Source: Ulota crispa (Eukaryota; Streptophyta; Bryopsida; Orthotrichales; Orthotrichaceae). Taken from it: DNA of 64,000 nucleotides. The position numbers and the translations under genes are program-made. The notes under the pieces are model-generated. The model saw nothing but the letters and a program-made list of their open reading frames with translations. It was not told where the DNA came from and made no database searches. Within the stretch, counting starts at the first letter, position 1; each line of letters begins with the position of its first letter. The stretch spans positions 6,450,501-6,514,500 of the forward strand of contig OY987246.1 of NCBI GenBank assembly GCA_963920765.1, read 5' to 3'. Positions 1 through 64,000 of this stretch are shown piece after piece.

Positions 1-843
1 AACAAACACTTCATTTGTATTATTTTTCTTAGTTCTAGTGGTTGCAGTTTTGGAGGTGCTTTCCCACCCATGCTTTTGGTACACTAACCAAATGCTTTTC
101 TAACTAATGATTAAAAATAGGTATTGATGAAAAGTAAAAGTTGACCATATGCAAGCACCTAACTTTAATCAAGCTCATAATACATGCTTTGGACAAAAGG
201 GGAGTAGGGCTGTGACCTTATCCAATTGTTGTTGTTACAAAGGTTGACATTAACCATGCACCAATGTAGTAGAATGTGGTACACTCACCGTGAGTGGAAG
301 AAATCCCAAAGCAAACTCAATCAAGCTCTTTGGGTTGAAGTAAAACACGTAGACACCATATTAGGTAAATTGCAAAAAACAGCATATTCTGGGACTTTCA
401 CTATTTCTTTCATTATCTATAATTTAGCATATTACCAAAAAAACAAGCGTGCACTTTCTTGTACAGATAGTGAAGTCCCAATGATTACCCCAAGAATTTC
501 AAATAATTACAACTTTGAGGTACAGATATGCCTGCATTTATTGTATTGTATGTAAGATTAAGATGGAATACAAAATGGTCCCTCCCCTTTTCCCAATTTA
601 CCTAATATGGCCTTACCTACAGTTATCTCTATAATTGAGTTTGTGCGCGGACTTCAATGCGTGGCAGAAATCCGAGAATTGAGTACTTGCAGGAAGGCAG
701 GAATCCGGGTTGTACCGATGCATGGAAGTTTGCAATTTTCCAAACTTGAAAATTGAGGTAGAAAATGGAGTGAGCATGTCCTACTAATTCATTGTTTCAG
801 AACTTTTGTTTGGCATTATTTATTTATTTATTTATTTATTTGT

Positions 844-898
<55 letters not shown>

Positions 899-1879
899 TA
901 TATATATGCTTTACCAACTCCACCAAATGTCTTTAATCTTTGCCAATTTTGCTAACTCATGGAGGTTCACCACTTGTGAGGATGTGATCAGAGCAAAAAA
1001 ATTGGCAAAATGGAGATAATTCTTGCCATTCTGACATATTTATATCAATATGCATTGGTCTCTCCATTTATTAACAAATAGAGTGTGAACAACAAAGACT
1101 TGGCGGTTCCAAAAAAAATGCATTGATTTTTAGTAGTAGCCTCTAGAAATTTGATAATGCTATGTGTGAATTATTGAAATGGAAAAATTTGAACTATACA
1201 GCATGTAGTTACCCAAATTCAAGAAAGTCAAGATACATAGATCCAATGTTGATTAAGTATATTGGTTCAGTTTTGAGGTGGTGTATACAAAGTACTCCAT
1301 AATTTGTTCACTTTTCATGAATGATCAAGTTAATCATAATTTGATTTAGCATGTTGTTATAAAATGTCTCATGCATCATGAGGGTACAAAAATTCTCCTG
1401 CACATGCTCTTGTTACTGAAAAAGGATTGGCGGAAGAAGTTGGGTAGGAAACTTAAACAATGTTTAAGAATAAAACAAAAACATAATCAAAGATATTGAG
1501 ATCGAGGGATTGCATTGACCGTTCTAGAATGTTGATGTGTTGTTTCAATAACCATTTTTGAATAATCTTTGCTACACGTACAAGAGATAATCCACACTAA
1601 AAATAACATGCATCCAAACCCAAGTACAAATCCCTATTTTAGAATGCAACATAGTGCTGAGCATTTGTAGGTCTAGTCTACTTTCTGTGAACTACTTACA
1701 CCTCTTCTTGTCATGCAAGGCCATGATATGCAAACCCTTCACCACATTTCACTATTTGCATCATAGCACAATCAATGAGGAAGCTCATTTTATCAATTAC
1801 GTTTAACCAAGTCTTCTTTTCAACAGTGATTTCTTTTTTGTCTCTTCCCTAACTATTACCATCTTCCAATCCTCTACAA
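1..1879. other. intergenic AT-rich DNA, no gene seen
   Basis: No open reading frame here resembles a known protein. Apart from the TTTA microsatellite at 816-908, I see no terminal repeats that delimit an element. The stretch is probably degraded repeat DNA. Confidence 0.6.
816..908. repeat. (TTTA)n microsatellite ending in a TA run
   Basis: About twenty near-perfect TTTA units with one G interruption, followed by a short TATATA stretch. The short open reading frame across it encodes only a repeated Tyr-Leu-Phe-Ile peptide and is an artefact of the repeat. Confidence 0.95.
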
Positions 1880-2262
1880 AGGTAGGCGCACCCATAAGCG
1901 TGGAAATAAGGGTTTTGGAGTAGGTAAAACAATTGACTAACTTTGAAAAAAATCCTGTAAGTTAGGAAGTGGAAACTAAAAATATTGGCATCAATTTCAA
2001 GGTTCCACCTGCAAGCACTTGTTTACAAAGATTTTTCAAAGTCCAAAATCACTGAAATTGTAGGAACCATGTGTAAGAGATGCTAAAAACAAGGCTAATT
2101 GGTTCTTAAATAGTGAGATGGGTACTCAAAACCGTCATGGAATCACCCACAACCATCACTTCATCACTTTCTCACCCATAACCATTTGATTTTGTATTTA
2201 GTAGTCCCTAATTATGCTAGGTGACGCCCATGGGGACACGGCCCTTATGGGTGTTGCTACCT
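1880..2262. mobile_element. family C MITE (AGGTAG terminus), copy C3
   Basis: The left end AGGTAGGCGCACCCATAAGC is mirrored at the right end (…TTATGGGTGTTGCTACCT). The interior is the reverse complement of the element at 14366-14738, which fixes both boundaries. The flanking dinucleotide is AA on both sides where other copies have TA. Length is 383 bp and there is no coding capacity. Confidence 0.8.
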
Positions 2263-3649
2263 AATTCTGTTTTTGTGAATTGGAGCAAAATATTATCTTT
2301 CTGATGTGTTCTCATGTGATAAACAAGGTGTTGGCATCTTCTCACTAATCACCAATCCAACATTTCCTAAAAACGATTGCAACATATTATTAGAAAATTC
2401 TACTTTCCTATCCACTTTCAAAAAAAAATCTTGTCTCAATTGTTAATTCCAATCCTTTAATAGTGACTAAATGTAATATATGTTTTTTTGTAAAGCCGTC
2501 GAATGCTACTGTGATATGTTTTTTCCTTACTATGTTTAATGCACATTGTAAGGAACCAAGAGATTTTGCAACCTCTGATGTGTTATTACCTTTTACAAAC
2601 GGAGCTAACATAATCTACTTCTCTTTCTCTCGACACTGTCACTATCATGCTATTTCTACCTCCAAACTTCACCAAAAATCTTACAAAATAATAGATTGGA
2701 GAATCCACAAAAAAAGCACAACAAATGTAAAACTGCTATTTTTTTTTCATCAAATGCTGCTCAAATCCTGCTCTAAGAAAAATTGAGTCTACAATGGTGC
2801 ACTTGATTCTCAACTTCTAAGCTTACTCCAGAATCTAAACATTGTTGGTAAATTTTTACTAATGGGTGTAAGTCTACACTTCATTGGACTTTGCGCATAA
2901 TGAACTTGATTACTCTTCCTTCATTGGTGCCTTCCGAAACCAACACACAAGGATTGATTCATTTGTTGAAGTCGAATAGCTGAAAACCAAATGGTGTTAA
3001 TTAACACCTCTACGAGCATCTCCACCACAACATTGTCCCTCTTTTTTGCAATCTCGTATAAAATTCCTCATAAAAACCTATTCACACTTTATCCTGTGTT
3101 TCAATTTTGCATGCCTTACCTCAATACAAGATCCCAACCTTGGGTATATTGTAAAGGACAAAAAGAACACCAAAACAAGCTTTGAGTGTTTGAAACAAAA
3201 AAAAGGAATTGAACATGAAGTTAGGTTTTTGTTTTATTGCTCAGCCTTAGCCCAAATTTTGAGCAAAGTTCCACCTTCCTAGTATCATTTTTTTAAAAAG
3301 TGTTGCCTTATAGACATTTCTAAGTGAGTTGGACTGGAGTCCTCAAATATATTGTAAATTGTCAAATTCCAAATTTTGAGCTTTCATCAACTTACATTTT
3401 GAAAATTTTATGGAACTCAAAGACCTAATGTGAACCGTCCTTAAGATTGTATTCAACCCATTTGGGATTGTTATACAAGCTCACAAGGTTTCTTCTGAAA
3501 GGATGGTCCTTCATCCTAAACAAATTATTACCAATGGTTTTCTTACATAGTGGTGGACAATATTGCAAGCAAATATACAAAAGGTTGGTCTTTTCCCTAC
3601 AAGATCATAAAACCTAGTGCTCAGCTATGTCACTTGCCAAAAGATTCTA
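2263..3649. other. intergenic, no gene seen
   Basis: AT-rich DNA with only short open reading frames that match nothing I recognise. A GAGCATCTCCACCA motif near 3014 resembles the end of the Tourist-like elements seen at 57.7 and 58.8 kb, but no partner end was found. Confidence 0.5.
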
Positions 3650-3976
3650 AAGTAGGAGATTCTAAAAGCATGTAGGCTCTAAAATGGTGCACCTCTTCAA
3701 ATGTACTATGTTTGCACATGTTGTTTTTCATAACCCTTCAACAATGTATAAGCAAAGTACATTCAATGAGGTGGACGGTTTTAGATCCCTATGCTACTTC
3801 AACTTCAAATTTTCATACCTAATTTCACAAAGCTCCAAAAATTATGAAACAGCTTGGATTAGATGTCAATTCCTCTTGTCTTTCAAGGATAATTTATTGA
3901 AAAATATTTCAAGAAGCTTCACCTCCCTAAAGTTCAATTTCAGCCCTTGGATGCTTCATTCATGAACCTTCTACCT
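3650..3976. mobile_element. family B MITE, copy B2 (inverted)
   Basis: The right end GAACCTTCTACCT followed by TA matches the family B terminus in reverse. The interior (…CAATTTCAGCCCTTGGATG…) is the reverse complement of the element at 40489-41366. The left end is degraded (AAGTAGGAGATTC), preceded by TA. Length is 327 bp. Short peptides encoded across it are not genes. Confidence 0.75.
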
Positions 3977-4016
3977 TACTACATACGTGAAAGCTCTACC
4001 AAAAAAAATGTACATG

Positions 4017-4134
4017 CACTACAACAAAATGGGTATTTTATGACAATGAGTTATGATTGTTGTGAGTCGTTTACAATTTTGAATGACTCACAATAGTCGT
4101 AACTCATAGTCATAATATCCATTTTGTTGTAGTG
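4017..4134. mobile_element. 118-bp CACTA-type miniature element
   Basis: It begins CACTACAACAAAATGG and ends with the reverse complement, CCATTTTGTTGTAGTG, and is flanked on both sides by ATG (4014-4016 and 4135-4137), a 3-bp target-site duplication. Both the CACTA terminus and the 3-bp duplication are diagnostic of the En/Spm superfamily. Almost the entire element is one imperfect hairpin with a loop of about 16 nt, so nothing remains but the ends. Confidence 0.9.
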
Positions 4135-4529
4135 ATGTGTTATACTCAGTAACTTTTGTGAACAGCGCTCTCCACCAAAATCCACATAATCTACGTTTAC
4201 AAAGTTCTTAAAACTAATGTTGTTCACACTATTGTGCAATGTTTTCTTCTTTCCATTTAATCTGGGCAATATAGAAGGGATTCCTTTTTTAGAATGATAA
4301 ATCTATCTACATCCATGAACGCAGAAACCATATGCAAAATACAAATGAAAACTCATTTACTTGTCAAAAATAGCCTACACTCATCCAAAAGAGCAACATC
4401 CGATCTTGAAATTGTTGAGCACTTCAATGATTTTATCCACTAAAAAGTGAAAGAATATGTTCATAAATATTCTCTTAAAACCAGTTCTATTGCTTTTGAG
4501 CAAAAAAATTGCCCTGAGCAAAACCTAGA

Positions 4530-4880
4530 TACCATACACGTACACCAACCAAGTTGTAAAGAAACTGGTGGTAGACTAGTGCAAGATTTTGAACAGTGCA
4601 AGATTCCTTCACACTAATTTGGGTGAATTTTGCCTTAGTAATATGAAAATGTAGCATGTTGCTTGTCCTTATTTCAAAGTAGGATTCTAGTCACAAATAT
4701 TCATATCCCCTTTAACAAGTTGGTGACAAAGGTCTAGTAATGTGGCATCCTTCACACACACTCTAATTGAGTTGCAGGCTAGCAAAATCTCCATAGAATT
4801 TTGGTCATTGGAATCACACTATTTGAAGTAGTATTTAAATATTGTACCTCACAATATATGAAATAACTTGAATTGTTGTA
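4530..4880 (-). repeat. dispersed repeat G, degenerate copy
   Basis: In reverse complement this stretch resembles 11220-11515 and 27955-28250. Shared blocks include text like GTGACTCAA, TGCCATATTTTCAT and CTCAAATTAGTGTGAAGGA. Boundaries and class are unknown, and identity is visibly low. Confidence 0.5.
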
Positions 4881-5126
4881 GATTTATTTATTTAAGCCCT
4901 TTGCAAGTTCACTTATTTCTTTTTATACTAAGGCAAGGCCCAATAATTGAAACGATATTTGTAGGTCTATCATAAATCCAAACGCAAGGATTTTTCTACT
5001 GATTTCCCACTGATTAAGCAATATGCATCCTAAAGTACATCTGAAATTGGATAGATTCATCTATGTGTGCAAATGCATCCATAAGTTCATCTGATATTTG
5101 GACTTTTTACGAACAAAGTTCTTTTT

Positions 5127-6195
5127 CTTGGCAGAAATTCGCCTAAAACTTATCTCAATATGTGATTTGTTACCATAACACTGGGAAAATTGGGTAAAAG
5201 AATGGATGAAACTCCTAAATCCTTCCCCAAGCAATCACCTTGTGTGTCAAATTTTGGATGAAGGTTACTCATATTATTAGATTTTGTGAATGAACATGCA
5301 CACATCATTGATTCTATCCAATTCTACCCAATTTTTACTTGCTTGCATTATTGGGTGCCTGTGGCTGTACCAACAAAACCGAAACAAAAAAAGAACCCTG
5401 CCTTTTACCTAACTTTTTGCACACTTGATGTTTCTTTGAGAGAAATTTGACAATCACATTCATTTTTTCACTCAAGTGTATTAATGTTAAGGTAGTAGGT
5501 CTCAAAAATGAGATAAGGAACGAAAGAAAATTCGGTGGTCAACTCTATCCACACAATGTCCACAGATATGGCGAAATTTAGAAAAACTCCTGCTAGATAA
5601 GTTTATTGAGTACTGCCAGAGCATTAAATTTGAATTTTCATAGATCTTTACCTGAGTTCCGAGCAGCATTTTTTTTCTTGACAAATTTTAGCCCAAATCT
5701 TACCTTGGAAATCCTTGTGGCTACCACTACACTAAGAAATTTGGCTCAAAAAGTGGTTGAAATTGCTAGATGTTGTTTTGAGCAAACATACAATTTGTCA
5801 GCTTTTGAATGAAAATAGCTTATATTAGTAAACTTATTGGATGAATATGCACACATCATTCATTCTTTCCAATGTTAACCAATTTTTCCTTACCTGCGCA
5901 CATTTTGGGGTGCAAGTAGGGAAAATTTTATTGGCAAAAATTTGACTAATTCTTACCTCAAATATGGCTTGACAACCATAACACTAGAGAAATGAGGTGA
6001 AAATTTGGATGAAGTAGCCAAATCCCTCCCCAAGTACGCACCAGGTTCACCATATTTTGGATGAAAGGTATTAATATTGGTATAATTCATGGATGAACGT
6101 GCATAGGTTGGTGGTTCTGTCCATTTCTATCCAATCTTTCCTTACTTGCTTGCAATGTGGGGTGCGTATTGCTCTACCAACAAAGATACAAAAAA
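5127..6195 (+). repeat. three direct copies of a ~270-bp unit
   Basis: Units at roughly 5127-5395, 5668-5928 and 5930-6195 share, in order, 'CCATAACACT', 'CCTTCCCCAAG'-like, 'TTTTGGATGAA', 'CACACATCATTCATTCT' and 'CTTGCTTGCA' blocks. The second copy is the most diverged and is separated from the first by about 270 bp. No protein is encoded. This could be an old tandem array or part of a larger decayed element. Confidence 0.65.
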
Positions 6196-6199
6196 TAAA

Positions 6200-6630
6200 G
6201 GGGAAATTACAAATAGGGGCACTAAAATGAAATATAGTACAAATAGGAACATAGTTTCAAAATTATTACAAATAAGGGCACGATTTCAAAGTAACTTATA
6301 ATTTTCATAAAATTTTGGTTTGGACATCTCATTATATGTTAGCTAGCTTCCAAAAAACTTAGAGGCCTCTCAAATCAAGCCTAAATAAGGAAATATTAGT
6401 AAAGGAGACAACAATTGTAAGCACCCCTTTACTAAAATTTCCTTATATAGGCTTGATTTGAGAGACCTCTAAGTTTTTGGAAGTTAGCTAATATTCAATG
6501 TGATATCCAAATTAAAATTATATGAAATTTACAAATTACTTTGAAATCGTGCCCTTATTTGTAATAATTTTGAAACTATGTCCCTATCTATAATATGTTT
6601 CATTTTTGTGCCCCTACTTGTATTTTCCTC
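6200..6630. mobile_element. Mutator-like foldback MITE, copy E1
   Basis: It starts GGGGAAATTACAAATAGGGG and ends with a matching inverted copy (…CCCCTACTTGTATTTTCCTC). The two halves are complementary almost to the centre (AAACTTAGAGGCCTCTCAAA / TTTGAGAGACCTCTAAGTTT). AAAATAAA flanks both sides. Two further copies (28712-29140, 40790-41347) have clear 9-bp duplications, which assigns the family to Mutator-like elements. Length is 431 bp. Confidence 0.85.
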
Positions 6631-6659
6631 AAAATAAACCCTTTATGCGAGTCGCTCTA

Positions 6660-6945
6660 AGGTAGGATCACCCATAAGCGTTAGTGTCCCCATAACCGTC
6701 ACCTTTAGAATCTTGGAAAATTTGTAGAAATGAATAGATGTAATTACAAGGATGTAGAGCATGTGAACATGAAACCTTAGTGTTGGTTATGGGTGCAGTG
6801 GCAGTTTGCTCTTTAACCCTTAAACCTTAAGGAGGACGTTTTTTGTCCTCCAGCTCCAAAAAAAGATTATGTGCTACTAGAAAAAGCTGGTTTTCATTTG
6901 CTTCTTTTTCAGAAGTGATTGTAAACACCTGATCCATCATAGAAT

Positions 6946-6979
<34 letters not shown>

Positions 6980-7370
6980 CACTAGATGCACTCATATTTT
7001 TAGGTAACCCAAATTGTGAGAAGATTTAGAAACACAGTGTTAGGTTCCAAGATGCCCTTCTTGCAATTTTCATGAGGGCATCATGCACTGTTGACTATTG
7101 CAACTTCAAGAAACAATCTGATAGGATGGGCACTTGCTTCTATTGTAGAGATACAGTAAAGAGAACTGTAGCCGGGCTGGTCACAGTGACCAGCCCGGCG
7201 TTTAAGGGTTAAAAATTCACAACTTATTCTCACAGTATCCAAATAAGACATTCAAAAGCGCAAGCTTATTATTATTTTTGTTCTTGATAAGACCTTATAA
7301 TTTGCTAGCTGCTTATTAATAATCATCATGTTCAAAACCCTTAAACTGACGCTTATGGATGCTCCTACCT
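6660..7370. mobile_element. family C MITE, copy C1, interrupted
   Basis: Left end AGGTAGGATCACCCATAAGC, right end GCTTATGGATGCTCCTACCT, flanked by TA on both sides (6658-6659 and 7371-7372). The interior is the reverse complement of 26484-26716. The 711-bp length is explained by a TTAA-type element (6813-7212) inserted in its middle. Confidence 0.85.
6813..7212. mobile_element. TTAA element T1 (piggyBac-like), nested in C1
   Basis: TTAA on both sides. Left end CCCTTAAACCTTAAGGAGG, right end CCCGGCGTTTAAGGG, so the outer 9 bp (CCCTTAAAC) are perfect inverted repeats. Each end carries its own small hairpin: GGAGGAC/GTCCTCC on the left and GGGCTGGTC/GACCAGCCC on the right. A run of 29 A lies at about 6948-6976. 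The interior matches 59495-59869. No open reading frame of note. TTAA duplication plus CCC ends is the signature of the piggyBac superfamily. Confidence 0.8.
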
Positions 7371-8736
7371 TACCGCTTGACAAAACAAAAAAAACACTGG
7401 TTCTGAGCCAGTAAAGCTAATTATAAAAATCACGTTTGGAAAATGGGAATACTAATCCACATGTCCGAGAGATCTCAGATCACGTTGGTAACCACGTCAT
7501 CATATAAACATTAGCTGATTCCACGCGTATTTAGTCCTCCTTTCCCACCTGGAAACACCTCAAATACATTTCTTCGAATCTGTATGTGTGCTGGCAACCG
7601 TGTCCTGCTTCCAGCAAACAGTTGACTAAGGTAGAAGCAAGCACCTTATATGGACACTTTTTGTGAAATCAAATCAGGACGAAGGTGCACTGAGATTTTG
7701 AAATCAAATGTCAATTAGGAAATAGCACAAATGGGAAGAAAATTGTTCTCATATTTTTTGATATTTTATGAATAAAATATGAATTTTTGAAGACCAAGTC
7801 ATAGATACATCTAGTGTGGTCCCTAGACCCAAGGTAAATTGGTCATGAATCTTGGGAAAACAAACAAGGAGAAGATCAAATGAGTGAACATAAAAGTTTG
7901 AGAAGAAATCACTTTAATGCTTGAAAATGGTTGTCACAACTTGAATATAGAACAACACTTGTCACATTTAAGTGTAGCAAGGGTTTAATTTGCGTGCAAC
8001 TAGGTTTGCTTTGGGGGAATTCTAGGGGTCCNNNNNNNNNNNNNNNNNNNNNNNNNNNNNNNNNNNNNNNNNNNNNNNNNNNNNNNNNNNNNNNNNNNNN
8101 NNNNNNNNNNNNNNNNNNNNNNNNNNNNNNNNNNNNNNNNNNNNNNNNNNNNNNNNNNNNNNNNNNNNNNNNNNNNNNNNNNNNNNNNNNNNNNNNNNNN
8201 NNNNNNNNNNNNNNNNNNNNNNNNNNNNNNNACCAGCAGGGGCTGGTTCTTAGCATTGGAAACAACCAAACTTGCAACCCCTTGGAGAGCTCAAATTCTT
8301 CCTAATGAGGAAATAGGTCCAAAATTACCCACTAAGGTGATGAGTTTATACAAAGACCTGCCTAGGAATTTATTGTACTAAAAGGAACTAACCCCTTCAT
8401 TGCCCCTACCTGGATGAATGGCGTTGGAGGCTCAGTTTAGTGCTCATGAGATCATTCATGAACAATGGTCGGAAAACTCCGCTTTTCTACAAACTAGAGT
8501 AAAAGTAAGAATTTACTACCTATTTTGGCTTTGTTCAATTTTATCCTCATCCATAGTTGGAGACAAAAGTGAAGGTTTTTGAACCCGAACATAAATTCAA
8601 AGCTCCCAAATTCCCCAAATCCCTTCTTTATGTACACCCTAGGTGAAAAGCTCCATTTACTTTAACAAGGAAATAGTACATATCTGACTCTCTTTTATAG
8701 TTGTTTATTTTCACCCCATTTTTTCATGTAAGCTTA
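7371..8736. other. intergenic; contains 200-bp assembly gap
   Basis: No gene or delimited repeat is seen. Positions 8032-8231 are N. Open reading frames across the N run are meaningless because any content there is unknown. Confidence 0.7.
8032..8231. other. assembly gap (200 N)
   Basis: An exact run of 200 N. The round length suggests a placeholder, so the true distance is unknown. Confidence 0.99.
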
Positions 8737-9151
8737 GGGCATCCTCAATCCGGCTGGGCTAACGCACCCCTCCATTTGTACTGTAACAGTGAAGAACTGC
8801 AAACCTGTTTCAATGCATCTGGCAAGTGGCACGCAATTTTGGAGGGGACAGCAAAAACCTAGTCCATACCCATTACATTCAACATTCTTGGAGAGGCTTT
8901 CAAACTCATCTACATAATGCTGTAAGAGCAATGATGACTACTTTACAAGCCGAAATAGATTTGCAAGTTGGAAATAGAGATTGTGTTAGAAACATCTGAC
9001 AAAAGTCTGATAGAAACGATGTTTAGAGTCTCGCTACTTGTGTGCGCATTGGATCGGAGGAGCCAATATGCCGCCCGCTTTGGACAAGGCCACGCAATGA
9101 AGGTTGCTAATTGTTGTTAAGCGAGCCCAATGCCGGCTCTGGAGGATGCCC
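8737..9151. mobile_element. Tourist/Harbinger-like MITE
   Basis: Left end GGGCATCCTCAATCCGGC, right end GAGGATGCCC, with TTA on both sides (8734-8736 and 9152-9154). A 3-bp TTA duplication and GGGCATC-type termini fit the PIF/Harbinger (Tourist) group. The interior is GC-richer than its surroundings and non-coding. Length is 415 bp. Confidence 0.75.
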
Positions 9152-9282
9152 TTATAGAGAAATTTCAAATCAAAATTTGAATAAAAAATTTCCAAATTTG
9201 ACATGCAAGAGAATTGGGAAAGATGGAGTGGGACCTACGTTTACTCAAATAAACTATTTACCTCCGGATTGCTTTCAAGTTA

Positions 9283-9566
9283 AGGTAGTGTGCTCATACA
9301 ACGTTCATCTAAGGGCTGAAACTGAATTTTGGGGAGATGAAACTTTTTGAAATAATTTTTAGTAAATTTTCCTTGAAAGACAAGAGGAATTGGCATCTAT
9401 CCCAAGTGTTTTTATATTTTATGGAATTTTGTGGAATTAGCTATGAAATTTTGAAGTAGGAAGGTCATAGGTGCTCTAAAACTGCCCACCTCTCAAATAT
9501 TAGTCCCAAAAAGGGTGGGGGAGGTGAGCGAGATTAGAGCATGAACAAAATATGAGCAGACTACCT
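9283..9566. mobile_element. family B MITE, copy B3
   Basis: Left end AGGTAGTGTGCTCATAC, right end ATGAGCAGACTACCT, TA on both sides (9281-9282 and 9567-9568). The interior includes AAGGGCTGAAACTGAATTTT and CCTTGAAAGACAAGAGGAAT, shared with the copies at 10098 and 40489. Length is 284 bp. Confidence 0.8.
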
Positions 9567-9858
9567 TAGAGCGCTGCCAGTTTGACCTGCATGGCTGCAT
9601 ACCCCAAAAATACATTCAGTCCACAGTCCACAGTCCACCGTATCATCACGGTCCAGAATCACGCCAGTATATTCAAAATAACTACAGTAAATTAGGAGTT
9701 GAAAGGCTGACAGTCAAACTAAAATTTTATTATTGCCATAACTATCATTAAGTTAACTTAACCCTAAAACCAAAGTATCCAAAGTGTGCGATTGTGCATG
9801 AGTGCTCAATCAAACTTGGTGAACCCACGGGCACTCAACAAAATAGCTACACTAAATA

Positions 9859-10583
9859 AGGTAGAACCACCCATTCTCGATCATTTAAGCTCTTGTAAAA
9901 CAACACATTAGAGTAACAATGCAACACAAATTTTTTTGGTGGCCTCATACAAAATATTGAGACTCAAGTTTTTTCAAAAAATTTCACTCAAGACTAAATT
10001 ACATACAAATTTTGAAATGCATAAAGTGTTTGGAACCCATACACAATCACTAGACTCTCTTGATCCCAATCATAACCAAAACACTTCTTGCTCACTATGG
10101 TAGGAGGCTCATGAATGGACCATCTAAGGGCTGAAACTGAATTTTGGGGAGGTGAAACTTCTTGAACTATTTTTCAATAAATTTTCCTTGAAAGACAAGA
10201 AGAATTTACATCTAACCCAAGTTGTTTCATTTTTTTTGGAGCTTTGTGGAATTAGTTATAAATTTTTGAAGTAAAAAGGCCATAGGGATCTATAACGGTT
10301 CACCTTCTCAAATGTACACAGCTTGTACATTTTTGAAACCTATGAAAAACAACATGTACTTATGAGATACATTTGAGAAGGTGGACCGATTTTGAGCTTG
10401 AGCAGAATATGAGCCTCCTACCTTACTTCCTACTTTCTTTTGGCACACATGTCATGACCTTGTTCATCTTAATCTTGAAAAGGAAAAACATACGCATTCC
10501 AAGGCTTGGAAATAGGCATTAGAAACAGCACACCCTAGACTGGTTGGGTTTGGATCCCTAGTGGGGAATTGGTGGTTCTACCT
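9859..10583. mobile_element. family A MITE, copy A1, interrupted
   Basis: Left end AGGTAGAACCACCCATTCTC, right end GGTGGTTCTACCT, preceded by TA and followed by AA. The interior matches 54417-54847 and the reverse complement of 39945-40342. It is about 325 bp longer than those because a family B element sits at 10098-10423. Confidence 0.85.
10098..10423. mobile_element. family B MITE, copy B1, nested in A1
   Basis: Right end GAGCCTCCTACCT, left end TGGTAGGAGGCTCATGAATG. Comparison with the uninterrupted family A copies shows an empty site reading CTCACTACTTCC, so the insertion duplicated only TA. This is direct evidence for a 2-bp TA target-site duplication in this family. Confidence 0.88.
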
Positions 10584-12634
10584 AAGTGCATTTTGATTGC
10601 CCCACATTATTAATTTTTTGACATTTTACATTATGAAATTTCTTGCTGATACTATAATACTTTTTTGTCAATAATGACTTCATTATACAAGTTTTAACAA
10701 AAATATGGATTTGATAACAACAACAATGTTGCCATAAAAAAATTAGCATTGTTCAAGCCATAAATCATGTAAAATCCTAATATGCAAGGAATTGCATGCA
10801 TCTTCAAGTGACCAAATAATGAGGTATGATGTAACTTTTCATAATAAGACAACCTAATTGTTAAGGCAACCTAAATACACTATTTAGTATAGGAAGTATA
10901 TTTTTAAAATAGTCATTTTGAAGTGACCCTCAAGTCATCACTTCATATTTGTCCACTATTTCCTTTCACCTGCATTACATAAGTTATACCCATATTTATA
11001 TTAAATGAACTTGTATATTTGTTTGACAATCTAATCTTCAAAATTTCCTTTGTTCCTTTCAACTATGGGAGGATTTACAAGTAATTCCAGTTATTGGATT
11101 TTGCCGACTAACAATACTAACTTGCACAAATTTTAAAAATGGACAAATTAGCAAGGCACACTACTAAAATGATGTTGAATAATCTAGATTGATTTTGATA
11201 TATTATGAGCTTCATTATTATCACTATTTCAAATATTGTGACTCAAGTAACATAAATCTCAAAGAGATTTTGCTAGCATATATAGCTTAACTATAGAGTG
11301 AATAGGATGTTGCATTAGGTATAATTGTTGCTTGAAGGATGGTGGAAAGTCATGGCCAAAGTCCTACTTGGAGAATAAGGGCAAGTTGCATGCCATATTT
11401 TCATACTCATTAGGTGAAATTCACTCAAATTAATGTGAAGGAGTATTGTACTATTCATAATCTACCATTAATTAAAGTAACTTGTGTAATAATTTTGAGT
11501 GGAAAACCAATGAATCTAAGTAGTGCAATAATTCAAAAAAAATTGACACATACTTGTCCAAAAAACCCAAATCAATTATAAATGAGAAGATAAGGTTGAG
11601 TGTCCAAAAATCAATTATATATTAAGAGATGTTGAATCCTTTCTAACTATACTAAAATCACCATATATTGTGGGCAATAGCATTTTCCACAAGTTTAATT
11701 AGTTATTTTCATTTGCAATTTGATGTGGATTGTCCTTCTTCAAAATTAAAATGCTCTTCAGTGTTTCAAAAGCACATTCAAAGTTCTCAATGAAGCAAGT
11801 TTAGGGTTTGTGAACTTACTTGTCATAATGATTTGAAGCAATAGAAAAATTTATTGTAAACCACAATGAATATGAATTTAGGGTAATTATTCGCCACAAC
11901 ATATTTGGCAAACTTTTATTTTGTAATTTCAAAAATTGATTACGATTTATGGCTTCTCACTAGGTCCCAATCTCTGAATGAAGTGCCCTCGTGAAACCAC
12001 CTTGAAAATCTTGATGCCGACAAATTGAGTTTTTAAAATTTAAATTTTTTTTCAACACAGTTGACTAGTTTCCACAATCAAGCTACAACAAGAATAAATT
12101 GGACCAAGGCCAAGTGATTGAGCTTCAATTACTTGTAGGAACTGCAAATATTATAAAACCCCAAAGTTAGTTCAACAAAGCTCATTCAAGTCTAGCTATC
12201 ACATGAGGGTATTGAAGGACATTTTGATCCATGACAAATTGAGACTTTACCTACAGATTGGATGCACCAAATATGAAGGAATCTAACTTAAGGAAACAAA
12301 TGCTAACAACTTTTTTGAGGAAGAAAAGGTTTAAAACGGTTTTTATTGTTATTTCCTTTAGTCCTCTTAGCTCACCAAAATTGGATATTTGGCATTCAAC
12401 CGGAACGTGCTGAACTGGGACGTAGGGCACGTTATGAACATTCAAAATCCCAACACCAGTGGTTCCAAACGTGGTTTTTCAAAAATAGCTCCTGGTGCCT
12501 AAAACTGTGCCAAACACTAGCAAACGTGCTCAAATCTCAAATTTAACAGATGCCGTAACCTTTGCACCAGTATTCTAGCTACAGTCAATGGTGGCAGTGT
12601 TTCACAATTGTCACTAAAACTTTGAAGAACTTGA
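10584..12634. other. intergenic, mostly decayed repeats
   Basis: No gene seen. The part at 11220-11515 matches dispersed repeat G. The rest is AT-rich with no delimited element. Confidence 0.55.
11220..11515 (+). repeat. dispersed repeat G copy
   Basis: Shares ordered blocks with 27955-28250 in the same orientation (for example GTGACTCAA, CCTACTTGGA, TGCCATATTTTCAT and TAACTTGTGTA/TAACTTGTATA) and with 4530-4880 in reverse. Class is not recognised. Confidence 0.5.
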
Positions 12635-12791
12635 GGGCCTCCTTCCATGCTCAGCAGGTGGCTGGGCATTTTATTTTTAGGCCACTGGTAATTGGTGGGA
12701 TGGTAGCCCAGTTTCTCAGAACACCCATCCCACCAATTACTGGTGGCCTAACAATAAAATGCCGGGCCAGGGTGAGCATGGAAGGAGACCC
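12635..12791. repeat. 157-bp near-perfect inverted repeat (hairpin)
   Basis: The arm beginning GGGCCTCCTTCCATGCTC is complementary to the arm ending GAGCATGGAAGGAGACCC. Pairing continues through GGCCACTGGTAATTGGTGGG / CCCACCAATTACTGGTGGCC to a loop of about 25 nt. It is GC-richer than its surroundings. It could be an end-to-end foldback MITE or a stem-loop RNA precursor. No target-site duplication could be assigned. Confidence 0.8.
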
Positions 12792-12930
12792 TTTGGCGTT
12801 GTTCATACTAGCAATCGGATAAAATTATCTCAAATCTCATTGGTTGAAATATCAGTTTTGTTCATGAAATGTTTACACTTAGGGTTTGTCAGGTACTTCA
12901 ACTTATCATGTCACCAACCAATCACAAGAA

Positions 12931-13072
12931 GAATTTTTTGTTGAAGGCAACATAAACTACATGATGTTTTTCTTGCTTCTAACATAAAAAATTGGGTTAC
13001 ACAACACAAATTCATGCGTTAGAAGCAAGAAAACATCATGTAGTTTATGTTGATTTCAACAAAGTTTTCTTT
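12931..13072. repeat. hairpin with ~55-bp stem
   Basis: ACATAAACTACATGATGTTT in the left arm pairs with AAACATCATGTAGTTTATGT in the right arm. CTTGCTTCTAAC pairs with GTTAGAAGCAAG, leaving a loop of about 30 nt. Only a few mismatches occur. It is unrelated in sequence to the hairpin at 12635-12791. Confidence 0.85.
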
Positions 13073-14365
13073 TAATGAATATAGTCACGTCAGCAGACAA
13101 GATAGTGAAGTTTTGGGGCTTGCTATGAGGGTGCGTGGCTCCAAACTTGTCCCATAGAAGCACACTCTTGCTTTGTAGCAACTTTCTTCTCCAATACTCT
13201 TGGTTGACATGAAAGTGCTATGGAGAATGAAATATTGGAGGGGGTACCACTTCTTGTGTTTTTATCCGATAACTAGTCTAAATTGGGCCTTATACTAAGG
13301 GGTTGTTCACACTATGTCCCACATCATGTCTATGTAAGTCCCTCCTCAATGTCAGATTGCAACTTCATTAATTTATTAAAGGTAAAAGGAGTACTAAAAA
13401 AATCATGAATTATGTAAAAATATTGGTGGGACTTGGGTTGAAAGTTGGTTTAACCAAATGATCAACCCAAACCTTCTATGAAGGCCCACCTTCTTTACTA
13501 CCAAAAATTCCAAAAAATACTTCCATGTAAGCAACCAAGGCATGAGACTTGAAACGTATTGTGAAGTGCCAAATCCCAACTTTTGGTGTTGCATTAATAA
13601 GATTCCAAATTTAATGGGTTGTGGTATTTGGGGATATTGTGTCGACCGCCCCTAAATCTTAGTCATGGTTAAAATTTCTTTTTGGGAATTTTGCATTGGG
13701 TTAATTATGAAAACCACATTAGGGGTCATAAGTAAACTCTTGGAGTGGAAGCGTTTGTTAAGTGGATAATAATTGTTTTCAAACGTTTATTGTAGGAGCT
13801 ATATGAAATGGATGAACTTCATCCAATTATGTTTAGAAAGTAACTTTGCTTATTTTACAACCATGTGACAAATTTAATGCTTCATGAATGCCAATTTAGA
13901 ATCAATTCGTGTAGAGATGGAAAGAAATCTCGCAGAAACAAAGATATTTTGTATGGAAGTTTTTAATCCCTCATCGCCCATGGTATTTTTGAGTATCTCA
14001 GAATTTGCTGGAAAGTGAACAAAATGCCGGTATTTTGATCAATCTTATCAATTTTCTCTAAAGTCCAACCGTATAAATTCAAAGCAGACATGTTATAGAT
14101 CACATAGGAAAAGAAATCACAACAATATCATTTATGGATTGAAAGATTATAATGTTTGATCCTGAGGGTGTTAAAACTGCAAAAGTGATTTGAACTCTTT
14201 CAGTATTATTTTTGCATCTCAAACCTAAAATTGAGGGTACCAAAAAAACATGAGCATGTAAAGTATAACATGCGTAACCCCAATCAATTTGCAGCTTCTC
14301 AAAATCTATTCTACAATTTTTAAAATTGAATTTTGAATGTGATTTTTTCTCCAAGTTCTAGTGTA
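13073..14365. other. intergenic, no gene seen
   Basis: AT-rich sequence with only short anonymous open reading frames, and no terminal repeats found. Confidence 0.55.
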
Positions 14366-14738
14366 AGGTAGCCGCACCCATGGGCGTGACGTCCCCATGG
14401 GCGTCACTGACAAAGTTAGGGTAGTTATGGGTATTGAAGTGATAGATATGAGTGACAAAGTGATGGTTGTGGGTGACTCCATGACAGTTTTGAGTACCCA
14501 TCTCACTATTTAAGAACCAACAAGCCTTGTTTTTAGCATCTCTTACACATTGTTCCTACAATTTTAGTGATTTTGGACTTTGAAAAATCTTTGTGAACAA
14601 ATGCTTACAAATGGAACCTTGAAATTGATGCCAATATTTTTGGTTTCCATTTCCTAGCTTACAGTATTTTTTCAAAGTTAGTCAATTGTTTTACCTACTC
14701 CAAAACCCTTATTTCCACGCTTATGGGTGCGCCTACCT
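14366..14738. mobile_element. family C MITE, copy C4
   Basis: Left end AGGTAGCCGCACCCATGGGC, right end CTTATGGGTGCGCCTACCT, TA on both sides (14364-14365 and 14739-14740). The interior is the reverse complement of the copy at 1880-2262 (TCACTATTTAAGAACCAA; AGTCAATTGTTTTACC). Length is 373 bp. Confidence 0.88.
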
Positions 14739-15042
14739 TACTTGAGGCTCATTTCCAAGAGCCTTCAACACTAGAAAGTGAAGATTTACAATGGATACCC
14801 TTGCATAAAATCTTGAATAGACAAATCATGTTAATTCATTTTCAAAATCAGACTCTTGATGCTGAAACTAGACTTCAATAAGAATTTAAATAAAATAATA
14901 ACCAATAAAAAAATCTTGAAAAAAGGTTGCACATTTCTAAGTAAAATTTAGAGAGGCCCAATTTGGGCCCCTTGGGCGGTGAGGGGTTAAGGCCCAAAAG
15001 TTCCAGATCTACATGCTTCAAGCCCTCAACCCATATGCACTA

Positions 15043-15981
15043 TTAACCCCTAAAGGACCATTGTCCCTTTGGGAGACAGCTTGGACTTTGAACATGTACC
15101 CATGGCTAAACTAATTAGTGTAATTTTTTGAAACTTTTATTGAAGGTGGGGCAGTCAAAGATTTATGTGGGCATCTAATTTTTTCTTCATTGTCACATTT
15201 GATGAAGAAGTTATGCAAGAGTTATGAAAATTTGGAGAAGACTGCATGTCCGGGCAGCCCAAAAACTTCTTTAAATTTTATTATTATTTTAAATAAAAAG
15301 TTGAAATTGGTTCTTAAGATTTTTTTTATTTATGAGAAGCTTTGAATCATTCAATTTCAATCAATGACATAAAAGTTATGAGGAGTTTTTGTTTGCGGGC
15401 GGTTATGGAATCTCTACCCTAAAATAAACTTTGAAGTCCTTTATTTCACTCAATTTTCAATATTTTGGAAAAAAAATTAAACTAAAGGAAGTGGATTGTT
15501 TATCACAACATTATTGCTGTCAGGATTAGCCTTTTTCATTTCAATAGTTAAATTCTTAGCAATTTAGTGTTTTGACTCATTCTCTACTTCTTTTTACTTA
15601 CTATATGTTCCCATGTCTTGTAAAGCTCCAATTGATTTGAAAATTCTCCCACACATTCCTAACTTGATCTCTTACATGGAAAAAATAAAGCGCAACTTTG
15701 GGTAGAGCAATTTATTTGTTATAAGAGTGGTCAAAGGCTTCTGAAAATTTTGGGCAACACGAAAAAAAACTTTCTCTTTTCACTTTAGATGTAAACATCT
15801 CACTCCTCTCCATTTGGAATGAGCTGATTTTTCCCCACAAGTATCTCTTCTAGTTTAGGGCAAAATCCTACGATTGAATTCTCCAAAAACAACACATAAA
15901 ATCCCTTTTTACTAAACCTCCTAGAAGTGACCGTTTTTAGTAATTTTGGTAGGAAAATGGGCTTGGTCCTTTAGGGGTTAA
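15043..15981. mobile_element. TTAA element T2 (piggyBac-like)
   Basis: TTAA on both sides. Left end CCCCTAAAGGACCATTGTCC, right end GGCTTGGTCCTTTAGGGG, so the outer 12-13 bp are inverted repeats. The left end folds on itself (AAGGACcattGTCCCTT). Length is 939 bp with no coding capacity. The interior matches 16563-17492 closely in the same orientation (for example CAATCAATGA, CCTTTAGG). Confidence 0.85.
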
Positions 15982-16288
15982 GGTTTAAGGCCTAGGGTGC
16001 CACCAAGGACATTTTTCAATTCCTTATGTGCACGTGATGTATATATTCGACCAAAAATATACAGTACCAGTATAAAGGGCTGGAATTAAAAATACAGGGG
16101 GAATGGGTTGGTGTACAGGTGTACCCTACCCTGGTACGTGCATTTACTTAGAATACTAGTTCATGTTCATACTCGAGCATGTATTTATGATACTATGTTG
16201 CAAATACATGGAGTACATGCATGCAAATACGTATATCTGTAATTTATTATTACTACATTTATTCAATGTTTGGTGACTTTGGGTGAAT

Positions 16289-16560
16289 TCTCCTTGTTAC
16301 TTAACCTTTATACATCCCATGGGAATAGTAGATACATTTCCTCATAATTGGCATTTGTTACCAACAAGAAGTTTTAATTTGGGATTTCATAAAGCTCACT
16401 AAAATTGCATTGATTTATATTTCAACTTCTTTCATTGTTGATCTCAAATCACTACAAGGGGACAATGTCAATTTGGACATTTTAAGTCAATTTAGACATG
16501 TCGATGTAGACACTTTTTTTTTTTTTTGTCAATTTGGCCATTTATCTATCAATTTGGACA
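16289..16560 (+). repeat. dispersed repeat R, copy 1
   Basis: Blocks such as AGTAGATAC, ATAATTGGCATTT, TTCAACTTCTTT and TTGTTGATCTCAAAT recur at 57473-57690. The last part recurs directly downstream of element T3 (17487-17750). It also contains a low-complexity series of CAATTTGGACA-like units. Class unknown. Confidence 0.65.
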
Positions 16561-16562
16561 AG

Positions 16563-17492
16563 TCAACCCCTAAAGGACCATTGTCCCTTAGGGGGACAAT
16601 TGGAATTTTGGGTATGTACCTATGGCTAACCTACTTTGTGTAATTTTTTGAAACTTTTATGGAAGATAGGAAATTCAAAAGTCTATGTGGGCATCTAATT
16701 TTTTCCCCATTTTCACATTTGACGAAGAAGTTATGCAAGAATTTTAGCAACCTAGGGGAGGGAGGGCAATCCAGGCAGCCCAAAAACTTCTTTAAAAATT
16801 CATTCAAAAAAAATAAAAATATGAAATTGGTCCTTTAGATTTTTTTATATGTGTGCAACTTTGAATCATTCCATTTCAATCAATGAGATGAAAGTTATGA
16901 GATATATTAGTTTGTGGGCAGTTACGGATCCTCTGCTCTAAAATAAACTTTGAAGTCCTTCATTTTCCACAAATTTCAATATTTTGGAAAAAAAACCAAA
17001 CCTAAGGAAGTCAATTGTTTATTACAACAATATAGCTTTTGAGATTTTCATTTTTCATTTCAATAATTAAATTTGTAACAATTTAGTGAAACTCATTATA
17101 CTTTTTTTTACTTACTATTTTTTCTTGTGTGTTTTACAGTTCCAATTGATTTGGAAATTCTCTCACACATGCCTAACTTGACCTTCTACATGGAAAAAAT
17201 AAACCTCAACTTTGTGTAGAGCAATTTTTTTCATGTAAGAGTGGTCAAAGGCTTTTGAATTTTTTGGACAGCACGGAAGAAAAACCTTTTTTTTTCACTT
17301 CAAATGTAAATATCTCCCTCCTCTCCATCTAGAATGACCTGATTTTTTTCCCACAAGTACCTCTTCTAGTCTAAAGCAAGATCCTACGGTTAGTTTTCCC
17401 AAAAAAAAAAACTACCTTCTTTCTCATCCCTTAGAAGTGGCAGTTTTTGGTGATTTTGACAGATAAAAAGGGCTTGGTCCTTTAGGGGATTG
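16563..17492. mobile_element. TTAA element T3 (piggyBac-like), decayed ends
   Basis: Left end CCCCTAAAGGACCATTGTCC preceded by TCAA, right end GGCTTGGTCCTTTAGGGG followed by ATTG. Both TTAA sites appear mutated. The interior is a sister copy of T2. Length is about 930 bp. It lies between two direct copies of part of repeat R. Confidence 0.8.
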
Positions 17493-17760
17493 TTGATCTC
17501 AAATCACTACAAGGGGACAATGTCAATGTGGACATTTTAAGTCAATTTAGACATGTTGATGTAGACACTTTTTTTTGGGGGTCAATTTGGACATTTATCT
17601 ATCAATTTGGACATTTATTTATCAATTTGGACACATTTAGTCAATTCAAACTTGTCAATTTGGATAGTTTCTCTTATAGTGAATGTATTAAAAGTGTGAA
17701 TCCATCCCATGTACAAGAAAAGTACTTTTTATTGTATTGAATGTAAAGGGTCTTTCAAAT
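17487..17760 (+). repeat. dispersed repeat R, copy 2
   Basis: Begins TTGTTGATCTCAAATCACTA exactly at the right edge of T3, duplicating 16434-16560. It carries the CAATTTGGACA-like short repeats and continues into a block shared with 57590-57660 (GGATCCATTCC-like, TACAAGAAA, GTACTTT). Confidence 0.65.
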
Positions 17761-18618
17761 GTTTGAGGGTTAAGTGATGATATGGTAGATAGACCCATAC
17801 CCAAGTGTTTAAGGGTTTGAGGTACCGCAAGGTCTTGAAAAATTCAAGAAAAAATTTGTAGGATTAATCTTTCAACAAGTCATCATGGAACGTATTTTTC
17901 TAGGAAAAAGTATTGTGGAACATTATATATTAGAGGGCAAAGTTATAGCTCATAAGACCCTAAAAGAAATTGTAAATTGACCCCAAAACTGCTTGAATGT
18001 GTTCCTACGACGACACTTAACAGTCCCAATCTTGATCCCAATCTCAACCCTCCCAAACTAGTTTAGCAATTAACATGTGACAAGATTTGCTTGTGCAAAT
18101 AATGTTCATTGCTCCATTTTGGATCCAAGAATATATGATAAACAAATCAAATGTAGGGTGCGGAATTGAGAGCAGATAAGGACTGGATATGTCTAAGCTT
18201 ACCTTAGTTGGAAACTATCCCTTGTAAAGCGAGCTGACACAATCTTCTTTTCCCAACAAAGCGGTGGTAAACGATATCTGATCTTGTGGTAGTACTTGCA
18301 AGAAATAATGCAGCACTGCGCCAAAAAAATAATGGTTTTCAATAATCTGGAAGATTTTTTTCATGGGAATAAATGAAACATATTTTCAAAAAAATCCGTT
18401 CTTATGGCTTGCATACAAGTTTGAGTTTTGCAATACCTTTAGAGAAATTAAAAACTGCTCATTTTAAGAAAAATAACGCAAGAACCAATTAAAGTTAATT
18501 CACCTCAAGTCCAAAATTTAAGGCCTCCTATTCATGAACATCTTACTATTTTATGCCATGGAAGTTTAAAAGAATGCTTGTCTTGGCATAAAGGCATTTC
18601 CAAAATTGTATACTAACC
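17761..18618. other. intergenic, no gene seen
   Basis: No coding or delimited repeat feature was recognised. Confidence 0.55.
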
Positions 18619-19499
18619 TTAATCCCTAAAGCCCTAGGGCCAATTATTTGGTCAAAAGACACTCAAAACTGCCATTCCTATTGCAAAGAGTAAAAAAGTT
18701 TGAAAATTGATCATTTTCATATCTAGCCATAGGATCTTGCACTAAATTAGTACAATAATGTGGGAAAAAAATTCCAAAACTTTGACCATCCAAATTGCAA
18801 GATATTTGCATTTAAAGTGTAAAAATCAAACATTTTTGCACCTTACATGATTAGATTATTTGACTTTGTACTTTCTTTAATTTAAGATTTTTGCACCACA
18901 TATTTTTGAGGTTTATTTCCTTATGGTGGAAAATTGAGTTGTGAATCCTTGGAAAAAAACCTAAGCAAAATATAATTATTTTTCATTCTTAAAAACAACA
19001 TTAAGTGGAAGAAGGTATGAGATTGAACAAAAACTTAAATTGGTAATAACCTTGCAATGGAATTGAAACGCAATAATCTCAATGGTGAGATTCTTCTAGA
19101 AAGCAAATTTCACCCTCTCCAACAATGTTTTTGGAAAAAATGTTAAACTTGCATTCAAAAATGAAGTTTATAAGTTATTTTTTCAAAAAGATGCTTGAAT
19201 TGCCCAAAAAGCATGATTGTCCATAACTTTCTCGTAATTAGTTCCAATGGAATGAATCAAAGCTTCAGATGTAGACAAAACTATAGCCTATGAGAAGAAA
19301 AAAAAAAACTTTAAAAAAAATCAAGTTTTTGTAAATTGTTTTTTGCTATCCAATCTCCATATTTTTTTGCTTATCTGGACACTTTTGCTCTTGGGCATAG
19401 ATTGGAATAAAAATCATATTCCCCAAAAATTAATGTGTTATTCTATCTTCAAAAAAGTTTCAAAAAATCAAGACTAACATTGAGGTTGTACGTACTTGC
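18619..19499 (-). mobile_element. TTAA element T4, inverted partner of T5
   Basis: Begins TTAATCCCTAAAGCCCTAGG, the decayed right end of a T-type element in reverse orientation. The interior is the reverse complement of 19545-20429 over almost its full length. The expected outer end next to 19500 (about 45 bp, including CCCCTAAAGG and TTAA) is absent, so the copy abuts T5 directly. Confidence 0.82.
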
Positions 19500-20429
19500 T
19501 TAACCCCTAAAGGACCATTGTCCCTTCAAGGGACAAATGGGATTTTGGGCAGGTACCTACGGCCTCAATTTTTGTCTTAATTTTTTGAAACTTTTTTTGA
19601 AGATAGAAAACACATTAGCTTTTGGGGAATCTAATTTTTATTCCAATTGATGCCAGATAGCAAAAGTTATGCCCAAATAAGCACAAATTTGGGGACTAGG
19701 GGCAGCAAAAAAAATTCTTATAAAAACTTGAAAAAAAAAATTAATATTTTTTTCTTATAGATTATATCTTTTTGTATGCCTGAAGCTTTGAATCATTCCA
19801 TTTGGACTAGTTATGAGAAAGTTATGGACAATCTTGCTTTTCAGGCAACTTAAGCATCTTCTTGAAAAAATAACTTATAAACTTCATTTTTGAATGCAAG
19901 TTTAACATTTTTTCAAAAAAATCTATTGGAGAGGGTGAAGTTTGCTTTCTAGAACAATCTCACCATTGGGATTATTGTGTTTCAATTCCATTGCAGGGTT
20001 ATTAGCAATTTAAGTTTTTGTTCAATCTCATACCTTCTTCTACCTAATGTTTTTTTTAAAGAATGAAAGTTAAGTGTTCTTTTTTTAAATTTTTTCCCAA
20101 GATTCCCAACTCAACTTCCCACCATGCAAAAATAGAATTCCAAACTCTATAGTGCAAAAATTTTAAGTTAAAAATGTTCAAAGTTAAAAAATCTCGTCAA
20201 GCAAGGTGCAAAATAAGTTGTTTTTTACTTTTTAAATGCAAATATCTTCCAATCTATGCAGTCAAAGTTCTTGAGTTTTGTACGACACATTCTTGTAGTA
20301 GTCTAGCACAAGATCCTACAGTCAAATATGCAAAATGCCTGATTTTCAAACTTTTTTACTCTTTGCCATAGAGGTGGCAATTTTGAGTGTCTTTTGACAA
20401 GAAAAAGGCCATTGTCCTTTAGGGGTTAA
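19500..20429 (+). mobile_element. TTAA element T5 (piggyBac-like)
   Basis: TTAA on both sides. Left end CCCCTAAAGGACCATTGTCC, right end GGCCATTGTCCTTTAGGGG, so the terminal inverted repeat is about 20 bp with few mismatches. Length is 930 bp. The small open reading frame at 20174 is not recognisable. With T4 it forms a 1.8-kb head-to-head inverted repeat. Confidence 0.9.
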
Positions 20430-21900
20430 GATCTTATTTGTCCCGTGAGGGGATACTTAGGGATTTAGGGGTTAACCTTGCAAGGAATAGATGTATGTGA
20501 AATACACTGTGAATTGACCATCTGCTGGTTGCGTGGTCATCAAAGTGTTAATACAACATGAATTTATCCATTGCCATCTGCTTTTCTATTTTGCTATAAT
20601 GTCATTTAAAACATATGACATTAATAATTGTTTTAGTTTTTTACATTTTGTGCTTAAGGTTAGTATATTCACTTTTAGGTATTATATGTTTACACTCATT
20701 ATATTAGCGCTTACATGGTTTGGCAAAAGAAATATCTTTGGAGGTGTTTATATGGTCATACAAATGTGTTTACGATTTCAGTTTATTTCCTAGAGCAAAA
20801 CCTTCTATTTCCCAAGTCATTGACTCAAGTAAGCTACTTGAGAGCAACCACCCATTAAACTTCTCTACCAAGAGAATTGCCACTTTGTAGTCAATCACAT
20901 GGAACTTGTGCCTCATGAATTCTAAAAGCTATTTGAAACTCTAAATATATGAGAGATGCCATTACCAAAGAAACTAGTTGCAATTTTCAAGAAAAAAATT
21001 GGGCACTTGCCCTTGAAGTGCATATAATTGCTTGTCAAAAATGATTACAACACATGAACTCAACTTTGAACAATCATAGATGCTTCAATTGACCAAATGC
21101 CATATATTCAAAAAATTGAAACCATATAAGTGACTTTAGAAGTTTGATATGTCAAATTTTGAAACCCCTAAGCAATGTTTGGAGAGACTTTTGAGCTTCA
21201 ATTAAGAGTTTTTCATTTCCAATACACTAAATAATGCATTTAGTTTGCTTTTTTTTGAAAATTTACCTCATGACTCATTACTTGGACACTTGGAGGTACA
21301 TACAACACTCTACATACTAGAATTGCACATGATCTACACATAAACAAATGTTAATTTGTTTTTCCGCAACATCAATTTTGTTGCCAAGTCCTTATTGTTG
21401 TTGAACTATGTTTATTGCAGTAATTATTAATGAAAATTACTTTAGTATCAGGATAGTATCAGGATAGTATCAGGATAGTATCAGGAAGTATTCATATAGT
21501 ACCAAAAGTCAAAAAATTAGTGTGGGGAGGCCTAAACGCAATAATCAATGTAGAAACTACCTTCATTTATGCTATTAATTTTTTTGGTTAGAAATGTAGC
21601 CTTTTCTTAACCCGTAGTTTCCAATAATTAATTTTCCATTTCAACCGACTGACTCTACAGTGATAATCACTTTTTCCCCAATTATTACCCTTAACACAAA
21701 AGGATAAAGTGGAATATTGAGTGGCAAATGGATATGTTCACCCTAGACTCCTAAACTTTACCTCTAAAACAGGATAACATTTGCTAATTACGTGCCTGAA
21801 GCATTTTCGTAGAACCGCCCAACCAAGACACTTCGAGTTCCAAACAATATAATACTGGTTTTCCGGGGGTTGGAGTTATCTTTGATAGGTGAGGTGGACA
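20430..21900. other. intergenic, no gene seen
   Basis: AT-rich until about 21.8 kb, where base composition shifts to the GC-richer F-box gene region. The only structured feature is the 11-bp repeat at 21444-21487. Confidence 0.6.
21444..21487 (+). repeat. 11-bp tandem repeat, four copies
   Basis: AGTATCAGGAT is repeated four times without a mismatch except the last base. Confidence 0.95.
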
Positions 21901-23112
21901 CAGTCAGTCAGAGGGGGCGCCGGTAGGCCCGGTAGGCCCGGTAGACTTGTAGAGCGAGTGGAACAGAAATCTCGGGAGGACTGGTGAATGCTACCGCCGG
22001 AACGAGTGGATAACAGATTCCAACCAGAATTATCCTCCAGCAGAATAGTCAAGTGACTCAAGTCACTAACTCTCGGAAGTCGGAACTGTTCTCTCCCCGG
22101 CAGAACTGTCTTCCGTCCTCGAGTTTGTTGTACCACGCAGGACTGCTCTCTTGCTCCGGGGCAGGTGCACCAGCAAATGCTCGCACAACAACAACAGCGA
22201 CGTTAGCCAAACCCTGGCTCTTGCCGGCGAGGCGCCTTCGTCGAATGGCTCTCTAGTACGCGTTCTCCATAAGCTTGCCTGTAGAAAGGGAGGTCAATGC
22301 TACACACGCGCGGTGAAAGTGCGCCGTTCATTTGAGGTTTTGGTTTGTTTGCACGGTAGGGCAAGGCGCGGGACTGTGGAGCTTTCTCGTTCTGTTTTGT
22401 TTCGGCGCTTGTAGATAAGGCTTGGCGATTCCAAAGGACGCGCGAAGCCGGATTGTCTGAGGTTAGCAGGGGCAGGTTATTGGCGAGGCGTTCCTTGGCC
22501 ATTGATGTATTGCATCGCACCTCTTTAGGAGTGAGCAGGGAGTAGCGTTTTGAGGTATGGTTTTGGAGAGCTCAAGTTGCGTGAAGGAGAGTAGTTCGGA
22601 CAAGGAGCCTTGTTTATCGAGTAGGTCGTGGTCTTGGCGTGCTTTTAACAGTGTATCCTTGATACGCTTGGATCGCGAAGAGAAAGTATGATCGGCGTAC
22701 CTTGCTGATAGAAATACTATAAGCGGCTTTTGAGAGTTAGTGTACTGTTTTCGTTAAGAGGTCGCTATTGCCGAAAGGAGAAAGGAGTGTCTCTGGTAAG
22801 GGAGAGCCGAGTGGTTTTGAGTGGTGAAAGCTCTTGAAGACGATATCTGCTTGCGGAGGCGACGGTACTGTATTGAGAGAAGAAACCTAGTGCGCTAGGA
22901 TTGGAAGCAAAGAAACAGTTAGATTAGGAAGACGTTTCATTTTATGTATGAAACGTTCTTCTGTCTTGTTATTCGAGCTGAGGTTTTCTTGTGTTTCGTG
23001 TGTGATAGTGGAGGTGTTTGTGTAGGTTCAGGGTGGACGGAAGGTAGGAAATTGGTGTTCGCAGAGTTGGTGATCAGAGTGAGTTGAAGAGAGGGTTAAG
23101 GTCGCAGTCCAT
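21901..23112 (+). promoter_or_regulatory. probable promoter and long leader of the F-box gene
   Basis: GC-richer, non-repetitive DNA directly upstream of the F-box start codon. It contains GGTAGGCCC three times in tandem (21922-21948) and a small perfect hairpin at 22932-22956 (ACGTTTCAT, 7-nt loop, ATGAAACGT). Several short upstream start codons occur. I infer that much of this is 5' untranslated sequence. No TATA box or transcription start could be fixed. Confidence 0.45.
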
Positions 23113-24267
23113 ATGCATATAGAGCAGTTGTTAGCGAAGGAGCACGGCAGGAACTGCCGCAGGATCTCTCACTCAATGCCGATGCCTGCGACGGACCACT
23201 TTGACAGACTGCCTGATTCGTTGCTACTGGTTATCTTTAACAACCTAGCAGATATCAAGGCTCTAGGGAGGTGTTGTGCAGTGTCGAAGAGGTTTCACTC
23301 TTTGGCTCCCTTGGTGGACAACGTGGTTGTCAAGGTCGATTGTGTAATATCTGGAGAGGACAACGGATTAAACGCTAGAGGCAGAGGGATTATAAGCCAT
23401 TTTGTACGGTTTGTCGTGGGGACCTTGGTGAAACCTCTGCAGGCTCTGCAGCATCTTTTGGGACCGAAGAAAACTATTCTCGCCGAAGTGTCGCATCATT
23501 CTCCCGGGGAGGTTTTGAAGAACTTCAAGGAGATTCAAAATTTGAGGATCGAGTTACCTGGAGGAGAGCTTGGGATTGAAGACGGCGTGTTGTTGAAGTG
23601 GAGAGCTGAGTTCGGAAGCACTCTCGAGAGTTGTGTGATACTCGGAGCTGCATCGCTCGTGAAGGTGGAAAAAGAGAAGAAAATGGTTAAACTGGAAGGT
23701 GTCCGGCCTTGGTTTCTGAACGGCAGGGATGAAGGTAGTCCTCAAGTAATGGCTGACAATAATAGCGAAACCTCAATCGCTCCTTTGGATGAAAGTGGAA
23801 CCATTCCTGAGTCTTTTTACACTGATGGTGGGCTCAAGGTAAGGGTTGTGTGGACTATCAGCTCACTGATTGCTGCATCAGCGAGGCACTATCTCCTCCA
23901 GCAAATAATATCAGACCATCCCACGCTGGAGAGCCTTGTACTTACGGATGCGGATGGACAGGGGATGCTATGTATGAACAGAGAGCAATTGAAAGAATTT
24001 CGTGACACGCCTCTGGCAGCTTCAGCGTCATCGAACAGGACGCAGGTGCCGGCTTTGAACATGAAACTTTGGTATGCACCGTACCTAGAACTTCCGGGAG
24101 GAACTGGATTGAAAGGAGCGACACTGGTCGCTATCAGACCGAGCGAGCACCCTGTTCGCAAGGAGACCGAGAGCTTTGTATCGGGAGCCTTTGATGAGCC
24201 GTTCAAGACTGCTACAAATCTGCTGGTGAAGCGACGAACTTATCTTTTGGAGATGAATTCATTCTGA
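23113..24267 (+). CDS. F-box protein, AUF1/AUF2-like, intronless
   Basis: A 384-residue protein with an N-terminal F-box at about residues 28-70 (DHFDRLPDSLLLVIFNNLAD, then CCAVSKRFHSL). F-box proteins bind SKP1 and bring targets to SCF ubiquitin ligases. Downstream blocks (VLKNFKEIQNLRIELPGGEL, LLKWRAEFGSTLESCVILGA, GLKGATLVAIRPSEHP) resemble the land-plant family of the auxin-upregulated F-box proteins (Arabidopsis At1g78100 type), which lack the Kelch or leucine-rich repeats of other F-box families. The length is similar to that family's. The first ATG is used here. An in-frame ATG at residue 22 lies closer to the F-box and could be the real start. The gene has a single exon, stands alone, and reads away from the left desert. 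The substrate is unknown. Confidence 0.85.
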   Translation: MHIEQLLAKEHGRNCRRISHSMPMPATDHFDRLPDSLLLVIFNNLADIKALGRCCAVSKRFHSLAPLVDNVVVKVDCVISGEDNGLNARGRGIISHFVRFVVGTLVKPLQALQHLLGPKKTILAEVSHHSPGEVLKNFKEIQNLRIELPGGELGIEDGVLLKWRAEFGSTLESCVILGAASLVKVEKEKKMVKLEGVRPWFLNGRDEGSPQVMADNNSETSIAPLDESGTIPESFYTDGGLKVRVVWTISSLIAASARHYLLQQIISDHPTLESLVLTDADGQGMLCMNREQLKEFRDTPLAASASSNRTQVPALNMKLWYAPYLELPGGTGLKGATLVAIRPSEHPVRKETESFVSGAFDEPFKTATNLLVKRRTYLLEMNSF

Positions 24268-26483
24268 ATTTCATGTCGTTGTAACATAGTATATGTATTG
24301 AATGGTCACATTGGAATCGCCCCTCATGCGTGTCAATCATACCGATGGAAGATGATGCCATTCATATGCGACAAAGCTTTACACTTGTGAAGACACTGCC
24401 CGTGTGAGCAATAGGAGAAAGCCAACCATCCCGCGTTTGGAGCAGCAGCTGCGGAACGGTAGGACTCAAGTGAATGAATGGGCTTTTCATTCGTCCTGTA
24501 CAAATTGTTCCAATGCACGCGTCCTTCAGAGCCTTGCTTTCCCGTTGTACAAATTACTGCAGTGTGCGTGTCCACTCGAACTGTACCTCGTCTGGACCTA
24601 TCTGATGACTGGAGCAGACTTCTGAAAGGATCAGAGTAACCTGATTGTATTTATCGGTCCCTCAATGCGCACCTGAGGTTTGGCATCAACCGGCGGATAA
24701 TTTCAAGAGGTGCTGCTACTAAGAAGAACGCTATCAAAGTGGCGAGGAAAGAAGAGAGAAAGCAATCGATGGAAGAAGGTGCAGAGACCATGAGACTTGC
24801 AAAGAAATGGATCAATCCAATTCTCCATCAGCGTTCAAGACGGTGCGGATGCCTGAAAGTTCAAATTTTTCGATCTATCATGGCTCACCTGTCCCCTCAC
24901 ACAAGGCGGAGTCAGACTTATAGGTTCCACAAGGGTCTGCACTCTGCAGTCAGGCCGGGTTATCTTTTAGTACCGATAAATGCACATTTTTCCTATCCAT
25001 TTCATCATGACAACTTGGGAGCTAGGTTAATTACCACGTAGAAATTCTTCCACGTCTTACTCGTTCTTGTTCCCTGGCCTAGCTTTCTGTGCCCTAAATT
25101 GTATTGTAACCTGTTACCTTGGATTTCAAGTGCAGGGTTATGTGCAGGACTTTCTGCTCCTCTTCAGGCTTAAAAGTTTTTGAGCGCTAGGTCTACTGTA
25201 ACATATTTTTTGGTCACAAGTTTTTTTGGCTGACCAAGCTCAAGTTGTACTCACTATTTCTTTCGTTATCTGCCTCTCTCTTAGTTTCACGCTGTATTAT
25301 GAGATTGTCGTGCATTGATTCCGTCATTATTTGTTCCCTTGCAGTGTGTTGCTTGTGGTGGATAATCGCGAGCACTACCTTTTATGTAATGATCAGGTTT
25401 CGTTCGCCCAGGTTTTCATTTTTACCCTTGATTGGCATTTCATTCTATTTGAAATATGAATTTTGTGCAGAATCCAAGCGACTGCCTTCTGCAGCTTCAG
25501 TCTACCTTATCACTTGGTAGTTTGATCAGAGGTACACAATTTTTAACGCCCTAAATTGCTTTCAATGTATTCAGTTCGTAGTCTACTGCAATACTCTTCT
25601 CAGAGCAATTTAGGGTTCTAGAAGTGGTGCAACTATCCTACGTCGCTTTCACTTAGCATGTGACTGCAGCGCTTTTTTCAATTAGTTTTCAGGAATATCA
25701 AGTTACAATACCCAAGGAAATCACTGATTGCCCACTGAAGGGTTTCTATCTGGTATTCTCTACTCACAGCTTTCTAGGGTCTATGAGTTGCTGTTTATGG
25801 CTACGCTTTCAGACCTATGGTTCTGAGGTCTGATCTTCGGATGTAGATTGAACAGGCCTTTCAGACCACTGCAGGTGAGGTCTTGCTCCTTGCGTGGAGG
25901 ATTGTAGCTGGCTGGCATCATTTGCAATCTGTAGGAGAGCATGATTTGGAATTGCAAGTTGCGTGGTTTGTACTGTCAAGACTGGGACCACGTCTTGTTT
26001 GCGGTAGAGAGGAACGATCATCAATATTAAGCCCGTAATTTGTACTTGAAGACTTCTTGCAGCAAGTACCACATGATATAAGTTATGTCCAAGGGCTTTC
26101 TCTTCCTAACCATTTTGAGCATTTCTAGATTTTCTTTATGTCAATTCCGCGTAGCGAGAGTAAGAAAATTCTCACGATCGAGTGGAATGTTCTTAGTTGG
26201 CTATTGGCTAGATTTTATTTTTGGGAAAATTTCATGGATAGTTGGATACCCCTGATTCCCTGAAGTTTGCACTATTTACAGAAATACCCCTGCTTTTTCA
26301 GAACTTACACAAGTACCTTTGGACCAAAATTTTCAAAGGTTTGTTTTGTTATGCATGCCACTTCCCTTCTTCCTTTGTGTGCTCGTTGTTTCTTTTTAGT
26401 TCTATGGCACCCTATACTCACATTGGTCATGAAGAAAGTACGAGCATAACAAATAAATGTCTAAAATTTATGATCCAAGGGTA
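24268..26483. other. F-box gene 3' region and spacer, no gene seen
   Basis: Moderate GC and non-repetitive. TGTAACATAGTATATGTA just after the stop may serve in 3'-end formation. Anonymous reading frames at 24739-25041 (100 residues) and 25815-26072 on the minus strand have no recognisable features and are not called genes. Confidence 0.5.
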
Positions 26484-26716
26484 AGGTAGGAGCACCCATA
26501 AACGTCAAACTAAGGGTTTTGAACATGATGACTATTAATAAACAACTAGCAAATTATAGGATCCTATTAGGAACCCAAAAAAAAAGTTTGCACTTTTAAG
26601 ATTTCATGTTCACATGTTGTATATCCTTGTAATTACATTTATTCACTTCCACAGATTTTCCAAAATTTCAGAGGTGATGGTTATGGGGAGAGTGGTGCTT
26701 ATGGATGCTCCTACCT
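26484..26716. mobile_element. family C MITE, copy C2 (intact)
   Basis: AGGTAGGAGCACCCATAAAC at the left, CTTATGGATGCTCCTACCT at the right, TA on both sides (26482-26483 and 26717-26718). Length is 233 bp. This intact copy defines the unit interrupted at 6660-7370. Confidence 0.9.
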
Positions 26717-27042
26717 TACCTTATTTGTGCAAAGGTATCTATGTAAATGTTGCAAACTTCAGGGCTATCCATGAAATTTCCCTTTATTTTTCAATTGCAG
26801 ATATGATGAGGAGTGTACGGAGTAGATTTATCATCTCTAGGAGGCAATTTAACCTTGAATTTCGTAAGTAAATTAAATGGCGTACATTGCGAAGGTGATC
26901 TCTTGTGATATCTCTGGCATCTCAGGCACCGTTAGGTTCTTGATAAGAGCATCCCAATGCAATCCGCTACATGCCCTGGGTCATTGTACAGCTTCATCCC
27001 ACTTTCAGTCCCCAGGTATCTATTAGGCAAATATGCCAATCA

Positions 27043-27141
27043 AGATTCATCTTATTTTGAATATCAAGAGAGATTTCATCAAGATACTCATCTTGAATAT
27101 AAAAAGAGATTTCATCAAGATACTCATCAGGCTTATTTTGA
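27043..27141 (+). repeat. short tandem repeat, ~37-bp unit
   Basis: GAGATTTCATCAAGATACTC occurs twice with flanking CATCTTGAATAT/CATCTTATTTTGAATAT variants, and a partial third unit follows. Confidence 0.7.
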
Positions 27142-28711
27142 ATGTTAAAAGTGATTCCATCAAGACCAGGTGGTGAAGGACTGGCTATGTTTACAAAATA
27201 TACAGCTTGATTTGAGCAGCCCTTGCAGAAGGAGGCGCTTTTCATCCATTTTTGCGTGTGTTTTACAGGCTACGTTGGTTCTAAGGTAGGGACGCTTGCA
27301 ATTGCCATTGATCAGATTCCATGTAATTAAATTGGTCAAATTCTGGTTTTGTGTTCTTTCTGCATATGAGAATTCTCCGATGTATGAGAGAGTCCATGAT
27401 TTGGAAAAATGTATGCAAAAGTTACAATTTTTTTAGTTATTTTGGATGCGTGACCAAAAATCAATATTGAAATAATAATTAGGTGGTCTACGTCCTTATG
27501 AATATGATTGTATTGTTTTGGGTATTAGAGGGGCGACTTTGGGTGGCAACATCCAATGATAGTTTTGGATAGTAACCTTGGATGGTGATTATGAATATTC
27601 CTACCTAGCTGATGAATGTTTTGGAGGTTTCAAATTTTGCTCAAATTTCTACCTAGCATAAGAAAATTTGGATGGATCCTTATGTTTGTTGTTTGAAAGA
27701 AGTAGAGGAGATTTGACCATTCTTGCAAAAGTGGGTAACATATAAAGTATGGCTTTGGTTGGTCAGTTACATTGGAAATAACGACCATTCTCAATTCTGT
27801 TTTGAAAATACTATAGAAAAATCAATTACTATTCTCCACTCTAATAACATTAATTAGCACTAATTCAAGAAACAAATGACTTTGTGAGGTGCACTAATAA
27901 AGCAATTCATAATAATTTGAGTCCATTAAACATATTGAGGGTTATAGTACTTAAGTAGTATCTCAAGTACTGTGACTCAAATGACCAAAATTTCAAATAG
28001 TATTTGCAAGCATGTTGTTTGATTAGAGTGTGTGAAAATGTTGCACTGTAAAGGCTTGTTCACCAAATTGGTACTTGAGGGGAGGTGGAGCCCCTACTTG
28101 GAAAAGAAGGGTGGAAGACATGCCATATTTTCATGTCACACTTTCATACCATCAAGCAAAATGCACCCAAAATTGTTATAAAAGGGCCTTGCTCTATCCA
28201 AAAATCTTACACTAATTGCAATAACTTGTATAGTCAAACCAATTTTTTGGTATCAATTAATTAAAAATATTCTAAGTGAATAATTGTGTTAAACAAATTC
28301 AAAAGCTTAATGTAGAAAGCTTTGTTGGTTGTAGGATTAGTTGGAGTTGTTGTGCAATTCATCTCTAATGCTTGTTTGGCCTATGCATAAGTCAAAATCA
28401 GATTGTAATTGTGGCTAAAAGTCATATTTGGCTTAGTATAGGAAACTAACTCCTGGTGTAGTGTTTGAGTACATATATTTATGCATTCAAATAACAAAGG
28501 TTGTCAACAATTAGATGCAAAATAATCTATGAGCTTTGTATCTTAGATTTTTTTTGTATGGAGAGAAGGAATAATATAGAACATTCATTAGTTTGACATT
28601 TGCCAAACTATACTTTTGAAAGAATTTTGATTTTGAAAACGTCCTGAAAACAGTGCCTTTCATTTGAGGTGATAGTTTAATTTTGATAAAGATTACCTTA
28701 CATTCTCTAAA
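27142..28711. other. intergenic with a repeat G copy
   Basis: No gene seen. 27955-28250 matches dispersed repeat G (see 11220-11515). Confidence 0.55.
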
Positions 28712-29140
28712 GGGGAAATTACAAATAGGGGCATGAAAACGTAAAATATTACAGATAGGGGCGCAGTTTCAAAATGATTACAAATAAGGGCACAATTCCA
28801 AAAAAAATGTATTTTTTTGTAAATTTTGTTTGGTCGGGACATTGGTTGATTTAGATACATCACGTTAAATGTTAGCTAATTTCTAAAAAACTCAAAGGTC
28901 TCTCCAAATCAAGCCTAAATAAAGAAATTTTAGTAAAGTGGATAGCAATTTTTGGAAACTTTAAATTTTTTTGGAAACTAGTTAACATTTTACGTGTATC
29001 TAAATCATCCAGTGTCCAAACCAAAAAAAAATTCAAACATTCCATTTTTTTTGAAATCATGCCCCTATTTGTAATTATTTTGAAATTATGCCCCTATTTG
29101 TATAATTTTACGTTTTCATGCCCCTAATTTTAATTTCCCC
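28712..29140. mobile_element. Mutator-like foldback MITE, copy E2
   Basis: Starts GGGGAAATTACAAATAGGGG and ends CCCCTAATTTTAATTTCCCC, and is flanked by a perfect 9-bp duplication TTCTCTAAA (28703-28711 and 29141-29149). The 429-bp body is an extended inverted repeat. Same family as 6200-6630. Confidence 0.92.
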
Positions 29141-30381
29141 TTCTCTAAATGATCATATGTTTGTTTTTGCAATTGTTGCAATAATCATTGGTTTATGCCC
29201 CTCCATGTTTAGCCTCCTTTACTAATGATTAAGCAATTTTTTGTCTCGTTAACAAAAATTTACCTTGATATAAACCATATACATTAATTCTTGGTCCCTT
29301 AACCTACTTCAAAATGCAAAAGTTCATCACTTTGTTAAACCACCTTGTTAGCTGTACATTTTTGCTTTTCAATTTGCTAAGACTCTTGATGAGTAGAATA
29401 TAAAATGCCTAATTAATTTGAGAAAGAAGTTTTCTTAACATTCAAGATTTTTCATTAGCAAGGAAATAACAAAATTAGATCTATGTGAAGTCATGATTTC
29501 CTTTGCTACTAGCAAAAAAGTTTGAACTCTGATTGGATTTTTAAATTTGATTAATTTGATGTGCCACTTGCAATTCTTTGATGAAAGGTCACAAAGTTTT
29601 TTATGAGGTAAGCCACATCACTTAGCACAAAAACCTTATAACCGGCAATTTGTGCTTCTATTCATTAGTAAAGCCTTTTCAAAATTTGAAATGTACAATC
29701 CTAGTAAATAATGGCATAGATAAAAATGGTTTGTGATGCCTATTCAAGTTAGTTTAAAACTTCTCGTGTTGTAGCAATCATATAATTTGGACCTTACTTC
29801 TAGTTCTATGTATAATACATTCTATCCCATTCCAAATTTATTCTTTGTATATAATAATTTGGCAAGAATTAAGTGTTGCCCTTCAAATCAAGGTGTGATG
29901 AGAAAATGGGTAAATTTTTAAAAATAAAAAATTATGTGATGAATTTTGAATAAGAATAGATAAATTGCCTAAAAAATGTAATGATTAACAAGGTTCTCAA
30001 GTTGACATCAAACTTGTTAACATTGACTTTTGATTTCAAATTCTATGTACACACTTTTATATTTGGCATTAATTTATTTAACAAAATTAGTGTTAAATGC
30101 ATTGATTGTAGTGTGATATCTAGGATTGAGTTGAAGATTCAGTAGTATAGGTTGGAAGAAATGAATCATTTTTGTATGAGCCCTCGTATGAGCTGAAGAT
30201 TTTAGGCTATGTCATCCTAATGTAAGAAAAACCTTTAATTGCTTATAGAATTATTTTTAGTGAAGAATGATCCTTCTACTAATAGTAAAGAGTATTAGAA
30301 TTCCAATGTGATCAAATTTCATTGTAATATGACAATTTTTACTTTGTATGTGCACATTTGCATGTTCAAAATATGAGTGTA
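29141..30381. other. intergenic, no gene seen
   Basis: AT-rich and without delimited features. Confidence 0.55.
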
Positions 30382-30621
30382 TAGTAGAACTCCTCTAATT
30401 TGATATAGTTGGAACTCCAAGACCTAGATTAGTTTAAGTAAGTTATTAGTTAATTTTGTGGAAGTGTAAATGAAGTGACCTTGAGGTTAGAGCAAGGATA
30501 GCACCGAGGAGCATTACAACTATTGAATCAATTATTTTGGTTTATGACTGACGTATGGTTTGACATTGAGATTTGTGTTATAGATTAGTTTACAGGATAT
30601 TAGCTTACAAGAGTTCTACCG
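30382..30621. mobile_element. Emigrant/pogo-like MITE, copy 1
   Basis: Left end TAGTAGAACTCCTCTAA, right end GAGTTCTACCG, TA on both sides (30380-30381 and 30622-30623). The terminus resembles the CAGTAAAACCTC end of plant Emigrant elements, which are pogo/Tc1-mariner-type. The interior (TAAGTTATTAGTTAATTTTG) is shared with 59229-59461. Length is 240 bp. Confidence 0.8.
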
Positions 30622-31105
30622 TATATAAAATGTATACATGTGTTGCAATATCTAGCTCATATACTTGAGATGTTATTAAATTAAGCAAAAGTGACATTGA
30701 TGTCATTTACAATGTTTTTAGCTGAAGGAGGTGATCTTTGATTAAAAGTTTAACCAAGCCATCTACAAGATGTTGGTCCTTTTTGCTTTTAGGTAAGAAC
30801 TTAAACAATCACAAATTGTTTTACCCCTACACATTTTTTGTGTGGAAAATTTTGACTTTCTTATACATTATTATACTATGAATAAAACTTGAAGAGATTT
30901 AATAAAAAAGCCATAAAAACTTTGCCAATCCAAATTGGTGCATGTAAGTTTTGAAAACAATAAGAGATGATGATAAAAATTTGATAATGATGGAATGCTT
31001 TAACAAATTTTAGTATTTTAACAATAGCTAGTGATTTTTTAATGAACATCATTACACTTGTCAAAAAAATAATCAAGAAACTTTTTTTCTTTGATGATTT
31101 ATTTT

Positions 31106-32615
31106 TAGGGAATTGCTAAAGCCACATCCAAAATTGCTAACGCCACACCCCTATAATCACGGGGGGTGCACTATACATGATGTTTGTGGGTAATATGCGT
31201 TCAAGCCCCTATAAGATTGGGGCTATGTAGGTAAAAAATTGATTTCTATAGGACTATATTTACCTATATTTTTAAATTTTGACAATTTCATGTACCCTAG
31301 GCTTCATTTGAATTAAGTTCTTGCGATATTTTTGTATACCCTATGTTCATTATATATACACAATGATAGAAACAAAATTACACACATGTAATCAAAAACC
31401 AAACACTTTGAAACATAAATTTTAACCAATCATATAATACTTCAAACAAGAACTTGAGAGAAAACATAAAGCATGGAAAATCATATAGTATACCTAAAAG
31501 CATATTTGTAAATTCAATATAGGATGAAAGAAAAAGTAGTGAAACCTATTCCACTTCAACCATAAACCCATTTTAAGTTGATCACGCAAAAAAATTAGAG
31601 AAAGCGTGGGAAATGAATCTGCGCACAAAGATAGCGTTGCACCTGAACCCTTAAGAAGTCCAATAACCGCAAGCAAACAGAAAGCATTGTTGAAAAATCT
31701 GAGATAAACCATGCAATCAAAACCACAAAACATTCAAGCGTGCAAGCAAGAGTTGCTAAAGCACAACCCAACCCTCAAACCCCACACTAACCCTAAGCCC
31801 AAGCCACAAGCTCGTAAATGAACAACAACGAAAGCTTCATCCACGTGTCCAATCCTGTATCATTACCTGTACATTATTTATTAACCCTACGGTTCTAAGC
31901 TACTGCTGAATATAGTTGACATTGGATACTTGGATAGGATCAAACATGGAATACTTTGTCACACTCAAAACATGGGATACTTCAACTAACCATGAAATAA
32001 CTAAAATATATCCAATAAAAGTGTAGGTTTTATTTTTTGAATATTGGCAAGGCTATTGTACAACTAAAAAATTTATAATTCTCATTATTATGCCATACCC
32101 TTCATTATTTATAAAGAGCCCACACCAATTTTAATGATGCTTACTTTTTATAAAGCCATGTCAAAAATTTAGGACCAAGGCAATTATAATAACCCTTCAT
32201 TTGATTGCACATGTACTATAAATAAAAAGGGAGTGCACTCCCTGTGCCTATAATCATGTAGTTTTCACATTTAATACTATTACTTTAATTCAAGTGGTTC
32301 AACATTCATTCAATCTAGGCATTACCACCTCCTTGAAAGAAAAATAAAATAAAATAAAATATTTTGTTGAACTTTTATTGTACCATTGCTATTTTTTTGG
32401 TATATTTTTGCTTTAAATAACTCAAAAACCTTATATTTTTAATTTCAAATTCAAGCACTTCCATTTTTTTTGAATTTAACGTTAGAATGATAAAGGTGAA
32501 ACAAATATTTTGATCCAAATTTAAAAAATCAACATCACATTCTCATAGTTCATCATCAAAGCACACCTTGGGGTGTGACGTTAGCAATTTTGGGTGTGAC
32601 TTTAGCAATTCCCTA
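31106..32615. mobile_element. hAT-like non-autonomous element, 1.5 kb
   Basis: Inverted ends of about 46 bp with three mismatches. Both begin TAGGGAATTGCTAAAG and later share AAAATTGCTAACG. The flanking octamers TTTATTTT and TTTCTATT match at 6 of 8 positions, weakly supporting an 8-bp duplication. TAGGG-type ends plus 8 bp fit the hAT superfamily. The interior has no transposase-like reading frame. The 79-residue minus-strand frame at 31494-31733 is unrecognised. Confidence 0.75.
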
Positions 32616-33175
32616 TTTCTATTCCCATAAAAGAAAAAGTAGCACTACATTACTATTTCAACTAAGTCTACTCAAATTTTGCCTATGCTCAAACAACTTA
32701 GAAAACATAGAACAAGCTGTTGTAAAACACGTGAATTGTGAACCTATACTGCATTGAAAAATTACTTCACAAAAGTACATGAAAAAAAGTATTTAGAAAT
32801 TAATTGTTCTAAAAACAATGTAACAGAATAATCTATACCATTCTTGTCCATTATAGCACATATGCAATCTCAAAATTTACAATTTTAGAGACAACTATTC
32901 AATACCGATTATTTAATCCTATATTTTTCTAGATTACCTTTTTATTGAAACATCATAAAAATTACATTAACGTGTAATAAACACGAAATTGTCATACAAT
33001 ATTTAACATTAAACCTCAAAGTACTTGTCTAGTAATTAATATACTGTAGTATTAAAATATCTTAATGTTGACAATACGAGACTTTAATACAATCATTACT
33101 CAATTCGAGAACGTACTGCACACTTGCACAGTCTTCAAGAACGAATTTGAACGTTGCCTGAGAACAGTACGTACT

Positions 33176-34340
33176 TTTCGTTCAAATCAACCGAACTTTA
33201 AAGCACCTCGCCGTCGAAGGCCGTCGAAAGCCGTCAAAAGCCGTCGAAAGCCGTCGCACGCAGTCTTCATCGCAAAGATAGACCGACGGCGTACCGTTTG
33301 CGGACAATCCCGTGGAGCTTGGAGAGTGAAGGTGGACGCTGCTTTTGTTCACCATCGCTCATGCAGCGGCGCTTTGTTTCGGAGGTTTGCTCGGGAGCTG
33401 CGACGCCAGTTCTTTTCCATGCAGAGTACTCTGCCAGCTTTTTTTGAAGCCTACTCTTGCAGGTTTTCGGTCTTTGGTTGATGTGGACGACCGTTTTCTT
33501 TGGAAGGGGTTTCGGTTTGCACGTGTGGATTCATTGCAAGGTTACTCTTCGGTGCTTTGGTTTGAAAAGCACTATCGGATTGGATGCTGGAGGAAGCTTA
33601 GCTTAGAGGCCTGTTTTCCTGTGCCTTGCTAACTTTGACGCCGAAGTGCGCACGGTTCGCTTCGAGAGCTCTTTCACAGGCTCAGGTCCACCGGGCAATG
33701 GTATGTTGCCGAGGAGAACGAATTGCGGTTAATTACGTCGCGCAGTGAGATGTCTTCGACAGGCGGCGAGTGGTGACGCGTTTTCGACGCAGCTCGCTTT
33801 ATACAATGAAACAGCGATTGAGGTTGCAGCAGTCGTTTCTGTGGTGAGGCAGAACCGTAGGATCAAGTGGAGACGACGCACGTGCTCTGTAAATTCTCAG
33901 CGTATTGAACGAGCGTGTGTGTGTACTGGTGGAACTGAAACCTCAGCCATTTGTGTATATCCAAGTGGTGAGTGTTTTTAAGCAGTTGCTCTTGTTTCAG
34001 CTTGTTTCTACGTATGCCTTGTAAGCACCTATTATAGAGTAGTCGTGCAGAGAGTTGGCTGATTACGAGCATATGCGGTATCGCTGGAGGAAAGTTTATT
34101 TCGTACGATGTAGAGAACATTTTGAGTCGAAGTGGCGGGCCGGTAGTAGATACTGCACTTTGTTGAAGCGTAAAGAGAAACCTGGATAACAACTATGCTT
34201 TCAATTCTACTGAAAATCTCATGAGCGGTGGACAAGATATGTACGATTTTGCGAAGGTAGTAGTGAACGTAAATTTTGAAATTCTGTGCTCGAAACGGAT
34301 TTGCGTTACTGGAGCGAGTGGGACCTTTGTTATGCATCAC
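33176..34340 (+). promoter_or_regulatory. leader module A, upstream of the GT77 gene
   Basis: GC-rich block whose sequence is repeated at 42435-43720. Shared text includes TTTTCGACGCA, GAACGAGCGTGTGTGTGTAC, GCTGATTACGAGCATATGCG/GCTGGTTACGAGCATATGCG and GCTGGAGGAAAG, in the same order. It starts with five exact-length 10-bp units (33211-33260). No long conserved reading frame spans it, so it is more likely promoter plus spliced leader than coding. The GT77 start lies 1.7 kb downstream, with an intron-like acceptor TTATCGCAG ending at 35944. Confidence 0.6.
33211..33260 (+). repeat. five 10-bp CCGTCGAAAG units
   Basis: Five consecutive units of exactly 10 bp, consensus CCGTCGAAAG. The corresponding position of module B holds eight. 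Confidence 0.95.
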
Positions 34341-34380
34341 GTTATAGAAGGACCTTGAGGTTCGGATTTTGGATATCCTT

Positions 34381-36003
34381 GAGAAGGAAGTGAGTGATTT
34401 GTTAAGTAGCGTGTGTTGCTGCTTGTGTTGCTCTATTGAAATTCAAACAGAGGGGAAATATTTGAGTTCAACCAGTTGATTTCCTTCATTTCCCGTATTG
34501 AACCGGCTTATCAAGGAACTATTCCGGTTATTTTTCTACTGTAAATTATATTTTTTAGATTTTAAACCGGTTTTTTAGCCCGATGTTAATAAAAGGCAAA
34601 CCGCTTTTTTTGAGGTCAACCGGCTAGCTTTGAACTAGCTGCCGGTTCTCCTCGGTCCTTGGTTTGAATTATATGCAGTTTGAGACGTAGATTTTTTGAG
34701 CTGATCGCATCTTCCGTGGGCACAGGAAGGTATGGTGGATTTCAGGTGAATTGCTGAGTTGTCGAGTCGAGTGTATACTTTGTGGAGTGCCGCGCACAAT
34801 GTTTCTGGAGTCTATGAGGTCTCCACCCGGACAAGTTGACGTAAGAGTCCTTCAACAACTCTTGCGGCGTCCACGTCACGGTGAATGGGAACGTCAAGAG
34901 TAACAACTCCTGCAAGGCTGCCTCTCCTGATCCGAAGACGAGTGCCGGTGCCGGTGCCGCGCCACTTCAAATGGCGGGATTCAGTTTCTTTGGCCAGTTG
35001 TGAATGCGCAGCGTCGCTTTTCGTGAAGATTGAGCTTTTGACTCGTCTTTGATGGTTAGTGCGTTTCTCTTTGTTTTGTTCCACTCTGCATGTTTCGTCC
35101 TTTTTTGTGCTTTGAAGGGTTTGGAATAGCCCTACCGACATTGACCGTCGGGCCTTCTCTTCTTGCAGCTTTGAACAAATTAAGGATTTGCCTTTGCTAA
35201 TGTTGCACTCTTAATTTCTATTGGATGTCAAGGTTATGGATTGGTTTAATTGCTCTAAAATGAGGTGCTCCAATCATGGAGAACCCATTCCCGTGGTTTT
35301 TAATGGCTTAGCATGGGATGTCTTCTCTGTGGTTCTTGTCTTCGCTTTTGAGAGGAATTCAATGCACTATCATTTGGAAAGTATACGAACGAGATATATG
35401 AGTCCTCGAAGTCTGAAGTAGCAGGATCTCATTCACGAGCTTCGGCTTCCCTTGCAACATTGATGTATCTTTGAGTGAGGTGAACCTTAGATATAGTCTT
35501 TTGATGAGCGTTGTGTGTGGCGTTGCAGGAATTAGAGCAATACTGGAGAGGAACGATTTTCTGACAAGACATCTCGCTGGCTTTGTGAACTCTGAGAAAA
35601 TGCTAGTTTTCTGAATTGAAATCGTTTTGGGACAACCGGGGGAGCGCACATCGTATCTGCTGCACGAGAGCAATGGACAGGATATGGAGCCCTTAGTGGA
35701 GGACAAGCTTTACTGGTAATTGAAAGGTATAATGATTGTAGTGATAAGTTGGAAGCCTTTTTTTCTCCTTTGGATATAGAATAAAATGATAAAGCTTTCA
35801 ATCGATGATTCTCATAGCACACTTGTTTGCATTCCCTGGGAGCTGCTGCATCCTAGTCTTGGACTTAACGTTAAAGGGATTACTTTTTTAATTGATGTTT
35901 CTTATTGCATGCTTCCTTGTTTACATCCCTTGGAATTATCGCAGGACATTTGGTGTAAATGTGCTCCTTATAATTTGAACTCGAAGATAGGAGAGGAGGC
36001 AAA
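34381..36003 (+). other. spacer or leader between module A and the GT77 start
   Basis: Non-repetitive. 34501-34647 holds six CCGG-centred motifs (AACCGG, CCGGTT, AACCGGTT, CCGGCT). No coding sequence is supported. Short reading frames overlap on both strands. Confidence 0.5.
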
Positions 36004-38394
36004 ATGGGAGGTTGCACAAGCTGGAGCCCGACCCGGAGAATGTCGCCAGTGAAGTGTATGTGGTCAGCTGTTGCGGTGGCGACGCTCGTGGTGATACTTT
36101 TGGTCATGAATCTCGCTGCTTTGTCAGGGTCTTCTCCGCTAACGCGGAGTATATCCAACCGCTTTGAAGCGTTACCTAACCCTCGTCTAATTTTGAGGGA
36201 GTTCCCGAGCACGCTCTCCAGCAGGGTGAGACATCTGGATGAAGACCTTGGTTTCAACCACAACGTCGGCTTTACGGATGCGCAGTTTATGGAGACGATT
36301 GAGCAGCAGTACGAGAAGCTCATCTCCTCTCAGGTGTGGCTGCGAAAGAGAGTAGCCTGGGAAGAGCATGACTTGCAGAAAGCCCCGGAAATCAAGTTTG
36401 ACACCGGCCCGCACGAGCTCACAGTCACGCTCTTCAGTGCCCCACCAGCATTCTCAGGGAGCGAGAGCGACCTGAATCGGCAAGCTCTGCTGTCTTGGTT
36501 GCACCTGAGTCCGCGGCCGCATGTGGTTCTGCTGGGGAACCACTCCTCGCTGCATACAGTCGCGGCGGAATTCCCAGACCTAGTGACCGTGGAGCCCAAC
36601 ATTGACTACAGCTGCACGGGCGTGCCGTTATTCCACTCCATGGTTGCTCGGGCCAATGCCGCGGTTACGAACGTCACGGTGTTAGTCCACCCTACCGCCG
36701 TCCTGTTGCAGGACTTCATGCCGGGGCTTCGCAAGCTGGCAGGGACGTTCCCGGATTGGGCGTTGGTGTCGCAACGCCTGGAGATCTCGGAGCTGCCGTT
36801 CCGGTTTGCGCACAAGGGAGGCGGGATTGTGTTTTTGGAGCATTCTGTGACAGGGGACTCCATGATTGATCGTGAATTGGCGAGTTTTGTGCGCTCCTCC
36901 GGTAAGCTAGAGTTGCGGGAAGGTGTGAACGTGTGGGCGTGGACTGTTTCGGATACCGAAGACGCGCTCTTTGCACCGCCGATGCCGCCCTTCACGTATG
37001 ACGCTGGGTACCACGATCAGTGGATGGCGCGTGGGTTTGCAAAAGGCGCACGGATCGTTGTGGACGTCACGGATGCCCTCGTGGGCTTTCACATTCGTGA
37101 ACCTCTTCGTGTCGTGGACGGCAGTGGTGACGACGACATGGCTACTCCGACCTGGAGCCCCGTTGACAAAAACTGGCAGAGCGTTGCCAACTTGTACTTG
37201 TACCGAAGGCACCGCAACATCGCCGCCGAAGAGAAGGATCTCTTGTCCGGTGGATGGAAACTGATAGGCTGCCCCGAACCGTTCATGATCAAGCTCTGTA
37301 TCAGCGAGTCGCACTCCGCTGCCAACCCCTGCCACTGCGAGAACATCTTCTCCCGACCCGTGTCCGGAACTTGGTATGCGGAAACCGTCCTGGAGAAAGA
37401 GGCCAGACTGCGACTCGAAGTCATCCAAGTTCCAGCTCTATGGACCGAGCTTTTGCCGCTTCACAGCTTGGACCAGCTACTACCAAAAGTGGCAGATGCG
37501 CAGAAGAACGTGGTGGTCGTGGGAATCACTTGCGGTGCGTACCTTGACATGCTCTGGAGCTTCATGTGCCGGGCAAGGGCGTTAGATGTGACGAACGTCC
37601 TCGTGGCTGCGGGTGACAAATCCGTCTACGAAGCCGCTCTCACTCGCAGCCTCCCCGTGTTCTACGCGGGCCAATTGCAAACAGAAGAGGCCGAGGACGC
37701 CGCCACCGACACCAGCTGCACGCAGCGAGGCGAGTTATGGACGAAGTGGAAGGTGCAGGTCATCCTGCAGGTCCTGCGGAAGGGATTCCACGTGGTATGG
37801 AGCGACCCGGACGTGGTATGGTTCCGTAATCCTCTTCCATTCTTAACCTCCACATTCAAAGCCGGCGCCCTTGTTGTGGCCAGTGACGAGCCCGACCCGA
37901 ACCGGCCGGCGAACAACCGTGTGAATCCCGGGTTCTTGTACGCGCGAGCTGAGAAAGCAACCATCAAGACCTTCAAGGAGCTGGAAAGAAACGCCAGGAG
38001 CTCGGCTGCTGATCAGCTCTTGTTCAGACAGGCTCTCTGTGGGCGGAGAGCGCAGGGGCGAGTGGGCGCGGCGGAATGCACTTCCCCCACGACGAGCCTC
38101 CGCACATTCTTCCTGGATCGCCGGGTTTTTGCTAACAGCAAGGCGAATGGCTACTGGAGCCACCAGAACGTGACGCAAGTGGCGGCCAGCAACGGCGTGT
38201 ATGTGTTGCACAATAGTGGATTACCTGGCGCGGAGAACAAGGTGCGACGCCAGAAAGCCAAGCTTATTTGGTTCTACAACGTCGCCGCGAGAATGTGCGT
38301 GCAGCCTTGGCAGCGCCCCCGCAATGGCTCTTCCATTGCTGGCGATGGCGATGGCGATGGCGATGCCTCTATTGCCGGCACAGGGTCGGTTTAA
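36004..38394 (+). CDS. GT77-type glycosyltransferase, type II Golgi membrane protein
   Basis: A 796-residue single-exon protein. A short cytosolic N-terminus is followed by one membrane segment at about residues 19-40 (MWSAVAVATLVVILLVMNLA), the usual type II Golgi layout. The C-terminal half (about 500-770) is a nucleotide-diphospho-sugar transferase domain of the GT77 kind: VVVVGITCGAYLDMLWSFM, then the metal/sugar-nucleotide DxD in VVWSDPDVVWFRNPLP (Asp601, Asp603), then NPGFLYARAEK and ADQLLFRQAL. The N-terminal lumenal part (about 125-450: LTVTLFSAPPAFSG, VEPNIDYSCTGVPLFHSM) looks like a second, older GT-A-like domain and makes the protein longer than the 350-650 residues I would expect for arabinosyl- or xylosyltransferases of this family. 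Plant GT77 enzymes glycosylate cell-wall proteins or pectin. The exact donor and acceptor here are unknown. The C-terminus ends in a GATGGC-encoded Gly-Asp repeat. Confidence 0.85.
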   Translation: MGGCTSWSPTRRMSPVKCMWSAVAVATLVVILLVMNLAALSGSSPLTRSISNRFEALPNPRLILREFPSTLSSRVRHLDEDLGFNHNVGFTDAQFMETIEQQYEKLISSQVWLRKRVAWEEHDLQKAPEIKFDTGPHELTVTLFSAPPAFSGSESDLNRQALLSWLHLSPRPHVVLLGNHSSLHTVAAEFPDLVTVEPNIDYSCTGVPLFHSMVARANAAVTNVTVLVHPTAVLLQDFMPGLRKLAGTFPDWALVSQRLEISELPFRFAHKGGGIVFLEHSVTGDSMIDRELASFVRSSGKLELREGVNVWAWTVSDTEDALFAPPMPPFTYDAGYHDQWMARGFAKGARIVVDVTDALVGFHIREPLRVVDGSGDDDMATPTWSPVDKNWQSVANLYLYRRHRNIAAEEKDLLSGGWKLIGCPEPFMIKLCISESHSAANPCHCENIFSRPVSGTWYAETVLEKEARLRLEVIQVPALWTELLPLHSLDQLLPKVADAQKNVVVVGITCGAYLDMLWSFMCRARALDVTNVLVAAGDKSVYEAALTRSLPVFYAGQLQTEEAEDAATDTSCTQRGELWTKWKVQVILQVLRKGFHVVWSDPDVVWFRNPLPFLTSTFKAGALVVASDEPDPNRPANNRVNPGFLYARAEKATIKTFKELERNARSSAADQLLFRQALCGRRAQGRVGAAECTSPTTSLRTFFLDRRVFANSKANGYWSHQNVTQVAASNGVYVLHNSGLPGAENKVRRQKAKLIWFYNVAARMCVQPWQRPRNGSSIAGDGDGDGDASIAGTGSV

Positions 38395-38672
38395 AGGAGC
38401 CGTGCCCCTTGCGCTATTATACCATTGTTTACCGTGCTCAATGAGGTGGGCACCATTTTCCATGTGGGATTCTGCAATTGCGGCACACATGGCTTTGACT
38501 GAAGAAGATTGTTTTACATGTCACTTGGTCGAAGTTGATTGTGGCTTTGCTTTTCTTCAGTACGGTTGGGAAATGGAGTTCGAGATTGGACTTCAATGTG
38601 TTATGAGCAAAAGGCCAGGAATCTAGATCGTTTTGCACAACATCCCAGTTACGGGTAGTCACGCCTTCTTCA

Positions 38673-38700
38673 CCCCATTCTCAATCTTCAGAGAATGGGG
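38673..38700 (+). other. 10-bp perfect hairpin in the GT77 3' region
   Basis: CCCCATTCTC, an 8-nt loop (AATCTTCA), then GAGAATGGGG, 280 bp after the stop. It could be a 3' UTR structure. Eukaryotic genes do not end by such hairpins, so no terminator role is claimed. Confidence 0.6.
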
Positions 38701-39354
38701 ACGTGACACTCCTTGATTTGCGGAGAAAAATGGGCTTGAAGAAGTTTTAGTATGGGAAGTTTTTACCATGTCTCTTCATCTTGCTCTTTTAATTTGCTTT
38801 CACCCTCCTTGTAGTTGGAGACCTTGGTTGAGTGTGTGAATGCAACTTGTTTTCTTACTGCATCACCATTTTTTCAAAGTAAATTCATTCTCCATTATTC
38901 TCTTTGCCCACAAAAGGGGGAGTTATACATTCGTTATGGAAAAATGCTCCCATTGGCTCCTATTTCCGCTCCACATCTTCTCTTTCTTCATAAAAGTTTC
39001 ATTCCTGGAGGTGTGAGTACCCCGAACGTTGTCAATTATATACCCAATTTTATCAAACATGCACGTTGGGCTGATTTGTCATGCATTTGGAAATAGAAGA
39101 AGTTGTGGAGAAGAGTGGGCAGGGTGTAGTAAGTTAAGTACAAACTTGAATTTCCGTGTAAAAGGGTTTGGTTTGACTCCGAAGTGTCCAATCGAATGGC
39201 AAGAAGAAATGGTTGCATTTGTGGTTGTAAGATTTGACGCAATTTTTTAAAGGAACTTCAAGGTCAAAAGTAGACAAAAGAAATCGTGATTTTATTTGTT
39301 GTTTTATCTTTTGAATGGAAAAAGGATATTTATAGTGTCAACAAGTTTTTCAGT
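38701..39354. other. GT77 downstream spacer, no gene seen
   Basis: Only short anonymous reading frames. Confidence 0.5.
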
Positions 39355-39768
39355 TCAACCCCTAAAGGCCCGTTGGCCCTTTTTGGGGACAAATCGGATT
39401 TTGGGCATTGCTAAATTACTTTGTGTGATTTTCTGAGATTTTTATGGATGATGAGGAATTCAAAGATTTAGGTGGGCATTTAAAATTTTCTTCATTTTTC
39501 TTCATTTTGACATTTATTGAAGAAGTTAAAAATGAATTTTATGGAAAACATGCAAGATTAGGCAGCCTAAAAATTTCTTCAAAAATTACATTTTTTAGAA
39601 ATAAAAATATGAAATAGGTTCTTTAGAGTTATATAGGTGGAAGCTTTGAATCATTCAACTTAGATTGATAAGATGAAAATTATGAGAAGTTTTTGTTTAG
39701 GGGTAGTTCTAGTTTTGAGCCAAAACCCCCTTTGTCCCCCATAGGGACAATGGTCCTTTAGGGGTTAA
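39355..39768. mobile_element. TTAA element T6 (piggyBac-like), long terminal repeats
   Basis: Left end CCCCTAAAGGCCCGTTGGCC after TCAA, right end GGGACAATGGTCCTTTAGGG followed by GTTAA. The inverted repeats extend about 35 bp (left …GGGGACAAAT, right in reverse …GGGGGACAAAG). At 414 bp it is much shorter than T2, T3 and T5, to which its ends and some interior text (GGGCATTTAAAATTT; GAAGCTTTGAATCATTC) belong. Confidence 0.88.
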
Positions 39769-39944
39769 GAAAAAATCAATCACTAACTTGTAATTCCAAT
39801 CCAAGCCAGTTGGAAATTTGTATTTCTAATATTATTGTAACCAATCTTTGTAAGGTAAACATGGGTTCAAAACTCAACAAATCTCTCAATAGTTTTTGTT
39901 TTTCTCTCCGTCCCTTGTACTTGTAGTTTTTTTGCACCTTGCTA

Positions 39945-40342
39945 AGGTAGAATCACCCATTCCCAACCAGAGATGCAAATCCAACCAATTTAGGGTGTGC
40001 TATTTCCAATGCCTATTTCCTAGCCTTGGAATAAGTAATAGTCCCTTTTCAAGATTAAGACAAATGAGGTCATGACCTGTGTCCCAAAAGAAAGTAGGAA
40101 GTAGTGAGCAAGAAGTGTCTTGGCTATGACTGGGGATAGGAGAGTCTAGTGATATTGTATGGGTTCAAAACACTTTATGCACTTCAAAATTTGTATATAA
40201 TTCAGTTTTGCGTGAAAAAATCCAAAAAGTTTTGGGTTGCAATATTTTGTATGAAGCCACCAAAGAAAAATTTGTGCCACATTGTTGCTCTAATGTGCTA
40301 TCTTGCAAGAGCTTAAATGATTAGGAATGGGTGGTTCTACCT
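39945..40342. mobile_element. family A MITE, copy A2
   Basis: Left end AGGTAGAATCACCCATTCCC, right end GGGTGGTTCTACCT, TA on both sides (39943-39944 and 40343-40344). It is the reverse complement of A3 (54417-54847). Length is 398 bp. Confidence 0.92.
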
Positions 40343-40488
40343 TAGGTGCAAAGAACTTTTTGGTTTTGCTATGAGAAATGTTATTTTGCTTAATTAAAAA
40401 CTTTGTCTTCCCCAAGATTTGAAACCTCTTAATTGCGTGTTGAAAGGGAGAGCTTTGCCATTTAAAAACAAAAAGTTTTACAATAATA

Positions 40489-41366
40489 AGGTAGGAGGTT
40501 CATGTGAATGGACCATCTAAGGGCTGAAATTGAATTTTGGGGAGGTGAAACTTTTTGAAATGTTTTTCAATATTTCAATAAATTTTCCTTGAAAGACAAG
40601 GGGAATTGGCATCTACTCCAAGTTGTTTCATGTTTTTTGAAGCTTTGTGGATTATTTACAAAATTTTGAAATTGTAGGGCTCTAAAATGGTGCACCTCTT
40701 CAGATATACATTCCATGTACATTATTGAAGGGCTCTGAAAAACAACATGTACAAACAAAGTACATTTGAGGAGGTGCACCATTTTAGAAGGGGAAATTAC
40801 AAAATGAGCAACAAAATGGAAAGAAATTACAATTTGGGTAATGGTTTGAAAGTAATTACAATTTGGGTAACAAAATCCAAATACCTCAACGGGTCTGGCA
40901 AAGGAATTGATATATGTAGCATCTCTTTTCAACTATTCTTCCACACCTACTATATATGGTTGACATTTACAATATTAAAGTAGGTGTGGAATAAGGGAAA
41001 AACATCACTAATTTTGAAAATACAACTTGACATAGATATTGCAATTTTATTTTTGTTTTTCAACTTTGGATTCTACTCACAGTATCAATTAAAAGATCTA
41101 AATTATACTTAGTCAAGTTGTATTTTCAAATTAGTGATGTTTTTTCCTTATTCCACACCTACTTTAATATTGTAAATGTCAGCCATATATAGTAGGAGTG
41201 GTAGAATAGTTGAAAAGAGATGGTACATATATCAATTCCTTTGCCAGACCTGTTGAGATATTTGGATTTTGTTACCCAAATTGTAATTACTTTCAAACCA
41301 TTACCCAAATTGTAATTTCTTTTTGTTGCTCATTTTGTAATTTCCCCATTTTAGAACCTCCTACCT
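40489..41366. mobile_element. family B MITE, copy B4, interrupted
   Basis: Left end AGGTAGGAGGTTCATGTGAA, right end GAACCTCCTACCT, TA on both sides (40487-40488 and 41367-41368). The body to 40789 matches other B copies. The remaining length is a Mutator-like foldback element inserted at 40790. Confidence 0.88.
40790..41347. mobile_element. Mutator-like foldback MITE, copy E3, nested in B4
   Basis: Ends GGGGAAATTAC / GTAATTTCCCC with a perfect 9-bp duplication ATTTTAGAA (40781-40789 and 41348-41356). Arms of more than 200 bp pair (ATTACAATTTGGGTAA / TTACCCAAATTGTAAT; CCACACCTACT…AGTAGGTGTGG). Length is 558 bp. The interior differs from E1 and E2. Confidence 0.93.
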
Positions 41367-41368
41367 TA

Positions 41369-42077
41369 TACCCATTTTTTCAAAAAGGGAGCAATCTTCT
41401 TACTTCTTTCCTTTCCATAAAAACCTCTATTCCATTTATTTCAAAATTCAACTAGAAAAGAGAAGAAAAGAGAGATTACAATAGCTCCAATCATAGAAAA
41501 ACTAAAGAAAGAAAGAATTTCAATAGAAAATTACAGCAACCTTGGCAGCTCAAATATGCGCGTGTACCTTGGCAAATAAGTTTTCTTCCACAATTTCCTT
41601 AGGAATTATTTGACAAAAGTTGTAGTACGAACTAATGAATTAGACAACAAATTATTTTGTTTCACTCTTTGAAATAAGGGCAAACTTCCAAGGGCTAACG
41701 AAGATGTAAGGTTGGAAAATACGAATACTCTTTTTACAAGTTTCTAACAAGAAGCACAAGATATGTGTGGGCACAAGATTTATGTGGGTCCCAATTCCAG
41801 CGAAGTCACAAAACGCCAGTCACCATGGCTAATACCAACCACACATGGACGTCGACCCTAAAAGTGAGAAGTTCAGGTTTTCCTGGTTTTATATAACTTT
41901 TTCCGTAAAGAAAGTGTGAAAAATACATTCTTTAATTAGGATGAAAAATGTAGACAAGTGGTGCTGGGAAAAGAGATGACTCAAGGAACATGGAACTTTG
42001 AAAAGGCCAGAAGTTCCACCCTTAATTTGGACGTCACCCTTTTGTTCTCGACACGGTTTTGAACGGCGACGGCGCTA
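41369..42077. other. intergenic, no gene seen
   Basis: No delimited feature. GC content rises towards 42.0 kb. Confidence 0.5.
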
Positions 42078-42374
42078 AGGTAGGAGGCTCATAAACTGTT
42101 CAGGCTCTAAAGAAATGTAATCCTTTGGTACATGCTCTTTTGCATAGGTTTCTAAAATGTACAACTACTGTACATTTGAGGAGGTGGGCGGTTTTAGAGC
42201 CCTATGCCACTTCAACTACAAATTTTTATAACTAAATCCACAAAGTTCCAAAAAATACAAAACATCTTGGGTTAGATGACATTGCCATTTCTTCTTATCT
42301 TTCAAGAAAAATTTAGTGAAAATTATTTCAAAATTCAGTTTCAGCCCTTAGGTGGTCGGTTTATGAACCTCCTA
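42078..42374. mobile_element. family B MITE, copy B5, truncated at right
   Basis: Left end AGGTAGGAGGCTCATAAACT after TA (42076-42077). The right end stops at GAACCTCCTA, losing the last CCT and TA exactly where GC-rich leader module B begins. Confidence 0.8.
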
Positions 42375-42434
42375 TGTGGCGATGGCGGTTGGGGTTTCGG
42401 TAACCCTCGTGGGAATTCAGGTTGGAGAGTTTTA

Positions 42435-42514
42435 CCGTCGAATGCCGTCCAAAACCGTCGAATACCGTCGGGTGTCGTCAAATGCCGTCGAGTACCGTCG
42501 AGTACCGTCGAAAG
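42435..42514 (+). repeat. eight 10-bp CCGTCGAAWR units
   Basis: Eight consecutive 10-bp units, variants of CCGTCGAATG, CCGTCGAGTA and CCGTCGAAAG. Confidence 0.93.
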
Positions 42515-43720
42515 CAGTACCGTTTTCAGGGCTTCTGCAGATAGATCACAGCGAGTGGACACTCAACGCAACCTGCAATGGCGAGCTCACACTTCCCCTG
42601 ACGCTTCCATTTCGTCGGCATCGCCCTTCCCGAGCTCTCGACGCGGTTTCGTCTCCGTTGCAGAGTTCCCTACCATCTCTCCATCGAGCTCATTCGCAAG
42701 GATTTCTGTCCCGTATTGCTCTGGAAGGACCTTTTCTTTATCGGGGGTTTCGATTTACACATTTGGATACATCCATCGCAAGGTCGCTCCCGCTCTGATT
42801 CGGCGCTTTGGTTTAAGCATCACTCTCGGATTGGACGTTGAAGGAATCGAGGTTCGTGAAATTTTACTCTCCTCAGCTCTTTGTTTTGTTTTGTGCGTCG
42901 TCCTGGTCGAGGTTTAGGATTGGCGTATTTGTTGTTCACGAGGATCGCTGAGTATGAGATTGATTTCCATTTAGAACGGTCACTTTGATACACGCAGAAG
43001 TGCGTGGATGATCGTGTGTGCGCTCGATCCTCTTTGAGAGCTACTGTGTAAGGAAATCTTTCACGGGCTCAGATCCGGGCATTCGTATATTATGACGAGG
43101 AGGATGGATTGCGGTTACGTCGCGCGGCTTTTGTCAGTCGGCGAGTGGTGACGTGTTTTCGACGCAACTCGTTTTATACGATGGATCAGCAATTGAGGTT
43201 GCTGTCGTTTCTGAAACATTGTTGATCGAGTTAGGATCAGGCGGAGACGCATGTGTCTTGTAAATTTTCGGCGCATAGAACGAGCGTGTGTGTGTGTACT
43301 GGTGGAAGTGAAACCCTAGTCCTCTGTATCTATCCAAGCGGCTAGGGTTTAAGCAGCTGCTCTTCTGTCAACGTACTTCTTCGTTTGTTTTGTGAGCACC
43401 TACTATCGTGTAAGGATTTGGCTGGTTACGAGCATATGCGGCATTGCTGGAGGAAAGCTTATGTCGTACGATGTGGAGAACACATTCTATATCGCTTTTG
43501 AGGGACGAAGTAAAGTGTCGGCAGTGGATCAATTAGGTCAAACGACGTTCACGAGGTTTCCAGTAGAATTGAAAGCATGCTTGTCATTCGGTTTTCTGTT
43601 TGCGAGGCATGATATGTATGGTTTTGTGAAGGTAGTGATGAATGTATGTTAAACATTTCTAAGCTCGAAATTGGCACTAACCTACCTCAGGTGATTGAGA
43701 TATGTATGTGACTGGTAAGC
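42435..43720 (+). promoter_or_regulatory. leader module B, upstream of the membrane-protein gene
   Basis: Second copy of module A (33176-34340), with the same order of blocks: the 10-bp array, TTTGGTTTAAGCATCACT, GGCGAGTGGTGACG, GAACGAGCGTGTGTGTGTGT, GAGCATATGCGGCATTGCTG. The anonymous reading frame 42276-42917 is not conserved in module A and is not called a gene. The module ends about 1.3 kb before the start codon at 44982. Confidence 0.6.
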
Positions 43721-44340
43721 GAGTCATGAGTTTTTTATTCTGGGGATAGCAAAACACCTTTTTGCGCCTTTTCTGCACTAGGCGCAACAAAACGTAGAGT
43801 CAATCAGGTACGCTTTGCGCCTGGAAAATGGAAAGTAAAAAACAATCTATATACATATTTTCGAACTAACAATATCTTTTCCGCATTTGTTTGTCTGTCA
43901 ACATACTTCTTCGTTTGTCTTGTGAGCACTTATTACGCAGAGTAGCCGTGTAAGGAGATGGCTGATTACAAGCATATGCAGCATTGCTGGAGGAAAGCTT
44001 GTTTTGGACGATGTAGAGAACACATTCTTAATCGCGTTTATGTATGATTTGAAGGACGAAGTAAAGTGCCGGTACTGCAATTAGGTCTAACGGCGTTCAC
44101 GAGGTTTCCAGTAGAGTTGAAAGCATGCTTGTCATTCGGTTTTCTGTTCATGGGACATGATATGTAGAGTTTTGCGAAGGTAGTGATGAATGTATTTTAA
44201 GTATTTTCTATGCTTGAATTGGCTTTGGCCTACTTCAGGCGATTGAGATATGTATGTGACCTGGTAACCGAATCACGAGTTTTTATGGTGAGCATGGCAA
44301 AACATCTTTCAGTGTCTTTCCCGCATTTGTTTGTCTGTCT
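43362..44340 (+). repeat. tandem duplication of the 3' part of leader module B
   Basis: 43362-43897 and 43893-44340 are direct copies. Both begin CTGTCAAC(G/A)TACTTCTTCG, contain GCATTGCTGGAGGAAAGCTT and GTTTCCAGTAGA, and end CGCATTTGTTTGTCTGTC. The first copy carries about 90 extra bp near 43745-43850, rich in GCGCC/GGCGC. Confidence 0.85.
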
Positions 44341-44981
44341 AGAAGTTGAGCAATAACGAATAGTTTTGCAAGAAGCTTATGTCTGTTACGTTAGAATTCA
44401 TGAGCGGTTTGTGATGTAGATTCTCCTTCGCTGATCGTTTGTTTTGGGCAAAGGAATGTGTGGTGGACTCAGCATGGGATATCTTGATATTTACTGGCCT
44501 TTTTGTTTTTGGTCATGATTGAAATGAGCTTACTCATATGAGTGGAGTCGTTATAGAATTCTGGCTATTCTGTGGGAATTTATTCTTTGCCTTCGTGGTT
44601 TTGGCAAGAATTTAGCTCTAGAATGTTTCCACATATGCACCATTATAGCAGGGTTGGAAGCATTTTTCGTCTTTTTAAAGTGTCAGGTGTTGGATGTAGT
44701 AAGTGGTTTCAGGAACTCTTCAGTATTTCTTTTCGCTGCAGGAATTTCTTCTTTTAAGTATCAGTACAGCTTCTGAATCGACTTCTAAATCTCTTGTCCT
44801 TTGCAGAGTGCGAATGGATGATTTCATTGAACTGATGTCCTGGTGCTGTTGAGAAGAGAAATTTGGAGCGCAAGTTTGGGTGCAAAGACTACTTAATAAT
44901 TTAGAGACCAGCCTTTTGAACGAACTGCAGATATATATTATTTCGTTTTTTTGTTTGAAGTACCAGATTCCGAGTGTTGAG

Positions 44982-46111
44982 ATGGGGAGTGAGAGTCTTA
45001 CATCCCCAGGATATCGAAGGAACTCCGGCCCACTGTCCCCATCTCCTTTCAAGAGAAGCGTATCATCCCCGGATGCTTCATGGCGCTCTCTCGCTCATCG
45101 TCACAAGTTCCTCCTCTACACGCTTGGGCTCCTGACATTACTGTGCACTGTGTACCTTTACTTCGCAATCACTTGGGGGGCAACTGACTCATGTTCTGGT
45201 TTGGGAGGATCTGAGCGTGCGCTTTGCCTGAAAGCCGAGTCGTTGAAGTCACATCATCGTCGGCTCCTGTTCGTGGAGGAATCTGGTACGTAAATCTACA
45301 TCTCTTAACAAGACATTGCTATCGATGTTGTGTCCAGTATTCCTACTTTTGTGGTACCAGACTCTTGAAGCTCTTATAGAATAGCTCGACTCCATAGTTT
45401 CGTATGACGAAGATTTTTATTGCAAACTTCGCTTCTGTACTAATCTCCAAAACTCATACTCCCTCTGTTTTGCAATAAGTGGCTCATTGGAATCTCATGT
45501 TTTTTTTATTCCAATTTCATTGATCATATTGCAAAATACATTGTTCACAATGGTCACTTTTTATATCATTACGAGCAACAATGAAACATTGTATGTGTTT
45601 GTTGTAACCTACTTAATAATTGAACACAGTAAGCCTCCCTACAACCTACTCAAAACTATTAAAGATACACATGATACAACCTACTCAAAAGTATTAAAAA
45701 TGTACAGGAGTTATAAGGGGCCACTTATTGCAAGACAGAGGTAGTAGTTGCTTTCGCATACTTGCAGTGATATGTGGTAGTTTACAATATGTCCTGATCA
45801 TGTGGTTTTTTTTTGCAGATACGCAGGGAAAGAAGTTTTCCGCTGGGACTAAGGGAACGCTGAAGGAGTTGCTGGCATACCTCTCGTCTATCAGCAACGA
45901 GGATCCGAACGCGGTTGAAATCAGGCGTCTCAAAGGGACAATCGACGGCCTTCAAAGGACCATCAGAGCCCTCCGGAGATGCAAATCACGTCTCCAAAAG
46001 ATAGTTACAGTCCTCCGAAAGGACCATCACACGCCGCCTGAAGGTAATCACGCACCTCTGACGGCCATTCCTGCGCCTCCTAAAGCCCCTCGTTTGAGAG
46101 GTGACATTTGA
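44982..46111 (+). CDS. single-pass membrane protein with lumenal coiled coil (two exons)
   Basis: Exons 44982-45285 and 45819-46111 (GT-AG intron, phase 1) join to 198 residues. The start is the ATG of MGSESLTSPG; an in-frame ATG 34 codons upstream is less plausible because of its context. A Ser/Pro/Arg-rich cytosolic tail precedes one membrane segment at about 42-65 (KFLLYTLGLLTLLCTVYLYF). A lumenal segment follows with two cysteines (DSCSGLGGSERALCLKAESL). Exon 2 encodes a probable coiled coil (LKELLAYLSSISNEDPNAVE, LKGTIDGLQRTIRALRR) and a Pro/Lys-rich end. I do not recognise a characterised family. The layout suggests a Golgi/ER type II protein. A Stowaway MITE sits in the intron. Confidence 0.7.
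45459..45744. mobile_element. Stowaway MITE inside the intron
   Basis: Left end CTCCCTCTGTTTTGCAATAA, right end TTATTGCAAGACAGAGGTAG, so the 25-bp inverted ends have two mismatches, and TA flanks both sides (45457-45458 and 45745-45746). The CTCCCTC terminus and TA duplication identify the Tc1/mariner-derived Stowaway group. Length is 286 bp, over half of the 533-bp intron. Confidence 0.95.
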
Positions 46112-47868
46112 TGGAAGCAAAAAAATGCCCGGATGCCTTGCTACCATCTGTGCCTCTGCGATGAGGTCAAATCCTAAACCCTGAAACCCTAAACCTTGAA
46201 TTCTAAGATCCTAACTGGAGAGACTGGTAAACTGAGAACCATACAGGGGATGATGGCGACGGAGATTTTACCTGTAACCCGCTTGGGGGTCTGGTCTTGC
46301 ACAGAAGTGATTTTTATCACTTGTGATTGCTTAGACTTTTGTTTTGTAGGCTGCGTTCGAAAAAACTGCTGTCCCGAATTGCTGGTAATCCCGTGACGCT
46401 CTCTCTCACTCTCTATTTGGACGTTGAAAGACCTGATTGAAGCTATACTTCTGCACTCGGCTTTTGTAGTCATCAAAATGTACAATTTGGAGCTTTTTCC
46501 TTTCCTGAAATTTTGGAATTGAAACTGAACTGAGCGACCTGTGCATTTTGTCTCTGCAGCCTTATCATTGGATTTACTTCAATGTAAAATAGTCAGTCCA
46601 TCCAGTTCTTTGTTGTCCGTGTGCTTTGGTTTGTAAATAGAGATATACTTAGTAATGGTCAAGAGATGAAGCACGTTGGCTTTTAATATGCTCAATACGG
46701 AGTAAATAATGCTCAAAAGCTTGAGCACTTGTTGCTTGAGTGATTATCAGTCAAAATGTTTCTTGGGTAGATAGTTTAATGCGGTTCTGGTTCTAGAATC
46801 GCTGAGGCAAACAGAAAAACCTCATTTTAAAGCATGACATGGGTACTCAAAGTATATGTTCATTTCAAAATCTTAGTCTGGAAATATCACCTTTTTACTT
46901 TTGTTGTCCATGAGAGAATTTCCGAAAGCTGCTTGCTATTGGTCCCAAGCCAAACAATTTGATTCTTGGTAGTTGGCTTTAGAGCCAACTATTAGAACAT
47001 CACTTTCCAAGTATAAGACAGGCTGTCAAACCTTATTTGCATTTTGCTTTTAGTTTAATTATGTTAGTTATTCAACTTTGTTATTATAACCTATGTGCAT
47101 TAAGTTTTAAATGCTTTTGGAAAAAAAAATATCAGATTGAATTCATAAAAGTAACTAAACATGTGCTACTATTTTGTAAATTTAATCTTAGTTTGCAATT
47201 AGCAATGAATATCCCTTGGTTCTGATCCTCAATTCAATTCTTATTAGGTCAAGTTTTTGGATGAAAGGATCTCATCTCAAACTATTTGCAAGACTGTCAA
47301 ATTATTTTGTCTCAAGAAATTATGGTTAGATTAAATTTTGATTATTGGCAATTTATGAATTGTATGTTTTTTTGTAAAGGCTCTCGAAGGGGTTGAAAAT
47401 CCAATAATATACTCATGTTATTATTTGGTAATACTATTCTTTGGGAAAACAAACTATTAAAATTTATATTACACATACGAAGGTAACATAAACGAAAAGC
47501 TTCTCGCATCTCAGACTTGGTATAGGTAGAAGGCTTTGTGCTCAATACACAAAACAAATCAATAAAGAAAAATATGCTGATTATGCACTCAAAGTGCACA
47601 GAAGTAGTTTAATCATCGCAAATCAAACTTAGAGTGTTCATTACACATGTATTAGTATGTGCGAAGAATTTGTATGAAGGGTTTTTTTGAAGATATTTCT
47701 TTAGTATGTCTTTGATATGAACCATGTGTAGAAATTATTTAATTTCAAGGCAATTTTCATGTAAACAATTATCAACTATACAAAATAACATATTTTCTAG
47801 AATTTGCTTGGAATGTATGTTGCAGTGTCAACCTTTATTAGGAGATATTAGATGGTGTTAGTTTGTTC
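46112..47868. other. 3' region and intergenic, no gene seen
   Basis: Telobox-like CCCTAAACC occurs near 46190. The rest is AT-rich with anonymous short frames. Confidence 0.5.
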
Positions 47869-48783
47869 TTAACCCTTTAGAGACCACTGAACCATATTTT
47901 GGTTCAGGAGAGTAGTTTTTGGCCTATACAGTAAAATCACTCAACAATTTGGAAAATGATTTTGAAGAACACTTGTGATCACAAGAATTTTGCATACAAC
48001 CCAAAAAACAACAATAGAATTGGATATGGGAGTTGATAAATAAAAGTGTTTATACATCATGGCCTCAAAATACGTATCCATATTTGGTCAAAAATGGATC
48101 AAAGTAACAACACAATACATCAAACATCCAAGAAGAATGCCACATTTCAATTGTGCAATCTTAAAAAACTTCAAATTACTCAAGAAATATGCTTGTATTG
48201 TTTCTCTATACGGTAGTAGTACAATTGTACTATTTGAGAATCCATTGAAATGATGCTATCGATTTATTTAAAAAAAAGTTCATCCTACATTTAAGGCCAA
48301 TTCTTGATTGCTTTCACCAGTTGGATTTTCAATTAAAAAATTCAAATTTCTTGTAGAACTGTTTTAGGGTAGCAAAGAAAATGGGATTTTTGACCCTTTT
48401 TGTCCACTTAGCTACACCTTGTGATTGCTATTTTTGTTTATTTTGAGTGAAACTAGTCTTGTTGGAAAGGTGGGAAACCCTACTTTCTAGAAATGTAAGA
48501 CTCTTCTCAATCAAAGCTTGCATGAAGCGCTACCATTCCAAACCACACAAGCATGAAAAACTAGAGATTTCCCATATATGGCTCACTCAATCATTATAAT
48601 ATTTCACCTCCAACGGTAGATCTAGCTGAAATTTTGATGCATTGCAGCAAACAAGGTGTCCTTCACATTTGTATGGTTGGATTATTCAAATTGGGTCCAT
48701 ATTTGTTTCAAATGCACATCTAATCTTACTACCCTGGTTTCTAGTGGATTTTGGGAAAATGTGTGTGGTCTTTAAAGGGTTAA
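47869..48783. mobile_element. TTAA element T7 (piggyBac-like), distinct family
   Basis: TTAA on both sides. The ends TTAACCCTTTAGAGACCAC and, in reverse, TTAACCCTTTAAAGACCAC match at 18 of 19 positions. A perfect hairpin GAACCA-TATT-TGGTTC lies just inside the left end. Length is 915 bp. Its interior is unrelated to T1 or T2. The 64-residue frame at 48059 is anonymous. Confidence 0.9.
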
Positions 48784-50200
48784 CATGAAGTAGTAAAATT
48801 GTCTTCAATGAGATTTGCATTCACTATTATTGGAACAATCCAAAAATGCAAATTTACACAAGTGTATTTTTCAACAAAAATGCCTTTAATACTAAACCAT
48901 TGGGTGTTGAAAGTAAAATTTCAAAAGCTCCTTTTACTAGACTTTGCATGTAATGTACACATAGTAATACCAAAACATATGATTAGTGTATAAGCATTTC
49001 AGAGGTTCATAAGTGCAAATCTTAAAGGCCAAAGACATTACATAACAAATAAGTAAAGTTGTTCATGGTCACAGAATTAACATTACCCTTCATCTTGGAA
49101 ATCTCAATTTTGTTTCATAGATTTTGTAAAGCATACTCATTATCAGTGCAACATTCAATTCCATAAATTTCATTGTGTTTCAAGATTCTAAATGTCTAAC
49201 ACTTACAGACTCTTAAGTTGTCACATGAGATTTTTGCAAGCCTTGATCAATGAAGAGACTTGTAACAAAAGCATTCAAGTTAAGATTGTAATTTGTTCTT
49301 GTGTTTGTTGATTCTTGACCATAGGAGAGGAGCCTTTGCATTGGAGAAGTCACCTTTGAGGAAGTTTGAGTAGGTACCTAAGTCAAAAAGCAAGCCAATG
49401 GTACAAAGATAGAGCTTCTTTGTAATGCTATTGATTGTTCTTTATTCATTTACAAGGTAATCTTGTACCCAAGGTTGGAGAAACATTGAACTCCAATGTA
49501 CTCTAAAATCCATTTTCTAAGCAACGTAAAAATTAGAATGTTTATTGCTAACATATGATAAGATGCTCAACCATCAACTATTATACCCAACTCAAGGGTG
49601 GGGTTTCTATAAGAAAAAAAAAATGTACAAGTTTTATTTGGTTGTGGTAGCCAAAGCAAGGTTCCTTCAATTTAGCTAGATACAAGTCAACTATTGCATT
49701 TAGGTGCAACATCAAATTCTTCCATACTTACTCGCAATGTACTCATAAGAGTTTTGAAGAATGTTTATCATTCTTGTCCAAGTTTCAAAGTAATTCTCCA
49801 TGAACTTGTTTCTTTATTGGAATTGGTTATGCATTCATGCTCAACCTATGTATTTGCTTTTTATTCTTTATGTAATATTTGCGGTCGTCACCCACAAGGA
49901 CCATTAATAATATATTTAAGGATTAATTCCTTAACACTTTCCATATTCTATTGAAATGGCCATAGCTTACAGATGACAATAGCAGCTTTACCATCCATCC
50001 ATTTAAATAGGTAACCATCTCATTGGGTTTCAAAAAAAATCTTGTCGTGGAAAGAGAAACCCCTTAGAAAGCTTTGAAGCAAACAAATTGGTGGGACTTT
50101 GGCTTGGAGTGGAGACTATGTTTTTTGAACCCAACTCTTGGACAAAGTTCCAATCTCATGAGCACCAAATCTTTTAAAAAGTAATACCATATAGATCGTT
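48784..50200. other. intergenic, no gene seen
   Basis: No gene or terminal repeats were identified. It may contain old retroelement debris, but nothing is diagnostic. Confidence 0.5.
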
Positions 50201-51242
50201 TTAACCCTTGCGTGTCCCAAAAATAGTATACTATCTCTAGGGATTAGAAAACAGGGTCCTTGGACCTGCTAGTACAATTGTATTGGAACTATAGTAGGGT
50301 GGTTCGAGGGTGATAAAGAGTGGAGTACCAGGGTACGTAGTGTGGCTGATTGGTCTCACATGAGGTATCTATTATTTGCATAAACCACATGCTTGTAAGT
50401 GCAAGGAGATTTGCCTAAACCAGATTTTGAGCTTGGCTCTTAGGGGTTGACCTCTAACTGCCCTTAGTGAAATCGGAAAAATGAGGCCAAGAGGGACCAT
50501 GCTCAAAAATATTGTACGCTCAAAGTTGGGAACTTTGATTGAGGAGGATTCATTGCTGAAATAGCAAAAAGGGTGCTTGATGCACCCAATCAGAAATTTG
50601 CAGAACTTTTGACCGCATCATTTTGTAGATTATAATAAAAGTACAATTGACTATGTGGCAACTGGCCAATTTTGGGGGGGTTTGTGGCTGTGGATGCAAA
50701 AATTCATGCCTTAGAGGAGGCTCCTTTTGATGAAATCTAGGCAAGAGGTGCGGTTTACAATTATCTCACTTGCTGCCAAATTTGGTGATGTTTTGACATT
50801 TGCTAGGTTCTTTTTTAAAGGCCCAAAGTTGCAAGACTCACATGGCATGGTGGACAATAGATAGGGGACGCGTACAGCTTTGACCTTCACAAGGGCTAGG
50901 TCTTGGTGGTACAGCTGCAAAACCCTTCACTGGTCTGAGGCATGCGTACCAAAACACATCTAACGGTATGAAATTGATCATAATTGGTGATCTCTATCCT
51001 TGCACCTAAACCCTAAACCACATAAAATACAATTCTAGCGTACTATTGCCATACTTGACTTGCACAATTTATGCTTATACAAGTGGTGAAACCCCCATCA
51101 CCCATTATGTAGCATGCGAGTAGTACTGTACCTTTGGCAAAGTGCAATTTTCTGGATAGTACAGTTCTGATATGGACCTGATTTTAAGGAAAGTATAATT
51201 TCGAGGGGCGATATTATCGCCCCTGGGGCGCTCAGGGGTGAG
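50201..51242. mobile_element. probable TTAA element T8 (piggyBac-like), decayed
   Basis: Left end TTAACCCTTGCGTGTCCC, followed by a palindromic ATAGTATACTAT. Right end has the perfect hairpin GGGGCGATATTATCGCCCC, then GGGGCGCTCAGGGG and TGAG where TTAA is expected. The right end matches that of T9. The pairing of these two ends as one 1.04-kb element is inferred. A CTTAGGGGTTGA at 50441 is an alternative right end. Confidence 0.5.
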
Positions 51243-51490
51243 CCAAAACTTGGAACTTGGGACGTGGTGTGAATTACCAAGTTCACATTTGCATATCTAG
51301 ACTAATCCAAATTCTGAAATTTCAGTAGGGCTTGGACAGAGAATCTAAACAACCTTTTATCAATTCGAATCTCTTCCTACCAACTTCTACAACTGAAACA
51401 CATTTCGTCCTTTCTCATCCGATTCCAACAGAATCGTACCTCAAATCTACCAAAATCTCACGCCACATCATATCTAGGCCTCCCCAAATT

Positions 51491-51567
51491 TCTCTAAAAT
51501 CTACGAAGGGGATCCTAAAATCTACGACAGGGATCCTAAAATCTATGACGGGGATCCTAAAGTCTAC
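51491..51567 (+). repeat. 21-bp tandem repeat upstream of cytochrome b5
   Basis: Units of GATCCTAAAATCTACGACAG plus one base, about 3.5 copies, ending some 240 bp before the start codon. Confidence 0.9.
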
Positions 51568-51660
51568 TTTCTGGGACGATCGGCCGAGCAATACCATTCT
51601 CGAAAGGAGACGGTCGACTGTGTTCCAGCAAAAATTCCTCCGCTGGCGCACTCACATTCC

Positions 51661-51710
51661 TCTCTCTCGCTTTTTTTTTTTTTTTCTCTCTCTCTCGATC
51701 GATCGATCGC
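51661..51710 (+). repeat. CT, poly-T and TCGA simple repeats in the leader
   Basis: CTCTCTCTCGC, 15 T, CTCTCTCTC, then GATC repeated three to four times. Pyrimidine-rich leaders of this kind are common just upstream of plant starts. Confidence 0.85.
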
Positions 51711-51803
51711 TTGTAAAATCACTAGCGACGGAGCTTGCGAGATTTCAGTCCACTTGGCCTTCTGCGCAAGCCTGTGGTGGCGTCGGAAACAGAGGCGGTG
51801 GCG

Positions 51804-53555
51804 ATGGAGATGAAGGTCTTCTCGTTGGAGGAGGTCTCGGCACACAGCCACTCCAGAGATTGCTGGCTGGTCATCGGCGGAAAGGTGAGCTCCATGCATT
51901 CTCACAATTTTCTTACAAAATCGGAACAACCCTAAACCCTAAACCGACGCGGTATTGTCGCTTATTCTCGGGTTTAGGGTTTCTCGAAAGCCATCTCTGT
52001 AACCCCCTTTTTTAGCTCATTTTTTTCGAATTCGTTTCTCTCGATCGAGAAAGAAATCCTTGATCTCGAAATCTCGAGTTTGATTACGAAGCACCAGCTC
52101 TGATCGTCTTTTTTTTGCATTCTTTTCTTGTACCGTTCTTTTGATGTGCTGAACGGATTTTTTGAAGTTTCTGTTGAATTTTTTGTTTGTTTCTGTGTGA
52201 TCGTTGGTTTACTCTTTTGCACTTTCTTCGTGGTTGTAGGTTTATAGTTTTTTAGCTCATTTTTTTCGAATTTGTATCTCTCGATCGAGAAAGAAATCCT
52301 TGATCTCGATATCTCTACTTTGATTACGAAGAACCAGCTCTGATCGTCTTTTGCACTGCTTTTGCACTCTTTCTTGTACCGTTCTTTTGATGTGCTGAAC
52401 GGATTTTTTTAAGTTTCAGTTGAATTGTCTGTTTGTTTCTGTGCGGTCGTTGGTTTACTCCTTTTGCATTTTTCTTTGTGGTTGTAGGTTTATGATGTTA
52501 CCAAGTTCCTTGAAGATCACCCTGGAGGTGACGAGGTCCTGCTCTCCGCCACTGGTATGGCTTTTTGAGTACTTTGCTTGTTTGTTTTTTAGTCAGAGTC
52601 TGTTACTAAGTCAAGGCTCGTTCATTCAGTAGATTGTGGAAACCTGTGAATGTAAGGAATTGAGTGCTTGGAATATCTTTTATTATTTATGACGATGACT
52701 GTATTGTAGGGGTCTCATTTCTGTGACTTCTAAGTGATTTTTCTTATTAGAATGGAAACTTTTTACATGAGTCTTTTTCTTATTTTCAGCAAGATTCTTA
52801 TGAGTTAGTTGTATATTGTATGACTAAGTTTTGAAGGGTTTTTTCATAGGGAGGAGTAAAAGTGAGGATAGGCTTTCATAATTCAGCTCCTGTGTACATT
52901 GTCATATTCAATAGATTCAAAATATGCACTTGTCCATTATATCAAGTATGTACATGTCCATAACATTAAGTACGTACTTGTCCATAACATCAAATCTTCA
53001 CTTGTCCATAACACCAAATCTTCACTTGTCCATAATATCAAATATACACTTGTCCAGAACATCGAATATGTACTTGTCCTTAACATCGAATATGTACTGT
53101 CCATAACATTTGCTCATATCCAAGGTATTTCATAAGAAAGGGTATACTACTTTAGGAACGGTGGTGTTAGTGAACGAGTACAGAGAATTTATTTTCTTAA
53201 GAAAGTGTGTAGAGCACACGTAGTGTTGAATGGATCATGATTTCCAGGGGTTAACTATTTTCTTTTTCTTTTTCTGTGGATTGTAGGAAAAGATGCCACC
53301 GATGATTTCGAAGACGTAGGTCACAGCAACAGTGCGAGAGCCATGATGGACGAATACTACGTCGGTGAAATCGACTCTTCCACATTTCCATCCAAGCCAA
53401 CATTCACACCCGCCAAGCAAGCTATGTACAATCCTGACAAGAGCTCGGAGTTTCTCATCCGGATATTGCAGTTCGTCGTCCCTCTGGCTATTCTTGCATT
53501 GGCAGTGGCAGTACGGTTCTTAACCAAGAATGAAGATGTTCAGAACAAGTCATAA
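51804..53555 (+). CDS. CB5: cytochrome b5, ER tail-anchored (three exons)
   Basis: Exons 51804-51884, 52488-52554 and 53287-53555, all GT-AG, give 138 residues, the usual plant length. The haem domain begins MEMKVFSLEEVSAHSHSRDC. The axial histidines are His38 in DHPGGDE and His62 in FEDVGHSNSARAMM, with the typical 24-residue spacing. A C-terminal hydrophobic segment (about 106-130, LIRILQFVVPLAILALAVAV) with a short basic/polar tail marks a tail-anchored protein of the ER. It passes electrons from NADH-cytochrome b5 reductase to desaturases, hydroxylases and P450s. Start: the ATG of MEMK; a second in-frame ATG is two codons on, and an upstream in-frame ATG (51735) would add 23 non-conserved residues. 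Intron 1 contains a 240-bp tandem duplication and intron 2 a minisatellite. Confidence 0.95.
51928..51982. promoter_or_regulatory. inverted telobox pair in cytochrome b5 intron 1
   Basis: AACCCTAAACCCTAAACC at 51928-51945 faces GGGTTTAGGGTTT at 51970-51982. The telobox AAACCCTA is a known plant element of highly expressed and Polycomb-regulated genes. A role here is inferred. Confidence 0.75.
52011..52500 (+). repeat. 240-bp tandem duplication spanning an intron acceptor
   Basis: 52011-52250 is repeated at 52251-52500 with few differences (TTTAGCTCATTTTTTTCGAA; TCTCTCGATCGAGAAAGAAA; GTGCTGAACGGATTTTT). Each copy ends with TGGTTGTAG|GTTTAT, so the 3' splice site and the first six exon bases are duplicated. 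Confidence 0.93.
52929..53110 (+). repeat. 24-bp minisatellite in cytochrome b5 intron 2
   Basis: About 7.5 units of CTTGTCCATAACATCAAATA plus four bases. The reading frame through it gives a repetitive peptide and is not a gene. Confidence 0.93.
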
Positions 53556-54416
53556 GTGTGTGTGTCCCATTTTCTTGTCCAGTACATTTGTTGCTGGCTG
53601 TGGATTTTCTCTGGTGTGTATGTAATGAATCACACCAAAACTATTTTACCAGGTGGTAGATGGAAATATAGTACTTCATTTTAAGGCTGGGGAGCTCAAG
53701 CAGTACATATAGGACTTTCGCACTTTTCACTTCAATTGTAGTACAATACTCACTATTCAAGATTCTTTTGGCTGACTCATCTTTATAGATGGTTCAGGAT
53801 ACTTGTCTATACTATTTTACTCTACACTGATATTTTTCCTTGTACTGAAACTTTGCGACAGATCTTGCGTTTATAAAGTATTAATTGGTGTTGGTGTCTG
53901 AACTCCTTATCGATTCCCTGCTGAAGGAAAAACAGGAATTTTCTTTAGGGAGTTTGACTTGAGAATCTTGGTAATGTCAGCAATGAAGCTTGAGCATCAT
54001 GTCGTGTGGAATGTGCACATGATTAGATCTTCTCTGAGATCATTTGGCACATTTGGCACGTTGTAACTTATACCGTAAAGTTTTGATCATGTTTTTTCGG
54101 AGTTGACTAGCTCGGGCAGCACCTCGATTTGTACTTTGATTTTTGTGCTGTTAAACAATCCGTAAAAATTGGAAGAATATGTGTAATTGAGGGAGAAGTG
54201 TTTGTTTTTATATTAGAGGGTACAATTAGCTTTACCCAATGCTGGCACTTTAGACCATTTATTACAAAATAAGTTTAGTTTTAGCTGAAAAAGCATCTCT
54301 TTAGTGTGACTGTAACCTTGGCGTTTTGCCTAAATCAGTAATGGAAGGATTTGACAGGGAGTTATGTTCTTATGCGTAGGTCTACACTCTACAGAAAGCC
54401 AAGAATAAGTGCAGTA
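53556..54416. other. cytochrome b5 3' region and spacer, no gene seen
   Basis: The first few hundred bases are probably 3' untranslated. Nothing else is recognised. Confidence 0.5.
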
Positions 54417-54847
54417 AGGTAGAATCACCCATTCCCGATCATTTAAGCTCTTGTAGGACAGCACATTAGACTTAGAGCAACAATGTGGGGCAGCACATTA
54501 GAGCAACAATATGGCACAAAATTTTCTTTAGTGGCTTCATACAAAACATTGTGACACAAATTTTTTCAGAATTTTTCACACAAAATTGAGTTATATATAA
54601 ATTTTGAAGTGAATAAAGTGTTCAAAACCCATACCCAATCAATAGACTCTCTTGATCCCGATCATAACCAAAACACTTCTCACTCACTACTTCCTTTTTT
54701 TATTTGGGACACATGTCATGACCTCATTCATCTTAATCTTGAAAAGGGAAAAAATACGCATTCCAAGGCTTGAAAATGCGCATTAGAAATAGCACACCCT
54801 AGACCGGTTGGATTTGGATCCCTGGTTGGGAATGGGTGGTTCTACCT
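54417..54847. mobile_element. family A MITE, copy A3 (intact)
   Basis: Left end AGGTAGAATCACCCATTCCC, right end GGGTGGTTCTACCT, TA on both sides (54415-54416 and 54848-54849). Length is 431 bp. An internal direct duplication of GCACATTAGA…GCAACAAT accounts for the extra length over A2. Confidence 0.92.
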
Positions 54848-54849
54848 TA

Positions 54850-55666
54850 GTGAAAATTCTGAAACTACACTAAGTAAGCTTGAGTAGGTACCTTGAAAAT
54901 CGAGCTACAGGGATAGAGCCTCTCGTACTGTAATTGCTTGTTTTTGTTTAGTTTTTCCTTGTATGAACACACTTGGCACAGGGTAAGAAAATTGTAGTTT
55001 TTTTGTATCATGTGGGCTTCACGTGTAGACGTTTGGAACATTAGTAGGTGACGGCAACTATACCTGGTGAATTGCAACTCTAGTGCAAAACCAAGCCCAC
55101 CAGTTTCTTTGGTGTATTTTCCAAGTCTGAGAGCCTATTGTGTCATTTTTTTTGTTCTCACCTATGTCGAACATCTTTGAAAATCCATATTTTATTAAAT
55201 AGTGGTAAAAAGACACCCAATTTGCTGATATCATAACCCAGAGGCACTTTCAAACGCATCAACAAGACAGCGATCTCACAGGAGTAGCCATGGCGCTCAC
55301 TTCCAAATCTCCTCGTCGTCAGAGATAATCTATAACGCCTCGGTTTCGACGCGAGGAACTTAGTTAGGGTTTGATCCATCCAAGCACTCCTCCCAACTCG
55401 ATCATTCCATTGCATTGCGAGTGTCTAAGTAGTCGCTTGCCAGGAATCACACACCTGAATGGAGTAGTCGGTCGTAGATCAGCTGAAGCTTGCCGAGGAT
55501 TCTTTACTATTTCATTCTTTTGCTGAATGCTCGCTCTATAAGAATACAAAACCTCCCGTTTTCTATTCTCGCATTGTCAGATCGCCATGCTTCTAGAGCC
55601 ATTTTGCTGGAAGCTACTAAGTAGAATGACTGCTGGAATTTTCATAAATTGAATATTAGGTGTCAA
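54850..55666. other. spacer upstream of the EVE gene, no gene seen
   Basis: Minus-strand frames of 70-85 residues here are anonymous and overlap the probable promoter of the EVE gene. Confidence 0.45.
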
Positions 55667-55931
55667 GTTTAGGGTTTAGGGTTAAGCTAACGAGTTACTT
55701 CGACGTGCCGAAGGTGTCTATGGTGGTCTCTCTTCGCTCAATGCTGTCTGTTTCACAGGGAGCTTCTCTCATACTTTCTCGCAGTGTTATCTGCGTCCGC
55801 AACATTGCTCAGTCATTTGAGTCGGGGTTTAGGGTACAGCGAAGCAGAGGTTTCGGTTTAGGGGAAGCAAAGCAGAGGTTTAGGGTTTAGGGGAAAGCAA
55901 AGTAGAGGATTAGGGTTTAGGGCAGAGAGGG
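55667..55931 (+). promoter_or_regulatory. telobox-rich leader of the EVE gene with 29-bp tandem repeat
   Basis: AGTTTAGGGTTTAGGGTTAA at 55667-55686. Then 55826-55931 holds about 3.5 units of 29-30 bp, each GGTTTAGGGG followed by AAGCAAAGCAGAG and GTTTAG. The array ends 11 bp before the start codon. The TTTAGGG motif is the plant telomere unit. Confidence 0.85.
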
Positions 55932-55942
55932 GAAGGGCAAGC

Positions 55943-56692
55943 ATGGGATACTGGCTCATGAAGACGGAGCCGGGGGAGTGGGGATGGGAGCACCAGAGCC
56001 AAAACAACGGGGTTTCGCAATGGGATGGAGTACGGAACGCGCTGGCGCAGATGCATCTCCGGAGCATGCGGGAAGGGGATCACGCCTTCTTCTACCACTC
56101 CGGCAAGGGCCCCGCGGTGGTTGGAGTGGTGGAGATCGTCAAAGCGGCGTACCCGGACGTCAGCGACGACACAGGGAAGAGCTCCATGGTGGACGTGCGC
56201 GCGCTCGCGGCGTTTCCTCAGCCTGTGCCGTTATCCGTCATCAAGAGTGACGACGCCATGCGTGACTGGATTCTGTTGCGCCAGTCTCGCCTCTCCGTTA
56301 TGCCTGTGTCGCCCGATGTGTGGCGCCGTGTGTGCGCTTTGGGAGAGCTTTCGCCTCCTCTCTGTCGAACCACCGACGACGAGGACGAGGACGCCATGGC
56401 TGAGGTTAAGCCTGAGAGAAAGACGCGACCTAATAAAAGAGGTAAAGCGGATGCTGGTGCGGAAAAGCAAAACGCAAAGCAGAGGAGAAGTGTGAATGCT
56501 GCGACTGAAATTGTGAAGCTCGAGGAGCAATCCACCGAGACGGAATTTGCCGCTGCTGCAGAATTGAAAACCTATCAGCGATCCACTCGAAAGAGGAGTG
56601 CCTCCATTGAACTCTCGGTGGTGAAAACTTACAAGTCCAGACGTGTTAAAAAACTTCCTGAGGACGACACCACGCCAAACCCTAAACCCTAA
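55943..56692 (+). CDS. EVE-domain protein (THYN1-like), intronless
   Basis: 249 residues. Residues 1 to about 135 form an EVE domain: GYWLMKTEPGEWGWE, SQWDGVRNALAQMHLRSM, REGDHAFFYHSGKGPAVVGV, VDVRALAAFPQPVPLSVIKS, WILLRQSRLSVMPVSPDVW. EVE is a PUA-fold relative of YTH domains and is thought to bind modified bases in DNA or RNA. The eukaryotic relative is thymocyte nuclear protein 1. The C-terminal 110 residues are charged and low-complexity (DDEDEDAM, KPERKTRPNKRGKAD, STRKRSAS), consistent with nuclear localisation. The last four residues (NPKP) and the stop codon are encoded by a CCCTAAA telomere-like run. The start is the first ATG after the repeat array and directly precedes the domain. 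The absence of introns may indicate a retrocopy, but no poly-A tail was seen. Confidence 0.9.
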   Translation: MGYWLMKTEPGEWGWEHQSQNNGVSQWDGVRNALAQMHLRSMREGDHAFFYHSGKGPAVVGVVEIVKAAYPDVSDDTGKSSMVDVRALAAFPQPVPLSVIKSDDAMRDWILLRQSRLSVMPVSPDVWRRVCALGELSPPLCRTTDDEDEDAMAEVKPERKTRPNKRGKADAGAEKQNAKQRRSVNAATEIVKLEEQSTETEFAAAAELKTYQRSTRKRSASIELSVVKTYKSRRVKKLPEDDTTPNPKP

Positions 56693-56699
56693 ACCCTAA
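56677..56699 (-). repeat. telomere-like CCCTAAA run covering the EVE stop codon
   Basis: Three CCCTAAA units in the orientation opposite to the upstream TTTAGGG motifs. The stop TAA is 56690-56692. Confidence 0.95.
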
Positions 56700-56961
56700 T
56701 TCTGAACCCCGTCTCTCTCTCTTCTTCCTCTTCTCTTTGTAGCACTCTCATTAGTCTGGCAAGACCCTTCAATGAAATATCTTCAACTTTTTGGGCATCT
56801 TGTTATAATTTGTGTATGCACATTGTGGTACATTTGTAAGCATTGTACAGTTCTTTTACAGCAACTATATACTTGTGCTATCCTTCTCAACATTGGCTAC
56901 CAAGAATTGTTCAAAGATGTTGCTGGATACGCTATTTTTTTCATTGTATTCATTGTAATCT
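56700..56961. other. EVE 3' region, no gene seen
   Basis: A CT-rich stretch (56708-56740) and AT-rich DNA. The 66-residue frame at 56772 is anonymous. Confidence 0.45.
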
Positions 56962-57199
56962 TTAACCCCTGAGCGCCCACAGTTGTTTTAGGATTTAGGA
57001 GACAATGGGGGTTTAATGGTCACCAGAGCTTGGAAATCACATCTAGAAAAAGTGACCATAGGATTTGAAAAAGGATTACCTTCTCTGCTTATGGGGATTA
57101 GTCACGATTGTTTTCATTGTACAAATCAAGAGAAAAAGGTGAGATCTAAGTTGTGATCCCCAACGACATGATCTTGTCGCTGGGGCGCTCATGGATTAA
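56962..57199. mobile_element. TTAA element T9 (piggyBac-like)
   Basis: TTAA on both sides. Left end CCCCTGAGCGCCC, right end GGGGCGCTCATGGA, with a CGAC/GTCG hairpin just inside the right end. The right end shares GGGGCGCTCA with T8. Length is 238 bp. Confidence 0.88.
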
Positions 57200-57225
57200 C
57201 CTTTGAACATCGTAGTAGATACACT

Positions 57226-57472
57226 TTAACCCCTAAATGATGCTGCTGTTTTGTATACGGACTCCCAAGTTTTATACGGATGGGGTATTTGGATAGCACA
57301 TGAACCCCATTGGAGTTGTAAGTTTCAAGCCAAGTCATAGACATACCACTTGTCAACTAGGATTTTTTGGGGAATTTTTAACATCTGTCATATAGTCATT
57401 TCTTTAAGTACTAAATGGTTCTTGTACAAATACAAACAACACTTTTGGTAGGCAACATCCTTTAGGGGTTAA
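57226..57472. mobile_element. TTAA element T10 (piggyBac-like)
   Basis: TTAA on both sides. Left end CCCCTAAATGATGCTGCTG, right end GTAGGCAACATCCTTTAGGGG. CCCCTAAA/TTTAGGGG is perfect and the next bases are partly matched. Length is 247 bp. Confidence 0.85.
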
Positions 57473-57690
57473 TCCTTGAACGTCATAGTAGATACGTTGC
57501 TGTATAATTGGCATTTACTATCATCAATTTTTTTAAATTTGGGATCTCAAATAGGTCCCTAAGATTGTGTTGATGTATATTCCAACTTCTTTGTTGATCT
57601 CAAATGTAGTAAAGATGTGGATCCATTCCAAATACAAGAAACGTACCTTGTATTTTATTGTTCATAGCGGCACGGTTAGACATTTGTGCA
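57473..57690 (+). repeat. dispersed repeat R, copy 3
   Basis: Corresponds to 16301-16450 and 17487-17740 (CATAGTAGATAC, TATAATTGGCATTTACTA, TTTGTTGATCTCAAATG). It begins directly at the TTAA of T10. Confidence 0.65.
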
Positions 57691-57695
57691 GCTCA

Positions 57696-58068
57696 GAGCA
57701 TCTCCTACAGCACGTCAAAACAACCCCGCTCTCCCTAGCCGTAACGGCTTTTGCATTTCAAGTCCCCAACAGCACTCAATGCGTCCCTGTGCAGGTCACG
57801 GGGCTTTCAGATTGAGCCTCGTTCTTGTCAAATTCTAGCTTTCTCTAGGCCCCCTTCACGGTCCCTCCCAAGCACTGTTCACGCAATGTTCAAGCATGAC
57901 TCCACTCCATAGCTAGGTGTACCCGTGCAATTCATTATAACGCAAGTGCAAGTCCGGAAGGGTCCAGGGTTGCAGGAGAACTTCAAGCCACGCCCTGAAG
58001 GTTTGTGTCATTCTCCCCGTGAAACCTCATTTTTCTAGGACTTGGAAAGCATGTTGCAAGAGATGCTC
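57696..58068. mobile_element. Tourist-like MITE, GAGCATCTCC end, copy 1
   Basis: Left end GAGCATCTCCTACAGCACG, right end CATGTTGCAAGAGATGCTC. Flanks are TCA and TTA, a possibly mutated 3-bp duplication. The interior is GC-richer than its surroundings. Length is 373 bp. Confidence 0.7.
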
Positions 58069-58755
58069 TTAGACATTTAAAGGTTAACCTTGTCGGGCTC
58101 ATTGAGTGAAAGCCTAAGTAGGCATGCAGGGATCATGTCCTTTGGACCCACCATTGGTGGTTTAGTAGCAAAAGTTCAAATGATGCATTTTTAGTACATT
58201 GATATCTTCTGTGGATCTTGTGCTAAGTGAACAACATTTGAAGAGTTTAGATCCTCAAAAGTACCCTCTACATATGTTTCATGAATTGAAAACCGAAAGT
58301 GTGTTATGTTCAAAAGAATGACAATTGCCTTTCAAAAACAATCTCAAACAAATGTGTGTTTCAAAAGAGTTGTTCAATAACATTTTAGGGTATCACAATT
58401 TCAAATCCATTTCAATTCATTACATTCTAAAATGATTTATAAAGTGAATAACTTGAAATGGAATTTTACATTTTAAGCTTTAAGTCTCATTTGTTACTAT
58501 TGGTGATAGTAGTAGTGAATATATTTTTTGTAGACGTAATTCAAAAACCCCAAACTTTTGTTCAAAAACCAATACCAGATTATTTCTCTAAGTTTCTCAT
58601 AATGCATCTTTGTAGAAAAATCAAGATGGCAAATTGAAGCATTTCAAGATTAAGTCTTCGAACTATGCATGCATGATCCAAAGTATCAACATTTAGGAAA
58701 TCATACCTAATTGCTTGGAAGCTCAAGTGCTAAAAATTGCATATTACATCACTAA
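58069..58755. other. intergenic, no gene seen
   Basis: AT-rich, nothing delimited. Confidence 0.5.
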
Positions 58756-59130
58756 GACCATCTCCACCACGCCCGCCCGGCTTTGCAACTTTGGCCAGGC
58801 AAGGTGCCGGAATTTGCCCTCTCCTGTTTGGGCCCCTTCAACGCCAACCCAAGGGGGCGGGTGGGTTGGTGGCCAAGGGCGAGCAACCCGGCATTTCCCT
58901 TCCTTTTGACAAGCAAGGAGGGGAAGTGCTGAGCAAAAATTCAATAAAAAGTGACACATGTCAGTAGGTGGTGAGCTCCAAGGACAATAGTCTAGTGATT
59001 GAGTAGGACAACAGCTCAAGGTTCTAGTTGGGGTGGGCGGCGCAAGCCACCTTGCTGCCCCGCTATGCCTCCCTACCTGGCTACCTATCGGGTTGCATAC
59101 CTGGCTTGGGCGGTTGGAGTGGAGATGCTC
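58756..59130. mobile_element. Tourist-like MITE, GAGCATCTCC end, copy 2
   Basis: Left end GACCATCTCCACCACGCC, right end CGGTTGGAGTGGAGATGCTC, TAA on both sides (58753-58755 and 59131-59133). Length is 375 bp. GC-rich. The reading frames across it on both strands are artefacts of its composition. Confidence 0.82.
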
Positions 59131-59228
59131 TAAATGTCCAAAAACCACATGCTAGATTTTTTTGGAGCCAACATGATTTGGTACAAAAGTGATTGAGCTT
59201 TGAGAATATAGGCTTTGAGAGTTTAATA

Positions 59229-59461
59229 CAATAGAACTCTAAACTAATATGGTTGGGACTCCAAGAATTAGATTAGTTTTAAATAAGTTATTAGTTAATT
59301 TTGTGGAAGTGTAAATGAAGTAACCTTGAAGTTAGTGCCAGGATAGCATTATAGGTAGCTTGGTTTATTTATATTATGACCCTGACATTGAAATTTGTGT
59401 TATACATTAGTTTATAGAGCATATTAGTTTAGAGAGGTATTAGTTTAGGGAGGTTCTACTG
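59229..59461. mobile_element. Emigrant/pogo-like MITE, copy 2
   Basis: Left end CAATAGAACTCTAAACTAAT, right end TTAGGGAGGTTCTACTG, TA on both sides (59227-59228 and 59462-59463). Same family as 30382-30621. Length is 233 bp. Confidence 0.85.
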
Positions 59462-59494
59462 TAGTAGGACCCATGGATCTTCAAATCTAAGAAC

Positions 59495-59869
59495 TTAACC
59501 CTTAAACGCCTAAGAGGATGCTTTTTATCCCATTGATAACAAAAAAATCCTCTATAGGGCTAAAAATAACTATTTTTGATTTGATTTTTTTTAAATGAAC
59601 ATAAACACATGGTCCATCACTTAAGGCAAAAAGCAACCTCACTAAATGCACTCATAACTTTAGGTAACTCAAATTTTGAGGGGATTCACAAACACAATGT
59701 TAGGTCCTATGCTATGCTACCTTTCTTGCAATTTTCATGAGGGCAACATGCACTATTGCCTTTTGCAATTTCTGAAAACAATATTATAATGGGTGGGCAC
59801 TTGCCACGCCACTATAGAGCCACTATAGGAGGATAGTCACAATGACTAGCCGGGCATTCAAGGATTGAA
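59495..59869. mobile_element. TTAA element T11 (piggyBac-like), sister of T1
   Basis: Left end TTAACCCTTAAACGCC, with an AGAGGAT…ATCCC near-hairpin. Right end AGTCacaatGACTAGCC, GGGCATTCAAGGATTGAA, where TTAA has decayed to TTGA. The interior matches T1 (TGCACTCATA, AACACAATGTTAGGT, TTGCAATTTTCATGAGGGCA). Confidence 0.8.
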
Positions 59870-60610
59870 GTTAAACTTGTCATGTGCGAACCCTAAAAAA
59901 AACTAACTTACAGTTAAGATTCATTAAGAGAAAGGCAGCATATAAGGACCTATCAATCAGGGTTCATACAAAGATGATTTAAGAAATACAACTGAAATAT
60001 TATGGCTAAAAGCTGTTGGAAGTTGTTGAAATAACATGATTATTAGAAGTAGATGCCTCTTGGGTTTATTTATTGCTAGTCAGGTTGCATTGAACTACAT
60101 GTAATATGTGTTCAGTAAGAATTCTAAAACGTTCTATTGCATGTCTAGCTGAGCAGTTTCGACTGTTTCCATGGGGTGATAGACCTAGACGTAACATGGA
60201 AAATGAGAAAAATAAAAACTAATTACGGTACAAAACTCCATTACGATTGAACCTGGTTACAGACAGCGGTTGGTAAGCAAGCTCATTTCGACTTACTTTT
60301 CACAACACATCCATATGCTGTAACCAGTATGACTCTTAGAGTCCCTTCACAAATACACTAGTGAGAGTCTGGAATTGAAAACCTTGAGTTCCTCCACCTC
60401 TGCTTTACCTATGAATAACAGCCTTCCACAATGAGGCTGAATAAGAGCAAAAACCCAGTAATTCTGTAATGTATATAAACCTATACGTTCTCATTTTTGG
60501 AACATGAACGAAATCGAATAGGATGAGTTACTTCCCTTTCGGATTGAAGGGAAAAAAGCTATTGACTTCAAAACTTCGTCTGCAATTTGCAGTGTGTAAA
60601 ACCCCACGAG
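59870..60610. other. DCL1 downstream region, no gene seen
   Basis: Probably includes the DCL1 3' untranslated region on the minus strand. No other feature was recognised. Confidence 0.5.
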
Positions 60611-63600
60611 TTATGAACGCTTCAAAAGAGCCAGGAGTATGAGTGCGGCGGAGTCTTTGGCTTTCTTGACGCTCGGCATGGGCTCTCCGCAACATTCTTC
60701 GGTCCACCCGGCCGTTGTGGTCAGCACTCGGACAGAGTATGTGAACCTCTTGGCATGCGCTGGTCCGCCTTCCAGAACAGACCTATAAAATCTCAGAACA
60801 TAATGTCACAAACGAGCCCACTTTCAACAAAAGAGAATGTAAGGTAATCTGCTCAAAAAGTGACAGTTTAAGGGCTGATCTTCTTTTTCATGACCTTTTC
60901 CAAGACATGAAGATTTTTTGACTAATTTTCAGACAGAGAAATGAATGTTAAATGTAACACAATTTTTTTCATATTTTTTGAAGCATTATTGCATTGTTGA
61001 TGAATTTTCAAAGTTTTCTGTATTAGGCACCTATTTGTGACTCTAGGTCTCCCATAAACCGTCCCCCTGCAACTTATAAAGAGATGAGGTGAAATCAAGG
61101 AGTGTGATTGACTCTCGCAATAAAAGACACATTTTCTTTTAAGACCATTCAAGAACCACCTCATATCCATTCTTGGGCTACCTATGGGACTCATTGTTTG
61201 ACAGGGGTCGCTTTTAGAGCAGAATCCCTTAGAGAGAGCAGCCAGTTGTCCCTCGGACAAATTTAGAAATGACTGCTCAAAGGAGGATGTAGGAGGGAAT
61301 GTCCTAGCGGTTGGAACAATATTAACAAGTAGAAGCTCGACAGAGAACCAAATGTTAAAACTAAGGATACTACAACCGAAAAGGATGAGCATGAATTGAA
61401 ACAGAAGCCAAGGTTCAAAAGATAAGGCAAGCTTGCCTGTATTGCGGCATGGGCCATTGCCTCTTCAAGCATAGGTCATTGAGAGTTTGTCGAGTGAAAT
61501 TGGAACTTCCATTCTTATGGGGTTTTCCGGGGTTGGCGTCACCATTGTCTGCCTCCTTGGCATCTTTCTCTTTAATTTCTTCATCCTCTTTCAATCTAAC
61601 CAACGCATTGCGCGCAGCTAATTTCTGTGCCATTTTCTTCTGTGCATTTTGGGCAGAACCAATCTGGACACCATCTATAAATACCTCAACAGTCGCCACA
61701 TTCCCTGCACGCGATGCCTTGTATTCCAGTCCCTCAGCTTGTTGTTGACAACGTTCTTGAAGCTCTCGAACTGGATGCATGGGTAATGTCTCCGGAGTCA
61801 CCATTGGTTGTACCAACGGCTCAAATACCTACGCAATGAGTTCAGTATTCATGAGGAAACAAATTCAATGGCACCTATATATGCACGTCAATTGCGTCCA
61901 TCTTCCAAACTCTCACGCCAACCCAAACAATCCATGCAAGGATTCATGAAGAGATTCACTAGAAATAAACGAAAAAACACGGCCCTCAAGAGAAAGTACA
62001 GGAGCCATAGTAGATGTGCACCTTCCAAACTTCGTCAGAGTCTAGACACGTATCCAGGAATAAGGCTCCTGCAATGGACTCCAGAATATCACCCAGAACT
62101 TTAGGAGCTTTGAAATCTCCAAGTCCAAAGGAGTTTACTCCTGGTTTATCCAACTCCGTTTGTATATCATTAACAAAATTGCGAATCTGTGTACACAAAA
62201 AAAATATCACAATGTAATTACAAAAAACCCCACTCTGATACCAAAGTTGCATTTTCTAAACCGGGTACAGAAGATTCAACAACTTGATGAGCAGAAATAG
62301 AAGGCAATGCCAGCTACTCAATTTCTCATGGGTTCCTTTCAAACAAGCGTAAAGTATTTATGACACACTATAGCTGAACAATCAGATGAAAAAACTAAAA
62401 TGCAGGAAGTTGCAAGCATGCGCATTGCTATCAATACTTAAGACACAATAAGACGCAATACAACAACTGCTGCAAATCTTTCAGATAAAGCAGGCAAGCC
62501 CTAAAGCATGGAGAGGATAAGTGACTCAATGCAGGATAGGGATTAATACCTGTGTTTCTAAGGCGCTAGAACCATGCCGCAAGTGAAGGTGAAAAGAATG
62601 TTTCACAGCTACACGTGCGAAATTCTCGTTGTTCACTGCAGCAGCTCGCAAATCGGTCAATCGACCTGGCGGTAAATCAGTGTACTTAAAGAATAAATAC
62701 CGTGTGATCAGATGGTCTAACACAGCATCCCCCACAAACTCCAGGCGTTGATAGCAAGGGACTCCCGATGATGGTCGAGACGCATGCGAGATTGCTTCAA
62801 CCAAAAGACTTCGCTCTCGGAATTTATGACCAATGCTTGCCTCTAATGCAGGGAAGTCGATGCTTCGCATGACACCTTCAGGAACTTGACAGCCTGATAT
62901 TGCCAACTGTCCCTCCGCTTCATCAAATTCAACGGGAATGCCTATCCAGTTCATCAAGTGAGTTGCGGCGTCCTGGCCCCCTTCCACATAGTAGATTCCA
63001 ATGAACGCTTCGACCACGTCTGCCAAAGTTTTACTTGAAAGCACTCGATAGGCGCTAGAATCCCCCTCGATTTCACCATCTTCCATATTCGAAAGGTCAT
63101 CAGTCAGCTCAGTTAAAACAATTTCACCTTCTTCACCAAGGACTTCCACCACTTCTCCTGCACCTGCAGGCTTGGTCTCTTTATCTGCATCGTCACCATC
63201 TTTTGTATCCTCGTCGAATACAGGAGGCACTCCAGGAGCTGCCCACCGGGACGGTGCAAAGCGATCAGCCTGAACATAGCTCTGGAGACCTTTATCTAAT
63301 GCAAATTGATACAGGACATAATTGCTAACAATCTGCTGTCTCATACGTGTCAGCTGCCCCTCATGTTTACTGGGAAATTTCAGAAATAATCGACGGCTGA
63401 CAACCCATTTCAGGTATGCATCGCCTAGTAGCTCGGCACGCTCGTAGCTGAATGTCTCCTGACAGGAGGCAGCTGTCAACGCCTCAAGTACCTGCCGCAA
63501 TTTCCTTGCACGTTAGAGATAATTGCAGAAGTTAGACTATCATATACTACTAATTTCTGCTTACGTCAATTCACTCAAAATATTAAAAGGAACTTAAAGG

Positions 63601-63863
63601 GGTATTGACCCAACTTAGTAGAACTCAAACTCACTCGATGAAAGTCACAAGATAAAGGTAACATACCTTTGAAGCTGCTATAGGGTAGTTGATGCGATGT
63701 TTTAGCTGTATGGCAAGTAGCATGCTTTCCACACGTCTCATTACCGATGGCAACCTTTGTGCACCTCTCACCAAGGGTCCTGGGAGAGGATGCACAAAGC
63801 AAAGCTCTGGTGGCAACATCACATAGTACGTCTTATCCAATGTGTCTGGGAATTTTGCTGTAC
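60611..63863 (-). CDS. DCL1: Dicer-like 1, C-terminal part (5 exons, partial)
   Basis: Minus-strand exons in transcript order: 63863-63667 (incomplete gene start), 63491-62550, 62186-62022, 61828-61437 and 60782-60611. They join in frame to about 622 residues. The first visible block (YYVMLPPELCFVHPLPGPLV) follows the PAZ region, which with the helicase lies beyond the window. RNase IIIa: CQETFSYERAELLGDAYLKW plus SKTLADVVEAFIG. RNase IIIb: CYQRLEFVGDAVLDHL plus KVLGDILESIAGALFLD. The Glu/Asp catalytic residues of both are present. Two dsRNA-binding domains end the protein (HPVRELQERCQQQAEGLEYK; FTRQTLNDLCLKRQWPMPQY through SAALILLALLKRS). The acidic insert after DEDTKD and the second dsRBD identify DCL1, the nuclear miRNA-processing Dicer, rather than DCL2-4. 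Introns are GT-AG except the last, which is GC-AG (phase 2). Further 5' coding sequence between 63864 and the border could not be fixed. Confidence 0.95.
60783..61436 (-). other. GC-AG intron of DCL1
   Basis: Exon 4 ends …CAATACAG and the intron begins GCAAGC. The acceptor is TTTTATAG before GTCTGTTCTG. This joining preserves phase 2 and the second dsRBD (WPMPQYR|SVLEGGPAHAKRF). No nearby GT donor keeps the frame. Confidence 0.9.
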
Positions 63864-64000
63864 CTGCGCAGATCGGCCCAAGTTTCAAGATGCAGAGCAG
63901 AACGTTTCAAAAAGTTCAATTTTCGTAATCATACCGCATTTCAAAACTGAGAGATTCTCGAAGATTAACCAAAAAGAGCACATGAGACCCTTCGCTCTGT

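Follow-up and report, generated by a model that had tools for sequence, protein, structure and literature searches.

piggyBac, a widely used footprint-free gene-delivery transposon, has been described mostly from animals. The moth element (IFP2, from Trichoplusia ni) targets TTAA, and the C-terminal domain of its transposase binds a palindromic repeat inside the element, at bp 17-33 (PMC7351741). Human MER75, MER85, and Looper are likewise described as piggyBac-like, with TTAA on their flanks and palindromic inner repeats close to their ends (PMC12324416, a preprint). As for plants, they are named as piggyBac hosts (PMC8086355, which cites the survey Bouallegue 2017), PiggyBac is counted among seven angiosperm MITE superfamilies (PMC10004981), and a Ceratopteris repeat table gives 1230 PiggyBac copies (PMC6890710). 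An earlier, sequence-only reading of this DNA, which knew of no well-established land-plant families, needs correction on this point: plant hosts are already known in print, and the genome studied here is unusually rich for a plant. The cited parts of these plant listings of piggyBac-class repeats show neither ends nor empty sites nor transposase-bearing elements, and among the matches listed in our literature search we found no plant piggyBac element described from ends to enzyme, which is no proof of absence. One match, for Niphotrichum, was a false lead caused by the word 'piggybacking'.

The elements described below resemble moth piggyBac in their TTAA target and in a palindrome at a similar subterminal position, and reading frames elsewhere in the plant genome match its transposase. 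They differ in their plant host, in the 5.0-7.5 kb length of the transposase-bearing elements, and—as far as compared—in the sequence of their ends; the transposases themselves are only distantly alike. With MER75, MER85, and Looper they share TTAA flanks and near-end palindromes, a likeness at the level of description.

The window, that is, the whole 64,000-nt stretch of DNA analyzed, carries a match to Dicer-like 1 (DCL1) in its 3' part and, on the strength of this match, is taken as nuclear DNA of a land plant. Within it we recovered ten TTAA/CCC elements of 238-1028 bp, seven of which have an exact TTAA on both sides (Table 1). The observation of eleven elements (T1-T11) in the sequence-only reading was thus confirmed, with ten recovered and a one-to-one numbering that is assumed, above all for T6. 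CCC (CCY) starts with short terminal inverted repeats characterize the window elements and the transposase-bearing elements alike, except that the right end of T8 and the left end of T10 start with TCC, not CCC. The latter two ends were located by inverted repeat without requiring TTAA, and both proved to be TTAA-flanked. The window elements are themselves non-coding: tblastn with the transposases gave neither a match nor a coding remnant anywhere in the window.

Table 1 Elements, palindromes, and the neighboring gene match in the window.
Feature	Position	Strand	Description
T1	6813..7212	+	400 bp, non-coding, TTAA both sides; within another repeat (MITE, GGTAGG-type ends)
T1 left palindrome	6831..6851	+	bp 15-35, center 25
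T10	13963..14990	.	1028 bp, TTAA both sides; ends like transposase-bearing L001 and L006
T2	15043..15981	+	939 bp, TTAA both sides, family A
T3	16563..17488	+	family A; TCAA left, right TTAA lost beside 127-bp flanking direct repeat
Inverted partial family A copy	18619..19499	-	head-to-head with T4
T4	19500..20429	+	family A, TTAA both sides
T4 left palindrome	19518..19536	+	bp 15-33, center 24
T5	39355..39768	.	414 bp, family A; left TCAA, right TTAA
T7	47869..48783	+	915 bp, TTAA both sides; terminal 17-18 bp like transposase-bearing L005
T7 left palindrome	47887..47907	+	bp 15-35, center 25
T8	56962..57199	.	238 bp, TTAA both sides
T9	57226..57472	.	247 bp, TTAA both sides
T11	59495..59869	+	375 bp, T1 relative, decayed right end
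Dicer-like 1 coding stretch	62526..63512	-	DCL1 match, RNase III domains

Chance pairing was assessed on TTAA-CCC/GGG-TTAA pairs in which one deviating base was tolerated. At separations of 150-2500 bp, 9 of 99 such pairs had inverted ends with a score of 8 or more; beyond 5 kb the figure was 21 of 2178. Of the nine rows, six are elements. One joins the left end of T4 to an additional partner (a stray TTAA-CCCC end at 20475, near T4), one lies within the T4 hairpin (19109), and one is a short match at 3247-4627 that was not called an element. Self-comparison of the window (at least 60 bp, E 1e-8) bore out the proposed kinship of T2/T3/T4/T5 and of T1/T11; T8 and T9, proposed as one family, showed no mutual similarity at this threshold and consequently look separate. 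T10, in turn, holds a nested MITE with GGTAGG-type ends.

The host assembly (275 Mb) served as the basis for genome-wide counts. Exact termini of the T2 and T7 types numbered 1104 and 983, respectively, while reversed-pattern controls gave 0. A TTAA at each end marks 25 of 30 T7-family and 24 of 28 T2-family copies (49/58 together), and flanking base information fell to about zero outside this motif in both sets. Empty sites, all of them paralogous rather than orthologous, point in the same direction. The repeat entered by T1 had 11 spanning rows without the insert, or nine if the identical L049-L051 count once, of which six read exactly TTAA and three were one base off (TTGA, TTCA, TT-A). When the empty sites are taken together, 32 rows span the target, 15 with exact TTAA, ten with a single substitution, and seven further away than that; six of these seven come from alignments with 71-79% identity. 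The TTAA duplication that the sequence-only reading had proposed to check at empty sites is hence borne out at the T1 repeat by an uninterrupted TTAA or a one-base variant, and these paralogous sites argue for the 4-bp target duplication typical of piggyBac.

A palindrome centered at bp 24-25 recurs across unrelated element families. It was the best center in 9 of 20 ends, versus 59 of 711 TTAA-adjacent sites; in the remaining 11 ends the best center lay elsewhere, and the 20 ends are non-independent. Among 13 ends of other repeat families, two were also best-centered at bp 24-25, with low scores (0.57 and 0.62). Nine of the ends would accordingly carry the subterminal palindrome described for some piggyBac members. 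Changes in the T7 palindrome, inspected by eye in 30 copies, were not counted as covariation because they were mostly CG to CA/TG, and the opposite end showed a palindrome around bp 54 that was weak (0.46 in T7, 0.51 in T2) and is not claimed.

The same genome contains at least 120 matches to DDE_Tnp_1_7 (PF13843; best E 1.3e-73), a lower bound obtained from 116 scored candidates out of 528. Pfam confirmed the domain in the three frames tested, which derive from two loci. L072 matched the moth piggyBac structure (6x67) at E 4e-20 and L004 the piggyBat structure (9c0f) at E 1.7e-16, and the first two catalytic aspartates align with these solved structures. In a pattern search of ten loci, L003, L004, and L071 had all three DDD motifs; L072, one of the matches free of in-frame stops, has N at the position expected for the third D, and the other six miss one or more motifs by the pattern used. 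The catalytic residues of a DDD transposase thus appear to be retained in part of the set. Beyond the catalytic domain, all of L001-L008 except L003 (seven loci) carry a CxxC...CxxC pattern, which over the same ten loci was absent from L003, L071, and L072; by this pattern, a C-terminal cysteine-rich domain is probably encoded. Each of the eight best matches contains 1-6 in-frame stops, and 110 of 120 matches have stops while 10 do not. Stops were scored within the matches, from which no intact transposase gene emerged.

Five transposase loci were followed outwards and the other five scanned within 1.5 kb. TTAA-CCC ends 5.0-7.5 kb apart enclose four of the five extended loci (L001, 5027 bp; L006, 5102 bp; L005, 5586 bp; L071, 7495 bp), whereas extension of L072 yielded no convincing pair. 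Both ends had not been found within the 4-kb loci L001-L008, where those of L001, L005, and L006 were missed because the elements are longer. The ends of T10 match those of L001 (30 bp at 86.7%, E 1e-4) and L006 (22 bp at 90.9%, E 0.006), and those of T7 match L005 more weakly (94% over 18 bp, E 0.02, and over 17 bp, E 0.07). For T1, T2, T8, and T9, terminal similarity to the transposase-bearing elements was not found, and the tie is one of architecture alone. By terminal similarity, T10 and, weakly, T7 may be assigned to these transposases. Elements with such ends thus carry DDE_Tnp_1_7 transposase genes, the kind of gene that the sequence-only reading had proposed to search for.

The window elements are very probably non-autonomous (MITE-type) piggyBac transposons, and the earlier proposal that a plant piggyBac transposase mobilized them gains support from the TTAA empty sites and from DDE_Tnp_1_7 genes within TTAA-CCC ends. 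We infer cut-and-paste chemistry in which larger relatives at other places in the genome supply a DDD transposase (DDE_Tnp_1_7 family). This enzyme would bind the CCC ends, while its C-terminal cysteine-rich domain would bind, presumably as a dimer, the palindrome located some 25 bp in from one end. The element would then be cut out and inserted at TTAA with duplication of those four bases. A broader reading, slightly more doubtful than probable in our judgment, is that this lineage hosts a piggyBac system that is diverse and has moved in recent times, with at least 120 transposase matches and over 1000 non-coding passengers. On this reading the ends would preserve the moth zinc-finger site spacing (palindrome centered 24-25 bp in) while their sequence differs between families, and no other plant piggyBac system would yet have been resolved all the way to its enzyme. 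With its many non-autonomous copies and its transposase-bearing relatives, such a plant genome could be a source of plant-adapted ends and transposases, and offers a natural test of joint change in the enzyme and its putative palindromic binding site. Moth-derived piggyBac tools have already been applied in rice (PMC5505980); in some plants they could encounter relatives native to the host.

Two alternatives concern the identity of the elements. Since TTAA is palindromic, they might instead be TA-duplicating Tc1/mariner-like MITEs with ACCC ends, inserted at the TA inside TTAA; a 2-bp duplication within a strict TTAA target would leave an identical empty site, and other MITE families in the window look TA-flanked. 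However, T7 and T2 copies conserve the outer T and A about as well as the inner bases, whereas a TA-only duplication would have variable neighbors, and the transposases carried between such ends are of the piggyBac class. We rejected this reading on the conserved outer bases and the enzyme between such ends, and regard it as the least probable of all. Kolobok and Sola3 superfamilies also use TTAA, and the ends could belong to one of these or to another TTAA-inserting superfamily, the genomic piggyBac genes being unrelated to them. Terminal likeness to transposase-bearing elements is indeed limited to T10 and, weakly, T7, but TTAA with CCC (or TCC) ends is common to the families and the DDE_Tnp_1_7 carriers, as is, for several families, the bp 24-25 palindrome, which renders this explanation hardly more credible.

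Within the piggyBac reading, the window copies could be real piggyBac MITEs that have long ceased to move. Such old, dead relics are favored by mean pairwise distances of 6.9% (T7) and 10.9% (T2) and by the stops present in 110 of the 120 transposase matches. The suggestion that T7 was possibly mobilized recently needs qualifying for the window copy: it differs by 4% from the closest of the scored copies and by 2.5% from its family's majority, and so is not itself very recent. Against long inactivity stand neighboring copies about 99.6-99.7% alike, 46 kb and 7.6 kb apart, whose adjoining flanks are unrelated. A purely relic origin is on balance unlikely, though of some weight, and these near-identical neighbors suggest recent movement.

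By the features tested, the short, TTAA-bounded and CCC-ended elements of the window and their relatives in the Ulota crispa genome belong to the piggyBac superfamily, which upholds the assignment made in the sequence-only reading. The kind is already known, since plants are named as piggyBac hosts in three papers (PMC6890710, PMC8086355, PMC10004981), which to that extent corrects the sequence-only reading, where no well-established land-plant families were named; a plant piggyBac traced from its ends via empty sites to the enzyme was not found in the literature searched. CCC-starting inverted ends inside TTAA were enriched in close pairs within the window (9 of 99, corresponding to six elements and three other pairings, vs 21 of 2178 distant pairs), and we recovered ten elements plus one inverted partial copy (the sequence-only reading counted eleven elements), with lengths summing to ~7.3 kb of 64 kb (plain addition, nested DNA counted). 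A survey for inverted repeats with equal 2–10 bp flanks, TTAA not being required, returned many cases in the 2-bp class (AT 48, TA 41) and, in the 4-bp class, AATT 13 times, TTAA six times and others, many rows representing the same few long hairpins read in a different register. Of the six TTAA rows, four start with CCC and two lie within long hairpins; none of the other listed 3–10 bp rows has a CCC start.

Genome searches, with 40 candidates scored per query and counts therefore lower bounds, matched T7 at least 41, T2 at least 42, T1 at least 47, and T8 at least 40 times. Exact termini numbered 1104 for family A (T2–T5) and 983 for the T7 type (either end), with zero for both reversed-pattern controls. 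In loci cut around the 30 best-scoring copies each of T7 and T2, TTAA and the first element bases carried 1.4–2.0 bits per base vs 0.02–0.44 bits outside, and exact TTAA flanked both ends in 25 of 30 T7 and 24 of 28 T2 copies, L050 and L051 having been left out as duplicates of L049. These three loci (C9, ~9.40–9.45 Mb) are 3.9-kb stretches identical even in their flanks and counted once, reflecting either a segmental or an assembly duplication.

For empty sites, flanks were joined around one TTAA and compared with 72 loci and the window. The 32 junction-spanning rows at E 1e-20 or better—interdependent, as L049–L051 are one stretch and L021/L055 were counted both ways—held TTAA in 15 cases, one substitution in ten and something else in seven, six of the latter from alignments of 71–79% identity. 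T1 was the best case, with 11 rows (nine distinct; exact TTAA in six, one base off in three) aligned at 82–87% identity across 284–327 columns. Its empty sites are other copies of the repeat that T1 invaded; the proposed TTAA duplication was borne out at paralogous, not orthologous, sites.

Among 435 pairs of T7 copies, the three closest in sequence (p-distance 0.003, 0.012 and 0.022) are exactly the three lying <60 kb apart. In these pairs (L010/L011, L028/L030 and L025/L027) similarity spans TTAA to TTAA; no flank similarity was found beyond the element in the last two, and none directly adjoining it in L010/L011, whose flanks share two shorter pieces and one of 265 bp ~1.1 kb out (77%, matching orientation), which we took for a dispersed repeat. 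The T2-family copies L065 and L067, 7.6 kb apart, are 99.6% alike with unrelated flanks. In all four pairs, closest relatives are near neighbours (7.6–46 kb). Local gene conversion could be invoked for such neighbours, yet we rank it below local hopping: near-identity between close neighbours, homology stopping at TTAA and unrelated adjoining flanks suggest hopping as the best explanation.

Searching the same genome for a DDE_Tnp_1_7 transposase with matching ends, as the sequence-only reading had advised, proved fruitful: at least 120 matches came from 116 scored of 528 candidates, with none among 14 control genomes. Ten of the 120 lack in-frame stops within the matched stretch, and the eight best carry 1–6. 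The domain was confirmed in Pfam for three frames from two loci, and two plant frames match the solved piggyBac and piggyBat transposases. Several transposase lineages coexist, since transposase stretches from ten loci are ~28–68% identical. Pattern searches of these loci found all three catalytic motifs in L003, L004 and L071, and the cysteine cluster in seven of L001–L008, but not in L003, L071 or L072. L072 holds a transposase-like, uninterrupted 476-aa frame (2228–3658) in which N replaces the third catalytic D, through either decay or domestication.

TTAA with CCC ends was present on both sides of four of the five transposase loci extended outwards; L072 gave no convincing end pair.

Transposase-bearing elements delimited by extending transposase loci outwards
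Locus	Length	Ends
L001	5027 bp	TTAA + CCC ends both sides
L006	5102 bp	TTAA + CCC ends both sides
L071	7495 bp	TTAA + CCC ends both sides
L005	5586 bp	TTAA + CCC ends both sides

The left ends of L006 and L071 were located by inverted-repeat match alone, the adjoining TTAA being noticed afterwards. Ends resembling T10 occur at L001 (E 1e-4) and L006 (E 0.006), and T7-like ends at L005, where the matches, both at 94%, cover 18 bp (E 0.02) and 17 bp (E 0.07). A single T7-like end (E 0.05) was seen at L072, and the L072 and L005 transposases share 67.5% identity. For T1, T2, T8 and T9, no relative was found among the transposase-bearing ends compared.

The strongest palindrome is centred 24–25 bp from the TTAA border in T1, T4, T7, T8 (right) and T10 (right), the left and right palindromes of T1 differing in sequence. 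Counting related copies, 10 of the 19 ends in the window carry it with a score of 0.75 or more, vs 4 of 696 other TTAA-adjacent sites. One of these four, at window position 50201, is a lone TTAA-CCC end with palindrome centre at bp 24.5 and possibly marks a further element; no TTAA-bearing right partner was found for it. With transposase-bearing elements included, the best centre fell at bp 24–25 in 9 of 20 ends vs 59 of 711 TTAA-adjacent sites, which still contain element ends (binomial 1.3e-5, the 20 ends not being independent); in other repeat families it did so in 2 of 13 ends, scoring 0.57 and 0.62. Averaged left ends of 30 copies each peaked at 25.0 in T7 and 24.0 in T2, and by eye L005, outside the 20-end counts, has arms at bp 17–21 and 29–33. 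In moth piggyBac, according to PMC7351741, a C-terminal domain dimer contacts a single left end at bp 17–33, and the minor groove there is narrowed near bp 25. The plant palindromes match this site in position, whereas their sequences vary between families; judging from position, they may serve the same role.

The window lies on contig C5 (6450501–6514500) of a 274.8-Mb assembly in 157 contigs. T3, which lacks a right TTAA, shows a rearrangement at the element end and is flanked by a 127-bp direct repeat (93%; 16434–16560 and 17489–17613). A short T8 flank (57200–57225) recurs right of T9 (right of 57472), as if element and flank had been duplicated, and at 18619–20475 two family A copies lie head-to-head, their long inverted arms making up an extended hairpin. 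Separate, apparently TA-flanked MITE families with GGTAGG-type ends occur in several copies (10096–10424, 14366–14750, 6641–7390), T1 being nested within one such MITE. A land-plant host is assumed from the stretch at 62526–63512, which has two RNase III matches and whose best PDB match, by a wide margin, is plant Dicer homolog 1 (E 1.8e-143), followed by Dicer-like 3 (1.7e-66).
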